Below the pieces are notes generated by a model. It was not told where the DNA came from, did no database searches, and saw only the letters and a list, made by a program, of their open reading frames with translations. Positions 1-64,000 of a stretch of 64,000 nt of DNA are shown piece by piece. Source of the DNA: Bordetella parapertussis (GTDB lineage: Bacteria; Pseudomonadota; Gammaproteobacteria; Burkholderiales; Burkholderiaceae_C); the NCBI GenBank assembly GCA_945861305.1, contig CAMATW010000005.1, positions 16,399 through 80,398 of the forward strand. The letters are read 5' to 3'. The first letter of the stretch is position 1; every line of letters starts with the position of its first letter. The translations under genes and the position numbers were made by a program.

Positions 1-1203
1 GATAGCCACTTCTTGCAAAGTTTCGGGGTTGATGACCCGCGCATCCACGCCGATGATGGGAACGCCCAAGCACTGCTGTTTGGGTGCGTCGGGGGGGTTG
101 CTATGCGAGGGTGCGGCAGTTTCGGTCAGGCCATAGCCTTCGATATAGCGTAAGCCGTACAACTCCCACAGTCGTTGCGCCACCGCTTGGGGCATGGCCG
201 CACCGCCGCCGCCAATGGCCACCAAACTGGACAGGTCGTATTGGTCAAACTTCGGACTGCCCAACAAATCGATGACCATGGTGGGGATGTTGGTCCAGTG
301 GGTGACACGGTGGCGCGAAATCAGCGCTCCTGCGTAGTCGCGGTCCCAGCGCGGCATCAGCACCACGGTGGCGCCTAAGTACATGCCGCAGTGCATGACC
401 GTGACCAAACCTGTGATGTGAAACATGGGCACCACGCACAAGCCGATGTTTTCGTGCGAGCCGTTGTTCCAAATCGCGCCACACACCGCGTTGTGCATGA
501 CGCTGCTGTGCGGGTGCATGCAGCCCTTGGGCAAGCCTGTGGTGCCGCTGGTATAGGGCAATATGGCCAGGTCAGCAGGCGACACGGTCATTGGGGGCAG
601 CGTCAAGCTGTTGCCCAGCACCTGAGTCCAGTCATGCGAATGGCCGCCATTGAATACGGGCAGTTCAATGCGTTGCGTCAGCCACGCTTGCCACGCCACA
701 GGCCAGGCTTCTTGGGTTTGAAGTGAGGGGTCAAACGCATCGCTGTAGTGCGTTATCAGCAAATGATGTAAACCTTCACCTTCGGGCAAAGCATCGCTGG
801 CTGCAGCCATATCGGCGGCCACATCGGCCGTGGTGATGGCAATGCGCGCTTGCGCGTCCGTGATGTAGTGCTCCAGCTCTTTGGCGCGGTTCATGGGGTT
901 GACGGGTACCACCACCGCATTGGCCCGCAAGATCCCAAAGTGCGCCGCCACCAATTGGGGGCAGTTTTGCATGTCCAGCAAGACACGGTCGCCTTTTTGA
1001 ATGCCTTTGTCGTGCAACCAAGCAGCGATGCGCTCGGCTTGGTGGGTGAGTTGTTGGTAGCTGAGGGCGTTGCCCAAAAATTGCAGTGCAGTTTTGTGGG
1101 GGAAACGCTTTGCGCTGAAGGCTAAGTTATCCCAGAGGGTGGTGGCAGGTGGCGTGATGTGGTGGGGAACGCGAGCAGGCCAGTGCTTGTAGTGAGGTTT
1201 CAT
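1..1203 (-). CDS. Long-chain fatty acid--CoA ligase (AMP-binding), 3' end cut by window edge
   Basis: Reading the reverse strand from the ATG at 1203 gives 401 codons without a stop to the window edge, so the C-terminal adenylation lid is missing. The ATP/AMP-binding P-loop YTSGTTGLPKG lies near residue 217 and GYGLTET near residue 355, both hallmarks of the ANL superfamily. These enzymes adenylate a carboxylic acid and transfer it to coenzyme A. The N-terminal layout fits fatty-acyl-CoA ligases of beta-oxidation or lipid uptake better than acetyl-CoA synthetase, which has its own gene at 37-39 kb. The substrate chain length cannot be read from the sequence. Confidence 0.9.
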   Translation of the reverse strand, partial: MKPHYKHWPARVPHHITPPATTLWDNLAFSAKRFPHKTALQFLGNALSYQQLTHQAERIAAWLHDKGIQKGDRVLLDMQNCPQLVAAHFGILRANAVVVPVNPMNRAKELEHYITDAQARIAITTADVAADMAAASDALPEGEGLHHLLITHYSDAFDPSLQTQEAWPVAWQAWLTQRIELPVFNGGHSHDWTQVLGNSLTLPPMTVSPADLAILPYTSGTTGLPKGCMHPHSSVMHNAVCGAIWNNGSHENIGLCVVPMFHITGLVTVMHCGMYLGATVVLMPRWDRDYAGALISRHRVTHWTNIPTMVIDLLGSPKFDQYDLSSLVAIGGGGAAMPQAVAQRLWELYGLRYIEGYGLTETAAPSHSNPPDAPKQQCLGVPIIGVDARVINPETLQEVAI

Positions 1204-1269
1204 GGCCCCAAAGCCTAACCGCCCCACCCAAGCGGCGCAAGAGGACTGCCCCTTGGTTAAGAGGCGTTC

Positions 1270-1908
1270 TTAGGCGGTTTGGGGTGCGGGGGTGCGACGA
1301 CGCCCGCCTTGGCGCAGGCTGAACATGGCTTGGAAATAGCCACGCAGCCAGCCCATGTCGATGGGTTTACGCAGCAAATGGGTGCCTGCGGGCAGTTCGC
1401 CATAGGTGGCAATTTCTTCGTCTGACAAACCAGTGATGACAATGACGGCCATTTGAGAAAACAAGGGATGGGTATGTAACTGGCGCAACATTTCCACACC
1501 GTCAATGCCAGGCATGCGCAAATCGGTTAGCAGAACCTGCGGTTTGAGAACCGATATATCGAGCAAAGCTTCAATGGCCGACGCGGTGATGGTGGTGTCG
1601 AGTGACAAGTCCCATTGGTCAAAATGCATTTGAAACATGGTGCGGGTGAGTTCGTCGTCCTCGACCACCATGACTTTGAGTCGCTTTGAGTCTTGGTAAT
1701 TGGCGTTGGGCGAGAGGCTGGCGCGGTTTTGGTAGTCACGAATCGATTGAATGGAAATGCGGCGATGACCGCCTTGGGTTTTCCAAGCTTCGAGTTCGTT
1801 TTTTTCCACCAAGGTTTGCACGGTGCCCACCGACAGGTTGAGCAATTTGGCGGCGTAACTGGTGCCACAGTACTCGTCGCTGGTGTCAGGAATAGCTTTA
1901 TGACTCAT
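1270..1908 (-). CDS. Response regulator with N-terminal MerR/excisionase-type HTH and C-terminal receiver
   Basis: The protein has 212 residues. Residues 15-62 form a MerR/excisionase-like helix-turn-helix (SYAAKLLNLSVGTVQTLV, then GGHRRI, the usual wing). Residues 78-195 form a receiver domain with acidic pocket E83-D84-D85, phospho-acceptor D129 in LLTDLRMPG, T159 in VITG and K181 in LRKP. All phosphorylation residues are present, so it is expected to be controlled by a histidine kinase, but none is adjacent. The DNA-binding domain precedes the receiver, the reverse of OmpR and NarL families. The upstream region (1909-2017) is AT-rich and probably holds the promoter. Targets are unknown. 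Confidence 0.85.
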   Translation of the reverse strand: MSHKAIPDTSDEYCGTSYAAKLLNLSVGTVQTLVEKNELEAWKTQGGHRRISIQSIRDYQNRASLSPNANYQDSKRLKVMVVEDDELTRTMFQMHFDQWDLSLDTTITASAIEALLDISVLKPQVLLTDLRMPGIDGVEMLRQLHTHPLFSQMAVIVITGLSDEEIATYGELPAGTHLLRKPIDMGWLRGYFQAMFSLRQGGRRRTPAPQTA

Positions 1909-2017
1909 GAATACTCCACGGTAATGGAAAAGGTAAGAATTACCACTTTTTTATCATTTTACCGTGAATTTTGGCGTATCCTTAACTATTTAATACTTTT
2001 TATGTGGTTTTTTGGAA

Positions 2018-3682
2018 TTATTTGAGCGCTTTATAGCGCACTCGCTTGGGTTTGGCACCTTCTTCACCCAAACGTTTCTTTTTATCGGCTTCATATTCTT
2101 GGTAATTGCCGTCAAAAAATGTCCATTGTGAATCGCCTTCGCAAGCCAAGATATGGGTCGCAATCCGGTCCAAGAACCAGCGATCGTGGCTGATGACCAT
2201 GATGCTGCCGGCAAATTCCAGTAAAGCGTCTTCCAAGGCCCGCAGGGTTTCCACGTCCAAGTCGTTGGAGGGTTCGTCCAGCATCAAGACATTGCCGCCA
2301 GCGATCAAGGTTTTGGCCAAATGCAAACGACCGCGCTCACCACCGGACAGCGTACCCACACGTTTTTGCTGGTCGCCGCCATTGAAGTTAAAGCGACCGC
2401 AATAGGCGCGGCTGGCCATTTCGAACTTGCCCACGGTCAAGATGTCCAAGCCACCCGACACATCTTCCCAAACAGTTTTTTCGTTGGCAAGGTCGTCGCG
2501 GTTTTGGTCCACAAAGGCCATCTTTACGGTTTGGCCGATTTTGATGTCACCGGTGTCAGCCTTCTCTTTGCCAGCAATCATGCGAAACAGCGTGGATTTA
2601 CCAGCGCCGTTGGGGCCGATGATGCCCACGATGGCACCCGCAGGAATTTTGAAGCTCAGGTTGTCGATCAGCATGCGGTCGCCAAAGGACTTGCTGACAT
2701 TGGTGAACTCAATGACTTCATGACCCAAGCGTTCAGCCACGGGAATGAAGATTTCCTGCGTTTCGTTGCGCTTTTGGTATTCGAAGTCGGACAACTCTTC
2801 AAAGCGGGCAATACGCGCCTTGCTTTTGGCTTGACGGCCTTTGGGGTTTTGGCGCACCCAGTCCAACTCTTTTTTCAAGGCTTTGGCACGTGCCTCTTCG
2901 CCCTTTTGCTCTTTCTCTAAGCGGTCTTGTTTTTGCTCCAACCAAGTGGTGTAGTTGCCTTTGTAAGGGATGCCGTGGCCTCGGTCGAGTTCCAAAATCC
3001 ATTCGGCCGCGTTGTCAAGGAAGTAGCGGTCATGGGTGATGGCCACCACGGTGCCAGAAAATCTTGCGAGAAACTGCTCTAGCCAATCGACCGACTCGGC
3101 GTCCAAGTGGTTGGTGGGTTCGTCAAGCAACAACATATCGGGGCGCGAAAGCAGCAACTGGCACAAGGCCACGCGGCGTTTCTCACCACCCGACAAATGC
3201 TCAATCACCGCGTCCCATGGCGGCAAGCGCAGCGCGTCAGCTGCAATTTCGAGTTGGTGCTCGCTGTTGTCGCTGCCGGCCGCCGCGATGATGGCTTCCA
3301 ACTGGCCTTGCTCTGCAGCCAAGGCGTCAAAGTCGGCGTTTTCTTCGGCGTAAGCGGCATAAACCTCTTCAAGGCGTTTTTGGGCTTGCAAGACCTCTTC
3401 CATGCCGCCCTCCACCGCTTCGCGAACGGTTTGTTCAGGGCGCAACTTGGGCTCTTGGGGCAAATACCCGATCTTCAAACCAGCCATGGGAAACGCTTCA
3501 CCCTCGATTTCCTTGTCGATGCCCGCCATGATTTTCAGCAGTGTGGACTTGCCAGAACCGTTCAAGCCCAGCACGCCGATCTTGGCGCCTGGGAAAAAGC
3601 TCAGGGAAATATCTTTCAGGATATGGCGTTTGGGCGGCACGATTTTGCCGACGCGGTTCATAGTGAAAACGTATTGGGACAT
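2018..3682 (-). CDS. ettA: Energy-dependent translational throttle protein EttA (ABC-F ATPase)
   Basis: The 554-residue protein has two ABC ATPase domains and no membrane segment. Walker A motifs are GLNGSGKST (39-47) and GPNGAGKST (356-364). Signatures are LSGGEKRR (163-170) and LSGGERGR in the second half, with Walker B LLLDEPTNHLD (184-194). The linker carries the charged arm beginning YTTWLEQKQDRLEKEQ, and WVRQNPKGRQAKSKAR follows, both typical of EttA. EttA binds the ribosomal E site and gates entry into elongation according to the ATP/ADP ratio. Length and motifs match the family closely. The ATG at 3682 begins MSQYVFTMNRVGK, the usual EttA start. A 15-bp palindrome lies 24 bases upstream. 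Confidence 0.97.
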   Translation of the reverse strand: MSQYVFTMNRVGKIVPPKRHILKDISLSFFPGAKIGVLGLNGSGKSTLLKIMAGIDKEIEGEAFPMAGLKIGYLPQEPKLRPEQTVREAVEGGMEEVLQAQKRLEEVYAAYAEENADFDALAAEQGQLEAIIAAAGSDNSEHQLEIAADALRLPPWDAVIEHLSGGEKRRVALCQLLLSRPDMLLLDEPTNHLDAESVDWLEQFLARFSGTVVAITHDRYFLDNAAEWILELDRGHGIPYKGNYTTWLEQKQDRLEKEQKGEEARAKALKKELDWVRQNPKGRQAKSKARIARFEELSDFEYQKRNETQEIFIPVAERLGHEVIEFTNVSKSFGDRMLIDNLSFKIPAGAIVGIIGPNGAGKSTLFRMIAGKEKADTGDIKIGQTVKMAFVDQNRDDLANEKTVWEDVSGGLDILTVGKFEMASRAYCGRFNFNGGDQQKRVGTLSGGERGRLHLAKTLIAGGNVLMLDEPSNDLDVETLRALEDALLEFAGSIMVISHDRWFLDRIATHILACEGDSQWTFFDGNYQEYEADKKKRLGEEGAKPKRVRYKALK

Positions 3683-3998
3683 GGAATGGACTCTCTAGGC
3701 TCTGCGCCACACGGTGTGGCCTTGATTAATGATGGATTATCTCTGCACTTGTGTCACCAATGAAGCAGATGGCCAAGTTCGAAAAATCATCCCCAAAAGC
3801 CAAGACCTGCTTTCATGAGACAATATTCTTCAGTTGATGCCACCAGTTGCTTCAACATCAGCGCTTCTGCTGGGGCCGGAATCCAAACCCTGCGTTTGTT
3901 AACTACCTGCCCAAATGTGTTTCCTCGGTCTTTAGCTGGCTGCCCTTTTTTGGCGGAACAGATCGAAACCCAAGCGTCGCCCAACCGCGCGCTCCTTT
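3683..3998. other. Divergent intergenic region between ettA and rhlE
   Basis: This 316-base gap must hold the promoters of both divergent genes. The only structured element I see is the palindrome at 3706-3720 (arms GCCACAC and GTGTGGC around one base), close to the ettA start. A 64-codon frame at 3815-4009 overlaps the rhlE start and has no recognisable content, so I do not call it a gene. The long leader before rhlE would allow post-transcriptional autoregulation, which is known for some DEAD-box helicase mRNAs but is not shown here. Confidence 0.5.
3706..3720. promoter_or_regulatory. 15-bp palindrome upstream of ettA
   Basis: The sequence GCCACACGGTGTGGC is a perfect inverted repeat with 7-base arms around a single central base. 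It ends the ettA leader 24 bases before the start codon. It could be a protein-binding operator or a leader hairpin. No matching second copy was seen in the window, so its role is unknown. Confidence 0.4.
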
Positions 3999-5804
3999 AT
4001 GAATTTTGATGAATTGAACTTGGCTCCAGCCATTCTGAAAGCTGTGCGCGAGCAAGGCTACGACACCCCCACCCCTATCCAAGCGCAAGCCATTCCCGCC
4101 GTACTGGCTGGACAAGACTTGCTGGCAGGTGCGCAAACTGGCACAGGCAAAACCGCCGCCTTCACTCTGCCCATGCTGCACAAACTCAGCATGAGCCGCA
4201 GCAGCACCAACCGCTTTGGCGTATTTGGCATACGCGCCTTGGTGCTAACGCCCACCCGAGAACTCGCCGCGCAAGTGGAAGAGTCAGTGCGCACCTATGG
4301 CAAGCACCTGCAACTCCAATCCGCCGTTATTTTTGGCGGTGTCGGCATGGCGGCTCAAATCAAAGCCTTGAAAAAAGGCGTGGACATCTTGATTGCCACC
4401 CCTGGGCGTTTGCTGGACTTGCAGCAACAAGGTTTTCTGGACCTCTCCACCGTGCAAATGCTGGTGCTGGACGAAGCCGACCGCATGCTCGACATGGGAT
4501 TCATCCATGACGTGAAAAAAGTGCTGGCGCTGGTGCCCAAAGAAAAACAAAGCCTGTTGTTCTCGGCCACCTTCAGCCAAGAGATCCGCGATTTGGCGGC
4601 GCAGTTGCTGCACAAACCGCAAAGCATTCAAGTCACTCCTGAAAACACCACGGTGCAACTGATCAAACAGGTGATTCATCCCGTGGGCAGGCAGCAAAAG
4701 AAAGCCCTGCTCGCACACATCATCGACACCAAGCAGTGGAGCCAAGTGCTGGTGTTTTGCCGTACCAAGTTTGGTGCCAACCATGTGGCTGATTTTTTAA
4801 ACAAACAAGGCATCACCGCCATGGCGCTGCACGGCAACAAAAGCCAAACAGCGCGTACCCAAGCGCTAGCGGGCTTTAAAAGCGGCGACATCCGTGTGCT
4901 GGTGGCAACTGACATCGCTGCTCGTGGCATCGACATCGATGATTTGCCGCACGTGGTGAATTACGAAATCCCCAATATCAGCGAAGACTATGTACACCGC
5001 ATTGGCCGAACCGGTCGTGCCGGTGCCAGCGGAGAAGCGGTCAGTTTGGTGTCCTTGGACGAGGAAGGCTTTATGCAAGAAATTGAAAAATTCACACGTC
5101 AAACCATTGAGGTTGAAAAGGTCGAGGGCTTTGGTCCTTCACCCGACGAGCGGGCCGAGCCCATTGCCATGGGTCGCCAAACCTTGTGGGGCGGTTTAGG
5201 CAAACCGCCCAGCCGCGACGTGATGGCTGCTGCCGCTCGTGCTGCTCGTCAAGAAATGATGGAACGCATCCGCGAGAAAAAACCTGCTGGCGCTGGACGC
5301 GGCGGCGAAGGCAGAGGACAGGGCCAAGGCCAGCGTGCTGCTTCGCCTTCTTCATCCACTCGTTCTGAGCGCCCTCCCCGCAACCCCAACCCTGGGCAGC
5401 CTTCGCATGGCGCAGGACCAGCGCACAACGGCGCACCACGCTCGCAAGGCCCACGTCGTGACCGCCCTGAGCGCGGCCCGCGCAACCCAGCTCCCGATGG
5501 CATGCCCCACGACAACTTTGAGCACCAACCCCCCTCTCATCAACAAGAAGACGATTTCCAACCCCGCGCCAATGCGCATTTGGGAACCCAAAGTGGTGTG
5601 AATGCGTTTGGCCATAAGTCTGGTGGCGGCGCAGGTCGTCAACCCGATCCCACCATGACCTCGGTCGATTTGCTCAGCCGCAACAACCGTGGCGGCGGTG
5701 GCGGTGGCGGCAAACGCCGCACGGGTGGTGGTGGCGGCAGCGGCGGCCGACCCGGTGGTGGTGGTTACGCTGGCAAGAAAAGCGGCGGCGGCTTCGGCCG
5801 CTGA
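3999..5804 (+). CDS. rhlE: DEAD-box ATP-dependent RNA helicase RhlE
   Basis: The 601-residue protein starts MNFDELNLAPAILKAV, the usual RhlE Q-motif opening. Motif I is GAQTGTGKT (44-52), motif II DEAD (158-161), motif III SAT near 190 and motif VI HRIGRTGRAG near 331. After about residue 390 the chain becomes a long low-complexity basic tail ending in runs of Gly and Arg/Lys, a disordered RNA-binding RGG-like extension. It unwinds short RNA duplexes in ribosome maturation and RNA turnover, often under cold stress. The tail of about 200 residues is long but common in betaproteobacterial RhlE. Transcription is divergent from ettA. Confidence 0.95.
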   Translation: MNFDELNLAPAILKAVREQGYDTPTPIQAQAIPAVLAGQDLLAGAQTGTGKTAAFTLPMLHKLSMSRSSTNRFGVFGIRALVLTPTRELAAQVEESVRTYGKHLQLQSAVIFGGVGMAAQIKALKKGVDILIATPGRLLDLQQQGFLDLSTVQMLVLDEADRMLDMGFIHDVKKVLALVPKEKQSLLFSATFSQEIRDLAAQLLHKPQSIQVTPENTTVQLIKQVIHPVGRQQKKALLAHIIDTKQWSQVLVFCRTKFGANHVADFLNKQGITAMALHGNKSQTARTQALAGFKSGDIRVLVATDIAARGIDIDDLPHVVNYEIPNISEDYVHRIGRTGRAGASGEAVSLVSLDEEGFMQEIEKFTRQTIEVEKVEGFGPSPDERAEPIAMGRQTLWGGLGKPPSRDVMAAAARAARQEMMERIREKKPAGAGRGGEGRGQGQGQRAASPSSSTRSERPPRNPNPGQPSHGAGPAHNGAPRSQGPRRDRPERGPRNPAPDGMPHDNFEHQPPSHQQEDDFQPRANAHLGTQSGVNAFGHKSGGGAGRQPDPTMTSVDLLSRNNRGGGGGGGKRRTGGGGGSGGRPGGGGYAGKKSGGGFGR

Positions 5805-5820
5805 AAAAGCTTCAAGCGCT

Positions 5821-6759
5821 TTAAACCCTGTTCGCCCATTCTGGGACCAAAGCGGGAATCGCCTGCCCTTCAAAGTGCGCGTTCAAGTTCGCCAATGCCA
5901 AAGCTGCCATGGCTTGGCGGGTTTGCACCGTGGCGCTGGCCACATGCGGTGTCAGCACCACGTTTTGCAAGTTACGCAATTCGGCGGGCACTCGCGGCTC
6001 GTCGGCATACACATCCAAGGCCGCACCGCCAATCACTTTCTTTTGCAAAGCGTCAATGAGCGCGGCTTGGTCCACCACTGAACCACGGGCCACATTGATG
6101 AAGTAGCCTTTGTTGCCCAAGGCCTGCAACACCTCGGCGTTGATGAGATTGCGGGTTGTCGGGCCACCTGGGATGATGGCCACCAAATAATCCACATTCG
6201 CAGCCAATTCTTTGGCCAAAGGGTAGTAGGTGTAGGGCAAAGTAGGCACCGCGTGACGGGCGGTGTAAGCGATAGACATGTCAAATGCCGCTGCACGTTT
6301 GGCAATAGCTTGGCCGATGCGGCCAATGCCCACCAAGCCCAATCGCGCACCGCTCATTTTGGTTTGCAAGGGAAACGGGCCTTCGACCCAATCGCTGTTA
6401 CGAACAAACTTATCAGCTTGCGGAATGCGTCGAGCAATCGAGAGCATCAAGCCCAGCGCCAAATCGGCGACGTCGTCGTTGAGCACCCCAGGCGTGTGGC
6501 TGACCTTGATGCCACGCTCCATGGCGCCAATGACATCAACGCCGTCGTAGCCCACACCGCAAATAGAAATGAACTCCAAGGCGGGAAACAAAGACATCAG
6601 TTTTTTGTCGATGACTGCGTCGCCTCCACCCACCATGGCGCGTATACGCTGCAAAGCGCTGGGGTCGGTGATGTGGTCGCGGTCATGCACTGTATAGGTT
6701 TGCTGCAAATCCGACATCAGGTAGGTGGGCAGGTTGGTGACCCGCAAAATATCTATCAT
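5821..6759 (-). CDS. D-isomer-specific 2-hydroxyacid dehydrogenase
   Basis: The 312-residue protein has the NAD(P)-binding motif GLVGIGRIGQAIAKR near residues 141-155. Catalytic Arg lies in NVARGSVVD, Glu in DVYADEPRVP and His in LTPHVASAT. This triad reduces 2-keto acids such as glyoxylate, hydroxypyruvate or 2-ketogluconate to D-2-hydroxyacids, or the reverse. GGAG lies seven bases before the ATG at 6759. The gene is divergent from a sugar-acid dehydratase, with only 104 bases between them, so it may work in the same sugar-acid route. The exact substrate cannot be assigned. Its 3' end meets rhlE tail to tail with 16 bases between. Confidence 0.9.
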   Translation of the reverse strand: MIDILRVTNLPTYLMSDLQQTYTVHDRDHITDPSALQRIRAMVGGGDAVIDKKLMSLFPALEFISICGVGYDGVDVIGAMERGIKVSHTPGVLNDDVADLALGLMLSIARRIPQADKFVRNSDWVEGPFPLQTKMSGARLGLVGIGRIGQAIAKRAAAFDMSIAYTARHAVPTLPYTYYPLAKELAANVDYLVAIIPGGPTTRNLINAEVLQALGNKGYFINVARGSVVDQAALIDALQKKVIGGAALDVYADEPRVPAELRNLQNVVLTPHVASATVQTRQAMAALALANLNAHFEGQAIPALVPEWANRV

Positions 6760-6863
6760 GGTGCGCTCCAGTTAAGCCATCCCCGTATAAACACTGCTCA
6801 GCGAGGGGATTAGCGGGGGTAGTATAGGCACAGTCTTTCATCCATCTCAGGCCGTACCTCAAC

Positions 6864-8603
6864 ATGACCCAATCTCCACCTAAGAAAAAACCCTCCGAAC
6901 TTCGCTCGCAACAATGGTTTGGTCGTCAAGACCGCGACGGCTTTGCCTACCGCAGCTGGGTCAAGGGTAAGGGCGTTCCGCACGATCAGTTTGATGGCCG
7001 CCCCGTCATCGGTATTTGCAACACCTTCAGTGAACTCACACCCTGCAACTCGCATTTCCGCACACTGGCTGAGCAGGTCAAGATCGGTGTTTACGAGGCG
7101 GGCGGCTTCCCGCTTGAATTCCCCGTCATGTCGCTGGGCGAGACCTTGCTTCGCCCCACCGCCATGCTTTACCGCAACCTGGCCAGCATGGATGTTGAAG
7201 AAAGCATTCGCGGTAACCCCATCGATGGTGTGGTGTTGCTTATGGGTTGCGACAAAACCACCCCCTCCCTCATCATGGGAGCGGCCAGCGTCGACCTGCC
7301 CACCATTGGTGTCAGTGGCGGTCCCATGCTCAACGGCAAATGGCGTGGCCAAGAGTTAGGCTCTGGCACCGGTATGTGGAGCATGAGCGAGCAAGTGCGC
7401 GCCGGCACCTTGAAACTGGCTGACTTTTTCGAAGCCGAGAGCTGTATGCACCGCAGCCATGGCCACTGCATGACCATGGGCACAGCCTCCACCATGGCCT
7501 GCATGGTCGAGGCCTTGGGCGTGGGTTTACCTGGCAACGCCGCCTACCCCGCCGTAGATGGCAGGCGCAATGTGTTAGCCCGCAATTCAGGGCGGCGTAT
7601 CGTCGAGATGGTGCATGCCGACCAAAAACTCTCCTCTATCTTGACACGTGAAGCGTTTGAAAACGCCATCAAAACATTGGCCGCGATTGGGGGGTCCACC
7701 AATGCAGTGGTCCATTTGATCGCCATCGCAGGGCGCTTGGGTGTGCCTCTGAGCGTGGACGACTTCGACCACTTGGCCTCAGAGTTGCCTTGCTTGCTGA
7801 ATTTGCAACCCTCAGGCGACCATTTGATGGAAGATTTTTGCTACGCCGGCGGCTTGCAAGTGGTGATGAAAGAAATCGCGCACCTGCTGCACACCAGCAT
7901 CGTCACCTCCAGCGGCCAAAGCGTGGCAGACAATATGGCAGATGCGGTCAACTACGACGCCCGTGTGATCAAGCCGTTTGCTGAACCCTTCAAAGACAAG
8001 GCCGGCATTGCAGTGCTGCGTGGCAATTTGGCAGAACGCGGCGCGGTCATCAAGCCCAGCGCAGCTTCACCCGAATTGATGGTGCACACCGGTCGTGCGG
8101 TGGTGTTTGAAAACATCGATGATTTCCACGCCCGCATAGATGACGAAAACTTGGACGTCGACGAAACCTGCGTGATGGTCCTGAAAAACTGCGGCCCCAA
8201 AGGCTACCCTGGTATGGCAGAGGTGGGTAATATGCCCTTGCCGCCCAAAGTGCTCAGAAAAGGCATCACCGACATGGTGCGCATCAGCGACGCCCGCATG
8301 AGTGGTACCGCTTACGGCACGGTGGTCTTACATGCGGTTCCCGAGGCTGCAGCCGGCGGCACGCTGGCCTTGGTGCACAACGGTGACATGATTGAACTCA
8401 ATGTGCCCGAGCGAAGGCTGCATTTGCATGTGAGTGACGCCGAATTAGCCAAACGCCGCGCCGCTTGGACAGCGCCCGCACCTGCGCTGGATTCGGGCTA
8501 TTGGAAGCTTTACATCGACCATGTGACGCAAGCCGATGAAGGCGCCGACTTGGACTTTTTACGCGGCAAGCGCGGCTCCTTTGTGCCTAAGGACAACCAT
8601 TAA
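6864..8603 (+). CDS. IlvD/Edd-family sugar-acid dehydratase (L-arabinonate dehydratase-like)
   Basis: The 579-residue protein opens with SQQWFGRQDRDGFAYRSW and NTFSELTPCN, the signature of pentonate dehydratases rather than of IlvD itself. Cysteines expected to hold an Fe-S cluster appear in ELTPCN, LLMGCDKTTPS and SHGHCMTMGTAST. The C-terminal DARMSGTAYGTVVLH segment is the conserved IlvD/Edd active-site region. The predicted reaction is dehydration of a sugar acid (L-arabinonate, D-xylonate or similar) to a 2-keto-3-deoxy acid in the cytoplasm. The adjacent dehydrogenase, denD and ABC importer support sugar-acid catabolism. Stereospecificity is inference only. A perfect 7-bp hairpin starts in its stop codon. 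Confidence 0.9.
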   Translation: MTQSPPKKKPSELRSQQWFGRQDRDGFAYRSWVKGKGVPHDQFDGRPVIGICNTFSELTPCNSHFRTLAEQVKIGVYEAGGFPLEFPVMSLGETLLRPTAMLYRNLASMDVEESIRGNPIDGVVLLMGCDKTTPSLIMGAASVDLPTIGVSGGPMLNGKWRGQELGSGTGMWSMSEQVRAGTLKLADFFEAESCMHRSHGHCMTMGTASTMACMVEALGVGLPGNAAYPAVDGRRNVLARNSGRRIVEMVHADQKLSSILTREAFENAIKTLAAIGGSTNAVVHLIAIAGRLGVPLSVDDFDHLASELPCLLNLQPSGDHLMEDFCYAGGLQVVMKEIAHLLHTSIVTSSGQSVADNMADAVNYDARVIKPFAEPFKDKAGIAVLRGNLAERGAVIKPSAASPELMVHTGRAVVFENIDDFHARIDDENLDVDETCVMVLKNCGPKGYPGMAEVGNMPLPPKVLRKGITDMVRISDARMSGTAYGTVVLHAVPEAAAGGTLALVHNGDMIELNVPERRLHLHVSDAELAKRRAAWTAPAPALDSGYWKLYIDHVTQADEGADLDFLRGKRGSFVPKDNH

Positions 8604-8617
8604 AGGCGAACGCCTTT
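8602..8617 (+). terminator. Hairpin at the end of the dehydratase gene
   Basis: AAAGGCG and CGCCTTT pair around two bases, beginning inside the stop codon. A second small hairpin (GTCCTT/AAGGAC, 8624-8638) follows directly. There is no clear T-tract, so intrinsic termination is only a possibility. The hairpins also form the left part of the repeat element that fills this gap. Confidence 0.4.
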
Positions 8618-8621
8618 GGGC

Positions 8622-8779
8622 TTGTCCTTGCGAAGGACGAAGTAGCGAACAAAACAAGACGTGTGTCGCAGGTCGACCGTAGCCTACGTTGTGCCAGCAT
8701 GGAGGCGAGGCCGAGCCTGCGGCGCAGGGCTTTGGCGATAGAGGTTGCTTCAGGGCTTCGCCCTTCGCAATGACAGTTA
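8622..8779. repeat. Dispersed palindromic repeat, copy A
   Basis: The segment 8661-8722 matches 28851-28912 at 57 of 62 positions by direct comparison. It contains GTCGCAGG and a nearly self-complementary GTCGACCGTAGCCTAC stretch, then a GGAGGCGAGGCCGAGCC block. Its right end, with GCTTC and CTTCGCAATGAC, is the same as the right ends of the copies at 28.5-29.0 and 37.0-37.1 kb. It lies between two converging genes and has no reading frame, like REP/MITE-type repeats. Confidence 0.75.
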
Positions 8780-9778
8780 GAGCCCTTTAAGCGCGGTGCT
8801 CTCCAAACCCGCCGCCTTGCAGTCATCGATGTACTGGCGAATAACGTCTTGGAAATTGGCATCAGGCTGCAAGCCCAAGCGAGGGGCGCGTAAGGCTTTG
8901 GCACCCTTGGGCCAATTGGCGACGATGCCAGCGACGCGCTCATCGCGTTGAAACTTCACACGGGCTCGCACCGCAGGACCCGCCACCGCTTCCAAGGCAT
9001 CGAGCATTTGCTGCACCGTGACATTCAGGGCAGGCAAATTCATTGCGCTTCGGCCTTGGAAATCCTCGGCGCTGGCTTCAAAAATCGCAATCAAACTGCG
9101 CACCGTCACGCCAGGTGACGAGACGGGGTGCGACACCGTGGCGTCCACAGGGCAAATGGATTCCTCACCTGCCAAGGGTTCGCGCAAGATGCCGCTGAAA
9201 AACGAAGAGGCTGCACCGTTTGGCTTGCCAGGGCGCACACTGACTGTCATCAGGCGAGCGCTTCGGCCATCGATAAAGCCTTTGCGACTGTAGTCGGCCA
9301 CCATAACCTCGCACATCAATTTTTGTGCGCCGTACGAGGTTTGTGGCGTGGTGAAGGTGTCGTCGGTGACGACATCGGGCAAAGGATGGGCTGGGTCGGG
9401 GCCGTACACCGCCACCGAGCTGCTGAACAGCAAACGTGGCTTGTTGCCAGCCGAACGCAAGGCGTCGAGCAAGGCGCGGGTACTGTCCACATTCGAGCGC
9501 ATACCCAAATCAAAATCAGCTTCGCACTCGCCTGAAACCGCAGAGGCCAGATGGAACACGCCGTCGAACTTGGCCTGTGCAAATCCGGCGCATTGATCTA
9601 GCAAAGGTCCCGTCAACACCGCCACGCGGTGGTCTGCAGCCAAATCGGCAGGGGCAGGAAATTGATCCGCCAAAACGACTTGGGTGAGTGTTTGGCCAGC
9701 CAGTGTGCCTTTGGCCAACAGGGTACGTGCCAAGCGGACGCCTAAGAATCCGGCTCCGCCGGTGATCAACAGCTTCAT
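8777..9778 (-). CDS. denD: D-erythronate dehydrogenase-like NAD-dependent epimerase/dehydratase
   Basis: The 333-residue protein belongs to the extended short-chain dehydrogenases. Its NAD-binding motif is GGAGFLGVRLARTL at the N-terminus, with SSSVAVYG and YGAQK (the YxxxK pair) as catalytic parts. The SVRPGKPNGAASSFFSGI segment is typical of DenD, which oxidises D-erythronate in four-carbon sugar-acid catabolism. The usual partner genes otnK and otnC are not in the window, so the substrate is inferred from family resemblance. GAGG lies six bases before the ATG at 9778. The gene is divergent from the ABC importer operon and converges on the dehydratase. Confidence 0.8.
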   Translation of the reverse strand: MKLLITGGAGFLGVRLARTLLAKGTLAGQTLTQVVLADQFPAPADLAADHRVAVLTGPLLDQCAGFAQAKFDGVFHLASAVSGECEADFDLGMRSNVDSTRALLDALRSAGNKPRLLFSSSVAVYGPDPAHPLPDVVTDDTFTTPQTSYGAQKLMCEVMVADYSRKGFIDGRSARLMTVSVRPGKPNGAASSFFSGILREPLAGEESICPVDATVSHPVSSPGVTVRSLIAIFEASAEDFQGRSAMNLPALNVTVQQMLDALEAVAGPAVRARVKFQRDERVAGIVANWPKGAKALRAPRLGLQPDANFQDVIRQYIDDCKAAGLESTALKGL

Positions 9779-9940
9779 GGTGTGCCTCGGTTACAAAGAA
9801 AAGAGTCACAGCATAACCGCCAACACTTCTCAGAATGTAGGCTTTGTCAACGGGTTAGCCCTGATGGACGCCGTACCATCGACAGGTAAGCTTGATTTCA
9901 ATGATGCGTCCTGTGCGCACCCCCTCTTGCGGAGTTTTCC

Positions 9941-11005
9941 ATGGCCAGCGTCACCATCGGTCAAGTACACAAGTACTTTGGCCGCACCCACATCATCCAA
10001 GGTGTCAGCGTGGATATCGCCGATGGCGAGTTTTGCGTGCTGGTTGGCCCCTCGGGTTGTGGCAAATCCACCTTGCTGCGCATGATTGCAGGCCTTGAGG
10101 AAATCTCGGGCGGCGATATTTACATTGGCGACAAACGTGTCAACGACATGCCGCCCAAAGAGCGTGACATCGCGATGGTTTTCCAAAACTACGCCCTCTA
10201 TCCCCACATGACGGTGCGCGACAACATGGCGTTTTCTTTGTTGCTGGCCAAACAATCCACACAAGTCATTGCTGAACGGGTCGACATCGCCGCTGGCATC
10301 TTGGGTTTGCATTCCCTCTTAGACCGCTTTCCCCGCCAACTCTCAGGCGGGCAGCGCCAGCGGGTGGCCATGGGTCGCGCCATCGTGCGTGACCCGCAGG
10401 TGTTTTTGTTTGACGAGCCGCTATCCAACCTTGACGCCAAGCTGCGCGTGTCCATGCGCACCGAAATCAAAGAGCTGCACCAACGCCTGAAAACCACGTC
10501 CATTTACGTCACCCACGACCAAATTGAGGCCATGACCATGGCCGACAAAATCGTCGTCATGCGCGATGGCGTGGTCGAGCAAATTGGCTCACCCCTGCAG
10601 CTTTACGACCACCCTGCCAACCAGTTTGTGGCGGGCTTCATTGGCTCGCCCTCTATGAACTTTTTGCCCGGTACGGTGCGCGGTGCGCAAGTGGCGCTGC
10701 CTGATGGCATCTTGCTGCCCATGCCCCTGAATGCCCGCGCCAACGAAGGCCAAGCGGTGATTTACGGCATACGACCCGAACATTTGGCCATTGCCAGCGG
10801 CAGCGAGGGATTGGCCACCGAGGTGGTGGTGGTCGAGCCGACAGGCGCAGACACCCAAGTGTTCACCAAAATTGCAGGCGTAGAAGTGACCTCGGTGTTT
10901 CGCGAGCGCCATACCTTCACGCCTGGCAGCACCATCCGTTTGCAACCCGACGCGAGCCGCGCCCATTTGTTTGACGCTGCCAGCGGCAAAGCCCTCAAGC
11001 CTTAA
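9941..11005 (+). CDS. ABC transporter ATP-binding protein, MalK/UgpC type
   Basis: The 354-residue ATPase has Walker A GPSGCGKST (about 37-45), signature LSGGQRQRVAMGRAIV, Walker B VFLFDEPLSNLDAKLR and switch His in VTHD. About 110 C-terminal residues form the OB-fold regulatory domain typical of MalK/UgpC/MsmX subunits of CUT1 importers. It energises uptake by the two permeases encoded two genes downstream. The start at 9941 follows a GGAG sequence. It is the first gene of a four-gene operon with substrate-binding protein and permeases. The sugar or polyol transported cannot be read from this subunit. Confidence 0.93.
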   Translation: MASVTIGQVHKYFGRTHIIQGVSVDIADGEFCVLVGPSGCGKSTLLRMIAGLEEISGGDIYIGDKRVNDMPPKERDIAMVFQNYALYPHMTVRDNMAFSLLLAKQSTQVIAERVDIAAGILGLHSLLDRFPRQLSGGQRQRVAMGRAIVRDPQVFLFDEPLSNLDAKLRVSMRTEIKELHQRLKTTSIYVTHDQIEAMTMADKIVVMRDGVVEQIGSPLQLYDHPANQFVAGFIGSPSMNFLPGTVRGAQVALPDGILLPMPLNARANEGQAVIYGIRPEHLAIASGSEGLATEVVVVEPTGADTQVFTKIAGVEVTSVFRERHTFTPGSTIRLQPDASRAHLFDAASGKALKP

Positions 11006-11040
11006 CGCGCACACCCAACCCCATTGCCACAGGAGGCTTT

Positions 11041-12360
11041 ATGACCGAAACCACCCGTCGCCAATTCATCCAATCCACCAGTGTTGCCACCGGCGCTGTG
11101 GCTGCCGCGCCCATGCTCTTCAGTACCCCCGCTGGTGCGCAATGGACCAATGTGCCCGAGAAAGACGCCAAGCTGCGGGTGCTTCGCTGGAGCCGCTTTG
11201 TGCAGGGTGACATCGACACCTACTTGGCCAATGTCAAAAAATTCACCGAAAAAACCGGCATTGAGGTGCGGGTGGACAACGAGGGCTGGGAAGATGTGCG
11301 CCCCAAAGCGGCTGTAGCGGCCAACACTGGCGCAGGCCCCGACATCATCTTGTCCACCAACGATGACGCCAACCTCTATCCCGACAAACTGCTCGATGTC
11401 TCCGACGTTTGCGACTACTTAGGCAAAAAATACGGCGGCTGGTACCCCGCTTGCGAAACTTACCTCAAACCCGATGGCAAAAAATGGATAGGTGTGCCAC
11501 TGGGGGCCAGCGGCGCCATCATGGTGTATCGCCAAAGCCATCTCAAGGCCGCAGGCATCACCACCTTCCCCAAGGACACTGACGGCTTTTTGAAAATGTT
11601 CCAAGCCCTCAAGTCAAAAGGCACACCCGGCGGCATGGCGCTGGGCAACGCCACCGGCGACAGCGGTTGGACGCACTGGCTCATTTGGGCCTTTGGCGGC
11701 TCTATCGTCGACAAAAATAACAAGGTGATCATCAACAGCCCGCAAACCGTCAAGGCCTTGGAGTTCGCCAAAGAGCTTTATGCCACCTTCATCCCCGGTA
11801 CCTTGTCGTGGCTTGACCCGAACAACAACAAAGCATTTTTGGATGGCCAACTCAGCGTCACCAACAACGGCATTTCCATCTATTACGCAGCAAAAAAATC
11901 GGACAATCCCACGGTCAACGCGCTCGCCGCAGACATTGGACACGCCCCGTTTCCTGTGGGCCCTGTGGGCATCCCCACCGAGTACCACTTGTTTTTCAAC
12001 CAAATGATTTTCAAGTACACCAAGTACCCTAACGCAGCCAAAGAATTTTTGCGTTTCATGATGGAAGAAGAGCAGTACGGTGCTTGGTTGCAAGGCGCAG
12101 GCGGCTATGTGTCGCACCCTTTGGCGGCCTATGGCAAAAATCCCATCTGGACGGTGGACCCCAAGCACACTCCCTACCGCGATTCAGTGAAAAACATGCG
12201 CCCTTCGGGCTATGCCGGTCAACTGGGCTATGCCTCTGCGGGTGCCATGGCTGACTTCATCGTCTGCAATATGGTGGCCGAAGCCGCCTCGGGTGCCCAA
12301 ACCCCCGAAGCCGCCGCCCAACGCGCCCAAAAACGCGCTGAACGCTATTACAAAACCTGA
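11041..12360 (+). CDS. ABC transporter extracellular sugar-binding protein (family 1), Tat-exported
   Basis: The 439-residue protein begins TETTRRQFIQSTSVATGA, with a twin-arginine RRQF signal and an AGA cleavage region near residue 35. Tat export implies it folds before reaching the periplasm. The rest is a family 1 extracellular solute-binding fold, with GPDIILSTNDDANLY and a C-terminal MMEEEQYGAWL helix region. It should capture a carbohydrate or polyol for the adjacent importer. AGGAGG lies upstream. Its stop shares one base with the start of the next gene (TGATG), so translation is probably coupled. The ligand is unknown; sugar-acid neighbours hint at a sugar-derived substrate. Confidence 0.92.
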   Translation: MTETTRRQFIQSTSVATGAVAAAPMLFSTPAGAQWTNVPEKDAKLRVLRWSRFVQGDIDTYLANVKKFTEKTGIEVRVDNEGWEDVRPKAAVAANTGAGPDIILSTNDDANLYPDKLLDVSDVCDYLGKKYGGWYPACETYLKPDGKKWIGVPLGASGAIMVYRQSHLKAAGITTFPKDTDGFLKMFQALKSKGTPGGMALGNATGDSGWTHWLIWAFGGSIVDKNNKVIINSPQTVKALEFAKELYATFIPGTLSWLDPNNNKAFLDGQLSVTNNGISIYYAAKKSDNPTVNALAADIGHAPFPVGPVGIPTEYHLFFNQMIFKYTKYPNAAKEFLRFMMEEEQYGAWLQGAGGYVSHPLAAYGKNPIWTVDPKHTPYRDSVKNMRPSGYAGQLGYASAGAMADFIVCNMVAEAASGAQTPEAAAQRAQKRAERYYKT

Positions 12361-13262
12361 TGCTGACTCGACTGCAAAACAGCCGCAACGGGCTGGGCCT
12401 GCTGTTCATGCTGCCCGCCACGGCGCTGCTGGTCGTCTTTCTTACCTACCCGCTGGGTTTGGGCATTTGGCTGGGCTTTACCGACACCAAGATCGGGCGC
12501 GAAGGCATGTTCATTGGCCTAGAGAACTACGAATTTTTATGGGAGGACGCTGTCACCCGCTTGGCCTTGTTCAACACCTTGTTTTATACCTTTGTGGCCA
12601 GTGTGCTGAAGTTCTTTTTAGGTCTGTGGCTTGCGATTTTGCTCAATGAGCGTATGCCCTTCAAAACTTTTTTTCGCTCGGTCATTTTATTGCCCTACAT
12701 CGTGCCCACCGCTTTGTCGGCGATCGCTTTTTGGTGGCTGTACGATGCGCAGTTTTCCATCATCAGCTGGGTGCTGGTCAAAGCCGGTTGGATTGATAAC
12801 TACATCGACTTCTTAGGCGACCCTTGGAACGCACGTTTCTCAGTGCTGGCCGCCAATGTGTGGCGCGGCGTACCGTTTGTGGCCATCACCTTGCTGGCAG
12901 GATTGCAAACCATTTCACCTTCGTTGTATGAAGCCGCAGCCATTGATGGCGCTACCGCTTGGCAACGCTTTCGCCACATCACCTTACCCTTGCTCACCCC
13001 CATGATTGCGGTGGTGATGACGTTTTCAGTGCTCTTCACCTTCACCGACTTTCAGCTGATCTACGTCATCACACGCGGTGGCCCCCTTAACGCCACACAC
13101 CTGATGGCCACGCTGTCTTTCCAACGCGCCATCTCCGGCGGGGCTTTAGGCGAAGGAGCAGCAATTGCCATCTCTATGGTCCCGTTTTTACTGGCCGCAA
13201 TTTTGTTCAGTTACTTCGGGTTGCAAAGACGCGCCTGGCAACAAGGGGGCAGTGACAAATGA
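12360..13262 (+). CDS. ABC transporter permease, CUT1 type (MalF/UgpA-like)
   Basis: The 300-residue protein has about six hydrophobic segments. The EAA loop that contacts the ATPase appears as YEAAAIDGATAWQRFRHITLPLL near residue 190. This is the first of the two inner-membrane channel subunits. It overlaps the binding-protein gene by one base and the next permease by four (ATGA), placing it firmly in the operon. Length is usual for the family. Confidence 0.93.
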   Translation: MLTRLQNSRNGLGLLFMLPATALLVVFLTYPLGLGIWLGFTDTKIGREGMFIGLENYEFLWEDAVTRLALFNTLFYTFVASVLKFFLGLWLAILLNERMPFKTFFRSVILLPYIVPTALSAIAFWWLYDAQFSIISWVLVKAGWIDNYIDFLGDPWNARFSVLAANVWRGVPFVAITLLAGLQTISPSLYEAAAIDGATAWQRFRHITLPLLTPMIAVVMTFSVLFTFTDFQLIYVITRGGPLNATHLMATLSFQRAISGGALGEGAAIAISMVPFLLAAILFSYFGLQRRAWQQGGSDK

Positions 13263-14134
13263 GCGATTCCAAAGACGACGACAGCCAAGGCATGGGCTAT
13301 TTGGACACGGCTCGCACCCGTTGGATGACGGTGTACGCGCCGCTGGGTATTTTTGTGTTTGTGTTGTTGTTTCCTTTTTACTGGATGATCATCACCTCGG
13401 TCAAGCCCAACAACGAATTGCTTTCGCGTGACGGCAACCCGTTTTGGGTAATCAAGCCAACCTTAGAGCATTTCCACAAACTGCTGTTCAAAACCGCCTA
13501 CCCCGAGTGGCTCTGGAACACGGTTTTCATCTCGGTCATCTCCACTGTGGTGTCGCTGGCTTGTGCGGTGCTGGCGGCTTACGCCATTGAGCGCCTGCGC
13601 TTCAAAGGCTCGCGCCAAGTGGGACTGGGCATTTTTCTGGCCTATTTGGTGCCACCCTCTATTTTGTTCATTCCCTTGGCCACCATTGTTTTCAAGCTGG
13701 GCTTGTTTGACACCCGCTGGGCGCTGATCCTGACCTACCCCACTTTCCTGATCCCCTTTTGCACGTGGTTGCTGATGGGCTACTTCCGCTCTATTCCCTT
13801 TGAGCTTGAAGAGTGCGCTTTGATTGATGGCGCCACTCGCTTTGAAATTTTGTGGAAGATCATCTTGCCGCTGTCGGTGCCAGGGCTCATTTCCGCTGGT
13901 ATTTTTGCCTTCACCTTGTCGTGGAACGAGTTCATTTACGCCCTCACCTTCATCTCGTCTTCCGAGGTGAAAACCGTACCGGTCGGGGTCATCACCGAAC
14001 TGGTCGAGGGCGATGTCTACCACTGGGGCTCACTCATGGCGGGTGCCTTGTTTGGTTCGATACCCGTGGCGGTGCTGTACTCGTTCTTTGTCGACCACTA
14101 TGTGTCGGGCATGACAGGCGCGGTCAAGGAATAA
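13259..14134 (+). CDS. ABC transporter permease, CUT1 type (MalG/UgpE-like)
   Basis: The 291-residue inner-membrane protein has a cytoplasmic N-terminus and about six membrane segments. The EAA motif reads ELEECALIDGATRFEILWKI near residue 180, with the usual G-A spacing. It pairs with the preceding permease to form the translocation path. The start ATG overlaps the previous stop by four bases. The operon seems to end here: a small hairpin and pdxH follow. Confidence 0.93.
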   Translation: MSDSKDDDSQGMGYLDTARTRWMTVYAPLGIFVFVLLFPFYWMIITSVKPNNELLSRDGNPFWVIKPTLEHFHKLLFKTAYPEWLWNTVFISVISTVVSLACAVLAAYAIERLRFKGSRQVGLGIFLAYLVPPSILFIPLATIVFKLGLFDTRWALILTYPTFLIPFCTWLLMGYFRSIPFELEECALIDGATRFEILWKIILPLSVPGLISAGIFAFTLSWNEFIYALTFISSSEVKTVPVGVITELVEGDVYHWGSLMAGALFGSIPVAVLYSFFVDHYVSGMTGAVKE

Positions 14135-14142
14135 GATAAGCC

Positions 14143-14158
14143 CCTTCTCAATAGAAGG
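14143..14158 (+). promoter_or_regulatory. Small hairpin that includes the pdxH ribosome-binding site
   Basis: CCTTCT and AGAAGG pair perfectly around CAAT. The right arm AGAAGG is the only Shine-Dalgarno-like sequence before the pdxH ATG at 14167 (eight bases away). The hairpin could limit pdxH translation or act as a weak end to the ABC operon. There is no T-tract after it. Confidence 0.35.
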
Positions 14159-14166
14159 TGTGGGTG

Positions 14167-14808
14167 ATGACCAAAATTTCGCTGGCCGATATGCGCAAGA
14201 GCTACCAAAGCGCCGAGCTTTTGGAAGAAAGCGCACAAATCCACCCTATGCGGCAGTTCGAGCAATGGCTGCATGAAGCCTTGCAAGCCGAGGTCCCTGA
14301 GCCCAACGCCATGACCTTGGCCACCGTCGGCAGCGATATGCGCCCGAGCACCCGCGTGGTGCTCATCAAAGGCTATGACGACCACGGACTGGTTTGGTAC
14401 ACCAATTACGACAGCCGCAAAGGCCAAGAGCTGGCAGGCAACCCTTTTGCTTCGCTGCAATTTCACTGGGTAGAGCTCGAGCGTGTGGTGCGTATCGAGG
14501 GCCGTGTGAGCAAAATCAGTGAAGAGGAAAGCGACGCTTACTTCCACAGCCGCCCCTTGGACTCACGCATAGGCGCTTGGGCCAGTCCGCAAAGCCAAGT
14601 GATTGCTTCTCGTACACAGTTGGTGACCCAAGCCGCCAGCTACATGGCGAAATTTGGTATGAAGCCACCCCGCCCGCCACACTGGGGGGGCTACAGGCTC
14701 ACGCCTGATCGCTGGGAGTTTTGGCAAGGCGGTGTGGCACGTTTGCATGACCGCCTGAGCTACCGTCTGCAAGACGGCGCATGGGCCCAAGAACGGTTGG
14801 CGCCTTAA
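14167..14808 (+). CDS. pdxH: Pyridoxamine 5'-phosphate oxidase
   Basis: The 213-residue protein shows [25 protein letters not shown], whose parts are the FMN-binding start of the family, then [19 protein letters not shown] and the C-terminal segment ending DRLSYRL. PdxH oxidises pyridoxine or pyridoxamine 5'-phosphate to pyridoxal 5'-phosphate with FMN in the cytoplasm. I chose the ATG at 14167 because AGAAGG lies eight bases upstream. A GTG at 14158 in the same frame is possible. Family length is about 210-220 residues. Its 3' end converges on msrA. Confidence 0.95.
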
Positions 14809-14822
14809 GTCAGGGCTTTAGG

Positions 14823-15371
14823 TTAAGGTTTAAGCCAATGCACAAAGTGTTGCTGCAGTTTTTTTACCTTGGGAGCCACCACAAAGGTGCAATAGCCTTG
14901 GTGGGGGTTGTGCTGGAAATAGTCTTGGTGGTAATCCTCGGCGGGCCAATAGTGTTCTAGCGGCATGACCTCGGTCACGATGGGACTGTCAAACTGCCCC
15001 AAACTGGTCACCTCAGAGATCAACTGCAAAGCCGCCATGTGGTCTGCATCATTAGAAACATAAATGCCACTGCGGTACTGGGTGCCCACATCGTTGCCTT
15101 GGCGGTTCAAGCTGGTCGGGTCGTGAATCTCGAAAAAAATGTCCAAGATGTCACGCAAAGTGATGATGCTGTTGTCATACCGCAAACGCACCACTTCGTT
15201 AAAACCGGTGCGCCCTGTGCAGACTTGTTCATAGGAGGGACGCGCGGGCCCCAAGCCATTGCTGTAACCCGACTCGACATCCAATACCCCACGCACACGC
15301 ACAAACACCGCCTCTGTGCACCAGAAACAGCCTCCGCCCAAAGTGATGGTTGAATTTGCCATGCAGAGCAT
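14823..15371 (-). CDS. msrA: Peptide methionine sulfoxide reductase MsrA
   Basis: The protein of about 182 residues carries the catalytic motif GGCFWCTEAVF near the N-terminus, followed by GYSNG and the conserved YHQDYFQHNPHQGYC block near the C-terminus. It reduces methionine-S-sulfoxide in damaged proteins. AGGAG lies eight bases before the ATG at 15371 (MLCMANS), so I prefer that start. ATG at 15362 and GTG at 15380 are alternatives. The gene converges on pdxH with 14 bases between. Confidence 0.95.
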   Translation of the reverse strand: MLCMANSTITLGGGCFWCTEAVFVRVRGVLDVESGYSNGLGPARPSYEQVCTGRTGFNEVVRLRYDNSIITLRDILDIFFEIHDPTSLNRQGNDVGTQYRSGIYVSNDADHMAALQLISEVTSLGQFDSPIVTEVMPLEHYWPAEDYHQDYFQHNPHQGYCTFVVAPKVKKLQQHFVHWLKP

Positions 15372-15427
15372 CTTAGCCACTCCTGTTCCCTGTGGGAAAC
15401 TCAGGGCATTGAGCTTGCCCTTTGCCT

Positions 15428-16189
15428 ATGCTGACCTGGATTGGCCCTTACAAACCCCTGATTTCTGCCCTGTTGATGCCGCCTGCCAGCCTTTTGCTGC
15501 TGATGTTGGCGGGTGTGGTGTTGATGAGGTTCTCTAAGCGCTGGGGTAAAGCCATTTGTGCGATTGGGGCTGTGCTGCTCTGGGTGCTCAGCTGCAGCGC
15601 CACCGCTTACGGTCTGAATCAACTTTTGCTGCGCACTTACCCGCCGCTTGCCACAGAAGCTTTGGAGCAAGCCCAAGCTATCGTGGTGCTAGGCGGGGGC
15701 ATCGAGTTGTATGCACCGCAGTATGGTCGGCCCATCATCGGCTCAGAGGCCCACCAACGCTTGGTTTATGGTAGGTACTTAAAATCCCTTCACGACTTGC
15801 CATTGGTGTACAGCGGAGGCAAGGGCTGGGGCGCACCCTCAGCTCAAACCGTGACCGAGGCGCAAGTGGCTGCCTATGTGCTGCAGCGAGATTTTGGTCA
15901 GACTTTCCTCTTGGGCGATGAGGAGTCACGGGACACCCGCGAAAACGCTTTGCGTTCTTATGCCGTTTTGTCGGTCAAGGGGATTAAGCGCATTGCATTG
16001 GTTACCCACGACTGGCATATGCAGCGCAGCGTCATGCTGTTTGAGGCTGCAGGCTTTGAGGTGATGCCCGCCCCCATGGGATACACCCAGCCGCCCATGC
16101 GCTGGGACACCGATTACCTGCCCTCGACAGATGGACTCAGATCCAGCAAAAGGGTTTTACATGAGTGGCTGGGTCGGTTACATTACTAA
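15428..16189 (+). CDS. YdcF/ElyC-type DUF218 membrane protein
   Basis: The protein has 253 residues. Two N-terminal hydrophobic segments (about 12-32 and 40-60) precede a DUF218 domain beginning AIVVLGGGIELYAPQYG, with LGDEESRDTRENA and LVTHDWHMQRSVMLFEAAG later. This is the layout of ElyC/SanA/YdcF proteins, linked in Escherichia coli to cell-envelope polysaccharide and peptidoglycan precursor metabolism. The function in this organism is inference. ATG at 15428 is preferred over TTG at 15422. The stop codon lies inside a palindrome that may be the operator of the following tetR gene. Confidence 0.85.
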   Translation: MLTWIGPYKPLISALLMPPASLLLLMLAGVVLMRFSKRWGKAICAIGAVLLWVLSCSATAYGLNQLLLRTYPPLATEALEQAQAIVVLGGGIELYAPQYGRPIIGSEAHQRLVYGRYLKSLHDLPLVYSGGKGWGAPSAQTVTEAQVAAYVLQRDFGQTFLLGDEESRDTRENALRSYAVLSVKGIKRIALVTHDWHMQRSVMLFEAAGFEVMPAPMGYTQPPMRWDTDYLPSTDGLRSSKRVLHEWLGRLHY

Positions 16190-16200
16190 CCAGTCAGTCA
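16183..16200. promoter_or_regulatory. Candidate TetR-type operator
   Basis: TTACTAAC and GTCAGTCA form an imperfect inverted repeat around CA (six of eight arm positions match). It ends five bases before the regulator start. TetR repressors of RND pumps commonly bind such palindromes next to their own gene, so autoregulation is the likely role. It also overlaps the end of the DUF218 gene. Confidence 0.45.
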
Positions 16201-16205
16201 TTAAT

Positions 16206-16859
16206 ATGCAAACCACCACATTTTCCAACGATGCGCCCAGTGTGCACAAACGTGAACGCCGCAAAGAGGCCCGCCCCGGCGAGTTGCTTGACGCCGCGCT
16301 GAGCCTGTTTGTGAACAAAGGTTTTTCCGCCACCAAGGTGGAAGATGTGGCAGCCAGCGCTGGGGTGTCCAAGGGCACCTTGTTTCTTTATTTTTCAAGC
16401 AAAGAAGACTTGTTCAAAGCAGTGATTCGTGCCAATTTGGCCGATCATTTTCCCGCATGGAACCAAGAGTTCGAGGAATTTCAGGGCTCTACCTCAGACA
16501 TGCTGGAGTACGCCATGGTGTCTTGGTGGCAACGCATAGGCTCGACCGACGCCAGTGGCATCACCAAATTGGTCATGAGCGAAGCGCACAATTTTCCGGA
16601 GGTTGTTGAGTTTTATGACCAAGAGGTGATTCGCCCTGGCCATGAACTTTTCAAACGCATCTTGCAACGCGGCATTGATCATGAAGAATTTGTGGCATTC
16701 GATACCGATTTGGCGGTTCACAGTTTGGTCAGCGCCATCTTGTATGTGAACATGTGGAAACATTCCTTGGCCTGTAACGCCTCACTCAATTCACTTAATC
16801 CTGAAGCATTCTTGCGCAACCACGTGCACCTGATGGTGCAGGGTTGGCGCCAGTGCTGA
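16206..16859 (+). CDS. TetR/AcrR-family transcriptional regulator of the efflux operon
   Basis: The 217-residue protein has an N-terminal TetR helix-turn-helix: LLDAALSLFVNKGFSATKVE, then DVAASAGVSKGTLFLYFSSK. The remaining helical domain binds an inducer and is not assignable. It is encoded immediately upstream of, and on the same strand as, the RND pump genes, so it most likely represses the operon and itself. I chose ATG 16206, close to the family start. It has no clear Shine-Dalgarno sequence, so translation may be coupled or leaderless. An earlier in-frame ATG at 16131 lies inside the DUF218 gene and is unlikely. Confidence 0.9.
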   Translation: MQTTTFSNDAPSVHKRERRKEARPGELLDAALSLFVNKGFSATKVEDVAASAGVSKGTLFLYFSSKEDLFKAVIRANLADHFPAWNQEFEEFQGSTSDMLEYAMVSWWQRIGSTDASGITKLVMSEAHNFPEVVEFYDQEVIRPGHELFKRILQRGIDHEEFVAFDTDLAVHSLVSAILYVNMWKHSLACNASLNSLNPEAFLRNHVHLMVQGWRQC

Positions 16860-16887
16860 GAAGACCCTTTTATCGGAGCAAGCGCAG

Positions 16888-18078
16888 ATGAATTTCAAAA
16901 TCAAAGGCTGGGGTTACGTCGCACTGTTGTCTGCAGCCATGGTGGGCGGCGGCGCTTGGTATATGCGCTCTGCTGCGCCCAAGCAAGACGCCAGCAAAGC
17001 CGCGCCTTCCGCCTCTGTCGCACCAGTCGCCGCACCAATTTTTGAGATTCCTGCCAGCGACACCTTGGTTGCCACCGAGCAGCGCTTGGTTCAAAACCTC
17101 CCCATCTCTGGCAACCTCAAAGCCATCAACACCGTGGTCATCAAGTCGCGGGTAGCTGGCGAAATCACCCAACTGAGCTTGCGCGAGGGCGACTATGTCA
17201 AAGCTGGCCAAGTGGTGGCTCGCGTAGACCCCACCGAATACCAACGCAAGCTGCGCCAAGCCGAGCAACAAGCGGATGCCGCCAAAGCGCAGGTTGATAT
17301 TGCCAAGCGCCAGTACGACAACAACAAATCGTTGGTCGACAAAGGCTTTATTTCATTGACAGCATTGGAAACTTCTTTTTCCAGTTTGTCTGGTGCTGAA
17401 GCTACTTACAAAGCCGCTTTGTCTGGCGCAGATGTGGCACGCAAAGTATTGGATGAAGCGGTTCTCACCTCGCCCATTTCAGGACAGGTCTCGGCGCGTT
17501 TGGCGCAACCGGGCGAGCGTGTGTCTGTCGATGTGCGTCTGCTTGAAGTGATCGACCTCAACAGCTTGGAACTTGAAGCCACCATGAGCCCCGCCGACTC
17601 CATCGATGTGCGTGTGGGTCAGCAAGCCACACTGCAACTGGAAGGCCGCGAGCAAGCCGTCACCGCCAAAGTGCAGCGCATCAATCCCAATGTGCAAGCC
17701 GGCAGTCGCAGCGTGTTGGTGTATTTGCGCTTAGACAGCGTGAGCGGCTTGCGCCAAGGCTTGTACGGCCAAGGCCAACTCGCACTCGGTCAGCGTCATG
17801 TCGTCGCCATTCCACTTGACGCAGTGCGCACCGACAAACCCCAAGCTTATGTGCAAACCATCGACAACAACAAGGTGTTGCACCACGTCGTGAAAACAGG
17901 TTTGCGCGGTCAGTTACTGGGTCAAACCGACAACACAGTGTGGATAGAAGTCAGCGGCGTGCCCGCCAACAGCGTGGTATTGCGCGGCACAGCGGGTGCT
18001 TTGCGTGAAGGCTTGGCGGTTCGCTCGGGCAGCACACCTTCCGCCGCTTCCAACGTAACACCTAACAGCAAGCCCTAA
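16888..18078 (+). CDS. RND efflux periplasmic adaptor (membrane fusion protein)
   Basis: The 396-residue protein has an N-terminal membrane anchor (GYVALLSAAMVGGGAWYM). A biotinyl-lipoyl half follows (VVIKSRVAGEITQLSLREGD), then an alpha-hairpin rich in Ala/Gln/Lys (about 110-170), the second lipoyl half with SPISGQVSARLAQPGERV, and beta-barrel domains. It bridges the inner-membrane pump and outer-membrane channel. GGAG precedes the ATG. The next gene starts three bases after its stop. It belongs to the HlyD/AcrA superfamily. The substrate is not predictable. Confidence 0.93.
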   Translation: MNFKIKGWGYVALLSAAMVGGGAWYMRSAAPKQDASKAAPSASVAPVAAPIFEIPASDTLVATEQRLVQNLPISGNLKAINTVVIKSRVAGEITQLSLREGDYVKAGQVVARVDPTEYQRKLRQAEQQADAAKAQVDIAKRQYDNNKSLVDKGFISLTALETSFSSLSGAEATYKAALSGADVARKVLDEAVLTSPISGQVSARLAQPGERVSVDVRLLEVIDLNSLELEATMSPADSIDVRVGQQATLQLEGREQAVTAKVQRINPNVQAGSRSVLVYLRLDSVSGLRQGLYGQGQLALGQRHVVAIPLDAVRTDKPQAYVQTIDNNKVLHHVVKTGLRGQLLGQTDNTVWIEVSGVPANSVVLRGTAGALREGLAVRSGSTPSAASNVTPNSKP

Positions 18079-18081
18079 GCC

Positions 18082-21000
18082 ATGTGGTTCACACAAGTCA
18101 GTTTGCGCAACCCGGTGTTTGCCACCATGATGATGCTTGCCTTGGTGGTACTGGGACTCTTCAGCTACGGTCGCCTCAAGATAGACCAATTCCCCAACAT
18201 CGATTTGCCGGTAGTGGTCATTACCACCGAGTACCCCGGTGCCTCACCCGAAATCATCGAGAGCGAGGTGAGCAAAAAAATTGAAGAAGCGGTCAACTCG
18301 ATCGCTGGCATCAGCGCCCTCACCTCACGCAGCTACGAAGGCTTATCCGTGGTGGTGATTGAATTTCAGCTGTATGTCAATGGCCGCAAAGCCGCTGACG
18401 ATGTGCGAGAAAAAGTCTCGAATGTGCACCCGTTTTTGCGTACCGATGTGAAAGAGTCACGCATCCTGCGCTTTGACCCCACCAGCCGCCCCATTTGGTC
18501 GGTGGCGGTGTTGCCCGACGATAAAGCCACTGGATTGAGCAAACCTTTGAGCAATGTGGAGTTGACCAACTGGGCCGACCAAGTCTTCAAAAAGCGACTT
18601 GAAAATGTTCGTGGCGTAGGCTCTGTGGCCTTGGTGGGCGGCACCAAACGTGAGATCAACCTCTACCTGAACCCGCAAGCCATGGAAGCGCTGGGCGTGA
18701 CGGCAGACCAAGTGGTCGCCGCCGTTAGCAACGAAAACCAAGACCTGCCGGTGGGCTCGATTCGTTCGATCCAGCAAGACCGCGTGGTGCAGGTGCAAGC
18801 GCGCATGAAGCGCCCCGAGGACTTTGGCAACATCATCGTGGCTCGCAAAGGTGGTACCTATGTGCGCTTGTCGCAAGTTGCCAAGGTCAACGACGGCGCA
18901 CAAGAGTTGGAGAACATGGCGCTGTACAACGGGCAACGCACGCTGTTGTTGTCTGTGGTCAAAGCCCAAGACGAGAACACCATCGAAGTGGTGGACGGCT
19001 TGATAGACACCTTGGAGTCCATGCGTAAACAGCTGCCGCCAGGTGTGCGCCTAGAGCCCATTTTTGACGGCTCACGCCCCATTCGTGTGGCGGTCAATAA
19101 CGTGCGAAAAACCCTCATCGAAGGCGCTTTGCTGACGGTGTTGATTGTGTTTTTGTTCTTGAACTCTTGGCGCTCGACCATCATCACGGGGCTGGCTTTG
19201 CCCATTGCAGTGATTGGCACTTTTTTGTTCATGAGCTTGTTTGGCTTTACCATCAACATGATGACCCTCATGGCCTTGTCGCTGTGCATCGGCTTGCTGA
19301 TTGACGACGCTATCGTGGTTCGAGAAAACATTGTTCGCCATGTGCAAATGGGCAAAAACGCTTTTACCGCATCCATGGAGGGCACCAGAGAAATTGGATT
19401 AGCGGTGCTGGCCACCACGTTCTCTATCGTCGCTGTGTTTTTACCCATCGGATTCATGGAAGGCGTGATTGGCAAGTTCTTTCACGAGTTTGGTTTGACT
19501 ATCGTGGTGGCCGTGGTTATCTCCATGTTTGTCAGTTTCACCCTAGACCCCATGCTCTCAAGCGTGTGGCACGACCCCAGCATCCATATCCAAGGTCAAT
19601 CCACCAAGCCGCTCAACTGGTATGACAAATCGATTGGCCGGGTTACCGGATGGTTTGAAAGCACCACAGATCGGTTGAGCCATGTCTACCAGCGTTTGCT
19701 GGCGTGGGCTTTGTTGCATAAACTGAAAACCGTTTTAGCAGCGCTGGGTATTTTTATAGGCAGCATCTTCATGGTACCGCTATTGGGTACAGAGTTCGTA
19801 CCAAAGTCGGACTACTCAGAGTCCACTGTCACTTTCTATGTGCCCGTCGGTTCATCTTTACAAGTGACCGAGCGCAAAGCGCAAGAAGTGGAAAAACTGC
19901 TGCGCAGTTTGCCCGAAGTGCGCTACACCTTGACCACCATCAATACCGGCAACGCAAATGGAAAAATTTACGCGAATGTGTATTTCCGGTTGGTAGACCG
20001 TGGTTTGCGTGAGCGCAACCTCAACAGCATCACGCCTGATGTTCGCCAGCGCTTGACGCAGTTGACCGGTATCACAGTCACCCATGTGGGGCAACTCGAC
20101 AGCGTGAGTGGTGCCAAACAAATCGAGTTTTATTTGCTCGGCCCCGACCAAGCCGAGTTGGAGCGCTTAACCTCACAGGTCATGGCCAAGCTGCAAAACG
20201 TCAAAGGCTTTGTCGATATTGAGTCCAGTGTGAAGCCAAACAAGCCCACCATCGATATCGCCATCAAGCATGAAGCCGCCTCGGACTTTGGCATGAACGC
20301 AAGCAGCATTGCCAACCAATTGCGCACCTTGGTGGCCGGTCAAAACATCGGCGTGTGGCGAGCCAGCAACGACCAAACCTACGATGTGTTGGTACGCCTC
20401 TCTCCCGACTCTCGAACCGCACCGCAGGACCTGGAACGCCTGCCTTTTAACCTACCCCCAGCCGCGGACGGCAGCACCCGAACGGTCAAACTCAATCAAG
20501 TCGCACGGGTCAGCGAAGGCGTGGGCCCCAATCAAATCAACCGACGCGAGTTGTCGCGTGAAGTGTCTTTCAGCGGAAATGCCTTTGGCCGTGCCAGCGG
20601 AGACGTGTCCAAAGAAATCCAATCCATCATGGCGGCCATACAATTGCCTGATGGTTACCGCTACCAATTTGGTGGTTCCACCAAAAACATGAAAGAGTCG
20701 TTTACCTTCGCAGTTTCGGCCTTGGTGATGGCGATTATTTTCATCTACATGATTTTGGCCAGTCAGTTCAAAAGTTTTTTGCAACCGCTGGCCTTGATGA
20801 CCTCGCTGCCTCTCACCCTGATTGGCGTAGTCTTGGCTTTGATGTTGTTTCAGTCCACCTTGTCGCTGTTTTCTGTCATCGGTGTGATCATGCTCATGGG
20901 CTTGGTCACCAAGAATGCGATTTTGTTGCTGGACTTTGCCATCCGAGCTCGTGAAGGTTTGGACAATGGCGACGGCACACACGAAGCGCCCATGGGCCGC

Positions 21001-21279
21001 AGCGAGGCCTTGCTGATGGCCGCCAAGGTGCGCTTGCGCCCTATTTTGATGACCACCTTGGCCATGGTTTTTGGCATGTTGCCCCTTGCCTTGTCCACCA
21101 GCGAAGGTGCCGAGCAGCGAGCTCCCTTGGGGCAAGCGGTGATTGGTGGCGTCATTACTTCATCGTTGCTGACCTTGGTGGTGGTGCCGGTCGTGTATTG
21201 TTATCTGGATGATCTGACGCAATGGCTCAAGCGCCTATGGGGCGTGACACCCGACAATACACAAAGCCGCGCTGGTTAA
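18082..21279 (+). CDS. RND multidrug efflux permease (HAE1/AcrB family)
   Basis: The 1065-residue protein starts MWFTQVSLRNPVFATMMMLA, the first membrane helix of the family, and has about twelve membrane segments with two large periplasmic loops. The proton-relay aspartates appear in CIGLLIDDAIVVRENIV near residue 410. It exports drugs or other hydrophobic compounds using the proton gradient, with the adaptor and the TolC-type channel encoded nearby. Length is typical (1020-1070). The organisation tetR-adaptor-permease is the common one for locally regulated pumps. Confidence 0.95.
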   Translation: MWFTQVSLRNPVFATMMMLALVVLGLFSYGRLKIDQFPNIDLPVVVITTEYPGASPEIIESEVSKKIEEAVNSIAGISALTSRSYEGLSVVVIEFQLYVNGRKAADDVREKVSNVHPFLRTDVKESRILRFDPTSRPIWSVAVLPDDKATGLSKPLSNVELTNWADQVFKKRLENVRGVGSVALVGGTKREINLYLNPQAMEALGVTADQVVAAVSNENQDLPVGSIRSIQQDRVVQVQARMKRPEDFGNIIVARKGGTYVRLSQVAKVNDGAQELENMALYNGQRTLLLSVVKAQDENTIEVVDGLIDTLESMRKQLPPGVRLEPIFDGSRPIRVAVNNVRKTLIEGALLTVLIVFLFLNSWRSTIITGLALPIAVIGTFLFMSLFGFTINMMTLMALSLCIGLLIDDAIVVRENIVRHVQMGKNAFTASMEGTREIGLAVLATTFSIVAVFLPIGFMEGVIGKFFHEFGLTIVVAVVISMFVSFTLDPMLSSVWHDPSIHIQGQSTKPLNWYDKSIGRVTGWFESTTDRLSHVYQRLLAWALLHKLKTVLAALGIFIGSIFMVPLLGTEFVPKSDYSESTVTFYVPVGSSLQVTERKAQEVEKLLRSLPEVRYTLTTINTGNANGKIYANVYFRLVDRGLRERNLNSITPDVRQRLTQLTGITVTHVGQLDSVSGAKQIEFYLLGPDQAELERLTSQVMAKLQNVKGFVDIESSVKPNKPTIDIAIKHEAASDFGMNASSIANQLRTLVAGQNIGVWRASNDQTYDVLVRLSPDSRTAPQDLERLPFNLPPAADGSTRTVKLNQVARVSEGVGPNQINRRELSREVSFSGNAFGRASGDVSKEIQSIMAAIQLPDGYRYQFGGSTKNMKESFTFAVSALVMAIIFIYMILASQFKSFLQPLALMTSLPLTLIGVVLALMLFQSTLSLFSVIGVIMLMGLVTKNAILLLDFAIRAREGLDNGDGTHEAPMGRSEALLMAAKVRLRPILMTTLAMVFGMLPLALSTSEGAEQRAPLGQAVIGGVITSSLLTLVVVPVVYCYLDDLTQWLKRLWGVTPDNTQSRAG

Positions 21280-21312
21280 AATTTCACCAATGAGCCGCTA
21301 CAAAGAATCGCT

Positions 21313-21966
21313 ATGAACACAGAACTTGCCCGCTTCAACATGGTTGAACAGCAGATCCGACCTTGGAATGTGCTGGACCACGCCGTGCTTGAGCAGTTGA
21401 CGTTTGTGGACCGCAGCCTGTTTGTGCCAAGCGCTTTTGAAGAGTTGGCCTTTAGCGATACCGAAATTCCCCTCCTGCATGGCGAAACCATGCTGGCACC
21501 TCGTGTCGCGGCCAGATTGGCACAAGACCTGCTGCTAAAGCCCACTGACCGTGTGCTGGAAATTGGGACTGGCAGTGGCTACCTCACCGCCTTGCTGGCC
21601 AGTTTGTCAGCCACGGTGCTAAGCCTAGAGTGCCACGCCGATTTGTTGGCGCAAGCACACACCCATTTGCAGCAAGCTGGCATTGCCAACGCCCAACTGC
21701 GCCAAAGCAGTGGCGTCCCCAATGACCTGCCCAAGGCATCGTTTGATGCCATTGTGCTGACAGGCTCTGTCGCGCAGGTGCCTACTGAGATACTTGATCT
21801 GCTCAAAACCGGCGGGCGCTTGATGGCGGTTGTCGGCAAAGAACCTATCATGCAAGCAACACGCTTTACCCGCGCCAACCACGGCGATGTGCATACGCAA
21901 GTATTGTGGGACGTGGTACTTCCACGCTTACACGGTTTTGCGCAAACACCTGCTTTTCAATTTTGA
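21313..21966 (+). CDS. pcm: Protein-L-isoaspartate O-methyltransferase
   Basis: The 217-residue protein opens NTELARFNMVEQQIRPWNVL, then has LPSAFEELAFSDTEIPLLHGE-like residues at 46-60 and the AdoMet motif VLEIGTGSGYLTALLASL near 80. It methylates L-isoaspartyl residues for repair of aged proteins. The conserved TGS segment of the family is also present (VLTGSVAQVP). It lies between the RND permease and tolC, with 33 bases to the former. The link to efflux is probably positional rather than functional. Confidence 0.88.
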   Translation: MNTELARFNMVEQQIRPWNVLDHAVLEQLTFVDRSLFVPSAFEELAFSDTEIPLLHGETMLAPRVAARLAQDLLLKPTDRVLEIGTGSGYLTALLASLSATVLSLECHADLLAQAHTHLQQAGIANAQLRQSSGVPNDLPKASFDAIVLTGSVAQVPTEILDLLKTGGRLMAVVGKEPIMQATRFTRANHGDVHTQVLWDVVLPRLHGFAQTPAFQF

Positions 21967-21989
21967 AACGCTCACCCCAAAGGAAGACC

Positions 21990-23333
21990 ATGCGTTCTTT
22001 TCGCCCCTTGCCCCTTATGTCGGCCATGGCTTTGGCCTTTTGTGGCGTGGCCCATGGTCAAAGCTTGCTTGAACTCTACGACTCAGCCCGAGGCTTTGAC
22101 GCCAATTACCAATCGGTACAAGCGCAATTTGAAGCCACGCGGTTGAAGTCTGTCCAGGCCCAGGCCAAACTCGGGCCCACGGGCAGTTTGAGTGTCAATG
22201 TTTCTAAAAATAACTTCAATTACGATCCCGTCAAAACGTCCGCCACCAACCCTGGCTTCACTAGGTTTTACGGGGCAAACACCGCGACCGTTTTAGGCTC
22301 GCAACCCCTTTACCGCCCCGCCGACAAAGCCGAAGTTGCTCAAAGCAGTTTGCAAATACAAGTGGTGCAAGAGCAACTCGCCTCTGCTGAACAAGACTTG
22401 ATGGTGCGTGTCAGCCAAGCCTACTTCGACGTATTGGCGGCTCAAGACACCGTGACCTTTGTGCAAGCCCAAAAAACCGCAGTCGCCGAGCAACTCGCCT
22501 CTGCCAAGCGCAACTTTGAGGTTGGCACCGCCACCATCACCGACACCCGCGAAGCGCAAGCGGGCTTCGACTTGGTCACAGCGCAAGAAATTGCCGCGCA
22601 AAATGATTTGCAGGTCAAAAAGCTCGCGCTCGATCAAGTGGTGGGCAAAATCGGTACCCAGCCTAAATCTATGCTATCTAAGGCAGAGCCCAGCCCTTTG
22701 AGTCCCGCCCAAGTAGAAGAGTGGGTCAGTATGAGTTCAGAAAAAAATTCGACCTTGCGTCAAGCAGTGATTGGCTTGCAAGTCACTGAACTTGAAACCC
22801 AAAAAGCCAAAGCGGCCTTGAAACCCACAGTGGATTTGCAGCTTAGCCATACGTTCAATAACAACACGAATGGCTCGGCCGCTTCCACCAGCGGTCTGAC
22901 ATCCAACCTCACCACCGGCGCGGTGGTGTTGTCTTGGCCTTTTTACACTGGCAACGCCCTGGACAACCGCGTACGCGAAACGCTCTCGCTGACACATAAA
23001 GCCCAAGCCGACTTAGACGCAGCATCTCGCACAGTCGCGCAAAGCACCCGCAGTGCATTTTTTGGGGTGATGTCGGGTGTCAGCCAAGTCAAGGCCTTAG
23101 AAGCCGCTGTCGAGTCCAGCCAAGTCGCTCTAGAAGCCAATAAATTGGGCTACAGCGTGGGTGTGCGTATCAATATGAACGTGCTTGATGCGCAAAGCAA
23201 ATTGTTCGACACCAAAGCCAAATTGGCCAAGGCACGCTATGACGTGCTGATGGGCAGTCTGCGCTTGCGCCAAGTCAGCGGCACCTTGCAATTGCAAGAC
23301 CTGCAAGGTATCAATAACCTGCTCGAGCCTTGA
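21990..23333 (+). CDS. tolC: TolC-family outer membrane channel protein
   Basis: The mature protein follows a signal peptide (LPLMSAMALAFCGVAHGQ, cleavage after about residue 23). It has two TolC repeat units rich in long amphipathic helices and Ala/Gln/Ser, with SQAYFDVLAAQDTVTFVQAQ near 125 and the second repeat near 370. It forms the trimeric outer membrane tunnel for RND pumps and type I secretion. I chose ATG 21990 because AAGGAAG lies just upstream and the signal peptide begins there. Upstream in-frame codons overlap pcm. The 447-residue length is normal. It converges on waaA with four bases between. Confidence 0.92.
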   Translation: MRSFRPLPLMSAMALAFCGVAHGQSLLELYDSARGFDANYQSVQAQFEATRLKSVQAQAKLGPTGSLSVNVSKNNFNYDPVKTSATNPGFTRFYGANTATVLGSQPLYRPADKAEVAQSSLQIQVVQEQLASAEQDLMVRVSQAYFDVLAAQDTVTFVQAQKTAVAEQLASAKRNFEVGTATITDTREAQAGFDLVTAQEIAAQNDLQVKKLALDQVVGKIGTQPKSMLSKAEPSPLSPAQVEEWVSMSSEKNSTLRQAVIGLQVTELETQKAKAALKPTVDLQLSHTFNNNTNGSAASTSGLTSNLTTGAVVLSWPFYTGNALDNRVRETLSLTHKAQADLDAASRTVAQSTRSAFFGVMSGVSQVKALEAAVESSQVALEANKLGYSVGVRINMNVLDAQSKLFDTKAKLAKARYDVLMGSLRLRQVSGTLQLQDLQGINNLLEP

Positions 23334-23337
23334 TCCC

Positions 23338-24630
23338 TTAAGCGGACTTTTTAGGCTTGTCCAACCAAGTCGCCAAGGCTTTCACGCAATGCGCCACAGC
23401 ACCTTGGTGACTGCTGGCAAACAGTTGGGCAGCCTGTGACATTTGTTGTTGAAGTTGACGGTCTATAGCGATAGCCAACGCCGTAGCCATCGCGGTCGCC
23501 ATATCGGTACAACGCAGACCCGCTTGGGCCTCAATAGCCCACTCTGCTGCTTGCTTGAAATTAAACGTATGCGGCCCCATCACCACCGGACAGGAACAAG
23601 CACAGGCCTCAATGAGGTTTTGCCCTCCCAAAGGCGCAAAACTGCCCCCTAACAAGGCCGCACTGGCAACGCCATAGTAAAGCGGCATCTCGCCCAACGA
23701 GTCGCCCAACACCAATCCAACTTCTTGGGGTGCGGCCGTGTGCGCCACATCCGCAGGCCACTGACTGCGCCGCTGCCAAGGCAAGCCCGAGGCTTGCAAC
23801 AAGTCGGCCACTTCATCAAAGCGTTGCGGATGACGCGGCACGATCCACCACTGCGCTTGTTGCAGGTACTCGGGGTGCAGTTGCAAGACCTGCAGGAACA
23901 TCGCCTCCTCGCCTTCACGCGAGATCGCCAACAGCACCACGGGTCGTGCAGTCAAAGCATGGCGCCAAGCTTGTCCTGCAGTCAGTAACTGCGGGTCGGG
24001 AACAGCATCAAATTTCAAATTTCCCATGACTGCATTCACGGGTGCACCAAGGCTGCGCAAACGCTTGGCATCTTCCTCGGTTTGCGCCCACACCGCACGC
24101 AAACTGCTGAAAGCTGGCTTGGCAAGGGCCGACCAGCGCAGTGCTTTGCGCCAAGAGAGCTCGCTCAAACGGGCATTGGCTAGGACCAGTGGAACACCTT
24201 GTCTATGGGCCACAACGGTCAGGTTGGGCCACACCTCTGTGTCGATCAACACGCCCATACGGGGTTGGAAATGCCGCAAGAATCGCGCTACCGCATCTGG
24301 GGTGTCCCACGGCAACCATGCTTGCACATCCCCCTCACGCAACAGGCTGACGCCTTCACTGCGTCCTGTGGCTGTGCCGTGGGTGAGCAACAAGCGCAGA
24401 TCGGGGTAGGCAAGACGCAAGGCCTTGATGAAGGAGCGAATAGCACGGGTCTCACCCAAAGACACAGCATGTATCCACAAAGCGCCGCTGGATGCAGCTT
24501 GGCTGTAATAACCAAAGCGCTCGGCGATGGCTTGTCCATAAACCGGTTCGCGCTTGGCTCGCAGTTGTAGTTTCAGCCACAGCAGCGGCGACAAAGCCCA
24601 CATCAAACAGGAATAGAGGAAACGCGTCAT
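23338..24630 (-). CDS. waaA: 3-deoxy-D-manno-octulosonic acid transferase
   Basis: The 430-residue GT30 protein has an N-terminal membrane-associated segment (LYSCLMWALSPLLWLKLQLR), then WIHAVSLGET, the conserved acceptor-binding part, and LIDTEVWPNL. Near residue 325 it shows ALLGGSFAPLGGQNLIEACA, the nucleotide-sugar binding region. It transfers Kdo from CMP-Kdo to lipid IVA on the cytoplasmic face of the inner membrane, an essential step of lipopolysaccharide core assembly. Its ATG overlaps the waaC stop by four bases, so both are translated together. Confidence 0.96.
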   Translation of the reverse strand: MTRFLYSCLMWALSPLLWLKLQLRAKREPVYGQAIAERFGYYSQAASSGALWIHAVSLGETRAIRSFIKALRLAYPDLRLLLTHGTATGRSEGVSLLREGDVQAWLPWDTPDAVARFLRHFQPRMGVLIDTEVWPNLTVVAHRQGVPLVLANARLSELSWRKALRWSALAKPAFSSLRAVWAQTEEDAKRLRSLGAPVNAVMGNLKFDAVPDPQLLTAGQAWRHALTARPVVLLAISREGEEAMFLQVLQLHPEYLQQAQWWIVPRHPQRFDEVADLLQASGLPWQRRSQWPADVAHTAAPQEVGLVLGDSLGEMPLYYGVASAALLGGSFAPLGGQNLIEACACSCPVVMGPHTFNFKQAAEWAIEAQAGLRCTDMATAMATALAIAIDRQLQQQMSQAAQLFASSHQGAVAHCVKALATWLDKPKKSA

Positions 24631-25607
24631 GGCGGAAGAGACCTAGAAGCCATGCAGGCAGCCAAAGCGGACAAGACAGTTGCTGTGGACGGCGTGGGCT
24701 TGGCAAAGACGCTTTGCTGCCATGCACAGCCCTTGGGTCCGGTTCGCCATGCGGTATCGAAGTTGTAAATCTGAACATGCGGCAACCCTAAGGCCACCGC
24801 GATGTGGCTGACCCCGCTGTCCACACCAACCACTCCCGCACAAGCAGCCAAACGTTGTGCCAGTTCCACCAAATCGCAGCGCGACCAAATGACGGCACTG
24901 GGGCAGGCACTGGCCACAGCTTGCGCGGTTTGTAGCTCGGCATCGTTGGCATGTGGCAAAGCCAAGGCAAAACCTTGTTGCTGCAAAGCATGAGCCAAAG
25001 CCTGCCAATGCGCGAGCGGCCAGGCTTTGTCTGCTCGTGAACTGCCGTGCACCAAAGCGACCGTGCGAGCTGGCACATCCGGGTGGGGCAAGGCTTGCAA
25101 AGCGGTTTGCAAGTGGGTGGGCAGCGCATAGCCCAGTGCTTGAGCGCACACATGACGGGCACGGTCCAAGGCATGGCTGTGCCACTCGCAAGACACCGCC
25201 ATATCGGCCACCCAGCGCGTTGGCGCTTCATAGCCCGAGCCTTCGGTGCGGTTGGCCATGGCGTAGCGTTTGCCGTTGGGAGTGAGCTTGGCCAGTTTGG
25301 AGATCAGTGCGGATTTGCTTAAGCCCTGTAAATCAATCACAGCGTCATAGGCGCTGCTTTGCAGGTCTTGTTGAAAGCTGCGCCAAGCTTGGCGGGTATC
25401 GATACTCCACCAGCGCTTGCGCCACTGACGCAAATTGCAGGGGATGATGCGCTTGACCGCGGGACACAGTTTGAGCAAAGGCGCGAACGCGGGTTCGACC
25501 ACCCAGTCGATGTGCATATCAGGTACTTGTGCTTGCAGATCCATGGCCGCTGGCAAGCTGTGCACCACATCGCCCAACGAGGACAGCTTGACCAGCAATA
25601 CCCTCAA
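24627..25607 (-). CDS. waaC: Lipopolysaccharide heptosyltransferase I
   Basis: The 326-residue GT9 protein begins RVLLVKLSSLGDVVHSLPA, the diagnostic opening of WaaC, with DAVIDLQGLSKSALIS near 100 and GVDSGVSHIAVALGLPHVQI near 270. It adds the first L-glycero-D-manno-heptose to Kdo. The start codon is TTG, overlapping the preceding stop (TTGA), with GAGG seven bases upstream. The gene is the middle of phosphomannomutase-waaC-waaA, a core-oligosaccharide operon with 4-nt overlaps. Confidence 0.95.
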   Translation of the reverse strand: MRVLLVKLSSLGDVVHSLPAAMDLQAQVPDMHIDWVVEPAFAPLLKLCPAVKRIIPCNLRQWRKRWWSIDTRQAWRSFQQDLQSSAYDAVIDLQGLSKSALISKLAKLTPNGKRYAMANRTEGSGYEAPTRWVADMAVSCEWHSHALDRARHVCAQALGYALPTHLQTALQALPHPDVPARTVALVHGSSRADKAWPLAHWQALAHALQQQGFALALPHANDAELQTAQAVASACPSAVIWSRCDLVELAQRLAACAGVVGVDSGVSHIAVALGLPHVQIYNFDTAWRTGPKGCAWQQSVFAKPTPSTATVLSALAACMASRSLPP

Positions 25608-27004
25608 TGCGCCGCCTCTTGCACCTGCGCATCAGGTTTGACTTGGCGCAGCAGGGCCATCATGTCAGACTCAATACGCGCCAAGGCTTGCGGTGTTTGA
25701 CCCTCAAAGCGCAGCACCAGCACAGGCGTGGTGTTGGAGGCGCGAACCAAGCCAAAACCATCAGTCCAGTCGATGCGCACGCCGTCGATGTCGCACAACA
25801 CCGGCTGATGTTCTGTAGAAGGCAAACCTTGTGTCTGTGCTCGTTTCAGCAACTCGGCGGTAACGCGGTGCGGCTCGCCCTCAACACAAGCCACGTTCAG
25901 CTCCGGCGTGGACTGGCTGGTGGGCAAAGCATGCAACACCGCGTTGGCATCGGGCGAGCGGCTGACGATTTCCAACAAGCGGCAACCCGCATAGGTGCCG
26001 TCGTCAAAGCCATACCAGCGTTCTTTGAAAAACACATGGCCGCTCATCTCGCCACCCAGCGGAGAGTCGATGGCTTTCATTTGCGCTTTGATGAGGGAGT
26101 GTCCGGTTTTGAACATCACAGGCACACCGCCTGCAGCACGAATGGCTGGGGCGAGTTGTTGCGAGCACTTGACGTCATAGACGATAGAACCACCAGGTAC
26201 ACGGCTTAAGACATCTTGTGCAAACAACATCATCTGTCGGTCGGGGTAGATGGTTTGCCCGTCATTCGTCACGATACCTAAACGATCACCATCACCATCA
26301 AAAGCCAAGCCCAACTCAGCGCCCGTGGTTTGCAAAGCAGCGATCAGGTCTTTCAAGTTTTCGGGTTTGCTAGGGTCGGGGTGGTGATTGGGAAAGTCGC
26401 CATCCACATCGCTAAAGAGTTCAATCACCTCACAACCAATGGCACGAAAAACAGCAGGGGCTGAAGCACCTGCTATACCGTTGCCGCTGTCGACCACGAT
26501 GCGCATAGGGCGGCTTAAATGAATGTCTTGCACGATACGCTCTTGATAGGCTTGGTTCACGCTGACTTGCTGGACACTGCCGCCTGCAAGCAGTTGCCAA
26601 CTTTCATCTTGCATCATTTGACGCAGACCTTGAATTTCGTCGCCGTAAATCGCTCTGCCAGCCATCACCATTTTGAAGCCGTTGTAGTCCTTGGGGTTGT
26701 GGCTACCAGTGATTTGAATACCACTGTGGCACAAGGTGTTGGCAGCGAAATAAAGCTGTGGCGTAGTAACCATGCCCACATCGATCACTTCTACACCGGC
26801 GTCCACCAAGCCTTGTATCAGCGCCAACGCCAAAGAGGGCCCGCTCAGGCGACCATCACGACCCACAGCTACCTTGGTTTCACCAAGCGCCAAAGCTTGA
26901 GTGCCGAAAGCGCGTCCCAGCGCCAGTGCGATCGAGGGGTTAAGCGATGAAGGCACCACACCGCGAATGTCATAGGCCTTAAAAACAGAGGCTTCAATTT
27001 GCAT
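25604..27004 (-). CDS. Phosphomannomutase/phosphoglucomutase (AlgC/ManB family)
   Basis: The 466-residue protein has FKAYDIRGVVP at the N-terminus, the catalytic serine loop ITGSHNPKDYNGFKM near 98-112, the metal loop LAFDGDGDRLG near 240 and the sugar-binding GGEMSGHVFF near 320. It interconverts mannose 6-phosphate and mannose 1-phosphate, and the glucose equivalents. It thus supplies GDP-mannose for the gmd pathway at 57-62 kb as well as lipopolysaccharide precursors. It is first in the operon with waaC and waaA. The divergent ogt gene starts 49 bases away. Confidence 0.93.
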   Translation of the reverse strand: MQIEASVFKAYDIRGVVPSSLNPSIALALGRAFGTQALALGETKVAVGRDGRLSGPSLALALIQGLVDAGVEVIDVGMVTTPQLYFAANTLCHSGIQITGSHNPKDYNGFKMVMAGRAIYGDEIQGLRQMMQDESWQLLAGGSVQQVSVNQAYQERIVQDIHLSRPMRIVVDSGNGIAGASAPAVFRAIGCEVIELFSDVDGDFPNHHPDPSKPENLKDLIAALQTTGAELGLAFDGDGDRLGIVTNDGQTIYPDRQMMLFAQDVLSRVPGGSIVYDVKCSQQLAPAIRAAGGVPVMFKTGHSLIKAQMKAIDSPLGGEMSGHVFFKERWYGFDDGTYAGCRLLEIVSRSPDANAVLHALPTSQSTPELNVACVEGEPHRVTAELLKRAQTQGLPSTEHQPVLCDIDGVRIDWTDGFGLVRASNTTPVLVLRFEGQTPQALARIESDMMALLRQVKPDAQVQEAAH

Positions 27005-27053
27005 CGCGGTATTGTAGAAGCTGAGCTTGGCCAGACCGTCATCGCTCCATCGT

Positions 27054-27602
27054 ATGATTGCCTACAGAACTTTCCCACATCACATGCTTTCCTCGTCTGC
27101 TCACGCCTTCTTTCAAGCCAACGTTTGGCAAATGCCGGTCAACTCGCCCTTGGGTTCGCTTACCTTGGTTGCCAGCGACAAAGGTTTATGCGGTGTTTGG
27201 TTTGAAGACCAAGCCCACAAGCCGGATTTACGCCATCTGCCTTGGGGCCCCTCGCAACATTGGTTGCGCTTTGCGAAAACCCAATTGACGGATTACTTTA
27301 CGGGCAAGCGCAGTTCGTTTGACTTGCCCCTAGACCTTGCCAATGGCAGCGATTTTCAGCAAAGCGTTTGGCGAGCCTTGTTGCAAATACCCTATGGTCG
27401 CTATTCCACTTATGGCGAATTGGCCCAGCACTTGGGTCAAGCACAAGCCGCACGAGCGGTTGGCATGGCCGTGGGGCGTAACCCCTTAAGCATCATCGTG
27501 CCTTGTCACCGCGTGGTGGGTGCCAATGGGGCGTTGACCGGCTACGCCGGTGGCTTATGGCGAAAAATGGATTTGTTGCAACGCGAAGGCACGCTTTTGT
27601 GA
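27054..27602 (+). CDS. ogt: Methylated-DNA--protein-cysteine S-methyltransferase (Ogt)
   Basis: The 182-residue protein contains FQQSVWRALLQIPYGRYSTY, then VGMAVGRNPLSIIVPCHRVV, in which the PCHR cysteine accepts the alkyl group from O6-methylguanine. Its N-terminal NSPLGSLTLVAS segment is the beta-sheet domain of Ogt/AdaB. The ATG at 27054 gives a short N-terminal extension. ATG 27084 is also possible. Neither has a strong ribosome-binding site. The stop overlaps the GTG start of the next gene by four bases (GTGA). Confidence 0.93.
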   Translation: MIAYRTFPHHMLSSSAHAFFQANVWQMPVNSPLGSLTLVASDKGLCGVWFEDQAHKPDLRHLPWGPSQHWLRFAKTQLTDYFTGKRSSFDLPLDLANGSDFQQSVWRALLQIPYGRYSTYGELAQHLGQAQAARAVGMAVGRNPLSIIVPCHRVVGANGALTGYAGGLWRKMDLLQREGTLL

Positions 27603-28492
27603 CAGGTGCTGTGAGGTGGCGTCTATGGCTACCAGAGTTTGTGCTGCTAGGCGTTATTTGGGGATCGTCCTTTCTCTTCATGCGAATGACATCGCAAGAG
27701 TTTGGCAGTTGGTCCACAGCGTGGCTAAGGGTAAGCGTGGCGTGGTTGACTTTGCTGCCTTTTTTGCTATGGCAGGGACAGGCCCATAGCCTTGGCCTCC
27801 ATTGGAAACGCATTTTGCCCATGGGCGTGGTGAATTCTGGTATTCCGTTTATTTGCTATGCCTATGCGGTGATGTCAATCACCACAGGCTTGTCTTCTAT
27901 TTTGAATTCCACCACCCCACTGTTTGGTGCATTGATCGCTTGGATCTGGTTCAATCAGCGACCAAGTCGCTCACGAGGTTTGGGGTTGCTCTTAGGCTTT
28001 GCAGGTGCAGTGCTGCTGGCCTTGACCATGCCGGGTGGCGTGTCTTTCAAAGCGGGTGGCTCTGGGTGGGCGGTGCTGGCTTGCTTGTTGGCCACCACCT
28101 GCTATGGCTTGAGCACCCATTACTCGCAGCGATATTTAAGCGATGTGCCCACGATGACTATCGCTGCAGGGAGTCAATTGGGAGCGAGCTTGGTGTTGGC
28201 TTTGCCAGGCATTTGGTTTTGGCCTGAGAAGTGGCCCAGCAACAGCGCTTGGTGGAGCTTGCTGATGATTGGCGTGGTGTGCACCGGTCTGGCTTATGTG
28301 CTGTATTTCCGCTTGATCGCAAAAGTGGGGGCATCTCGCACCATGACCGTGACGTATTTGATTCCGCTGTTTGCCAACATTATCGGCATAGCTTTCTTGA
28401 ACGAGGTCATCACGACCTGGGTGATTTTGTGCGCCGCCATGATCTTGACTGGTACTGCCTTGGCTGCGGGTTTGGTCAAGCTACCGCGCTGA
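27599..28492 (+). CDS. DMT-superfamily (EamA) transporter
   Basis: The protein of about 297 residues has ten hydrophobic segments in two EamA repeats. The first begins FVLLGVIWGSSFLFMRMTS and the second GWAVLACLLATTCYGLSTHY. The family exports amino acids, nucleotides or other small metabolites. The substrate cannot be told. I chose the GTG at 27599 because GAAGG lies nine bases upstream and it overlaps the ogt stop. A longer reading would run 96 bases into ogt. The gene ends at a large repeat region. Confidence 0.85.
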   Translation: MTGAVRWRLWLPEFVLLGVIWGSSFLFMRMTSQEFGSWSTAWLRVSVAWLTLLPFLLWQGQAHSLGLHWKRILPMGVVNSGIPFICYAYAVMSITTGLSSILNSTTPLFGALIAWIWFNQRPSRSRGLGLLLGFAGAVLLALTMPGGVSFKAGGSGWAVLACLLATTCYGLSTHYSQRYLSDVPTMTIAAGSQLGASLVLALPGIWFWPEKWPSNSAWWSLLMIGVVCTGLAYVLYFRLIAKVGASRTMTVTYLIPLFANIIGIAFLNEVITTWVILCAAMILTGTALAAGLVKLPR

Positions 28493-28594
28493 TCGCCATC
28501 ATTACAGTCCTTCTTCATTGCGAGCGAAGCGAAGCAATCTCCCATCCTTGCGAAGCCCATAGGCAGAAGCAATCTCCCGTCGAGCGCCACAGGT

Positions 28595-28641
28595 TCGGCC
28601 TCGCCTCCATGCTTGCACAACGTCGGCTACGGCCGACCTGC
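28595..28641 (+). repeat. 47-bp inverted repeat, left arm
   Basis: Begins TCGGCCTCGCCTCCATGC and ends GGCCGACCTGC. It is an exact reverse complement of 28858-28904 by base-by-base comparison. Each arm itself contains GTCGGC/GCCGAC, so it can fold on its own as well as with its partner. Confidence 0.85.
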
Positions 28642-28857
28642 GACGCTCACCATGAGTGAAGCCGTCATTGCGAGGAGTTGTCATTGCGAGGAGCACAGCG
28701 ACGAAGCAAACTGACGAAGCAAACTGACTAAAGTTTGCTTAGAGCTATGGCCTGGCCATGACATTCGAAATATTTGTCGCTGCTCAATCTTCGCTCCTGC
28801 AAAGCTAGAAATCTTGATTGGTGTGAGATGTACTGCCTACCTTAGACGGCGTGTGTT

Positions 28858-28904
28858 GCAGGTCGGCCGTAGCCGACGTTGTGCAAGCATGGAGGCGAGG
28901 CCGA
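28858..28904 (-). repeat. 47-bp inverted repeat, right arm
   Basis: Begins GCAGGTCGGCCGTAGCCGAC and ends GGAGGCGAGGCCGA. It is the exact reverse complement of 28595-28641, and is the same unit found near 8661-8722 with five differences over 62 bases. Confidence 0.85.
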
Positions 28905-29012
28905 GCCTGCGACATGCGCCGTGGGGGGAAGATTGCTTCGTCAGTTTGCCTCGTCGCTACGCTTCTCGCAATGATGGCTAGTTGCAATGACGGCTAACCG
29001 CAATCACGAGGG

Positions 29013-29858
29013 TCAGGCGCGAAGTTGCTGCATCAACAAGCCATGCAAATGCGAACCCGGCTTAGCCAATTCGTTGACGATGCTGAAGTGGTGCAAGCCT
29101 TGCAAATCTTCCACCAAGGGCACACGCTCACGACCCCATGCTTCTTGTATGAGATGGTTGTGGCGAATAAAAGCATCGCTCTCCAACGCACCCGCCACAC
29201 TGATCAAACTACCAGAGGCAGGGGCAGGCATCCAAGCTGGGCTACAGCGCAACACTTCGGACTCGGTCAGGTGCAAAGAGGACTGCAACATGGGCGAGCG
29301 CATTACGCTGTCTAGCTCGTATAAGCCGGAAATAGACAACACACTTTTCACCAAGTCGGCTGGTAAATCAGATTGGTAACGAGCCCATTGGCAAGTCATC
29401 AGCATGGCGGCCAAATGCCCTCCTGCGCTGTGTCCTGCTATGTGAATGCGCGAGGGGTCACCGCCCCATCGGTCGATACAGCGCCACACCCAAGCCAGCG
29501 CCATGACCATTTGCATGACGATGTCAGAAATGGTCACTGCTGGGCAAAGCGCGTAATTGGGCACCACCACACACGCGCCTTGACTCACAGAGGCAGGTGC
29601 TACAAAAGAATGGTCTGATTTGTCCAAAGAGCGCCAATAGCCGCCATGAATAAATACCAAAACCGGCGCGTTGGGATGGTTCGCCGGAAAAATATCGAGG
29701 GTCTCGCTGGGCCCCGCGCCATAGGATATATCTGTTAAAACTTCCAACAAGGACCGCGCAGCTTCAGAATCTGCTGCCCATTGGGCGAAATAGTGGGCGA
29801 AATCGGGCACACGAGCCCGATTGTTGTACATATGATCGAAGTGATCGGGCGACAACAA
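29013..29858 (-). CDS. Alpha/beta hydrolase, arylformamidase-like
   Basis: The 281-residue protein has the oxyanion motif FIHGGYWRSLDKSDH near residue 73 and nucleophile serine in IAGHSAGGHLAAM near 140, with a late His in LQGLHHFSI. HGGYW followed by GHSAGG is the layout of kynurenine-formamidase-type and related esterases. The N-terminal YNNRARVPDF segment is shared by this bacterial subgroup. No other kynurenine-pathway gene is near, so the substrate is open. The start is probably one of two TTG codons (29858 or 29855), since ATG 29831 would remove part of the conserved N-terminus. Confidence 0.8.
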   Translation of the reverse strand: MLSPDHFDHMYNNRARVPDFAHYFAQWAADSEAARSLLEVLTDISYGAGPSETLDIFPANHPNAPVLVFIHGGYWRSLDKSDHSFVAPASVSQGACVVVPNYALCPAVTISDIVMQMVMALAWVWRCIDRWGGDPSRIHIAGHSAGGHLAAMLMTCQWARYQSDLPADLVKSVLSISGLYELDSVMRSPMLQSSLHLTESEVLRCSPAWMPAPASGSLISVAGALESDAFIRHNHLIQEAWGRERVPLVEDLQGLHHFSIVNELAKPGSHLHGLLMQQLRA

Positions 29859-29864
29859 AGCGCT

Positions 29865-30296
29865 TTACTTATTGGTTTGCGCCTGACGAATAGCGCTACT
29901 GGCTTCGGTACCGGCATTGCCGCCCGTTGGGTTTTGAATAACCAAGCCCAGCAAACGTGCGCCATGCTCCACTGCAATGGAGCCATAAGAGATATCGCCA
30001 TGCACCACCGAATCTTTGTGAAATTCGACGCGCTCGGAGGCGTAAATATTGCCTTCCACCTTGCCCGCCACCATCACACGGTGGGCTGTAACGTCGCCGG
30101 ACACCTCACCGCTGGCACCAATGGCTACCGTGACCTTGTGTTCCTTGGTGGTTTCAATATTGCCAACCACCTTGCCATCGATGCGTACGCTGTCGAGCAA
30201 CACCAAGCGACCATAAATTTGGGTGGTGCGCCCAATAAGGGTTTCAAAACGTTCTTGCGAACTGGCCAAAGGCTTGTCGCGCAGTTTTTCAAACAT
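29865..30296 (-). CDS. Bactofilin (polymer-forming cytoskeletal protein)
   Basis: The 143-residue protein is a single bactofilin domain: ETLIGRTTQIYGRLVLLDSV, RIDGKVVGNI, ASGEVSGDVTA and VAGKVEGNIYASERVEF are successive beta-helix turns with Gly at the corners. Bactofilins polymerise without nucleotide and position cell-wall enzymes for cell shape. The neighbouring M23 peptidase gene, 24 bases upstream in the same direction, is a widely conserved partner. About 22 C-terminal residues form a short disordered tail. Confidence 0.93.
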   Translation of the reverse strand: MFEKLRDKPLASSQERFETLIGRTTQIYGRLVLLDSVRIDGKVVGNIETTKEHKVTVAIGASGEVSGDVTAHRVMVAGKVEGNIYASERVEFHKDSVVHGDISYGSIAVEHGARLLGLVIQNPTGGNAGTEASSAIRQAQTNK

Positions 30297-30320
30297 GGAA
30301 GGCTCCGGTAAGGGGTAGGG

Positions 30321-31250
30321 TTAGCTCGATCCTGAAGGCAGGACTTGTACAGGGTTGATGACCCTGTCTTTATTAAATACTTCGTAATGCAAATGGGGGC
30401 CGGTCGAACGTCCTGTGCTACCGACCTCTCCCAAAGCGCCGCCGCGCTCGACCACATCACCTACTTGCGCAATGCGCTTACTTAGGTGGGCATAGCGTGT
30501 GGCGAAACCTTCTGCGTGATGAACCTCGATGACATTGCCATAACTGGGGTCCCAAGCAGATCGGGTGACTTTGCCCTGAGCGGTAGAAACCACCAAGGTG
30601 CCCGTTGGCGCGGTGAAATCTAAGCCTTCATGCATGGCCAAACCACCGGTGAAAGGGTCGTTACGAATACCAAAACCGCTGGTGATGCGAAAGTCGCCCC
30701 GCACAGGCATGGCCGTTGGCAAGGAATGCAGCCACTCGAGTTGCTTTTCCCAATGGATGTGCAATTGCGACACGGCGGTCTGGGTTTGTAAAAATTCTTG
30801 CAACGTTTGGTCGAACTCTATGCCCAAAGGCTGACGAATAAATGAAGAGAACGGCCGAGGTGCTATGAACGGGCCACCCTTGTTTTCGTCCTTACGGTTG
30901 ACTTTGTCGCGCACCACGTTGGGCGTGGCCATTTCCATGAACCTGTTTTTCATGGTTTCGAGCTGGCGAATTTCATTGACGGTGGTGTGCATAGATTCGC
31001 GCAATTGGGACAAGTGGTCTCGGTAGACCGACTCCATACGCTTTTGCTCAGCTTCGGTGGTGACGCCACCAATGCTTCGAGCAAGGTCTGGGTTGTACTC
31101 AACTGCTATTTTGAAACCCACAAAATGCAACAGGAAACCCGCACTGAGCAAAAACAGCGCAACAACCGAGGTAGACATCAACACCGTGCGAAAGGTGATG
31201 GATATCGTCCTGACATTTCCAGTCGGCCCTGAAAGCCACATCAATTGCAT
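30321..31250 (-). CDS. M23-family metallopeptidase (bactofilin-associated)
   Basis: The 309-residue protein has one membrane anchor near the N-terminus (VLMSTSVVALFLLSAGFLLH), a coiled-coil rich in Glu/Arg (about 75-125) and a C-terminal LytM domain. The zinc motif is HEGLDF near 205, with HLHYEVF near 290 completing the site, so the peptidase looks catalytically intact. It should cut peptidoglycan cross-links in the periplasm. I chose ATG 31250 because AGGGA lies six bases upstream. ATG 31292 has no such site. Confidence 0.9.
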   Translation of the reverse strand: MQLMWLSGPTGNVRTISITFRTVLMSTSVVALFLLSAGFLLHFVGFKIAVEYNPDLARSIGGVTTEAEQKRMESVYRDHLSQLRESMHTTVNEIRQLETMKNRFMEMATPNVVRDKVNRKDENKGGPFIAPRPFSSFIRQPLGIEFDQTLQEFLQTQTAVSQLHIHWEKQLEWLHSLPTAMPVRGDFRITSGFGIRNDPFTGGLAMHEGLDFTAPTGTLVVSTAQGKVTRSAWDPSYGNVIEVHHAEGFATRYAHLSKRIAQVGDVVERGGALGEVGSTGRSTGPHLHYEVFNKDRVINPVQVLPSGSS

Positions 31251-31378
31251 AAATCGTCCCTGTGAGTACCTGTCCAGAAACAGGATCGCCATTCTAGGCC
31301 CATAGCTTTAGCGCTCCAAGCAAAAAAAGCCTAAAAATCCCGTAAATATATTAAAAAGTATTCAAAAATAAAGGGTGT

Positions 31379-32185
31379 TTACCCCCAAAACCGGCTCACC
31401 CAGTCGCTAAAGAACCATACGGCAGTCAGATTTGTCAGCCAGGCCCAAAAAAAGCGATTCAGCCCAAAGAACCAGAAAACCAAAAAATGAAACACTGCGG
31501 CGATAAGCATGAACAGCAATGCCCCGTTCGGGTTGAGCAAGCCCAAGGGGAACACCGCTTCCCACAAAATAAATGCCCAACTGCAAACCAAGGCCACCTT
31601 GGGGCGGCGAAAAATGCTGTCCGGAGGTAAGGGGCCATATATGCCTCCATTGAGAAAAACGGTGAGCGCTCGCCCACTTCGCCACTCGGGTTGTAGCAGT
31701 TTGATCCAACCAGAAACGAAATAGGAGCTAAGGGTATGGATGGCGATGTAGGACAAACCCACAGCCCAACCCAAGCCCTTTCCTGCCCAAAGCAACACCA
31801 CTTGGGCAATCAAAATCCCCGTGATAGTCACCAAGGTCATGAAATCACTTCCGCCATTGAAAGCACCGCGCCAACGCACCAGCAGCAAAAGCGTTCCTGC
31901 AAACAAGACCAAGGCCAAACCTAAACTGGCACCTTGGACGACCAAAACAACTGCCGCCAAACCCCTTACCCACAATTGCACACGGTAAGGCGTTGGTTGA
32001 AACATGGCATCGAAGAAGCGCCTGACCCAAGTCGGTTGGAGCGGTACATCTGAGCGTTGAACCGGCCAAGACCAAATGCCCTGCGTATCAGTGCTGTGGG
32101 CTATTCGAAGGTATTCGGCCACTTGAATAAGCAAACTGATGCCGCACAAGACCTCTAGACAACGCACCAAGGTGTCGCCGTTCAT
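31379..32185 (-). CDS. HTTM-like multi-pass membrane protein
   Basis: The 268-residue protein has about six to seven hydrophobic segments, including VRGLAAVVLVVQGASLGLAL and FMTLVTITGILIAQVVLLWA. Conserved-looking WIKLLQPEWRSGRAL and RRPKVALVCSWAFILWEAVF resemble HTTM (vitamin K-dependent carboxylase-like) proteins. The resemblance is weak and no catalytic residue can be assigned. Its start overlaps the stop of the following membrane-protein gene upstream by four bases (ATGA), so the two are co-translated. The function is unknown. Confidence 0.6.
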   Translation of the reverse strand: MNGDTLVRCLEVLCGISLLIQVAEYLRIAHSTDTQGIWSWPVQRSDVPLQPTWVRRFFDAMFQPTPYRVQLWVRGLAAVVLVVQGASLGLALVLFAGTLLLLVRWRGAFNGGSDFMTLVTITGILIAQVVLLWAGKGLGWAVGLSYIAIHTLSSYFVSGWIKLLQPEWRSGRALTVFLNGGIYGPLPPDSIFRRPKVALVCSWAFILWEAVFPLGLLNPNGALLFMLIAAVFHFLVFWFFGLNRFFWAWLTNLTAVWFFSDWVSRFWG

Positions 32186-32685
32186 AGTGCAATCTCTGGG
32201 CTACGCAAGACCGTGTCGCTTTCGCCATAACCTCGCAGCGATGGACGCTCTAGGCGCAATTCAAATTGGCATACCCCTTGGGCGATATGTTCACGTGCGC
32301 TTTGTGCTGCCAAGCGGCACACCAGTTGGTAGCTGACCAAAGGCCGTGCATCCGCGCCCTCGCCCAAATCTTTGATGTCGCTTGACAAATGGTCAACCAA
32401 ATTTTGCTGCGCCAGCAGCAAGTTGCCGTGAGGGTTGTGGAACACATCCAGCACATGGCGCTGCCTTCGGGGATACACCCAATGCCAATCGCTCCACGAC
32501 TGTGCCTCGACTTGGTAGCGCATATACAAATGCGGTACCGGCCCAACTTTGTGAAAGAACTGCCAATTGGGGAAAAAAGCGCGAAACAAAAACAACCATG
32601 GCCCGCGTACCGTGTGGCGGCGGTACACCAAGGACACAGCCAGCACAGCAAAATACGCCAATAGCAACCAAACGGTTGATTCCAT
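32182..32685 (-). CDS. Conserved hypothetical membrane-anchored protein
   Basis: The 167-residue protein has one N-terminal membrane segment (STVWLLLAYFAVLAVSLVY) followed by a soluble domain with FRAFFPNWQFFHKVGPVPHL and YRYQVEAQ-like residues. I do not recognise a family. AGGAGG lies five bases before the ATG, a strong translation signal, and the gene is coupled to the multi-pass protein downstream by a 4-nt overlap. The two may form a membrane complex. The pair is divergent from minC. Confidence 0.65.
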   Translation of the reverse strand: MESTVWLLLAYFAVLAVSLVYRRHTVRGPWLFLFRAFFPNWQFFHKVGPVPHLYMRYQVEAQSWSDWHWVYPRRQRHVLDVFHNPHGNLLLAQQNLVDHLSSDIKDLGEGADARPLVSYQLVCRLAAQSAREHIAQGVCQFELRLERPSLRGYGESDTVLRSPEIAL

Positions 32686-32808
32686 TTACCCTCCTGTGTC
32701 TACTCTGAGCCATTGTCGAGGAATTCGGTTTCAACCTGCGTGCTGCTGCTAAGCGTGTAAAGTCTCATCTTTAAGAGTTTATTCAGTAACCCCCTTTATT
32801 TATTGCGC

Positions 32809-33552
32809 ATGAGCTCTCGCCCGCCCGCCCATTCCTTATCGTTTGAAATCAAAAGCGCTTCTTTGCCCTTGGTGTCTTTTATTGTGAAAAGCGCCGACAT
32901 CACTCAGGTGGCGCAAGATTTACAAACACGCTTGGGCGACACCCCCGATTTTTTTGACAACGATCCTGTTCTCGTCGATTTGCAGCACTTGGATGATCAA
33001 GCAGTACCGCTTGACTTACCCGCTTTGGTGCAACTTTTGCGAAGCTTTCGCATGAACCCTGTGGCTTTGCGCCCGAACAATACCGCGCATGAAGCCGCTG
33101 CCATCTTGGCGGGCTTGTTCCTCACCACCGAGGCTCGCACCTTGCCGCAAAACCCTGCAACACAAGAAGTGGTGCGCGAAGTGGAAGTCATTCGAGAAGT
33201 GGTGCGTGAGGTGGCCAGTGGCGGCAGTGCCATGGTGGTGGACAAGCCTTTGCGCTCAGGACAGCATCTGTATGCCAAAGGGCGCGATTTGGTCATGTTG
33301 GCGATGGTCAACCCAGGTGCGGAGATCATGGCCGATGGTCACATCCATGTATATGCCCCCCTGCGGGGTAAAGCCATTGCAGGTGCAAAAGGCGATACCT
33401 CTGCGCGTATTTTCACCAACAGCTTAGAAGCAGAGTTGCTTTCCATTGCGGGGGTTTACCGCACCAGCGACGCTCCCTTGCCCAAAGAGGTGGCCGGCAA
33501 ATCTGCCCAAGTCTGGTTAGTCGGCGATAAGCTGGTGATGCTTGCCTTGTAA
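32809..33552 (+). CDS. minC: Septum site-determining protein MinC
   Basis: The 247-residue protein has an N-terminal MinC domain (LSFEIKSASLPLVSFIV) and a C-terminal beta-helix domain (PLRSGQHLYAKGRDLVMLA, VNPGAEIMADGHIHVYAPLRG). MinC blocks FtsZ polymerisation at the poles and is recruited by MinD. The linker holds a charged repeat, EVVREVEVIREVVREV (about residues 121-136), that looks like a coiled-coil or rigid spacer. ATG 32809 is chosen over TTG 32803. The order minC-minD-minE is standard. Confidence 0.95.
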   Translation: MSSRPPAHSLSFEIKSASLPLVSFIVKSADITQVAQDLQTRLGDTPDFFDNDPVLVDLQHLDDQAVPLDLPALVQLLRSFRMNPVALRPNNTAHEAAAILAGLFLTTEARTLPQNPATQEVVREVEVIREVVREVASGGSAMVVDKPLRSGQHLYAKGRDLVMLAMVNPGAEIMADGHIHVYAPLRGKAIAGAKGDTSARIFTNSLEAELLSIAGVYRTSDAPLPKEVAGKSAQVWLVGDKLVMLAL

Positions 33553-33563
33553 ACTCCGTACTT

Positions 33564-33595
33564 CACTGCCTTTGACAAAACTGTCAAAGGCAGTG
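33564..33595 (+). promoter_or_regulatory. Perfect 14-bp-stem hairpin between minC and minD
   Basis: CACTGCCTTTGACA and TGTCAAAGGCAGTG are exact reverse complements around a four-base loop (AAAC). Only TTTC follows, so it is a weak candidate for full termination. It may reduce transcription into minDE or protect an mRNA end, and would set the MinC:MinD ratio. The minD ribosome-binding site (AAGGA) lies 11 bases after it. Confidence 0.75.
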
Positions 33596-33621
33596 TTTCA
33601 ATCAATCAAGGATTTGTTTAG

Positions 33622-34437
33622 ATGACGAAAATTGTCGTGGTGACCTCGGGCAAAGGCGGCGTGGGCAAGACCACCACCAGTGCCAGCTTTGCATCTGGTT
33701 TGGCCTTGCGTGGCCAAAAAACAGTGGTGATCGACTTCGATGTGGGTTTGCGTAACCTTGACCTCATCATGGGATGCGAGCGGCGTGTGGTGTACGACTT
33801 TGTCAACGTCATCAATGGCGAGGCCACCTTAAATCAAGCCCTGATCAAGGACAAGCATTCCGACAACCTGTATGTGTTGGCAGCATCTCAAACACGTGAC
33901 AAAGAAGCCTTGACCCAAGACGGCGTGCAACGTGTTTTGCAAGATCTCACCGGCATGGGTTTTGACTTCATCGTGTGCGACTCCCCTGCAGGCATTGAAA
34001 CCGGGGCCATGATGGCCATGCACTTTGCCGATGAGGCCTTGGTGGTGACCAACCCCGAGGTTTCCTCGGTGCGTGACTCTGACCGCATCTTAGGAATGCT
34101 CAGCAGCCGCACCTTGCGTGCGATTCAAGGCCAAGAGCCGATCAAAGAACATTTGCTCATTACCCGTTACAACCCCAACCGCGTTTTGGAAGGTCAAATG
34201 CTGTCTTTGGATGACATCCAAGACATTTTGCGCATTCCCCTGCTTGGCGTCATCCCTGAATCCGAAGATGTCTTGCAAGCCTCTAACCAAGGTTTGCCTG
34301 CGGTGTTGCTGGAAAAAAGTGATGTGGCCGAGGCCTACAAAGACGTTATCGAACGCTTTTTAGGCAAAGACGTTCCCATGCGCTTTACCGAAGCCGTCAA
34401 ACCCGGTTTGCTGCAACGCGTGTTTGGGCGGAGATAA
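33622..34437 (+). CDS. minD: Septum site-determining ATPase MinD
   Basis: The 271-residue protein has the deviant Walker A motif [19 protein letters not shown] at the N-terminus, the switch segment [18 protein letters not shown] and VCDSPAGIE, and ends in the amphipathic membrane-targeting helix [12 protein letters not shown]. It oscillates on the membrane with MinE and carries MinC. AAGGA lies nine bases upstream. The gap of 69 bases to minC contains a strong hairpin; the gap to minE is only four bases. Confidence 0.98.
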
Positions 34438-34441
34438 GCCC

Positions 34442-34702
34442 ATGTCGTTTTTGTCTTTCCTGATTGGCGAAAAGAAAAAAACCGCCAGCGTCGCCAAAGA
34501 GCGTTTGCAAATCATCTTGGCGCATGAGCGCTCGGGCCGCACGGCACACCAGCCCGACTATTTGCCCGACTTGCAACGCGATTTGATCGCGGTTTTGTCC
34601 AAATACGTCAACATCAATCCCAACGACATCAAGGTCAACTTGGAACGCCAAGACAACCTTGAAGTGCTGGAAGTGAAAATCGAGTTACCTGACGCTCGCT
34701 GA
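34442..34702 (+). CDS. minE: Cell division topological specificity factor MinE
   Basis: The 86-residue protein begins [20 protein letters not shown], the membrane-binding start of MinE. The anti-MinCD helix follows ([12 protein letters not shown]), then the C-terminal dimerisation part with [18 protein letters not shown]. It stimulates the MinD ATPase. ATG at 34442 is chosen because this start reproduces the family N-terminus. An upstream in-frame TTG would overlap minD. Confidence 0.97.
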
Positions 34703-34716
34703 AGCGTTAGCGCCCA

Positions 34717-34935
34717 TTACTTGGGGAGCTTGCCACCGCTTTTCAGACATTCATCCACTGTTTTGAACTCGGTGAATTTTTTAGTGCGCTCATAGCTGGG
34801 GCTTTTGGCGTCGTGGCATATGCCGCTATCAGATTTTTTCACCGCGGGGTCAGCGGCATACAACATACTACTGGCCAGCAACAGGGAAGACGCAAAAAAC
34901 CAAAGTTTGGTGTTCAAGATGGATAATTTCCTCAT
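34717..34935 (-). CDS. Small secreted protein of unknown function
   Basis: The 72-residue protein has a signal peptide (LWFFASSLLLASSMLYA, cleavage after about residue 27), leaving a mature part of about 45 residues. That part contains VKKSDSGICHDAKSPSYERT and ends with DECLKSGGKLPK, holding two cysteines. A similar motif (SGICH ... LDECLxSGGRxPK) occurs in many small proteobacterial exported proteins, but I know no function. No Shine-Dalgarno is obvious before the ATG at 34935. It converges on minE with 14 bases between. Confidence 0.7.
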   Translation of the reverse strand: MRKLSILNTKLWFFASSLLLASSMLYAADPAVKKSDSGICHDAKSPSYERTKKFTEFKTVDECLKSGGKLPK

Positions 34936-35377
34936 AAATTAATCTATTCATATCACTCAAGTCTTTTGACCACGCCAAGACATCTTTCTTGAGTCAACCC
35001 CCCTTTAGGGGCACTGTATGCAGTACAAACATCTGTGTCGCCATGACTGAGAGTCAAAAGGATTGAAATCCGCATGGTCCATTCCCTTGGAACGTGGCAA
35101 ATTTACGACGTTTTAACCAAGTATGCGTAAACTATTCACAAATATGTTCCGAAAATGAAACTGTAAAAGTTAGTCAAAAATAATTAAACCAAAGTGCTGG
35201 TCAGCAACCGCTTAGTGCCCTTAAGGCTAAAGAAATGTCAGTTTTAGTATCATATCTATACTTGATAGTTTGCCTATTCAGTGGAGGTTTTACTTTAACT
35301 ATTGCGCTTTAAATTATCATTTCAAATGAGTTTTTTTAATTTTCTTCTTTTAGAATCCGCTTCCCTTCGATGAAAAA
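34936..35377. other. AT-rich intergenic region upstream of the HTH/kinase/receiver cassette
   Basis: This 442-base gap between divergent genes has no credible gene. It is clearly AT-richer than its surroundings, mainly after 35100. A 7-bp inverted pair (ACTCAAG at 34956, CTTGAGT at 34988) and a CCCCTTTAGGGG element (35001-35012) are present. A possible sigma-70-like pair is TTTACT near 35290 and TAAATT near 35310. It probably contains regulatory sites, perhaps an sRNA, but I see no proof. Confidence 0.4.
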
Positions 35378-35779
35378 GTGCATGCCATGCGAAATGACCA
35401 AGATCCCCAACTAAGCACTAAATTCTTACAGGTCATTTGCCAGCTGCATGAGTGGGAAAGCAAGCATCTCGATTTGGCCACCACCCAAGCGGGGCGCTAT
35501 CTATACCTGAATATCGCCAAGCAGTTGCAAGACAACCGAAGTGGGCCGAGTGCGTTTTTAAAGGGCATTTACTACAACAAGGATTTGAGCGAACGCGCTT
35601 TGCGCTACAAAATTCGAGAGTTTGAAAACGACGGCCTGATTGAGTTTCAGGCAAACAGCAGTGACAAGCGCTCTAAGAAAATTTTGCCAACACCCGCACT
35701 TTTGAGCACGCTTGACGACCACGCCCAAGAATTCAGTCGTATGCTCAGCAACGAATTCCTGATATTTCCTAAAAAATAA
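35378..35779 (+). CDS. Winged-helix (MarR-like) putative regulator
   Basis: The 133-residue protein has no receiver or sensor domain. The segment SERALRYKIREFENDGLIEF, followed by SSDKRSKKILPT, reads like a MarR-type recognition helix and wing. It is the first of three genes in the same direction (then kinase, receiver), so it may be the output DNA-binding partner of that system. The start is GTG 35378 or ATG 35387; no strong ribosome-binding site distinguishes them. Family assignment is by motif shape only. Confidence 0.65.
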   Translation: MHAMRNDQDPQLSTKFLQVICQLHEWESKHLDLATTQAGRYLYLNIAKQLQDNRSGPSAFLKGIYYNKDLSERALRYKIREFENDGLIEFQANSSDKRSKKILPTPALLSTLDDHAQEFSRMLSNEFLIFPKK

Positions 35780-35800
35780 CCCTTCTTCCATGGCTTACCC

Positions 35801-36637
35801 ATGACATCGGCTTGGCTTGTTTCTTTTGTACTGTTAGCGGCTTTACTGGTGTTGGGCTATTTGTATCTGCAAGAAAAGCAGCTCAGCCAGTCGCAGCAAA
35901 TGGAAATTCACAAGGCTCGCTCGAGTAAGCACCATGTGAACGACTTTCTGGCGTCAATGTCACATCACCTGCGTACTCCCTTGAATGGTGTGATGGGCTA
36001 TGCCGAATACATCTACAGCAGCACCCGCGAACCGATGATTCAGTTCACCTCCAAAATCATTTTGGAAAACAGTTTACAAATGCTTCACTTGGTCAATGGC
36101 TTGCTTGACCTGAGCAAAATCCAAGAAGGCTCACTCGATTTATCCCAATCCGACTTTGACATCAACGACATGGTGGAGTCAGTTCGCGCTTTGCACCAAG
36201 CACGGGCGGATGAATTGAAAATCAGCCTGCACGTTAATTTGGCTCCCCAACTGCCCTCGCAATTGCGTGCAGACCCTTACCGGGTGCGCCAAGTACTGAA
36301 CAATTTGGTCGACAACGCTTTGAATTACAACCGCCCACAGGGCAGCGTGACCCTGTCGGTCACACCCAGCGCCAATGGTTTATGGGTGGTTTTTTCTGTA
36401 CAAGATACTGGTAGAGGCATTTCCCCTGAAATGCAAGAGACTATCTTCAAGCGCCAGCAAAAGTCTGATAACCCCTTTGTGCTGCGCCCCAATGAAGGCG
36501 CTGGCTTGGGACTGGTGCTGAGCCACCACTTGATCGAACTCATGGGCGGCACACTTAACTATTCGAGCAAAGCCGGCGAAGGTAGCGTGTTCTTTTTTAA
36601 CTTGCCCATACGCTCAGAAAGTCACAAGCCCTCATGA
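35801..36637 (+). CDS. Sensor histidine kinase with minimal sensor region
   Basis: The 278-residue kinase has one N-terminal membrane helix (SAWLVSFVLLAALLVLGYLY) and no periplasmic or PAS domain. The H-box is LASMSHHLRTPLNGVMGY with the phospho-accepting His near residue 53. The N-box is LNNLVDNALNY, G1 VQDTGRGISPE and G2 GAGLGLVLSHHL. All are intact. A sensor of this size must detect its signal in the membrane or cytoplasm. It overlaps the receiver gene by four bases (ATGA), and the two form a pair. Confidence 0.88.
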   Translation: MTSAWLVSFVLLAALLVLGYLYLQEKQLSQSQQMEIHKARSSKHHVNDFLASMSHHLRTPLNGVMGYAEYIYSSTREPMIQFTSKIILENSLQMLHLVNGLLDLSKIQEGSLDLSQSDFDINDMVESVRALHQARADELKISLHVNLAPQLPSQLRADPYRVRQVLNNLVDNALNYNRPQGSVTLSVTPSANGLWVVFSVQDTGRGISPEMQETIFKRQQKSDNPFVLRPNEGAGLGLVLSHHLIELMGGTLNYSSKAGEGSVFFFNLPIRSESHKPS

Positions 36638-36993
36638 GCGCTGCATTGAATATTGTGGTGATTGACGATAACTCCACCAACCGTCTATTGCCAGGCCTGT
36701 TTTTGCGTCCTCTGGGCCATGCGGTGAATGAATGCGTTGGTGCCGAAGAAGCACTTGAGTGGCTAATGCACAACCCTTGCGATGTGATCTTGCTCGATAT
36801 TTCCATGCCCAGCGTCAGCGGCTTGCAACTGTGCAAGCAACTGCGTGCTAATGAGCGTTATAAGCATCTCCAGATCATCGCTTACACCGCCCACGCCATG
36901 CCCGACGAGGTATTGCTGTGGGAAACCTCGGGTTTTGACAAGGTATTGCTCAAACCCATACGCAAAGACGATTTGCTCGCACTCTTCAGCTAG
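36634..36993 (+). CDS. Stand-alone receiver (CheY-like) response regulator
   Basis: The 119-residue protein is a single receiver domain: acidic pocket IDDN near residue 11, phospho-acceptor Asp in VILLDISMP, switch Thr in AYTAHA and Lys in LLKPI. There is no output domain. Its start overlaps the kinase stop by four bases. It probably relays phosphate to another protein or binds a partner; the nearby HTH protein is a candidate. Its end runs into the repeat at 37.0 kb. Confidence 0.88.
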   Translation: MSAALNIVVIDDNSTNRLLPGLFLRPLGHAVNECVGAEEALEWLMHNPCDVILLDISMPSVSGLQLCKQLRANERYKHLQIIAYTAHAMPDEVLLWETSGFDKVLLKPIRKDDLLALFS

Positions 36994-37004
36994 TGTCCTG
37001 ATCC

Positions 37005-37118
37005 GTCACTGCGAGCGTAGCGAAGCAATCCCCCGTCATCAGCCACGCGTCGCAGGCTCGACGAGCCTGCGACGCTCGACTTTTAACAGATTGCTTCGAC
37101 CTTCGGTCTCGCAATGAC
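37005..37118. repeat. Dispersed palindromic repeat, copy C
   Basis: Outer arms GTCACTGCGAG/GCGAAGCAATC (37005-37030) and GATTGCTTCG/CTCGCAATGAC (37089-37118) are near-perfect reverse complements. The centre 37047-37075 is a perfect palindrome: 14-base arms around one A, with left arm GCGTCGCAGGCTCG. It lies between the converging receiver and acs genes. It shares outer motifs with copies A and B but has a shortened core. Confidence 0.85.
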
Positions 37119-37142
37119 GAAGTTGACGCAATGACGAGGTAG

Positions 37143-39113
37143 TCAGTGCGTATCAGCCAGCTGCTCCAAAATGGCGGGGTTCTCCAAGGTGCTGGTGTCT
37201 TGGGTGATGGCTTCGCCTTTGGCTAGCGAGCGCAGCAAGCGGCGCATGATCTTGCCGGAGCGGGTTTTAGGCAGGTTGTCACCAAAACGTATGTCTTTGG
37301 GTTTGGCGATGGGGCCAATTTCTTTGGCCACATGGTCTCGCAAGATTTTGGCAATCTGCTTGGCTTCTTCCCCCGTGGGACGTGAACGCTTCAAGACCAC
37401 AAAGGCGCAAATCGCTTCACCCGTGGTGTCGTCGGGTCGACCCACCACCGCGGCCTCGGCGACCAGTTCGGTGCAACTCACCAGCGCGGACTCAATCTCC
37501 ATGGTGCCCATGCGGTGGCCCGACACGTTCAGCACATCGTCAATGCGCCCTGTGATGGTGAAGTAGCCGGTTTTGGCGTCGCGAATGGCGCCGTCACCTG
37601 CCAAGTAGTACTTACCTTGGAAATCATCGGGGTAATAGCTTTTCTTGAAGCGCTCGGGGTCGCCCCAAATGGTGCGGATCATCGAGGGCCACGGTTTTTT
37701 CACCACCAAAATGCCGGCCTGCCCGTTGGGCACATCTTTGCCGCTTTCGTCCACGATGGCGGCTTGGATGCCAGGGAAGGGCAAGGTGCAAGAGCCGGGC
37801 ACCATGGGTGTGGCGCCTGGCAGCGGAGTGATCATGTGGCCGCCGGTTTCTGTCTGCCAGAAGGTGTCAACGATGGGGCAACGTGCGCCGCCCACATGCT
37901 TGTAGTACCACTCCCAAGCCGCAGGGTTGATGGGCTCACCGACCGAGCCCAGCAAGCGCAGGCTGCTTAAGTCGTAGCGGTCGGGGTGAACGGCTGCTGT
38001 GCCTTCAGCTGCCTTGATGAGCGATCGAATGGCGGTAGGTGCGGTGTAAAAAATGCTGACCTTGTGGTCTTGAATGATCTTCCAAAAACGCCCGGCATTG
38101 GGGAAGGTGGGCACACCTTCAAACACGATTTGTGTACCGCCCAAGGCCAAGGGGCCGTAGCTGATGTAGGTATGACCGGTCACCCAGCCGATGTCGGCGG
38201 TACACCAAAACACATCGTGGGGCTTCAAGTCAAAGGTCCACTCGGTGGTGAGTGCAGCGTGCATCAGGTAGCCGCCGGTGCTGTGCTGAACACCTTTGGG
38301 CTTGCCGGTGGAACCCGAGGTGTAGAGCAAAAACAGCGGGTGTTCGGCCTCGACCCACTCGGGCTCGCAGGTGGTGGCGGCTTTTTCAGCGACATCGGCC
38401 ATCCACAGGTCACGACCGGTTTGCATGGCCACATCCGCACCAGTGCGTTTGACCACCAACACATGTTGAATACTGTCACAGCCGCCCAAAGTAAGGGCTT
38501 CATCAATAATGGCTTTCAAGGGCAGTTGCTTGCCGCCACGCACCTGTTGGTCAGCGGTGATGACCATCTTGGCGCCGGTGTCTTCGATGCGGTCACGCAA
38601 GCTTTGCGCGGAGAAGCCACCGAACACCACCGAGTGGGTGGCACCGATGCGGGCACAGGCTTGCATGGCGGCCACACCCTCGATGGACATAGAAATATAA
38701 ATGATGACGCGGTCGCCTTTGTGGATGCCCAATTGTTTCATCGCGTTGGCGATTTGGCAGGTACGCGATAGCAGTTGCGCGTAACTGGTGCGGGTGACTT
38801 CGCCCCCGTCGGCTTCAAAAATGATGGCTGTTTTGTCGCCCAAACCCTTGTCCACATGGCGGTCTAGGCAGTTGTAAGAGGCGTTCAAGGTGCCGTCTTC
38901 AAACCACTTGAAAAACGGCGCATTGCTGTCGTTCAAAGTTTGGGTAAAAGGTTTGTTCCAGCTGAGCAAACGTTTGGCTTGGGCTGCCCAGAAACCGGTG
39001 TAATCGTCCTCGGCGTGTTTGCACAAGGCGTGGTAAGCGTCCATGCCCGCCACGGTGGCCTGCTCCACAAACGATGCAGGGGGATGGTGAATGATGTGGT
39101 CGAATTGGCTCAT
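37143..39113 (-). CDS. acs: Acetyl-CoA synthetase
   Basis: The 656-residue protein has the P-loop [16 protein letters not shown] near residue 265, WWQTETGG-type motif as [13 protein letters not shown] near 420, and the C-terminal acetylation-site motif [14 protein letters not shown] near 620. It activates acetate to acetyl-CoA through acetyl-AMP in the cytoplasm. AGGAG lies just before the ATG at 39113. Length equals that of AcsA. The lysine in the RSGK motif is the usual target of protein acetylation control. Confidence 0.97.
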
Positions 39114-39296
39114 GCTTGTCTCCTGAAATGGGGCGGCCGCTAAACGGCTCTTGACTGATTTTGCCGTGACTTTCGCGGCAAGCTCTTACAAGGCACTGAC
39201 TGGCATGAAGCTTACGTGTCGGGTTTTAAGCCTGACGCCATCATTGCCTAGAATCAATGCAATGGGCAATTTGCCCCTCAAGCACCAGGAACCACG

Positions 39297-39908
39297 ATGC
39301 TAGCCTCACACCCCAAACAGCCCAGCAAACTGTCGCGCTTCATTTTTGCCAGCCGTTGGTTGCAACTGCCGCTGTATATAGGCTTGATTGCTGCCCAAGG
39401 CGTCTATGTGTACCACTTTTGGGTGGAGTTGGTGCATTTGCTTGAAGCTGTATTTGGCAGTCAAACCGCTTTGCAAGCGCTGGTGAGCAGCATTGGCTAC
39501 AAAACCGACGGCGTGCCCACCAAACTGACCGAGGCCATCATCATGCTGGTGATTTTGGGACTGATTGATGTGGTGATGATCTCCAACCTCCTCATCATGG
39601 TCATTGTGGGGGGCTATGAAACCTTTGTTTCGCGCATGTACCTAGAGCAACACCCCGACCAACCTGAGTGGCTCAGCCACGTCAACGCTTCGGTGCTGAA
39701 GGTGAAATTGGCCATGGCCATCATCGGTATCTCTTCCATTCATTTGCTCAAAACTTTCATCAACGCCGCCAACTACGATGAAAAAGTGCTGATTTGGCAA
39801 ACCATTATTCATATCGCTTTTTTGTTCAGCGCGATAGCCATTGCGTATACCGACAAACTCTTGAACCAAACCCGCGTCATCGGCCACGAAGCCGATGTCC
39901 ACCACTAG
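39297..39908 (+). CDS. YqhA/TIGR00645-family inner membrane protein
   Basis: The 203-residue protein has four hydrophobic segments, including [20 protein letters not shown] and [20 protein letters not shown], then [20 protein letters not shown]. This matches the UPF0114/YqhA family of unknown function. AGGA lies upstream of the ATG. Fumarase begins 17 bases after its stop, so the two may be cotranscribed. Confidence 0.9.
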
Positions 39909-39925
39909 CAGATCACTGACCCACC

Positions 39926-41476
39926 ATGACCACCATCACCCAAAGCAACCTGATCGAGTCCGTTGCCGCTGCCCTGCAATACATCAGCTATTACCACCCT
40001 GCTGATTACATCGCTCACTTGGCCCGCGCTTATGAGCGCGAACAAAGCGCAGCCGCCAAAGACGCAATAGCGCAAATCCTCACCAACAGCAAAATGAGCG
40101 CCACGGGACACCGCCCCATCTGCCAAGACACGGGCATCGTGAATGTGTTTTTGAAAGTGGGCATGGGGGTACGCTTTGAAGGCTTTGCCGGTGGTTTAGA
40201 CGACGCCATCAACGAAGGCGTACGCCGTGCCTACAACCACGCAGACAACCGCTTGCGAGCGAGCATCGTGGATGACCCGCAATTTGCCCGAAAGAACACT
40301 GGCGACAACACGCCGGCTGTCATCTTCACCGAACTCGTACCAGGCAACACCTTGGAGGTGACGGTCGCGGCCAAGGGCGGCGGCAGCGAAAACAAAAGCA
40401 AGATGGTCATGCTCAACCCCAGCGACAGCTTGGTGGACTGGGTGCTCAAAACCGTGCCCACCATGGGCGCGGGTTGGTGCCCACCTGGCATGTTGGGCAT
40501 AGGCATAGGCGGCACCGCTGAAAAAGCCGTACTCATGGCCAAAGAAAGTTTGATGGACAACTTGGACATGCACGAGCTGCAAGCCAAGTCTGCCAAGGGC
40601 GAGAAGCTCTCGCAAACCGAAGAGCTGCGCTTAGAACTGATGGACAAAGTGAACGCGCTTGGCATTGGCGCCCAAGGATTGGGTGGCCTGACCACGGTGT
40701 TGGACGTGAAGATCAAGATGTACCCCACCCATGCCGCCAGCAAACCCGTGGCCATGATCCCCAACTGCGCCGCCACCCGCCACGCGCACTTTGTGATGGA
40801 TGGCTCGGGGCCGGTGTACCTGGACCCACCCTCGCTAGACCTGTGGCCCAAAGTGAACTGGATGCCCGACACCCAAAAAAGCCAACGTGTGGATTTGAAT
40901 ACCCTGACCAAAGCACAAGTGGCGGCTTGGAAGCCTGGCCAAACCTTGCTGCTCAACGGCAAGATGCTCACTGGACGTGACGCCGCACACAAGCGCATTC
41001 AAGACATGCTGGCCAAAAGGGAGAAACTGCCCGTGGACTTCACCAACCGCGTCATCTATTACGTGGGTCCTGTCGACCCCGTGGGCGACGAAGCGGTAGG
41101 TCCCGCAGGCCCCACCACCGCCACCCGCATGGACAAGTTCACCGAAATGATGCTTGCGCAAACCGGCTTGATCGCCATGGTCGGTAAGGCCGAGCGTGGC
41201 CCCACCGCCATTGAAGCGATTCGCAAACACCAAAGTGCTTACCTCATGGCGGTAGGTGGCGCAGCCTACTTGGTGAGCAAGGCCATCAAACATGCCAAGG
41301 TGGTGGGGTTTGCCGACTTAGGCATGGAAGCGATTTACGAGTTTGATGTGGTTGACATGCCCGTCACCGTGGCGGTGGATGCGGGGGGAACTAGCGCCCA
41401 CATCACTGGCCCCGCTGAATGGTCCAAGCGCATTGCCAGTGGCGAGTTCAAGGGCATCGCGGTGAAGAGCCAATGA
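39926..41476 (+). CDS. fumA: Fumarate hydratase, class I (Fe-S)
   Basis: The 516-residue protein fuses alpha and beta segments of class I fumarases. PICQDTGIVNVFLKVGMG near 73, GAGWCPPGMLGIGIGGTAEK near 180 and PNCAATRHAHF near 285 hold the cysteines expected for the oxygen-sensitive [4Fe-4S] cluster. The C-terminal part has GPTTATRMDKFTEMML. It hydrates fumarate to malate in the citric acid cycle. Its stop overlaps the murI start by four bases (ATGA). Confidence 0.95.
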   Translation: MTTITQSNLIESVAAALQYISYYHPADYIAHLARAYEREQSAAAKDAIAQILTNSKMSATGHRPICQDTGIVNVFLKVGMGVRFEGFAGGLDDAINEGVRRAYNHADNRLRASIVDDPQFARKNTGDNTPAVIFTELVPGNTLEVTVAAKGGGSENKSKMVMLNPSDSLVDWVLKTVPTMGAGWCPPGMLGIGIGGTAEKAVLMAKESLMDNLDMHELQAKSAKGEKLSQTEELRLELMDKVNALGIGAQGLGGLTTVLDVKIKMYPTHAASKPVAMIPNCAATRHAHFVMDGSGPVYLDPPSLDLWPKVNWMPDTQKSQRVDLNTLTKAQVAAWKPGQTLLLNGKMLTGRDAAHKRIQDMLAKREKLPVDFTNRVIYYVGPVDPVGDEAVGPAGPTTATRMDKFTEMMLAQTGLIAMVGKAERGPTAIEAIRKHQSAYLMAVGGAAYLVSKAIKHAKVVGFADLGMEAIYEFDVVDMPVTVAVDAGGTSAHITGPAEWSKRIASGEFKGIAVKSQ

Positions 41477-42258
41477 ACGCGCCTATCGGGGTGTTTGACA
41501 GCGGCGTGGGCGGCTTGAGTATTTTGCAGGCCTTGCAACGGTATATGCCCGCCGAAGATTTTGTGTACATGGCCGACAGCGCACATGCGCCGTATGGCGA
41601 GCGAGATGCCGCTTTTGTGCTTGCACGTGCAAGGGCGATCTGGCACACGCTGCGCGATGAACACCATGTGAAGGCCTTGGTGGTGGCTTGCAACACCGCG
41701 ACTGCGCTGTCCATTCAACACCTGCGTGATGAACATCCCGAAGTGGCTTTCTTTGGCGTCGAGCCTGCGGTCAAACCTGCAGCTGCCCACAGCCTGACAC
41801 ACCGCGTGGGCGTGATGGCCACAGCTGCCACCTTGGGCAGCGATAAATTTATCCATCTACTTCAAAGCCTAGAGGGACAGGCCGAGTTTGTGCTGCAGCC
41901 TTGCGAGGGACTGGCAGACGCCATCGAGGAGCAATGGTTGGATGGCAACGAGGCACCAGTGAAGGCTTTGTGTGAAAAATATGTGATTTCCATGGGAGCC
42001 TTTGGCCACCAAGCGGGACAGATAGACACCTTGGTGCTGGGATGTACCCACTACCCCTTTGCCCTATCCTTACTAAGCCCATTGGTGGGCGAGAAAGTGA
42101 CGATCTTGGAGACCGGTGAACCTGTGGCGAGGCACACTCAGCAGGTGCTGGCTGAGCGAGGTTTGCTGGTGGATGTGGGGCGTATTGGCCGCGTGACCTT
42201 GATTGCGACGGGATACTCGCAGAGCTTGCACCGCGCTGCTTTTACCCTGGGTATTTAA
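41473..42258 (+). CDS. murI: Glutamate racemase
   Basis: The 261-residue protein has the typical opening APIGVFDSGVGGLSILQALQ, the first catalytic Cys in VACNTATALS and the second in LGCTHYPFALSLL, with MADSAHAPYGER between. It makes D-glutamate for peptidoglycan. I chose ATG 41473 because it overlaps the fumarase stop by four bases and reproduces the family N-terminus. A palindrome follows the stop codon. Confidence 0.96.
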   Translation: MNAPIGVFDSGVGGLSILQALQRYMPAEDFVYMADSAHAPYGERDAAFVLARARAIWHTLRDEHHVKALVVACNTATALSIQHLRDEHPEVAFFGVEPAVKPAAAHSLTHRVGVMATAATLGSDKFIHLLQSLEGQAEFVLQPCEGLADAIEEQWLDGNEAPVKALCEKYVISMGAFGHQAGQIDTLVLGCTHYPFALSLLSPLVGEKVTILETGEPVARHTQQVLAERGLLVDVGRIGRVTLIATGYSQSLHRAAFTLGI

Positions 42259-42262
42259 TTGG

Positions 42263-42287
42263 TTAATTAGGGTCAGATCCCAATTAA
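42263..42287. repeat. Palindrome between murI and a converging gene
   Basis: TTAATT-A-GGG and CCC-AATTAA pair around TCAGAT with one bulged base. It fills the 30-base space between two converging genes. GGGTCAGA-type palindromes flanked by AATT recur in many bacterial genomes as REP-like elements (recollection, not checked). It may act as a two-way transcription stop. Confidence 0.5.
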
Positions 42288-42288
42288 T

Positions 42289-42912
42289 TCAATGAAGATG
42301 TCGCGGCCGCCGCCCACCATGCCCACTGCCGCCCCCACCCTGCCCCTTGGGTGGCTTGCTGATTTCTAGCGAACTGACCAGCGATTCAAAGCGCTTGCTG
42401 AACAGCTTGTCGACTTCAGTGACCACATCGCTAAGCTCTGAAGATTCGAAGTGGCGTTCCATCAAGTTGACCAAATCTTGCACCAATAAATCACGCTGCA
42501 CCTGCATGATGGCCGCAGGCGTGGGGCCCACAAAAAGCATCACAAAATCGTCGCGTGAATCGCGGCCTTGTTGCTCGTCTTCTTCATCGAACTCGGCATC
42601 GTAAAACGTGACTTCCAACGCAGCGCCCGCAGAGGTGAGGTCATTCAAAGCCATACACATCTCGTCAAAGGCTTGACGGAAATCGTCCTCGCCCTTGACG
42701 GTCCAGCATATTTGAAGAATATGGTCGTTGGCGTCAAAGCGGATGCCGGGTTCTTCTTCGTAAAAGCTGTCAGCACCTTCGCTCAGCGAGCGAGCACCCG
42801 CATAAACCCAAACAGAGCGCAAGGCATCTTGAATTTGCTCGAAAGTAACCTCTTCGCGCAGCGGTACGGCGCCGTGAACGTGGATCTCGAAAGTGGTAGT
42901 GAACTTAGACAT
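42289..42912 (-). CDS. Conserved hypothetical protein (DUF6806-like)
   Basis: The 207-residue soluble protein begins SKFTTTFEIHVHGAVPLREE and carries a very acidic middle (YDAEFDEEDEQQGRDSRDD), ending in a Gly/His/Arg-rich tail. It matches my recollection of a protein conserved in Comamonadaceae without assigned function. No catalytic motif or membrane segment is visible. A tRNA gene follows upstream on the same strand. Confidence 0.65.
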   Translation of the reverse strand: MSKFTTTFEIHVHGAVPLREEVTFEQIQDALRSVWVYAGARSLSEGADSFYEEEPGIRFDANDHILQICWTVKGEDDFRQAFDEMCMALNDLTSAGAALEVTFYDAEFDEEDEQQGRDSRDDFVMLFVGPTPAAIMQVQRDLLVQDLVNLMERHFESSELSDVVTEVDKLFSKRFESLVSSLEISKPPKGQGGGGSGHGGRRPRHLH

Positions 42913-42955
42913 GAAAGCATGATAGCAGTGGCATTGGCGTACTGTAAAAGCCCTG

Positions 42956-43049
42956 TGGTGCCCGGGACCGGAATCGAACCGGTACGCCCCTTATGCAGGA
43001 AAGCGGCGGATTTTAAGTCCGCTGTGTCTACCAATTTCACCACCCGGGC
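42956..43049 (-). tRNA. tRNA-Leu (anticodon UAA)
   Basis: Read on the reverse strand, the gene starts GCCCGGGTGGTGAAATTGGT and ends CCCGGGC-A-CCA with encoded CCA. Acceptor stem GCCCGGG/CCCGGGC, anticodon stem GCGGA/TCCGC with loop CTTAAAA (anticodon TAA) and T-arm ACCGG-TTCGATT-CCGGT are complete. The variable region is 22 bases (about 43.0 kb), long even for a class II tRNA; it can form a six-pair stem with three G-U pairs. It reads UUA codons. Confidence 0.97.
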
Positions 43050-43084
43050 GGTGCGCAGATGCCCTATTGTGGCAAATTTTGAAA

Positions 43085-44014
43085 TCAGTTTTGAAGTGCC
43101 TGCTCTTTGAGCACAATGCGTTGGCCAACATCTTTAGGAATCATCACTTTAGAGCCTTGGAAATACACCTGAACAGCGGTCATTTGGTTTGAACCTATAA
43201 CCCAAGGCGAAGCACCATGGATGCTTCGGCCCTCCCCCGCTTTCAAGTTCACCACGGTTCGCACCCGATTGCCATCATCCACACACACTTGAACGTCCTT
43301 TGTGGGAAGCAAATAGACATAGGTACCCAGTTTGTTCACAGATACGGGCCGCGCAGGCGTGGGCTCTACGGTTAACGACTTACAGTCGCCAGCCACCTCC
43401 GCAACAGCCGGAACCCCAACGGGGGGTGTAATCACTGTAGAGATGTTTTCAGTGACCGTGCTGGCGGTCTCTACAGGCTTGGTAGGTACAGGGGCTTGAG
43501 GTGTAGGCTCTTCTTCCTTGGCCAGTTCAGTTTCAACCACTGGCTTGGCGGTGAATGGTTCTATCCATTCCGTGAAAATTTGGGGCGTTGGGCTCTGGTT
43601 GGCTTGCCAATTCAGCAGTATAAAGACCACCACCAAGGTAGCGCCTACCACCAACAAAGCTTTGTAAGGACTGGACGGGCGGCGCACCAGCGAGGTGTCG
43701 ATGGTGCTTTTGAGGTTTGTTTCAGACAGCCTGATGATGTCGTCGATGACATTCACCGACTTGGGCGCTTGTTCTAGCGCTGCTTTGGCAGCAGCATCTT
43801 CTGCACTGGGCTGGTTCTGCAACAGCCGTAATACGCGACGCATGCTTTGCGCCTTGATTTGAGGGGAGTAAAAATTTGAGTCCCCTCCCGCTTCCAGTTG
43901 ACGAACCTGACCCAGCGACAAATTGGCCATGGCAGCCAACTGCGCCACATCCAAACCAGCGGCTTCGCGCAAGCTTTTCAGGATTTCAGCGTCATTTTCT
44001 GAGGGTTGGTCCAT
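43085..44014 (-). CDS. RodZ-like protein with HTH, membrane helix and DUF4115-type domain
   Basis: The 309-residue protein has an N-terminal Xre-type helix-turn-helix (LKSLREAAGLDVAQLAAMAN), a membrane helix near residue 120 (ALLVVGATLVVVFILLNW) and a Pro/Thr/Glu-rich linker. The C-terminal beta domain (VQVCVDDGNRVRTVVNLKAG) resembles the periplasmic domain of RodZ, which links MreB to the cell wall. The true rodZ is expected beside ispG, so this may be a paralogue. Neighbours (tRNA, hydrolase) give no further clue. Confidence 0.7.
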   Translation of the reverse strand: MDQPSENDAEILKSLREAAGLDVAQLAAMANLSLGQVRQLEAGGDSNFYSPQIKAQSMRRVLRLLQNQPSAEDAAAKAALEQAPKSVNVIDDIIRLSETNLKSTIDTSLVRRPSSPYKALLVVGATLVVVFILLNWQANQSPTPQIFTEWIEPFTAKPVVETELAKEEEPTPQAPVPTKPVETASTVTENISTVITPPVGVPAVAEVAGDCKSLTVEPTPARPVSVNKLGTYVYLLPTKDVQVCVDDGNRVRTVVNLKAGEGRSIHGASPWVIGSNQMTAVQVYFQGSKVMIPKDVGQRIVLKEQALQN

Positions 44015-44061
44015 TGGGAGAGAGGTTTATTTGTCAAATCCATCGAATGTACTTACAAATT

Positions 44062-44838
44062 ATGACTGCGTCTATGAGGTATTGTGCGGACATGGAAGTT
44101 CTTCAAATCCCCGGGCCAAGCACCCTCGCCCCCTTGGTTTTCCTGCATGAGGGCCTGGGTTCGGTCGCCATGTGGCAAGGCCGTGCAGGTGACTGGCCGC
44201 TGCAGGTTTGTCAATCCGCAGGTCGTGCCGGTTGGGTGTATTCCCGCCGTGGCTATGGGCAGTCCCCCGCCATCCCCGATGTGCGCGGTAGCGGCCGCTT
44301 GGGTGCGGACTATATGCACCGCGAAGCTTGGGAGGTATTGCCTGAATTGCTCAAGAACTGGGGCGTGGAGAAAACCGTGCTGGTAGGCCACTCGGATGGC
44401 GGCACCATCGCCCTGCTGCACGCGGCGCGGTTTGCGGTAGAGGGCTGTGTGGTGATGGCGCCGCACATGATGGTGGAAGACATGACCCTCAGCGCTATCG
44501 ATGCAGCCAAGCAAGCTTATGAAACAGGAGATTTGCGCCAAAAGCTGCTGCGCTACCACACCGATGTGGACTGCGCTTTTTGGCAATGGAACGACGTCTG
44601 GCTCTCGCAGGCGTTTCGCAGCTTTGACATTCGCGAGGAATGCAATGCCATTAAAGCACCGGTATTGGCTCTGCAAGGGTTAGATGACGCGTATGGCAGC
44701 TTGCGCCACTTGGAAGAGCTGCACACGGCGGGCACGGTAGAGCGCCATGTGCTGCAAGCTTGCGGGCATTCGCCGCATAAAGACCAAGCGCAAAAGAGCT
44801 TGGATTTGGTGGTGGAATTTTTAAAGTGTTTGGCTTAG
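44062..44838 (+). CDS. Alpha/beta hydrolase
   Basis: The 258-residue protein has the oxyanion part FLHEGLGSVAMW near 37, a nucleophile serine in LVGHSDGGTIALLHAARFAV near residue 115 and a catalytic His near the C-terminus in QACGHSPHKD. All triad parts are present. ATG 44062 is chosen as a compromise: 44092 and 44047 are alternatives, and none has a clear Shine-Dalgarno sequence. It is divergent from the RodZ-like gene, and its stop overlaps the converging rsuA stop by four bases. The substrate is unknown. Confidence 0.8.
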   Translation: MTASMRYCADMEVLQIPGPSTLAPLVFLHEGLGSVAMWQGRAGDWPLQVCQSAGRAGWVYSRRGYGQSPAIPDVRGSGRLGADYMHREAWEVLPELLKNWGVEKTVLVGHSDGGTIALLHAARFAVEGCVVMAPHMMVEDMTLSAIDAAKQAYETGDLRQKLLRYHTDVDCAFWQWNDVWLSQAFRSFDIREECNAIKAPVLALQGLDDAYGSLRHLEELHTAGTVERHVLQACGHSPHKDQAQKSLDLVVEFLKCLA

Positions 44839-45569
44839 CCTGAACAGTGGGCTAATTCGTTCGGCCCCAACCATCGCCACTGACCAGGCGCTAAATCGGC
44901 TGGCAAGACCAGCCCACCTATGCGCGAGCGGTGAAGTCCAACTACCTTGTGACCCACAGCCCCCAACATGCGTTTGACTTGGTGGTATTTGCCCTCAGTC
45001 AAGGTCAGGTGCAATTGGTGGGTGCCAATTTGTTCGCAAGCTGCGGCCTTCACAGGCCGCGGGTAGTCATTCAGCACCACCCCCGCCAGCAGCTTTTGGC
45101 AAACCTTGTCGTCCAGCGGGTCGGCCGTGGTCAGTTCGTACAGCTTGGGCACATGGTGCTTGGGTGAACTCATGCGGTGAATGAACTGGCCATCGTCACT
45201 CAGCAGCAACATGCCGGTGGTGTCTTGGTCCAAACGCCCAACAGCTTGCACACCTTGCAAGCCTGTTTTGGCAGGACGTTGGCGCAGCGGTGCTGGCAAG
45301 AGGCTGTACACACTGGGCCACACGGAGGGCTTGTGCGAGCACTCGGTGCCTGCTGGTTTGTGAAGCAGGATGTAGGACTTGGTGTGGAATTGCCAAAGAA
45401 CGCCTCGCACCTCGAAGTGCATACCGTCCGCTGGGTTGATGTCAAGGTCCTCGTCCGTCAATTGCAGGCCGCTGCCCGTATCGACTTTGACGAGGCCTTG
45501 CTGCACCAGCCCCGCGCAAATGCGGCGGGTGCCAAAGCCTTGGGAGAAGAGGAGGTCTGAGAGGTACAT
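44835..45569 (-). CDS. rsuA: 16S rRNA pseudouridine synthase, RsuA family
   Basis: The 244-residue protein has an N-terminal S4-like RNA-binding segment (SDLLFSQGFGTRRICAGLVQ). Its catalytic domain contains GRLDQDTTGMLLLSDDGQFI, in which the Asp forms the covalent intermediate, and GKYHQVKRMLGAVGHKVV. RsuA makes pseudouridine 516 in 16S rRNA; RluE-type 23S specificity cannot be excluded. Transcription is separate from the polysaccharide genes, whose last gene ends 16 bases away. Confidence 0.85.
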   Translation of the reverse strand: MYLSDLLFSQGFGTRRICAGLVQQGLVKVDTGSGLQLTDEDLDINPADGMHFEVRGVLWQFHTKSYILLHKPAGTECSHKPSVWPSVYSLLPAPLRQRPAKTGLQGVQAVGRLDQDTTGMLLLSDDGQFIHRMSSPKHHVPKLYELTTADPLDDKVCQKLLAGVVLNDYPRPVKAAACEQIGTHQLHLTLTEGKYHQVKRMLGAVGHKVVGLHRSRIGGLVLPADLAPGQWRWLGPNELAHCSG

Positions 45570-45585
45570 GAAGGTGTACCTTAGC

Positions 45586-46542
45586 TTAAGCTGAACTGTC
45601 GTGTGCTTTGAGAAACCACTGAGCGGTTTCAGCTAAACCAGCTTGCATTGAAAAAGGTGGCGTCCAACTAAGCTCTTGCCTTATCTTGACACTGTCCAAA
45701 TACAAAGAGCCAAACAAGCGATCAACAACGCTTGATTTCCCTAAAGCACTTGCTACTAGACGAAGCATGCCCTGCGGCAGAGAAAACAAACGCGGGGGTT
45801 TATTTAGAGCCTGTGCAATGCGTTCAACCAATTGGGTGGTTGAAACATCTTGACCATCCGACAACAGATAGAGCTTGTTGGCTGCATCAGGGTGTTCAAG
45901 TGCGATAAGAATTGCGTCCACCAAATTGCCGATATACAAAAGGCTTCTGTGGTTATGGATACCCCTCAAGGGTAGTGGCCAGCCCTTGTGGACAGTTTGA
46001 AGAAGCTGTAGAAAGTTGGCACCGACACCCGGTCCGTACACCAGGGGGATGCGCAATATGACCATCTGCATTCCCGTCTCTACAGAAATTTTCCATAAGC
46101 TTTGTTCGGCTTCCCACTTAGAGGCGGCATAGGCGTCTTCTGGTGCGGGGTTATCGGTCTCTAAGTAGGCACGTGGACTACCCTCACCGTTGACCTTCAC
46201 TGAGCTTAAGAAAATAAATCGACGCACACCTGACGCGGCTGCTTGGCGAGCGAGATTTAAAGTGCCTTCGGTGTTGACTTCACGGAATGCAGCATAAGCA
46301 TCGCTTGAGGTCTCTTGGGTGATATGCACCCTTGCAGCGAGGTGAACCACAACAGTGACACCGTCTAAGGCTTGGGTCCATGGGGTGTGGGCGTTGATGT
46401 CGCCTACGCTGATGTATTTGTGGTTGGTCGGGTTTTCAACTTGGCTTCTCACCGCTAACTGATGAATAAGCTCGCGTCTTGTAAGCTGCGACACAAGATG
46501 TTGCCCCACAAAACCTGTTCCCCCTGTTATCAGCAAGTTCAT
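45586..46542 (-). CDS. NAD-dependent epimerase/reductase, UDP-glucose 4-epimerase-like
   Basis: The 318-residue SDR has the NAD-binding motif ITGGTGFVGQHLVSQL at the N-terminus, SSVKVNGEG near 115 and YAASKWEAEQ (YxxxK) near 140. It belongs with bacterial epimerases or reductases that follow WbpM-type dehydratases, so it probably acts on the keto-sugar made by that enzyme to give a UDP-linked amino or deoxy sugar. ATG 46542 is the natural start; a longer frame runs into the upstream gene. It is the last gene of the polysaccharide locus in the direction of transcription. Confidence 0.85.
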   Translation of the reverse strand: MNLLITGGTGFVGQHLVSQLTRRELIHQLAVRSQVENPTNHKYISVGDINAHTPWTQALDGVTVVVHLAARVHITQETSSDAYAAFREVNTEGTLNLARQAAASGVRRFIFLSSVKVNGEGSPRAYLETDNPAPEDAYAASKWEAEQSLWKISVETGMQMVILRIPLVYGPGVGANFLQLLQTVHKGWPLPLRGIHNHRSLLYIGNLVDAILIALEHPDAANKLYLLSDGQDVSTTQLVERIAQALNKPPRLFSLPQGMLRLVASALGKSSVVDRLFGSLYLDSVKIRQELSWTPPFSMQAGLAETAQWFLKAHDSSA

Positions 46543-46546
46543 AGGG

Positions 46547-48514
46547 CTAGGTTGCTTTAAGCTTTTCAGCCATGTGCACCCAATCCACCACCTCGTCGCT
46601 GGGTTGGTAGCCAGGCACCAAGCTTTGCAGCAAGCCACGAATCATGGGCACATCGTTGCTTTTAATCGCCACGTTGATTTCATCCAAGTGAAGTTGTAAT
46701 ACCTGCCAAGGCATGAACTCTTCGTTCGCCTTCATGATGCGTGGGTGTTGCGTCCCTTGTGGGTTGTCACCAATCAACAATTCTTCAAAGAGCTTTTCAC
46801 CTGGACGCAAGCCGGTGATGGCAATTTCAATGTCGCCATCAGGGTGATGCGCATCTTTCAAGACCAAGCCGGAGAGCTCCACCATGCGTTTGGCAAGGTC
46901 AAAAATACGGACAGGCTGCCCCATGTCCAACACAAACACATCACCGCCCGTGCCCATGGCGCCTGCTTGAATCACCAACTGTGCAGCTTCAGGAATGGTC
47001 ATGAAGTAACGCGTGATGTCTGCATGCGTCAAGGTGATGGGGCCACCGGACTTGATTTGGTCGCGAAACAGAGGTACCACAGAGCCGCTGGACCCCAACA
47101 CATTGCCAAAGCGCACCATGGAAAAAGTGGTGGTGGCTTGGATTGAATGATGCTGAGCCAAGGCTTGCAAAACCATCTCTGACAAGCGCTTGGAAGCACC
47201 CATGACGTTGGTGGGTCGAACAGCTTTGTCAGTGCTGATCAACACAAAGTTATGCACGCCATGGCTTGCCGCAGCTTCTGCACATACACGGGTACCAAGG
47301 ACGTTGTTGCGCACACCCTCGCTGGGGTTGTGCTCCACCAACGGCACATGCTTGTAGGCCGCTGCGTGGTAGACCGTTTGCGGCTTCCACGTGGCCATGA
47401 TGTCGTTCATTCTCACCGCATCACACACAGAGGCTAGCAAAGGTATCAGCTCAGTCGCCAAGCCTTCAGCAGCGCGGTCAGACAACAACGTTTGCAACTC
47501 TTGGTGGATTTGGTAGAGCGAAAATTCACTCATGTCCACCAACAGCAATTGCAAAGGCTGGGTCTGAAGGATTTGTCGGCTCAACTCGCTGCCAATGCTG
47601 CCCCCCGCGCCTGTCACCAACACCGTTTTTCCGTGGGTATTGCGGTTGAGCAGAAGACCGTTGGGCTTGACGGGTTCGCGGCCCAGTAAATCGTCGATGT
47701 CCAATTCACGCACATCGTTTAGCGTGATGCGGCCGGATGCAATATCGCCTAAACCTGGCAAGGTACGCACAGATAATTTATAAGGGCTAAGGGATTGCAA
47801 AATTTCATGACGACGTTGCCGAGAAACAGAAGGCAAAGCCAGCAGCACATCGGTGACGGCCATTTCGACCAAGACCTCGTCTAAGTCAGCAGGATTAAAG
47901 ATAGGCAAGCCATTGAGCACATTGCTATGCAACCTGTCATCGTCATCCAAGAAGCCGACCACCCGCATCTCAAAGCTGTTTTCCATGCCCGAGGCCAATT
48001 GCCGCCCTGCACTCCCAGCGCCATAAATCAGCACTTGCGGTAACTTGCTTTTGTTGATTTGACTCAGATACAAGCCACCCAACCATACGCGTGCAAAAGC
48101 TCGGGAGGCCCCCACCAAAATCAACATGAGCAGCGGCTGAATCAGTCCTATCGTTCTGGGAACACCCTGAAAACCATAAAAGGTAAACAAGGAGGCAAAA
48201 AACACGCCATACAACAACATGGCACGGGCCATGGCGCCCATGGCGGGCAAGCCGCTGTAGCGGAAAATAGAACGATACAAACCTGAGGCAATGAAAATTG
48301 GAATGGCGAGCAGTATGGATACGGCCACCGGTATCAGCACTGGGCCAGATAAGGCGACAAATTCTGTTAAGCGCAGGTAGTATGAAAACCAAACAGCCAA
48401 TACACAAATAGAAATGTCTACAAGCAAAACAAAGCCACGTTTTAATGGCCTAGACAATGCCAACATAAAAAGATTGACACTTCTAATTGAATGATTGAAT
48501 TTATAAAACATCAT
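46547..48514 (-). CDS. WbpM/FlaA1-type nucleotide-sugar 4,6-dehydratase (membrane)
   Basis: The 655-residue protein has four N-terminal membrane segments (about 20-120, for example GFVLLVDISICVLAVWFSYY). The catalytic half has VTGAGGSIGSELSRQI near residue 295, STDKAVRPTNVMGASKR near 420 with the Met-x3-Lys pair of large WbpM enzymes, and DMGQPVRIFDLAKRMVELS. The predicted product is a UDP-4-keto-6-deoxy-N-acetylhexosamine. ATG 48466 (LALSRPLKRGF) is a likely alternative start. The gene is four bases from the epimerase. Confidence 0.92.
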   Translation of the reverse strand: MMFYKFNHSIRSVNLFMLALSRPLKRGFVLLVDISICVLAVWFSYYLRLTEFVALSGPVLIPVAVSILLAIPIFIASGLYRSIFRYSGLPAMGAMARAMLLYGVFFASLFTFYGFQGVPRTIGLIQPLLMLILVGASRAFARVWLGGLYLSQINKSKLPQVLIYGAGSAGRQLASGMENSFEMRVVGFLDDDDRLHSNVLNGLPIFNPADLDEVLVEMAVTDVLLALPSVSRQRRHEILQSLSPYKLSVRTLPGLGDIASGRITLNDVRELDIDDLLGREPVKPNGLLLNRNTHGKTVLVTGAGGSIGSELSRQILQTQPLQLLLVDMSEFSLYQIHQELQTLLSDRAAEGLATELIPLLASVCDAVRMNDIMATWKPQTVYHAAAYKHVPLVEHNPSEGVRNNVLGTRVCAEAAASHGVHNFVLISTDKAVRPTNVMGASKRLSEMVLQALAQHHSIQATTTFSMVRFGNVLGSSGSVVPLFRDQIKSGGPITLTHADITRYFMTIPEAAQLVIQAGAMGTGGDVFVLDMGQPVRIFDLAKRMVELSGLVLKDAHHPDGDIEIAITGLRPGEKLFEELLIGDNPQGTQHPRIMKANEEFMPWQVLQLHLDEINVAIKSNDVPMIRGLLQSLVPGYQPSDEVVDWVHMAEKLKAT

Positions 48515-48536
48515 GAACAGAAAATTTATTTAAAAA

Positions 48537-49283
48537 CTAAACCAAGAGTTCAAGTAATTTCAATGGGTATTTCACAAGGATTTTGAAAAGATTTGTATTG
48601 ATTCCATTTTCATTACACGCACGAACGACTTCTCTGTTCAATAAGAGCCTGTTTCGCCAGCTACTGTTACTCACGCCACCGGCTTGCATGTTCACCAAAA
48701 CACGAGGCAAGTGTTTGTAATGTAAATTTTGTCTGTGAAAAGTTCGAACAACATATTCATAGTCTCCGGCGATACGGTAGTCAGTTTTAAACTTGCCAAC
48801 CCGTTGCACAACATTGCGTGTTAAAAATAACCCCGGATGCGCTGGCATCCACCCCCATGCGAGTTGTTCGGGGCTGAATCGGTCGGAGCGGTAGCGACGA
48901 GTCATACGGGTCGGATCACCCGCATTGAAAAAACCCACGTCTGCTAACAATGCATCAAGATGATGTGTGCTCATCTGCTGAGCAACTTCAGCCAGCACGG
49001 TGGCATCGGCGTATTCATCGTCAGCATTTAAAAAGCAAACCACATCGCCTGTGGCCAGGGCTAAGCCTTTGTTCATGGCTTCGTATATGCCATTGTCGGG
49101 CTCGCTGACCAATGTCGCCAAGTGCGGCCTGAAGCGCTCCAAAGTTGCCAGCGTGCCGTCGGTAGACCCACCGTCAATCACGATGTGCTCGACCTCTGGC
49201 CATTGCTGATCGACCACCGATTGGATAGCCCGGGCTATGGTGGCTTGGCTGTTGAAGCAGACGGTGATGACGCTGATCTTCAT
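48537..49283 (-). CDS. Glycosyltransferase family 2
   Basis: The 248-residue protein opens KISVITVCFNSQATIARAIQ and has EHIVIDGGSTDGTL with the nucleotide-binding Asp and FLNADDEYAD with the DxD metal site near residue 90. It is a GT-A inverting enzyme without membrane segments. Its start overlaps the stop of the next glycosyltransferase by four bases. Sugar donor and acceptor cannot be told. Confidence 0.9.
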   Translation of the reverse strand: MKISVITVCFNSQATIARAIQSVVDQQWPEVEHIVIDGGSTDGTLATLERFRPHLATLVSEPDNGIYEAMNKGLALATGDVVCFLNADDEYADATVLAEVAQQMSTHHLDALLADVGFFNAGDPTRMTRRYRSDRFSPEQLAWGWMPAHPGLFLTRNVVQRVGKFKTDYRIAGDYEYVVRTFHRQNLHYKHLPRVLVNMQAGGVSNSSWRNRLLLNREVVRACNENGINTNLFKILVKYPLKLLELLV

Positions 49284-50071
49284 CGGTTCATTCTCGACGC
49301 CAACCCTCGCAGCACATAGCGCAGTTCACCTTGTGCCAACATCAGGCACATACGGCGAAACTGGTGGTAGCGCTTGTCCAAAGCAGAGGGCTCGCGGCCG
49401 CTGCGGATTTGCTCAAACTCACGATCGAATACATCCTGCCGATTACTGGTTTTCGTATCGCCGTGCACCCGTAAGGCACCCCACGTTGTATTGACATGCG
49501 CAGTTTGCCTACCTTCTGCCAGCAATCTCAGGAACCACTCATAGTCGAAGGCGCAATCTAGACTTTCGCTCAAAAGCCCCAGTTCTTGATGCACCTTTCG
49601 CTGCCAGAATGCAGATTGATTCGCCAGAATCATGCCTTGAGATAGGAGGCTCGAGTAGGTTGGACGAACGTACTTTAGGTCTCGCAGTATCTGATCATCT
49701 CTATCGATCAGATTCATATTCCCAATGATTAATTGGGCAGAACCGTTGGATTGAGCCACAGCCGCCAGTTGAGAAAACGCTCCTGGGTAATAAGTATCGT
49801 CCGAGTTTTGCCAAGCGACCCAGTCGCCTGTGGCTCGCTCAAGCCCCTTGTTGATGGCATGCGCTTGACCACGGTCTTTTTCGCTGACCCAATAGGCCAG
49901 TCGACGTTCATATTTCTTGATCAGGTCGACGCTTCCATCCGTTGACCCGCCGTCAATGACGATGTACTCGATATTGGGGTAATCCTGTTCCAACACTGAC
50001 AGCAGCGTCCGCTCAAGAAAATCAACTTGGTTGAATGAGGGGGTGATGATGGAAATTTTTGGCGTATTCAC
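49280..50071 (-). CDS. Glycosyltransferase family 2
   Basis: The 263-residue GT-A protein has KISIITPSFNQVDFLERTLL, YIVIDGGSTDGSVDLIKKYE and WQNSDDTYYPGAFSQL (DxD-like SDD). The start codon is GTG. The preceding FkbM gene ends three bases before it, and its own stop overlaps the next glycosyltransferase, so the set is translated as a block. Confidence 0.9.
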   Translation of the reverse strand: MNTPKISIITPSFNQVDFLERTLLSVLEQDYPNIEYIVIDGGSTDGSVDLIKKYERRLAYWVSEKDRGQAHAINKGLERATGDWVAWQNSDDTYYPGAFSQLAAVAQSNGSAQLIIGNMNLIDRDDQILRDLKYVRPTYSSLLSQGMILANQSAFWQRKVHQELGLLSESLDCAFDYEWFLRLLAEGRQTAHVNTTWGALRVHGDTKTSNRQDVFDREFEQIRSGREPSALDKRYHQFRRMCLMLAQGELRYVLRGLASRMNR

Positions 50072-50074
50072 GAT

Positions 50075-50800
50075 TTAGTTTCTGACAAAGAAACCGTCCA
50101 TTTGTAATGTTCGACCATTTTTGAGATCCACAAAAACTGGCTCTAAAGCCCAAAGGGTGAACCCGGCAGACTCCAGACGGGCAACACATTCAAGCCAAAG
50201 ATGTTGGTTTTCGTACAACTGAACCAATGAGAGTTCTATGAGAACAGCGCGAGCCTTGGCAATAATATGCGGCGCTCCATCAAGGACTTGCCATTCATAA
50301 CCTTGCGTGTCAATTTTCAGGAGAATACTATCGGCATCATTTATAAAGGGAGCTGCGGCCTCGTCAAGACTTAGCAAGGGTACAGTTTCCTGTGAGCTGT
50401 AGGCTGACTCAGGTGCCGCATTCATGTGTGCTGCCAGCATAGGCAAAACCGAACTACTGACCGAGTTACCGGACACATTGAGCTGAACAGTCCCATGATC
50501 AGCCCCAATTGCCACGCGCGCAGCTGCCTGCCATTTCGGGTCGCTTTGGCTGCGTAGTAACAACTTGGTATGAGCATCTGCCATAGGTTCGAATGAAACA
50601 ATGCCGCCCTTGTATCCACCGGCTCGTAACTCTTCTCCAAACTGCCCCTCGTTGGCACCAATATCCAAGACCATGTTGATTCCGCAGTGATCCAGGCAAG
50701 CCATCAAGCGGGCAATCTTTGAGGAAGCGGGGCTAAAGCGGTGTAATTCCAGACCGAGACTGCGCAGAGTATGTTTAATGGTTCGTTTGAGTATGTACAT
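50075..50800 (-). CDS. FkbM-family methyltransferase
   Basis: The 241-residue protein starts YILKRTIKHTLRSLGLELHR. The AdoMet site is MVLDIGANEGQFGEELRAGG near residue 44 and the FkbM motif ILLKIDTQGYEWQVLDGAP lies near 155. Such enzymes methylate hydroxyl groups of sugars or lipids. ATG 50800 is preferred; longer readings run into the upstream glycosyltransferase, which ends at 50818. It is one of three FkbM-type genes in this locus. Confidence 0.88.
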   Translation of the reverse strand: MYILKRTIKHTLRSLGLELHRFSPASSKIARLMACLDHCGINMVLDIGANEGQFGEELRAGGYKGGIVSFEPMADAHTKLLLRSQSDPKWQAAARVAIGADHGTVQLNVSGNSVSSSVLPMLAAHMNAAPESAYSSQETVPLLSLDEAAAPFINDADSILLKIDTQGYEWQVLDGAPHIIAKARAVLIELSLVQLYENQHLWLECVARLESAGFTLWALEPVFVDLKNGRTLQMDGFFVRN

Positions 50801-50817
50801 GCCGCGTATTGAAGTAA

Positions 50818-51924
50818 TCAAGTAAGTACTTTTCGATAAACATTGAGAGTTTCCAGAGCGCATCGATCCCAAGAAAAGGCTTGAAGGCGGTCTCGTCCAC
50901 GCTGGCGAAGGTCTGTTTGCAGAGCTGGATTGGTTGTTATTGCCTCCAATGCGTTTGCAATCGAATCGACTTCGTAAGGGTCGAATTGAACGGCTGCATT
51001 GCCAACCACTTCAGGCATGGAACTGGTGTTGCTGCAGGCCACTGGACAGTCCAAACTCATTGCTTCCAAGGGTGGAATCCCGAAACCTTCATACAGCGAA
51101 GGGTATACGAAGAGCGAGGCTTGTCTGTAAAAGGCGCAAAGTACGGAATCATCGCCACTCATTTGGCGAACCTGGTTTTCATTAAGGTTCAGGCTGCGCA
51201 TGAAAGTTAGCTCTCTTCCGCTGAAATGACCGCCACCCAAGGCAACCAAGTCATAGCTGTCGCGAAGTATGGATCTCCCCGCATAAGCTTGGAGCAGGCG
51301 ATCGAAGTTTTTATAGCCGCCACGGGAGCCGACAAACAAAATGAAAGGCCGTTGAGGCTTGGCAAGATCAGCCGCCTTGATTTGGTTCAAGGCAAAGCCC
51401 AAATGCACGACGGTGGTTTTTTCTTCAGGCACATTCAACAGGTGAATCAAGTCCCTCTGGGTGTTCTCCGAGATGCAGACGATGTGATCGGCACGAGCGA
51501 CAGCCGCACGTTTTTCCTCTCGGGTGCGATCCCATGCTGGAAAAAATTGGGGATGTAGCTCATGAATCATGTCAAAGACAGTTAAAACTGTTTTGCATCC
51601 GCTTGGACTCACGGTCTTTTTGGCGTAATAGGTTTCGTGAAGAATATTTGGACGCCACCGCCAAAGAATGAATGGCACCAAAAATTCATTAATGATTCGA
51701 TAGAGGCGACCCGTTCGGCGAATAGCGGGTGCATGAATCCCGGTCACATGCACCGAAGACAGCGACTGGTGCAGGTATTCATTGACATAGAAGGGGCAAA
51801 TGATTTGACACTCAACAGCGTCGTCCCCCGTGGATTTAATATGGCTTGCAAGTTCTAAAAAATAACGCGACACCCCACCATAACGCTGCCAGCCGAAAAT
51901 CTGATGGTCGTATGCAATTTTCAT
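50818..51924 (-). CDS. Glycosyltransferase family 4 (GT-B)
   Basis: The 368-residue protein has the GT4 signature VYPSLYEGFGIPPLEAMSLD near 275 with the E-x7-E pair, then CPVACSNTSSMPEVVGNAA. The N-terminus (KIAYDHQIFGWQRYGGVSRY) is typical of retaining GT4 enzymes. A central FILFVGSRGGYKNFDRLLQA segment is the start of the donor-binding domain. Linkage and donor are unknown. Confidence 0.9.
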   Translation of the reverse strand: MKIAYDHQIFGWQRYGGVSRYFLELASHIKSTGDDAVECQIICPFYVNEYLHQSLSSVHVTGIHAPAIRRTGRLYRIINEFLVPFILWRWRPNILHETYYAKKTVSPSGCKTVLTVFDMIHELHPQFFPAWDRTREEKRAAVARADHIVCISENTQRDLIHLLNVPEEKTTVVHLGFALNQIKAADLAKPQRPFILFVGSRGGYKNFDRLLQAYAGRSILRDSYDLVALGGGHFSGRELTFMRSLNLNENQVRQMSGDDSVLCAFYRQASLFVYPSLYEGFGIPPLEAMSLDCPVACSNTSSMPEVVGNAAVQFDPYEVDSIANALEAITTNPALQTDLRQRGRDRLQAFSWDRCALETLNVYRKVLT

Positions 51925-51934
51925 TCAATGGCGT

Positions 51935-52723
51935 TCAGTCAGCATGCATTATTGTCAAATGGTCTGACATGGTTTTTGAACCCAGTCTGCGCTGAATGAT
52001 GAGCGAAGACCCTTTAGCGATCAAAGATCTGGTAGCCAAAAATAACTTGTTTTGATCTAGGCTGTGGCGAGAAAGAATATGCAGGCCATTCGAACTGATG
52101 AGTTTCAGACCTAATTTTTTTCCAAGAATATCGAGCGTGTTACAGCTGAAAAAACCTATATGCTGTCCAGTGGCAAAAGAGTAATACCACCAGTCTGGCG
52201 CCGGGGGCTTTCCGTTGTAGAGTTGGGTGCTGAAGATCAGACTGTCTGCGCCAGTGTCCTTGAGTGTGGCCTCGACAAACTCAAGAGGATTTGTCAGGTG
52301 TTCCATCACCTCCATGGCAGTGACAGCTTGACAACTGTGTATGTCAGGAGAGTATTCAAAACCTCGCGCTAAGAGGTTCTCACAGTGCTTGTCTGACCAA
52401 TAAAAGTCAAAGCCAAGGTCTCGCATCATCCGAGTCAGCATGCCGTAGCCGCCCGCAGCGTCGAGGTACTGACCCTTTCCGCGCTCACCAAACACCCAGT
52501 ACAAGGTGCTTGCCACCTTGTAGGCCAAAGAAATATTGCGCATGACCAGCCCAGTGTCAGCTGCTGCAATCGCTGACGAATAAGCTTCGTCCAACCAATG
52601 GGGTTGACGTGCTCGAAGAAATTCGCATTCGTTGCAAACCTCGTATTGGGCAGGATACTTGTTCAACACCTGTCCATCGAAGCAATGGTGCATATCGGAG
52701 GAACAAATTGGACAAGAAGACAT
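51935..52723 (-). CDS. Class I SAM-dependent methyltransferase with N-terminal zinc-ribbon-like cysteines
   Basis: The 262-residue protein has two Cys pairs (CPIC at 4-7 and CNEC at 31-34), the N-terminal zinc-binding layout of sugar C-/O-methyltransferases, then an AdoMet motif YLDAAGGYGMLTRMMRDLGF near 85. EVMEHLTNPLEFVE follows near 140. The role is presumably methylation of a polysaccharide sugar. Its ATG directly abuts the stop of the upstream gene. Confidence 0.8.
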   Translation of the reverse strand: MSSCPICSSDMHHCFDGQVLNKYPAQYEVCNECEFLRARQPHWLDEAYSSAIAAADTGLVMRNISLAYKVASTLYWVFGERGKGQYLDAAGGYGMLTRMMRDLGFDFYWSDKHCENLLARGFEYSPDIHSCQAVTAMEVMEHLTNPLEFVEATLKDTGADSLIFSTQLYNGKPPAPDWWYYSFATGQHIGFFSCNTLDILGKKLGLKLISSNGLHILSRHSLDQNKLFLATRSLIAKGSSLIIQRRLGSKTMSDHLTIMHAD

Positions 52724-53650
52724 TCAATTCATCCAATTTTTGATTCGTTCGGCGAGCCGGCGATAGACCCTGGGCACCAAGGGTGTTCTGAAACAGTGAC
52801 TGTCGCTGAAGAGGTCAGCCTCTCGGTTTCTTGCTTGTATTTTCGGGTGCGTCAGTGGGAAAGTCATTGCCCGGGTTGGCAGATTCGCCAGTGGGCTAGA
52901 GGCTGTTGTGTGTGTGGCGTCAGCGCCGAAGCCTATATTTGAGATCAGGTTCACGGATGGCAGGATATTGAGGCGACCCGTACACCAATTGGCGAAGACC
53001 CATTGGTAGTCCCAAGTGTCTATCTCACCGCGGTAGACACGCTCAAAAATGGATTGCCAAAAAGGTGCTTCAGAATTTTCGAGAACGAGATCTTCAATAC
53101 GTCCTTGGTCGCGGACCTGTGGCCATAGGCCCATGTCGACGTCATAAGCCTGCCAGCGATCACGCCAGCTGGCCCAACCCCAAATGTGGATGTACTTCGA
53201 AAAATAGTAACTGTCTGTCATCAAAGCGCGTCCCAATTGGAAATTGTCACCGCTGATCATTCCTATTCTTGCGTCGTGACGAAAGCGTTGGAGAGACTCC
53301 TGACAAAACCTAAAAAATGAGGGGTCTGGCAGACAGTCATCTTCCAAAATAATCGCTTCCTCGACCTGCTCAAACACCCAGTCTATGCCGCTGGAGACCC
53401 TTTTTTTGCAACCCAGATTTGTCTCAGAGAAATGAGTCAGTACCTCGCAGGGCCAGTCGATATGCTCAATGATGGCGCGCGTGGCGGCAACTCGTTCGGC
53501 CTCGCCTGCCTTATGGGTTCTGGGTCCATCGCCAACGACCAACAGCTTGGGCGGGCGTGCCTTGGCGATTTCGGCAAACACAAGGGCCGTTGTATCCGGG
53601 CGGTTAAAAATAATAAACGCGACCGGCGTGGTCAGCTTGAATTCGCTCAT
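52724..53650 (-). CDS. Glycosyltransferase (HlpA-like, GT-A)
   Basis: The 308-residue protein starts [20 protein letters not shown] and has [20 protein letters not shown] near 95 (DxD-like EDDC) and [14 protein letters not shown] near 155. This is the layout of proteins often annotated as hemolytic protein HlpA or sugar transferases. ATG 53650 overlaps the stop of the decarboxylase gene by four bases; longer readings lie inside that gene. The donor sugar is not known. Confidence 0.8.
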
Positions 53651-54600
53651 GCAAAGAATTTCCTGAAATAGGCGATGGTTTCTTTCAGGCCGTCTTCTAA
53701 AGCGACTTTGGGCTGCCAACCTAGCACTGAATGCGCCAGTGTGATATCAGGTTGACGCTGCCTTGGATCATCGGTCGGCAGTGAGTGAAACGCCAGTTTG
53801 GATTGCCCGCCCACAAGTCGGATGACATGCTCAGCCAATTCAAGCATGGTGAATTCGCCGGGGTTGCCCATGTTCACTGGACCGATGAATTCACCGTTGC
53901 TGTCCATCATGCGCACAAAGCCTTCGATCAAGTCGTCTACATAGCAAAAAGAGCGGGTCTGTTGCCCGTCGCCATATATGGTGATGTCTTCACCTTTGAG
54001 CGCTTGGACAATGAAGTTGCTGACCACGCGGCCATCATTGGGATGCATCCTCGGACCGTAGGTGTTGAAGATACGCACCACCTTGATTTCAAGTTGGTGC
54101 TGGCGCCAATAGTCGAAGAAAAGCGTTTCAGCACAACGCTTGCCTTCGTCATAGCAAGACCGTGGACCAATAGGATTGACCTTGCCCCAGTAACTTTCGG
54201 GCTGAGGGTGTACCTCTGGGTCGCCATAAACCTCGCTGGTCGAGGCTTGCAGGATTCGGGCGCCGGTGCGCTTGGCCAACCCCAACATGTTGATGGCACC
54301 ATGGACACTGGTTTTGGTGGTTTGAACTGGGTCGTGCTGATAGTGCACAGGCGAGGCGGGACAGGCCAGGTTGTAGATGCGATCAACCTCCACGTAAAGC
54401 GGGAATGTGACGTCATGTCGCATCAGTTCAAAGCGCGAATGCGCCAGCAAGTGCTCCACATTGCGCTTGCTCCCCGTGAAAAAATTGTCGACGCAGAGCA
54501 CATCGACACCGTCTTTGATCAATCGATCGCAAAGATGAGAGCCAAGGAAGCCTGAGCCACCGGTCACAAGCGTCTGACTGTGGGGGTTGTAGTTTTTCAT
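53647..54600 (-). CDS. UDP-glucuronate decarboxylase (UXS-type SDR)
   Basis: The 317-residue SDR has [58 protein letters not shown] and [17 protein letters not shown] with the catalytic Tyr and Lys. These are signature parts of UXS, which converts UDP-glucuronate to UDP-xylose. UDP-glucose dehydrogenase is not in the window. It lets the polysaccharide contain xylose or a derived sugar. Confidence 0.9.
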
Positions 54601-55320
54601 TCAAGCATCCATGTTTTTAAAAATTACCGTGTGCACACACTTTGCATAAACGCGGTAGCCTACACCAGACATGAATTTACTTACCAGGTGGTTCTCTATG
54701 TCGTTCAAACTGCTGTCGAGAATTTCTGCAAGTAAGAACTTGGGCCTGTATTTAGCCCAATTGCTTGATCTCAACACGTCCAGATCAAGCCCCTCCACAT
54801 CTACGCTCATGAAGTCGATGGTACGCTCAGCCGGTAGGTTTTCATCAAGTATCTGGGATAAGGGTCGTATATCAATGCTTCGTATACCAATGATCTTATA
54901 GGGGGTATCGGATTTATCCCGACTGTCTGCCAAATCCTTAGCAAAGCCATTCAGTGCCGACTCGTTGAACATATAGAAACTCAACTTCCCAGGCTGACTG
55001 CCAATGCCAAGCTCTATATTGATATCTGAAGGGCGTAAGCGATTGAAGGCGAGCATGCTGCCTGGCATCGCATCAATGTTGATACCTCGCCAGCCGCGTC
55101 TGTAGAAATAGTAGGTATTGGAAAAACGTTTGGGGTGGTGGGCGCCCACGTCGACATAAAAGCCGTCACGTTTATCACCAAAGATTCTGGCGAGTATGAG
55201 ATCTTCGCCCTCTTGAGACCATGAGCTTCTTTGCCAAGAATCCCATCGATATGCATAAATGATCCTTTTGAGCAAGTCTTTTATGGGCTGCGGTATCAAA
55301 GCCATGATTTCAGTCAGCAT
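54601..55320 (-). CDS. FkbM-family methyltransferase
   Basis: The 239-residue protein has FYVDVGAHHPKRFSNTYYFY near residue 54 as AdoMet region and DFMSVDVEGLDLDVLRSSNW near 170 as the FkbM motif. No membrane segment. ATG 55320 overlaps the end of the flippase gene (55322), so translation is likely coupled. The acceptor is unknown. Confidence 0.88.
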   Translation of the reverse strand: MLTEIMALIPQPIKDLLKRIIYAYRWDSWQRSSWSQEGEDLILARIFGDKRDGFYVDVGAHHPKRFSNTYYFYRRGWRGINIDAMPGSMLAFNRLRPSDINIELGIGSQPGKLSFYMFNESALNGFAKDLADSRDKSDTPYKIIGIRSIDIRPLSQILDENLPAERTIDFMSVDVEGLDLDVLRSSNWAKYRPKFLLAEILDSSLNDIENHLVSKFMSGVGYRVYAKCVHTVIFKNMDA

Positions 55321-55321
55321 G

Positions 55322-56671
55322 TCAAATCCAGCCTTTTGATCTGGTAAGACGGTCAAAGCTGCTTAAAAGACTGAACGACTTGAGCTTCATCATGAACATA
55401 TCTCGCGTAGCGTGTTGCATCGCGTCAGACAACATGGCTGCAACCGCATACGAAATCAAAGTGGCCCATGCAGCACCAACTACACCTAACATAGGGATTA
55501 ACACGATGTTCAAGAGCACATTCAAAACTGCACCGAGAGCAGTTCTTTGCAGGCTGATAAGTTGCTGGTTTTCTGCCAAAAACCAGTTGCCGCCAGCAAC
55601 ACCGAGGAAGACAAACACGGTTGCCCAGACATGGATGGCCAACACGCCGCCTGCCTCGCTGTAGTCTGGGCCAAAGAGCATGGTTACCAGGGGCGTTGCA
55701 AAAAGAGTCACCGGCAACGCAACAATGACTGCAAGCCAAGTCATCAAATCAAAAAGTCCTTGCAGCCGGTGTCGATACTGCGCCTCATTGTTTTTCTTCG
55801 CCTCGAGAATGGCAGGCAGTACTGAGGCTGCGACCGCAGTCGCGATGAAGTACCAAATTTCGCTGATGCGCACAGCAGCGCTGTAGATGCCTACGGCGTC
55901 ATTGCCCAACATTTGTCCGATCATGATCTGATCGATCTTCATGTAGATCATGACGGCTATGCTCGAGAGCATCAAGGGCCAGGCGGCTTTAAGAAGGGTG
56001 TAGCACCGACGATAACTGACACGCAGGCTAGACAGCGGCGGACCAAATCGGTGAAGTGCCAGCGTCATGGCCAGAGCCACGACAAACGCTTCGGCAAGCA
56101 TGGCCCACGCGAAGCTGATGAGTGAAGCACCGGTGAGGATGAGCACCGCTTTGATGCCTGCAAAAACCAAGAAGGCTGCGTTTTGCACCCAGACCGTGTA
56201 TTTCGATTGCACCTGGGATTCGAACCAATAGCCCGCCACCTCAAAAGCTTTGAGAAACACTACCGCTCCGAGGATGCCCGCCACAAGCTGTGACAAAAGA
56301 TCTTGAGGCCGCAAGTAAAAGACAGTTGCAAGCAAAAGACTGTAGGCAACTGCGCCGCCGAGCAGCTGAAGCACTGCAGCTGTGCCCAAGGTGTCTTCGC
56401 GGCACGCCGGATCTTGAACGATATCGCGAACGACTAAGCCTTGCAGTCCCATGCCTGCAAGCGCACCAAAAAGACCAATCAGTGCTGCCGTGAAGTTCAA
56501 AAGACCAAACTGCTCGGGGCCCAGATATCTCGCAATCCAAACGCCAATCAGCAGACCCACACCCATGCGCAGTATTTTGTCGAAGAACAACCAGCCAATG
56601 TTGTCGACGATCTTCAGAAGGTTGGGGCGATGTTCGATCCTGCGCCGGATAAATGCAGGAATGAGCGCCAT
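55322..56671 (-). CDS. Polysaccharide flippase (Wzx/MATE-like oligosaccharide flippase family)
   Basis: The 449-residue protein has about twelve to fourteen membrane segments, with the family opening LFFDKILRMGVGLLIGVWIA and RYLGPEQFGLLNF near residue 50. It should move lipid-linked repeat units across the inner membrane. No strong ribosome-binding site precedes ATG 56671, and a small reading frame ends three bases upstream, so translation may depend on it. Its presence points to a Wzx/Wzy-type assembly, but no Wzy is seen. Confidence 0.92.
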   Translation of the reverse strand: MALIPAFIRRRIEHRPNLLKIVDNIGWLFFDKILRMGVGLLIGVWIARYLGPEQFGLLNFTAALIGLFGALAGMGLQGLVVRDIVQDPACREDTLGTAAVLQLLGGAVAYSLLLATVFYLRPQDLLSQLVAGILGAVVFLKAFEVAGYWFESQVQSKYTVWVQNAAFLVFAGIKAVLILTGASLISFAWAMLAEAFVVALAMTLALHRFGPPLSSLRVSYRRCYTLLKAAWPLMLSSIAVMIYMKIDQIMIGQMLGNDAVGIYSAAVRISEIWYFIATAVAASVLPAILEAKKNNEAQYRHRLQGLFDLMTWLAVIVALPVTLFATPLVTMLFGPDYSEAGGVLAIHVWATVFVFLGVAGGNWFLAENQQLISLQRTALGAVLNVLLNIVLIPMLGVVGAAWATLISYAVAAMLSDAMQHATRDMFMMKLKSFSLLSSFDRLTRSKGWI

Positions 56672-56674
56672 GCT

Positions 56675-56827
56675 TTATTCGTTGTGATCCATGGGTTTGT
56701 AACCATGGCTCTTGATCAACTCATCGCGCTGGGCTGAGTTCAAGTCGGACTGAGTTATCTCGCGCACGCGGCCCTGTACGCCAGTGGCAGCCACAAAGTC
56801 TCCAGCAAACTTTAATCTGAATTTCAA
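56675..56827 (-). CDS. Small unrecognised ORF between fcl and the flippase gene
   Basis: A frame of 50 codons runs from TTG 56827, whose last bases overlap the fcl stop, to TAA at 56675, three bases before the flippase ATG. A GTG at 56794 (39 residues) has TGGAG five bases upstream and is a more convincing start. The product ends [10 protein letters not shown] and is charged and soluble, without membrane segment. It may be a small new gene or the remnant of a larger one. I recognise no family. Confidence 0.4.
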
Positions 56828-57792
56828 TATTTACTCATGAAATCTTGATAGGTCGAAGATAACCCTTGCCTTAAATCAACCTTAGGTTGCCAGCCAAGCG
56901 TATTCAAAACCGAGCTGTCCATCCACTTGCGGGGTGCGCCATCGGGCTTGGAGGTGTCGAACTCAATGTCACCTTTATAGCCAACTGTGTGGGCAATGCT
57001 TGTTGCAACTTCAGCGATGGTGACATCAGAGCCACTGCCCACATTGATGTGACTTTGCATAGGAGTGGTATGTGCGTCGTACAAGGCCTTGGACAGATGC
57101 ATCACGTGTACACATGCAGCAGCTAAGTCTTCCACATACAGGAACTCACGCCTAGGTGTTCCTGTTCCCCAAATGGAAACGCTGGGCGCATGGGTCAACT
57201 TGGCCTCGTGGAAGCGGCGTAAGAGTGCTGGAATGACATGACTATTTTCAGGATGGTAGTTGTCGCCTGGCCCATAAAGGTTTGTAGGCATGACGCTACG
57301 GTAGTCCACGCCATGGCTTACACCGTACTGGCGGTTATAGCTTTCACATAATTTGATACCTGCAATCTTTGCGATGGCGTAGGGTTCATTGGTGGGCTCT
57401 AACTGACCTGTAAGCAATGCATCCTCTCGCATGGGTTGCGGCGCTAAGCGAGGGTAAATGCAGCTGGAGCCAAGGAATAACAGCTTATGTGCGCCGTTTT
57501 GAAATGCAGCGTCAATGACATTGACTTGAACCAATAGATTGTCATAGATGAAGTCTGCTGGGTAGGTGTTGTTGGCATGAATACCGCCTACTTTTGCGGC
57601 AGCCATGTAAACCTGCGTGGGTTTTTCGAGCTCAAAAAACTGCCTAACGGCCAATTGATTGGTCAGGTCTAACTCAGCATGTGTACGCGTGATGATTTGG
57701 CTTGGCGCAATGCCTTGCAAAAGCAACTGGCGAAAAATGGCAGAACCCACCATACCGCGGTGACCTGCTACATAGATTTTTTGGTCAGTCAT
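56824..57792 (-). CDS. fcl: GDP-L-fucose synthase
   Basis: The 322-residue SDR has [37 protein letters not shown] near residue 105 and [18 protein letters not shown] with the YxxxK pair near 135. This is the epimerase-reductase that turns GDP-4-keto-6-deoxymannose from Gmd into GDP-L-fucose. The gene is separated from gmd by two glycosyltransferases and rmd, and followed by a small ORF overlapping its stop. Confidence 0.95.
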
Positions 57793-57859
57793 TTGATATT
57801 AAGTATTTCAGCAAGAACCAAGAGAAGAACCGATAAGTTTCTTGTCTTTGGATGTTACT

Positions 57860-58981
57860 TTATCGCTTCTCACTGCTTACCAACTCTCGATACAAATCCA
57901 CATAGGATGCAACCATTTTGTGAGCCGTAAAAAGTTCCCAATATCTTTGTTCTGCCTTGCGGCCCATTTCTGCAGCCATCGCTGGGTTTTGCCACAAGCT
58001 CTGCATCGCTTGTCTTAATGCCAAAGGGTCACTGGGCGGCACCACTAAGCCGGTTTCATTGGAGAGATTGATAAAACTCGTTCCTGTGCCAATTTCACTG
58101 GAAATCAAAGGCTTGCCATACATAGCACCTTCCAGCAAAGAAATACCAAAAGCCTCGGATCGTAAATGTGAAGGAAACAAAACAGCGTAGCAAAGGGTAA
58201 GCAGTGCCGCCTTGTCTTCATCAGACAAGAAACCTAAGAAATGAATATTGCTTAGGCCTGTTTCCTCGGCTTGTTTTTTCAGTTCGGCCTCAATCGGACC
58301 GGCACCCACAATCACAATAGGGTAGTTGGTACCCTTTGCGGCCTCCAACAAAATGTGCAAACCCTTGTAGTAGCGAAGCACTCCAACAAACAAAAAGAAT
58401 TTGGCGCCAAACCTTTCGCCCCAAAAGGCCAGCTTTTCAGCTGTGGGAACTGGATAAGTTGCTTTGTCTAAACCATAAGGTATGAGTTTGACCTTTTTTT
58501 GATTTTTAACCAACGTGTCGCTGGTTGCCAAGTAATTGGGAGATGTCGCCACAATGCAATCCATATCTTTTAAAAATGAATTCATCAACGGTTGGTAGAT
58601 CTTTAGCAGATACTTTTGCCGAACAATATCCGAGTGGTAAGTCACCAAGCTTGGTTTTTTGATGCGCGTCAGCATATGAACCAGGTCCATGAAAGGCCAC
58701 GGGAAATGATAATGAATCACATCAGCTTGTTTGGCAAGCTTCATGAATCGCCCAAAAGCAGAAATAGAAAAAGAGTTTGATGCAATTTGCAGGTTCAATT
58801 TCGATCTATGCACTTGGTAGCCATCTATTTCAATCGCATCGTGCGAGCGTTTTGGTGATAGCGACAGCACATCCGTTTGAATGCCGTGTTTGTTAGCACC
58901 TCTGGCAATCTGATTAATGACTTGCTCAACCCCTCCCATGGAGTCGGGAAAAGAGGTTTTATAGAAATGAAGGATACGCAT
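57860..58981 (-). CDS. Glycosyltransferase family 4 (GT-B)
   Basis: The 373-residue protein starts RILHFYKTSFPDSMGGVEQV and has FFLFVGVLRYYKGLHILLEA near 195 and LRSEAFGISLLEGAMYGKPL near 275, the GT4 donor-binding region with E-x7-E. The region is AT-richer than the housekeeping genes. The sugar donor is unknown; fucose or rhamnose donors are made by neighbours. Confidence 0.9.
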   Translation of the reverse strand: MRILHFYKTSFPDSMGGVEQVINQIARGANKHGIQTDVLSLSPKRSHDAIEIDGYQVHRSKLNLQIASNSFSISAFGRFMKLAKQADVIHYHFPWPFMDLVHMLTRIKKPSLVTYHSDIVRQKYLLKIYQPLMNSFLKDMDCIVATSPNYLATSDTLVKNQKKVKLIPYGLDKATYPVPTAEKLAFWGERFGAKFFLFVGVLRYYKGLHILLEAAKGTNYPIVIVGAGPIEAELKKQAEETGLSNIHFLGFLSDEDKAALLTLCYAVLFPSHLRSEAFGISLLEGAMYGKPLISSEIGTGTSFINLSNETGLVVPPSDPLALRQAMQSLWQNPAMAAEMGRKAEQRYWELFTAHKMVASYVDLYRELVSSEKR

Positions 58982-59005
58982 CAGGTGTTTCAGGCAGCTT
59001 GGAAA

Positions 59006-60175
59006 TTAAACGCCCTTTAAAGTGGCAGCCAGCCTGTAAGCATCCAAGGTTTTATTCACTGTTTTCTGCCAAGAAAAAGTGGCGGCTTGCTGAAGACCTT
59101 TGGTTATGGCTTTCTGCCTCCACTCTTGATCTTCCAAACTCTTTGTTAATAATTGAACTAAGGCATTCACATCTGCATGATCGCACATCAAAGCACAACC
59201 GCCCGCCACCTCTGGCAAGCTGGTTGTATCAGAGCAAACCACGGGTACGCCACTGGCCAAGGCCTCTAAGACAGGCAAGCCAAAGCCTTCATAAATAGAT
59301 GGATAAACAAAAGACTTGGCCGCCGAAAAAAGAATGGAGAGATCTTTGGCTGACACAAAGCCTAGGTACTTAGCCCATCCAGCAGAATGTGCTTTTTTCA
59401 GTCTCTCGTGAACATCATCGCTTCGCCATCCTTTGTAACCTGCCACTACCAAGGGGGTATGTAGCCTAAGCTTTTCTGGAAGTGATTCATACGCATCTAG
59501 TAACGAGTTAAGATTTTTTCTAGGTTCTAAGGTACCCGCGTAAAGCACATAGTTTTTGTAAGTCAGTTGGAACCTGCGCAGAGTTTCTTGGCACTCATTT
59601 TCAGACCGAAGTTTAAACTCTTCTGAGGCTGCCAATGGAATAGCCAAAACTCTAGAGGGGTCAAACCCTGAATAATCAATGACCTCTTCACGCGTGTAAT
59701 TTGAGTCCGTGATAATGACATCGGCACGCTTGAGCGCCTTGGGTAATTCTTTTCCCATGTAATTCAGACGAGTTTGCGGGTGAAACTCTGGGTACTTAAA
59801 TACTGAAAGGTCATGGAAGGTTGTAAGACATGGCCCTTCATGTTTAGGTAAATAGTAATTGGGACCATGAAAAACCGCATTCCTATAAGGCTGCAAGGCT
59901 TTAAATTCACGCAAGTCATGTTGAATTTGATATACCCGAACCACAGGTTCAAAGGATCCAAGAATGCTGCGAATGTAGTGTTTTATTGGCTTTGGTTTTT
60001 CTACATGTGCTGTTGATTCCAACAGTTTCAAATCAGCATGTATTTGGCTCTCTTTCAAAAAGAAGATCTTCTCAATATCTGCAAGAGATTGGAAACCTTT
60101 GGCCAATTCATAAGCATATCTGCCTATCCCAGTCAGCGGGTACTTGATGGCATCGATACCTAAAACTATTTTCAT
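59006..60175 (-). CDS. Glycosyltransferase family 4 (GT-B)
   Basis: The 389-residue protein starts KIVLGIDAIKYPLTGIGRYA and has YVLYAGTLEPRKNLNSLLDA near 210 and VYPSIYEGFGLPVLEALASG near 305, followed by VPVVCSDTTSLPEVAGG. The N-terminal TGIGRYAYELAK is typical of mannosyl- or rhamnosyltransferases. Its ATG overlaps the rmd stop by four bases, linking it to GDP-deoxyhexose synthesis. Confidence 0.9.
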   Translation of the reverse strand: MKIVLGIDAIKYPLTGIGRYAYELAKGFQSLADIEKIFFLKESQIHADLKLLESTAHVEKPKPIKHYIRSILGSFEPVVRVYQIQHDLREFKALQPYRNAVFHGPNYYLPKHEGPCLTTFHDLSVFKYPEFHPQTRLNYMGKELPKALKRADVIITDSNYTREEVIDYSGFDPSRVLAIPLAASEEFKLRSENECQETLRRFQLTYKNYVLYAGTLEPRKNLNSLLDAYESLPEKLRLHTPLVVAGYKGWRSDDVHERLKKAHSAGWAKYLGFVSAKDLSILFSAAKSFVYPSIYEGFGLPVLEALASGVPVVCSDTTSLPEVAGGCALMCDHADVNALVQLLTKSLEDQEWRQKAITKGLQQAATFSWQKTVNKTLDAYRLAATLKGV

Positions 60176-61065
60176 TCAGACGTCTTTAACATCCAAGCCA
60201 GTGTCTCGCGCAGTGGAATGGTCTGCCACTCTGGCAGAACAGTTTTCAAACGATCAGCTGAACCTATTAATGTTTTGACTTCATTGGGACGCACAAACGC
60301 AAGATTGACACTCACCTCTATGGAGTATCCGGCTAATTCTTCCACCATGGCTAAAACCTGTTCCAGCGAAGTTGCTTGACCTGAACAGACATTAAACACT
60401 TGCCCGATGGGCTTGCTTTGAATCAGCCCCACATAGGCTGCAACAACAGCACGCACATCGCTGAAGTCCCGCCATACATCCAAATTGCCCAGTTCAATTT
60501 GTTTTTCTTTGCGCTTGAAGTGCCCCATAATTTTGGGCAACAAAAATTGTTCAGATTGCCCAACACCTGTGTAATTAAATGGGCGAACAGTGACTATAGG
60601 GAGTTTGGATAACCAAAGCTTGGCCATGTGTTCCATGGCCAATTTGCTGACAGCGTAGTCATTTTCGGGGGCTGGAGCTTGGGTTTCATGCAAGACACCT
60701 GCGTTGGCGTTGCCATATATATTTGCACTGCTGACCAGTAACAAGCATTCCAAATTTGGCGCCATCTCCGCCAACACGGATAGTAAATGGTGGGTGCCAA
60801 TGAGGTTGACCCGGTAAAAAGCTTCTGGGTCTGCGTGCCCTACAAACGCAATAGCAGCCAAGTGCACAACCACGGTAGGTTGGATTTGCGCCACCAAACT
60901 GCGCATGGCAGCAACATCTGATAAATCTAGCTGGTGGTAATTAGCCTCTTGGCTTGGGTTTGCACCTATTCCATGCACCTCGTAGCCGGCTAGGGTCAAA
61001 GCTTTTAACAAATAGTGGCCCGTGAACCCGGCCATGCCAGTGATTAATGCTCTGGGCAGCCTCAC
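60172..61065 (-). CDS. rmd: GDP-6-deoxy-D-mannose reductase (GDP-D-rhamnose)
   Basis: The 297-residue SDR has ITGMAGFTGHYLLKALTLAG, LLLVSSANIYGNANAGVLHE and DYAVSKLAMEHMAKLW with YxxxK near 140. FNYTGVGQSEQFLLPKIM and FRKEKQ-like features suit Rmd rather than fucose synthase. Rmd reduces GDP-4-keto-6-deoxymannose to GDP-D-rhamnose. Its start lies directly against the gmd stop, so the two work as a pair. Confidence 0.85.
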   Translation of the reverse strand: MRLPRALITGMAGFTGHYLLKALTLAGYEVHGIGANPSQEANYHQLDLSDVAAMRSLVAQIQPTVVVHLAAIAFVGHADPEAFYRVNLIGTHHLLSVLAEMAPNLECLLLVSSANIYGNANAGVLHETQAPAPENDYAVSKLAMEHMAKLWLSKLPIVTVRPFNYTGVGQSEQFLLPKIMGHFKRKEKQIELGNLDVWRDFSDVRAVVAAYVGLIQSKPIGQVFNVCSGQATSLEQVLAMVEELAGYSIEVSVNLAFVRPNEVKTLIGSADRLKTVLPEWQTIPLRETLAWMLKTSE

Positions 61066-62121
<1,056 letters not shown>

Positions 62122-62128
62122 TCAACCA

Positions 62129-63172
62129 TTAAAAGTCTGAAAGATAATTTCCAAATTTAGGATTTATCCAAAGTTGACCACCATCCCGAAGCGTCCATCC
62201 ATTGATATCTTTGGTACGATTATTTTGTCGATACATAGTAGGTCGCTCTCTGATCAAAAACCATCCCAACTCTGATAATTTTTCCAATGCAATACCTTCA
62301 ATTAATCTAGACTGTGTAGCTATAAAAAAAGTTGCCACTTTTTGATTTAAAGTACCAATAAAATCATTGTCTTTTAATAACATAGCTTCTGCACCTTGAA
62401 CGTCCATATGTAGAAAATCTATTTGAGAATAATTTGTTGATAGAGTATTCAAGCTATAGCCAGGAATTTTTTCGTAGTCTAAATCAAGCCCACGATAGTC
62501 TTTTTTTAGTGCAGCTTGTGTAATTTGAGCTCCGTTATCATTTGCAACATTAACTTTTGGAAAAAAAACATATTCGTCTTTTGTGTAAATGGCGCCATGC
62601 ACCGCCAACACATTAACGTTCTCAACACTATTAGACAGAGAATTTCGAAGAGCATGTTCTGTGATATTGGTAACAGTTTCTTTATTTGCTTCGACTGCAA
62701 TTAGATTTAACTCTTTAAATCCTTTTCTTTTGGCAACAACACCTGCAGCTATTGCCCAAGGAGCATAAGAAGCCCCTAATTCCATTGCTGTAAAGCATTT
62801 GCCCCCAGAATGTAATGCCCTTTCCAAGCTCAAAAGCAAAGAGACGTATTCAATTGTTTCAGCATGTACACGATCATCAGGAACTGGCAGCTCTTGGAAA
62901 TTCACTGACCCACTAGGAGGCATCGGCAACCAGGCGTGCAGTTTCGCTGCTGTCCTAATTCCTAGCCAATCGACGATCTCCCCGCTATTGGGGAAAATTG
63001 GATTATTTATTTGGTAAGAACTCAATAGCTTTAAATCTTTTTCTTCCCAGCCGCCAAAAAAATCATTGACTGAATTTTTTTTAACATTCAAGGCAATTTG
63101 AACTCGATCATCAGTCGCCCCTCCCCATGCTGGTTTCCAATACCTCTGAGCAATTTTTTCTAAAACATTCAT
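62129..63172 (-). CDS. FkbM-family methyltransferase (AT-rich gene)
   Basis: The 347-residue protein has KCFTAMELGASYAPWAIAAG near residue 120 in the AdoMet region and IDFLHMDVQGAEAMLLKDND near 265 as the FkbM motif. Its first 100 residues are a less usual extension. Composition is strikingly AT-rich compared with the rest of the window, suggesting recent acquisition. It is the third FkbM gene of the locus. Confidence 0.82.
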   Translation of the reverse strand: MNVLEKIAQRYWKPAWGGATDDRVQIALNVKKNSVNDFFGGWEEKDLKLLSSYQINNPIFPNSGEIVDWLGIRTAAKLHAWLPMPPSGSVNFQELPVPDDRVHAETIEYVSLLLSLERALHSGGKCFTAMELGASYAPWAIAAGVVAKRKGFKELNLIAVEANKETVTNITEHALRNSLSNSVENVNVLAVHGAIYTKDEYVFFPKVNVANDNGAQITQAALKKDYRGLDLDYEKIPGYSLNTLSTNYSQIDFLHMDVQGAEAMLLKDNDFIGTLNQKVATFFIATQSRLIEGIALEKLSELGWFLIRERPTMYRQNNRTKDINGWTLRDGGQLWINPKFGNYLSDF

Positions 63173-63225
63173 TCTTTTAGTTCCTCTTACACTATCATTT
63201 GATAAGTGAAGCCGTTACCGATAGT

Positions 63226-63945
63226 TTAAAGACCGAGATTTCTAGCTACAACAAAAAGGTGTTCTGGAGATGCAGCAATTTCTTTGAGTACGCTACGGCG
63301 ATTAATACCAGCATTGAGTTGACTACCAAAGTGTGCAATACCAATATTGTCTATCGGTCTTCTAAAAAAATTCTCATATGCTGCCGCTATAAGTTCATTT
63401 CCGTCTGTGTGAGATTTAAGCAAGTCATCCCAAGCATTAACCTTTCGACACTCAAACCAAATACACCAATCTTCAACCATGCCTTTATTCATCACTTCAA
63501 AACCTGAGGTTGCTAGGTGCACAGTCAGTGTTGTATCTGTAAAACCGGTGTGGTGAAAATCGCCCGAGTGGGCTTGATTACCAAAAAGGCAGATTGTCCA
63601 TCCATACTGATCTGCAAACAAAGGGTTATCTGCTAATTTCTTTGCCACTTGTGTAATGCTAGAAGTTTGTAAGAATAATGTTCCTCCAGCACACAATAAA
63701 CTTGAAAATTCGAGAAGCGCATCAAGAGACTTCGCGCGAGGAATATGTTCAAGTACATCCTTTGCCAAGACCTCTTTAAAATGATGTTTGGGTAATAATG
63801 AAAGGTCTCCGATAGGGATCAAAAAATCGGGATCGCAGGCTGGATCAGAATCAACATTTAGATAACCCTCGCGTTTATCGTAGCCACATCCAAAATTAAT
63901 TTTTTCATATATTGAGAAATCGAAATTTAATGGTTTTTTTCGCAT
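63226..63945 (-). CDS. Class I SAM-dependent methyltransferase (AT-rich gene)
   Basis: The 239-residue protein has KINFGCGYDKREGYLNVDSD (AdoMet loop) near residue 16, EVLAKDVLEHIPRAKSLDAL near 60 and GGTLFLQTSSI. GGAG lies nine bases before ATG 63945, which I prefer to the TTG at 63978. Predicted to modify a polysaccharide sugar or lipid carrier. AT-rich like its neighbour. The locus may continue beyond the window edge; the remaining 55 bases hold no gene start I can support. Confidence 0.82.
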   Translation of the reverse strand: MRKKPLNFDFSIYEKINFGCGYDKREGYLNVDSDPACDPDFLIPIGDLSLLPKHHFKEVLAKDVLEHIPRAKSLDALLEFSSLLCAGGTLFLQTSSITQVAKKLADNPLFADQYGWTICLFGNQAHSGDFHHTGFTDTTLTVHLATSGFEVMNKGMVEDWCIWFECRKVNAWDDLLKSHTDGNELIAAAYENFFRRPIDNIGIAHFGSQLNAGINRRSVLKEIAASPEHLFVVARNLGL

Positions 63946-64000
63946 CGTGAATAACTCCGTTTTTAAATTCTTATGCAATCGAATTGCCTTAACAAAAATG

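Follow-up and report, generated by a model that had tools for sequence, protein, structure and literature searches.

CGTC-tagged palindromic repeats between converging genes in a 64-kb window and in other genomes

The CGTC-tagged superfamily of REPs was defined by Di Nocera, De Gregorio and Rocco in 2013 (PMC3733652). According to the available parts of that paper, these repeats form stems of 8–9 bp that start with complementary AT and loops of 4–5 nt, with loop exceptions reported, and carry an unpaired CGTC tag (or TGTC/CCTC) at one end and a CCA tail. They are predominantly arranged as head-to-head dimers, same-sense neighbours being called negligible. The pairs enclose structured spacers and can also have unlike arms, some copies lie inside genes, and the CGTC repeats are reported to have no transposase. 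The repeats are found mainly between convergent and unidirectional ORFs, near 3' ends, and most convergent REPs of the two families drawn lie less than 20 bp from both 3' ends. The same parts equate RPE-4 and RPE-6 of Rickettsia conorii with CGTC-4 and CGTC-1, respectively, and dRS3 of Neisseriae with CGTC-1. TIR repeats with GGGGWSAS are stated to occur at the TIRYT genes of related transposases (PMC3733652). The word 'convergent' is absent from the available parts of PMC12306157 and PMC2817692, and a motif-letter search of open-licence literature found no paper with the arm motif described below, none of the titles or abstract starts dealing with bacterial repeats.

We analysed a stretch of DNA of 64 kb, hereafter the window. 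A fuzzy scan of the whole window with up to two mismatches detected five arms, all of which lie within three gaps between converging genes (Table 1). This agrees with the first-pass annotation, which had restricted the repeat family to these gaps, and the outer motifs were present at the positions that it gave. It had also given outer motifs for all three gaps; in the gap at 8.6 kb one arm is good and the opposite arm degenerate. As it had further claimed, the remaining six of the nine converging pairs are at most 30 bp apart or overlap, as judged with a gene caller made for this analysis. Every convergent gap longer than 30 bp (3/3) thus bears a repeat and all other gaps are free of it; the repeat is present in 3 of 9 convergent gaps versus 0 of 51 other gaps (Fisher p=0.0025). 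Among the six short convergent pairs, at least one (34702/34717) depends on a weakly scored short ORF. The genes that flank the repeats match known families. An extra motif, an inner palindrome with the core GCATGGAGGCGAGGCCGA, is present in three copies in two of the three gaps, those at 8.6 and 28.5 kb. The predicted fold of 37004–37140 was better than those of 200/200 shuffles (z=-4.44), and the perfect inverted repeat within it is apparently the remnant of a longer inner element, present in G002, after an internal deletion. None of the repeats matched an Rfam family above the gathering score; the sole match in the window was one tRNA.

Table 1. Repeat-bearing convergent gaps of the window and their parts
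Feature	Position	Strand	Context or basis
Convergent gap with REP pair	8604..8776		dihydroxy-acid dehydratase-like gene 6864-8603 + / D-erythronate dehydrogenase-like gene 8777-9778 -
REP arm GTCATTGCGA-AGGGC-GAA-GCCCT-GAAGCAAC	8744..8774	-	arm scan
Degenerate opposing arm	8623..8642	+	inverted pair with 8756-8775, 90% complementary
Inner palindromic module	8665..8725	+	core 8697-8718 by search; outer limits by eye
Convergent gap with composite REP element	28493..29012		between EamA transporter and alpha-beta hydrolase
REP arm TTCATTGCGA-GCGAAGC-GAAGCAAT	28514..28538	+	arm scan
Inner module copy 1	28590..28651	-	62-nt inverted pair with 28848-28909, 92% complementary
REP arm GTCATTGCGA-GGAGCACAGCGAC-GAAGCAAA	28680..28710	+	arm scan; within 66-nt inverted pair 28660-28725 / 28930-28995
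Inner module copy 2	28848..28909	+	inverted-pair search
Degenerate opposing arms	28930..28995	-	inverted pair with 28660-28725, 83% complementary
Convergent gap with REP pair	36994..37142		between response regulator and acetate-CoA ligase
REP arm GTCACTGCGA-GCGTAGC-GAAGCAAT	37005..37029	+	arm scan
Perfect 14-nt inverted repeat	37047..37075		inverted-pair search
REP arm GTCATTGCGA-GACC-GAA-GGTC-GAAGCAAT	37090..37118	-	arm scan

The arm unit reads (C/T)GTC ATTGC GA (inner stem - loop - inner stem) GAA GCAAT. Next to the tag (C/T)GTC stands the outer stem ATTGC/GCAAT. Purines form an internal loop, GA/GAA, and the inner stem, which varies but remains self-complementary, usually ends in a loop of three bases. 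The outer bases, including GTC and ATTGC/GCAAT, were fixed by the search pattern, and the centre was free. The base before GTC was C or T in 114/126 arms of the near set (the window plus G001–G005), 39/39 arms of G239 and 19/20 arms of G179. ViennaRNA folded the forward RNA of four out of five consensus-like example arms with the ATTGC/GCAAT stem, the pairing bases of which are set by the search pattern, and the predicted fold of the GGAGC..GCGAC arm type differed from the consensus fold. The inner stems covary; the mean Watson-Crick stem of 46 distinct centres was 2.65, whereas letter shuffles gave 0.40 and 3' halves swapped between copies gave 1.48, and 2.65 was reached in 0/1000 trials. Since the copies are related, the 46 centres represent variants, not independent events. 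The inner-stem variants include GGCC/GGCC, GGGGC/GCCCC, AGCCC/GGGCT and GACC/GGTC, and G267 has an A/T-rich stem. A triloop was present in 75/93 arms (one arm counted twice), with G-N-A in 53 of the 75; by genome, the counts were 23/24 in G239, 5/6 in G071 and only 9/18 in G179. G-N-A triloops and G.A steps are associated with very stable DNA mini-hairpins. The three tail positions were C, C and A in 38, 38 and 38 of 39 arms in G239 and in 18, 18 and 19 of 20 arms in G179; among the 126 arms of the near set, the first position was C in 120, the second T in 80 or C in 32, and the third C in 61 or A in 29. Neighbouring arms within 200 bp were head-to-head in 19/19 cases in G239, and two same-sense (HT) pairs were found in G179. 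The 43 neighbour pairs of the near set comprised 17 head-to-head, 2 TT and 24 same-sense pairs. Matches to the core GCATGGAGGCGAGGCCGA lay within 300 bp of an arm in 32/35 cases in the near set (one site counted twice), which suggests that this module accompanies the arms or serves as their spacer.

The arms resemble the CGTC REPs, as far as the available text describes them, in the CGTC/TGTC tag, the pairs, also of unlike arms, with structured spacers, the gene-internal copies and the absence of a linked transposase, PF01797 being the family sought here. An AT stem start is part of the search pattern itself. The placement near 3' ends in convergent and same-direction gaps is also shared, except in the tandem gaps of G179 and the divergent gaps of G005. 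They differ from the same description in the 5-bp stem, the GA/GAA internal loop, the variable stem, the mostly 3-nt loop, the same-sense majority among near-set pairs (24/43) and a near-set tail other than CCA. We count the arms as a structural variant within the CGTC superfamily, not among its four families. GTAG REPs with RAYT transposases (REPINs/BIMEs) are likewise short extragenic palindromes with frequent inverted pairs, but the present arms have no GTAG tag and no arm pair was found at Y1 loci. The GGGGWSAS TIR repeats form a palindromic family in the same genome group, and one lies 3' of acs in G003; their sequence, however, is unrelated, and they, not the arms, border Y1 genes of 231–241 aa. 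Intrinsic bidirectional terminators are also hairpins between converging genes, from which the arms differ by the T-rich tail, present in only 13/246.

Exact arms numbered 45 in G001, 22 in G005, 12 in G002, 2 in G004, 1 in G003 and 0 in G006; the arm pattern read backwards gave 0 copies in G001–G006. The arm was present in 5 of 200 genomes of a family sample and in 28 of 398 genomes of a phylum sample, G001 included in both, with a maximum of 227 copies in the latter, where 19 genomes had at least ten exact arms. The repeat is patchy across genomes and numerous where it thrives. Best-segment identity to the acetate-CoA ligase beside the third gap was 97% in G001 (L001), 95% in G002 (L002), G004 (L004) and G005 (L012), and 93% in G003 (L003). 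PF01797 was not found in G001, G002 and G005, which are incomplete bins, and gave no match at E<=0.001 in 12 of the 18 other genomes rich in copies, including G419 with 210 exact arms and G580 with 184. An arm pair was absent from all 16 Y1 loci, which represent 14 distinct places as two genes each gave two loci, and a single two-mismatch arm was detected at one of them (L311), when up to about 1.5 kb on each side was inspected and PF01797 was the sole transposase family sought. Mobilisation of the arms by RAYT was rejected on this basis. Instead, AATTGGGGTCAGAT repeats bordered the Y1 genes of 231–241 aa in G003, G004, G071 and G179; three of these genes had them on either side and the fourth on a single side.

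The convergent bias was also observed outside the window, clearly in G001, G239 and G005 and more weakly in G002 and G003+G004, but not in G179, where placement is tandem. Genes were called with our own codon-usage caller, not a standard annotator. In a count over stretches picked mostly for holding repeats, from which called genes shorter than 150 bases or mostly within repeat clusters were removed, the repeat occupied 16/38 convergent versus 7/186 other gaps in G001 (p=2e-9), 4/11 versus 3/42 in G002 (p=0.027), 2/5 versus 1/26 in G003+G004 (p=0.06), 8/14 versus 8/87 in G005 (p=1e-4) and 3/7 versus 0/30 in G071 (p=0.0045). Clusters at a stretch end or inside a gene were left out (8 and 3 in G001, 3 and 0 in G002, 0 and 1 in G003+G004, 4 and 1 in G005, 2 and 0 in G071, 2 and 4 in G179), and the G001 contig with L001 stood outside this count. 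Of the three repeat gaps of G071, two measure 1.4 and 3.8 kb and are likely to conceal missed genes. Divergent gaps of G005 held repeats in 3/13 cases, and G096+G033 had repeats in 0/1 convergent versus 2/15 other gaps. The counter-example is G179, in which 24/157 tandem, 1/26 convergent and 0/26 divergent gaps bore repeats, so that 24 of 25 repeat-bearing gaps were tandem; many of its arm matches are two-mismatch variants with the end GGCAAT.

A wider count covered 770 kb of G001 in 50 stretches, nine that hold repeats and other contigs (C2–C50) of up to 20 kb each. Its 16 clusters gave 12 repeat-bearing gaps, 8/86 convergent versus 4/595 other (p=1.5e-5). Among gaps of at least 60 bp, 7/19 convergent, 3/134 tandem and 1/72 divergent ones bore a repeat. 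Visual inspection indicated tRNAs or missed genes in some of the 12 convergent gaps of this size that had no repeat. In G239, a distant chromosome, 400 kb of one 8.0-Mb contig showed the repeat in 13/62 convergent versus 6/282 other gaps (p=8e-7), 19 repeat-bearing gaps from 20 clusters; the two 200-kb chunks were picked after the copy list was known. Per kb of repeat-free intergenic DNA, repeat-bearing gaps numbered 4.17 in convergent, 0.95 in tandem and 0.49 in divergent space of the near set, the contigs of which were mostly chosen for repeats. The corresponding values in G239 were 1.18, 0.12 and 0.06, about 10-fold higher in convergent than in tandem space and about 20-fold higher than in divergent space, the divergent figure being one gap. 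Convergent repeats were separated from the flanking stop by a median of 18.5 nt in the near set and 22.5 nt in G239. In 15 tandem gaps of the near set, the repeat lay at a median of 13 nt past the upstream stop and 53 nt before the downstream start, whereas the five tandem repeats of G239 were closer to the downstream start (65 nt from the stop, 30 nt to the start) and those of G179 showed no 3' bias (medians of 60 and 75.5 nt). Some arm copies are inside genes. Convergent placement is thus real but not universal, as seen in G179 and in the 7/19 of G001. The first-pass annotation had regarded the placement rule as the interesting part; the bias holds, and it is already published for the CGTC superfamily in the available text of 2013 (PMC3733652).

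Orthologous gaps differed in their contents. The acs gap is 149 bp in the window versus 499 bp in G002, with ends and arm positions in common, and the copy in the window resembles that of G002 with the middle removed. In G001 the gap shows further loss, and the contig ends there; in G003, acs is followed by a different palindrome with GGGGTCAGATCCCAATTAATT and, by eye, a different gene. The EamA/hydrolase gap has the inner module in common among the window, G002 and G005, while the arm beside the hydrolase stop differs, and in G003 this gap is nearly empty. Two G004 copies of the SDR/dehydratase gap, about 10 and 80 bp long, have no repeat. These long, short, different and empty gaps suggest that the copies are old, inherited in place and altered by deletion and arm exchange.

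The most likely interpretation is that the repeats are old, inherited REPs which are tolerated at 3' ends and can fold in both converging mRNAs. We consider it probable, with considerable room for doubt, that the arms are CGTC-tagged REPs that spread in the past, are now inherited, have survived after stops by selection elsewhere and structure mRNA 3' ends. CGTC-tagged REP hairpins, often head-to-head pairs around a nested palindromic spacer, would have spread at some earlier time; no linked Y1 transposase was found. The present copies would be largely inherited in place and, judging from the orthologous gaps, would differ by exchange of arm variants and internal deletions. Arms would survive mainly just past stop codons, and most of all where two genes converge, since selection would remove insertions that hit promoters or most coding sequence, as the placement suggests. 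Once transcribed, the hairpins would probably provide each of the two converging mRNAs with a structured 3' end. In favour of this explanation are the C or T before GTC, the head-to-head neighbours of G239, the convergent bias, the short distances to the flanking stops, the covarying inner stems, the Y1 loci free of arm pairs, and the orthologous gaps that are filled in some relatives and nearly empty in others or that, as at acs, differ in length but share their ends. Several observations run against this explanation, namely the tandem placement without 3' bias in G179, the excess of same-sense (24) over head-to-head pairs (17) in the near set, the divergent gaps of G005, and stem and loop sizes that differ from the published CGTC families, with the outer bases fixed by the search.

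Alternatively, the repeats may be kept for function as a two-way 3'-end device, in which the first arm hairpin of each transcript would block 3' exonucleases or, with Rho, read-through; we regard this as unlikely, though it is the strongest of the alternatives. The closeness to stops, the covarying inner stems and an acs gap that keeps its outer arms while the middle differs are consistent with it. The arm nearest the stop (within 100 nt) was in forward sense in 53/78 cases in the near set, 20/23 in G239 and 18/23 in G179. This sense bias, however, may stem from head-to-head pairing, and single arms in tandem gaps showed none (2 vs 2, 0 vs 2 and 9 vs 7). Moreover, 78/86 convergent gaps of G001 have no repeat. 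The first-pass annotation had suggested a role in transcription termination or mRNA 3' protection, or an insertion preference; intrinsic termination is not supported. The few T-rich tails, a raw count with no background rate, indicate that the repeats are not classical intrinsic terminators, and this candidate was rejected. Terminators in convergent gaps of 25–600 bp were counted in 2/35 repeat-bearing versus 3/11 repeat-free gaps of the near set (p=0.08) and in 2/12 versus 2/35 in G239 (p=0.27). Gaps shorter than 25 bp gave 2/92 and 0/11, and shuffled sequence gave 4/175 and 3/55 in the near set and 1/60 and 5/175 in G239.

It is improbable that the bias reflects an insertion preference, by which a mobilising machinery would target convergent 3' ends, for example via supercoiling, without selective removal elsewhere. 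The highest density per kb in convergent space and the unrelated palindromic repeat 3' of acs in G003 would fit such targeting, but the tandem placement in G179, the gene-internal copies and the lack of a linked Y1 enzyme argue against it. We give similarly little credence to the idea that the arm works as single-stranded DNA and has its inner stem rewritten in a way that keeps it self-complementary. A putative enzyme would recognise the arm by its fixed outer stem and purine loop and alter the centre by copying, exchange or folding back. Events of this kind would persist in convergent gaps, and their trace would be the arm centres that differ at the EamA/hydrolase gap between the window, G002 and G005. 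An artefact of gene calling or MAG assembly, to which the clusters at the ends of binned stretches (8, 3, 4, 2 and 2 in G001, G002, G005, G071 and G179), the home-made caller and some long 'gaps' that are probably missed genes could point, is very hard to credit, since the same bias appears in the single 8.0-Mb contig of G239 and in the window with its recognisable flanking genes.

For the old, inherited REPs that we favour, the present analysis sets the placement against the available gaps, compared with counts by gap type in the available published text (PMC3733652). It also adds the GA/GAA internal loop with a covarying inner stem and one counter-example genome, G179. Finally, it adds a small set of orthologous sites at which the repeat is long, short, different or absent, and with such sites selection, target choice and 3'-end function would be separable by experiment.

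The CGTC-tagged REP hairpin units (arms) also lie within genes. In the hrpA-like helicase gene of the near relatives G001 and G005, seven of seven arms lie in one common reading frame, giving VIAS.AKQ peptides, and the arm site in DUF3418 is common to both genomes. In the 1.9-Mb genome G267, arms with unusual inner stems were found, one of them A/T-rich (GTATTTTTATAAAAAATAC), and the fixed outer stem was unchanged.

Locations of arms within genes and of other repeats downstream of acs
Feature	Location	Remark
Arms in hrpA-like helicase gene (DUF3418)	L140:1391-4573 (G001)	read in frame
Arms in hrpA-like helicase gene (DUF3418)	L159:3-1607 (G005)	read in frame
Arm in radical-SAM gene	L125:4731-4755	single
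Arm in molybdopterin-binding dehydrogenase gene	L151:1231-1255	single
GGGGTC.GA/TCTGACCCC motifs after acs	L005:11968 onward	further relative
GGGGTC.GA/TCTGACCCC motifs after acs	L006:6108 onward	further relative
GGGGTC.GA/TCTGACCCC motifs after acs	L008:4047 onward	further relative

The acetate-CoA ligase (AcsA) encoded at L001 of G001 is 97% identical to that of the window. Since the next closest AcsA records carry the titles Comamonadaceae or Betaproteobacteria, the metagenome bin of L001, titled Bordetella parapertussis, may be mislabelled.

AATTGGGGTCAGAT repeats flank RAYT-like Y1 transposase genes (231-241 aa) at L131, L132, L133, and L134. As judged by eye, each of these four Y1 genes adjoins the start of a glutamate-synthase-like gene, and this shared place suggests a single old insertion site. 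The 3' end of acs is a gathering place for unrelated repeats too, as indicated by the GGGGTC.GA/TCTGACCCC motifs that follow the gene in other relatives.
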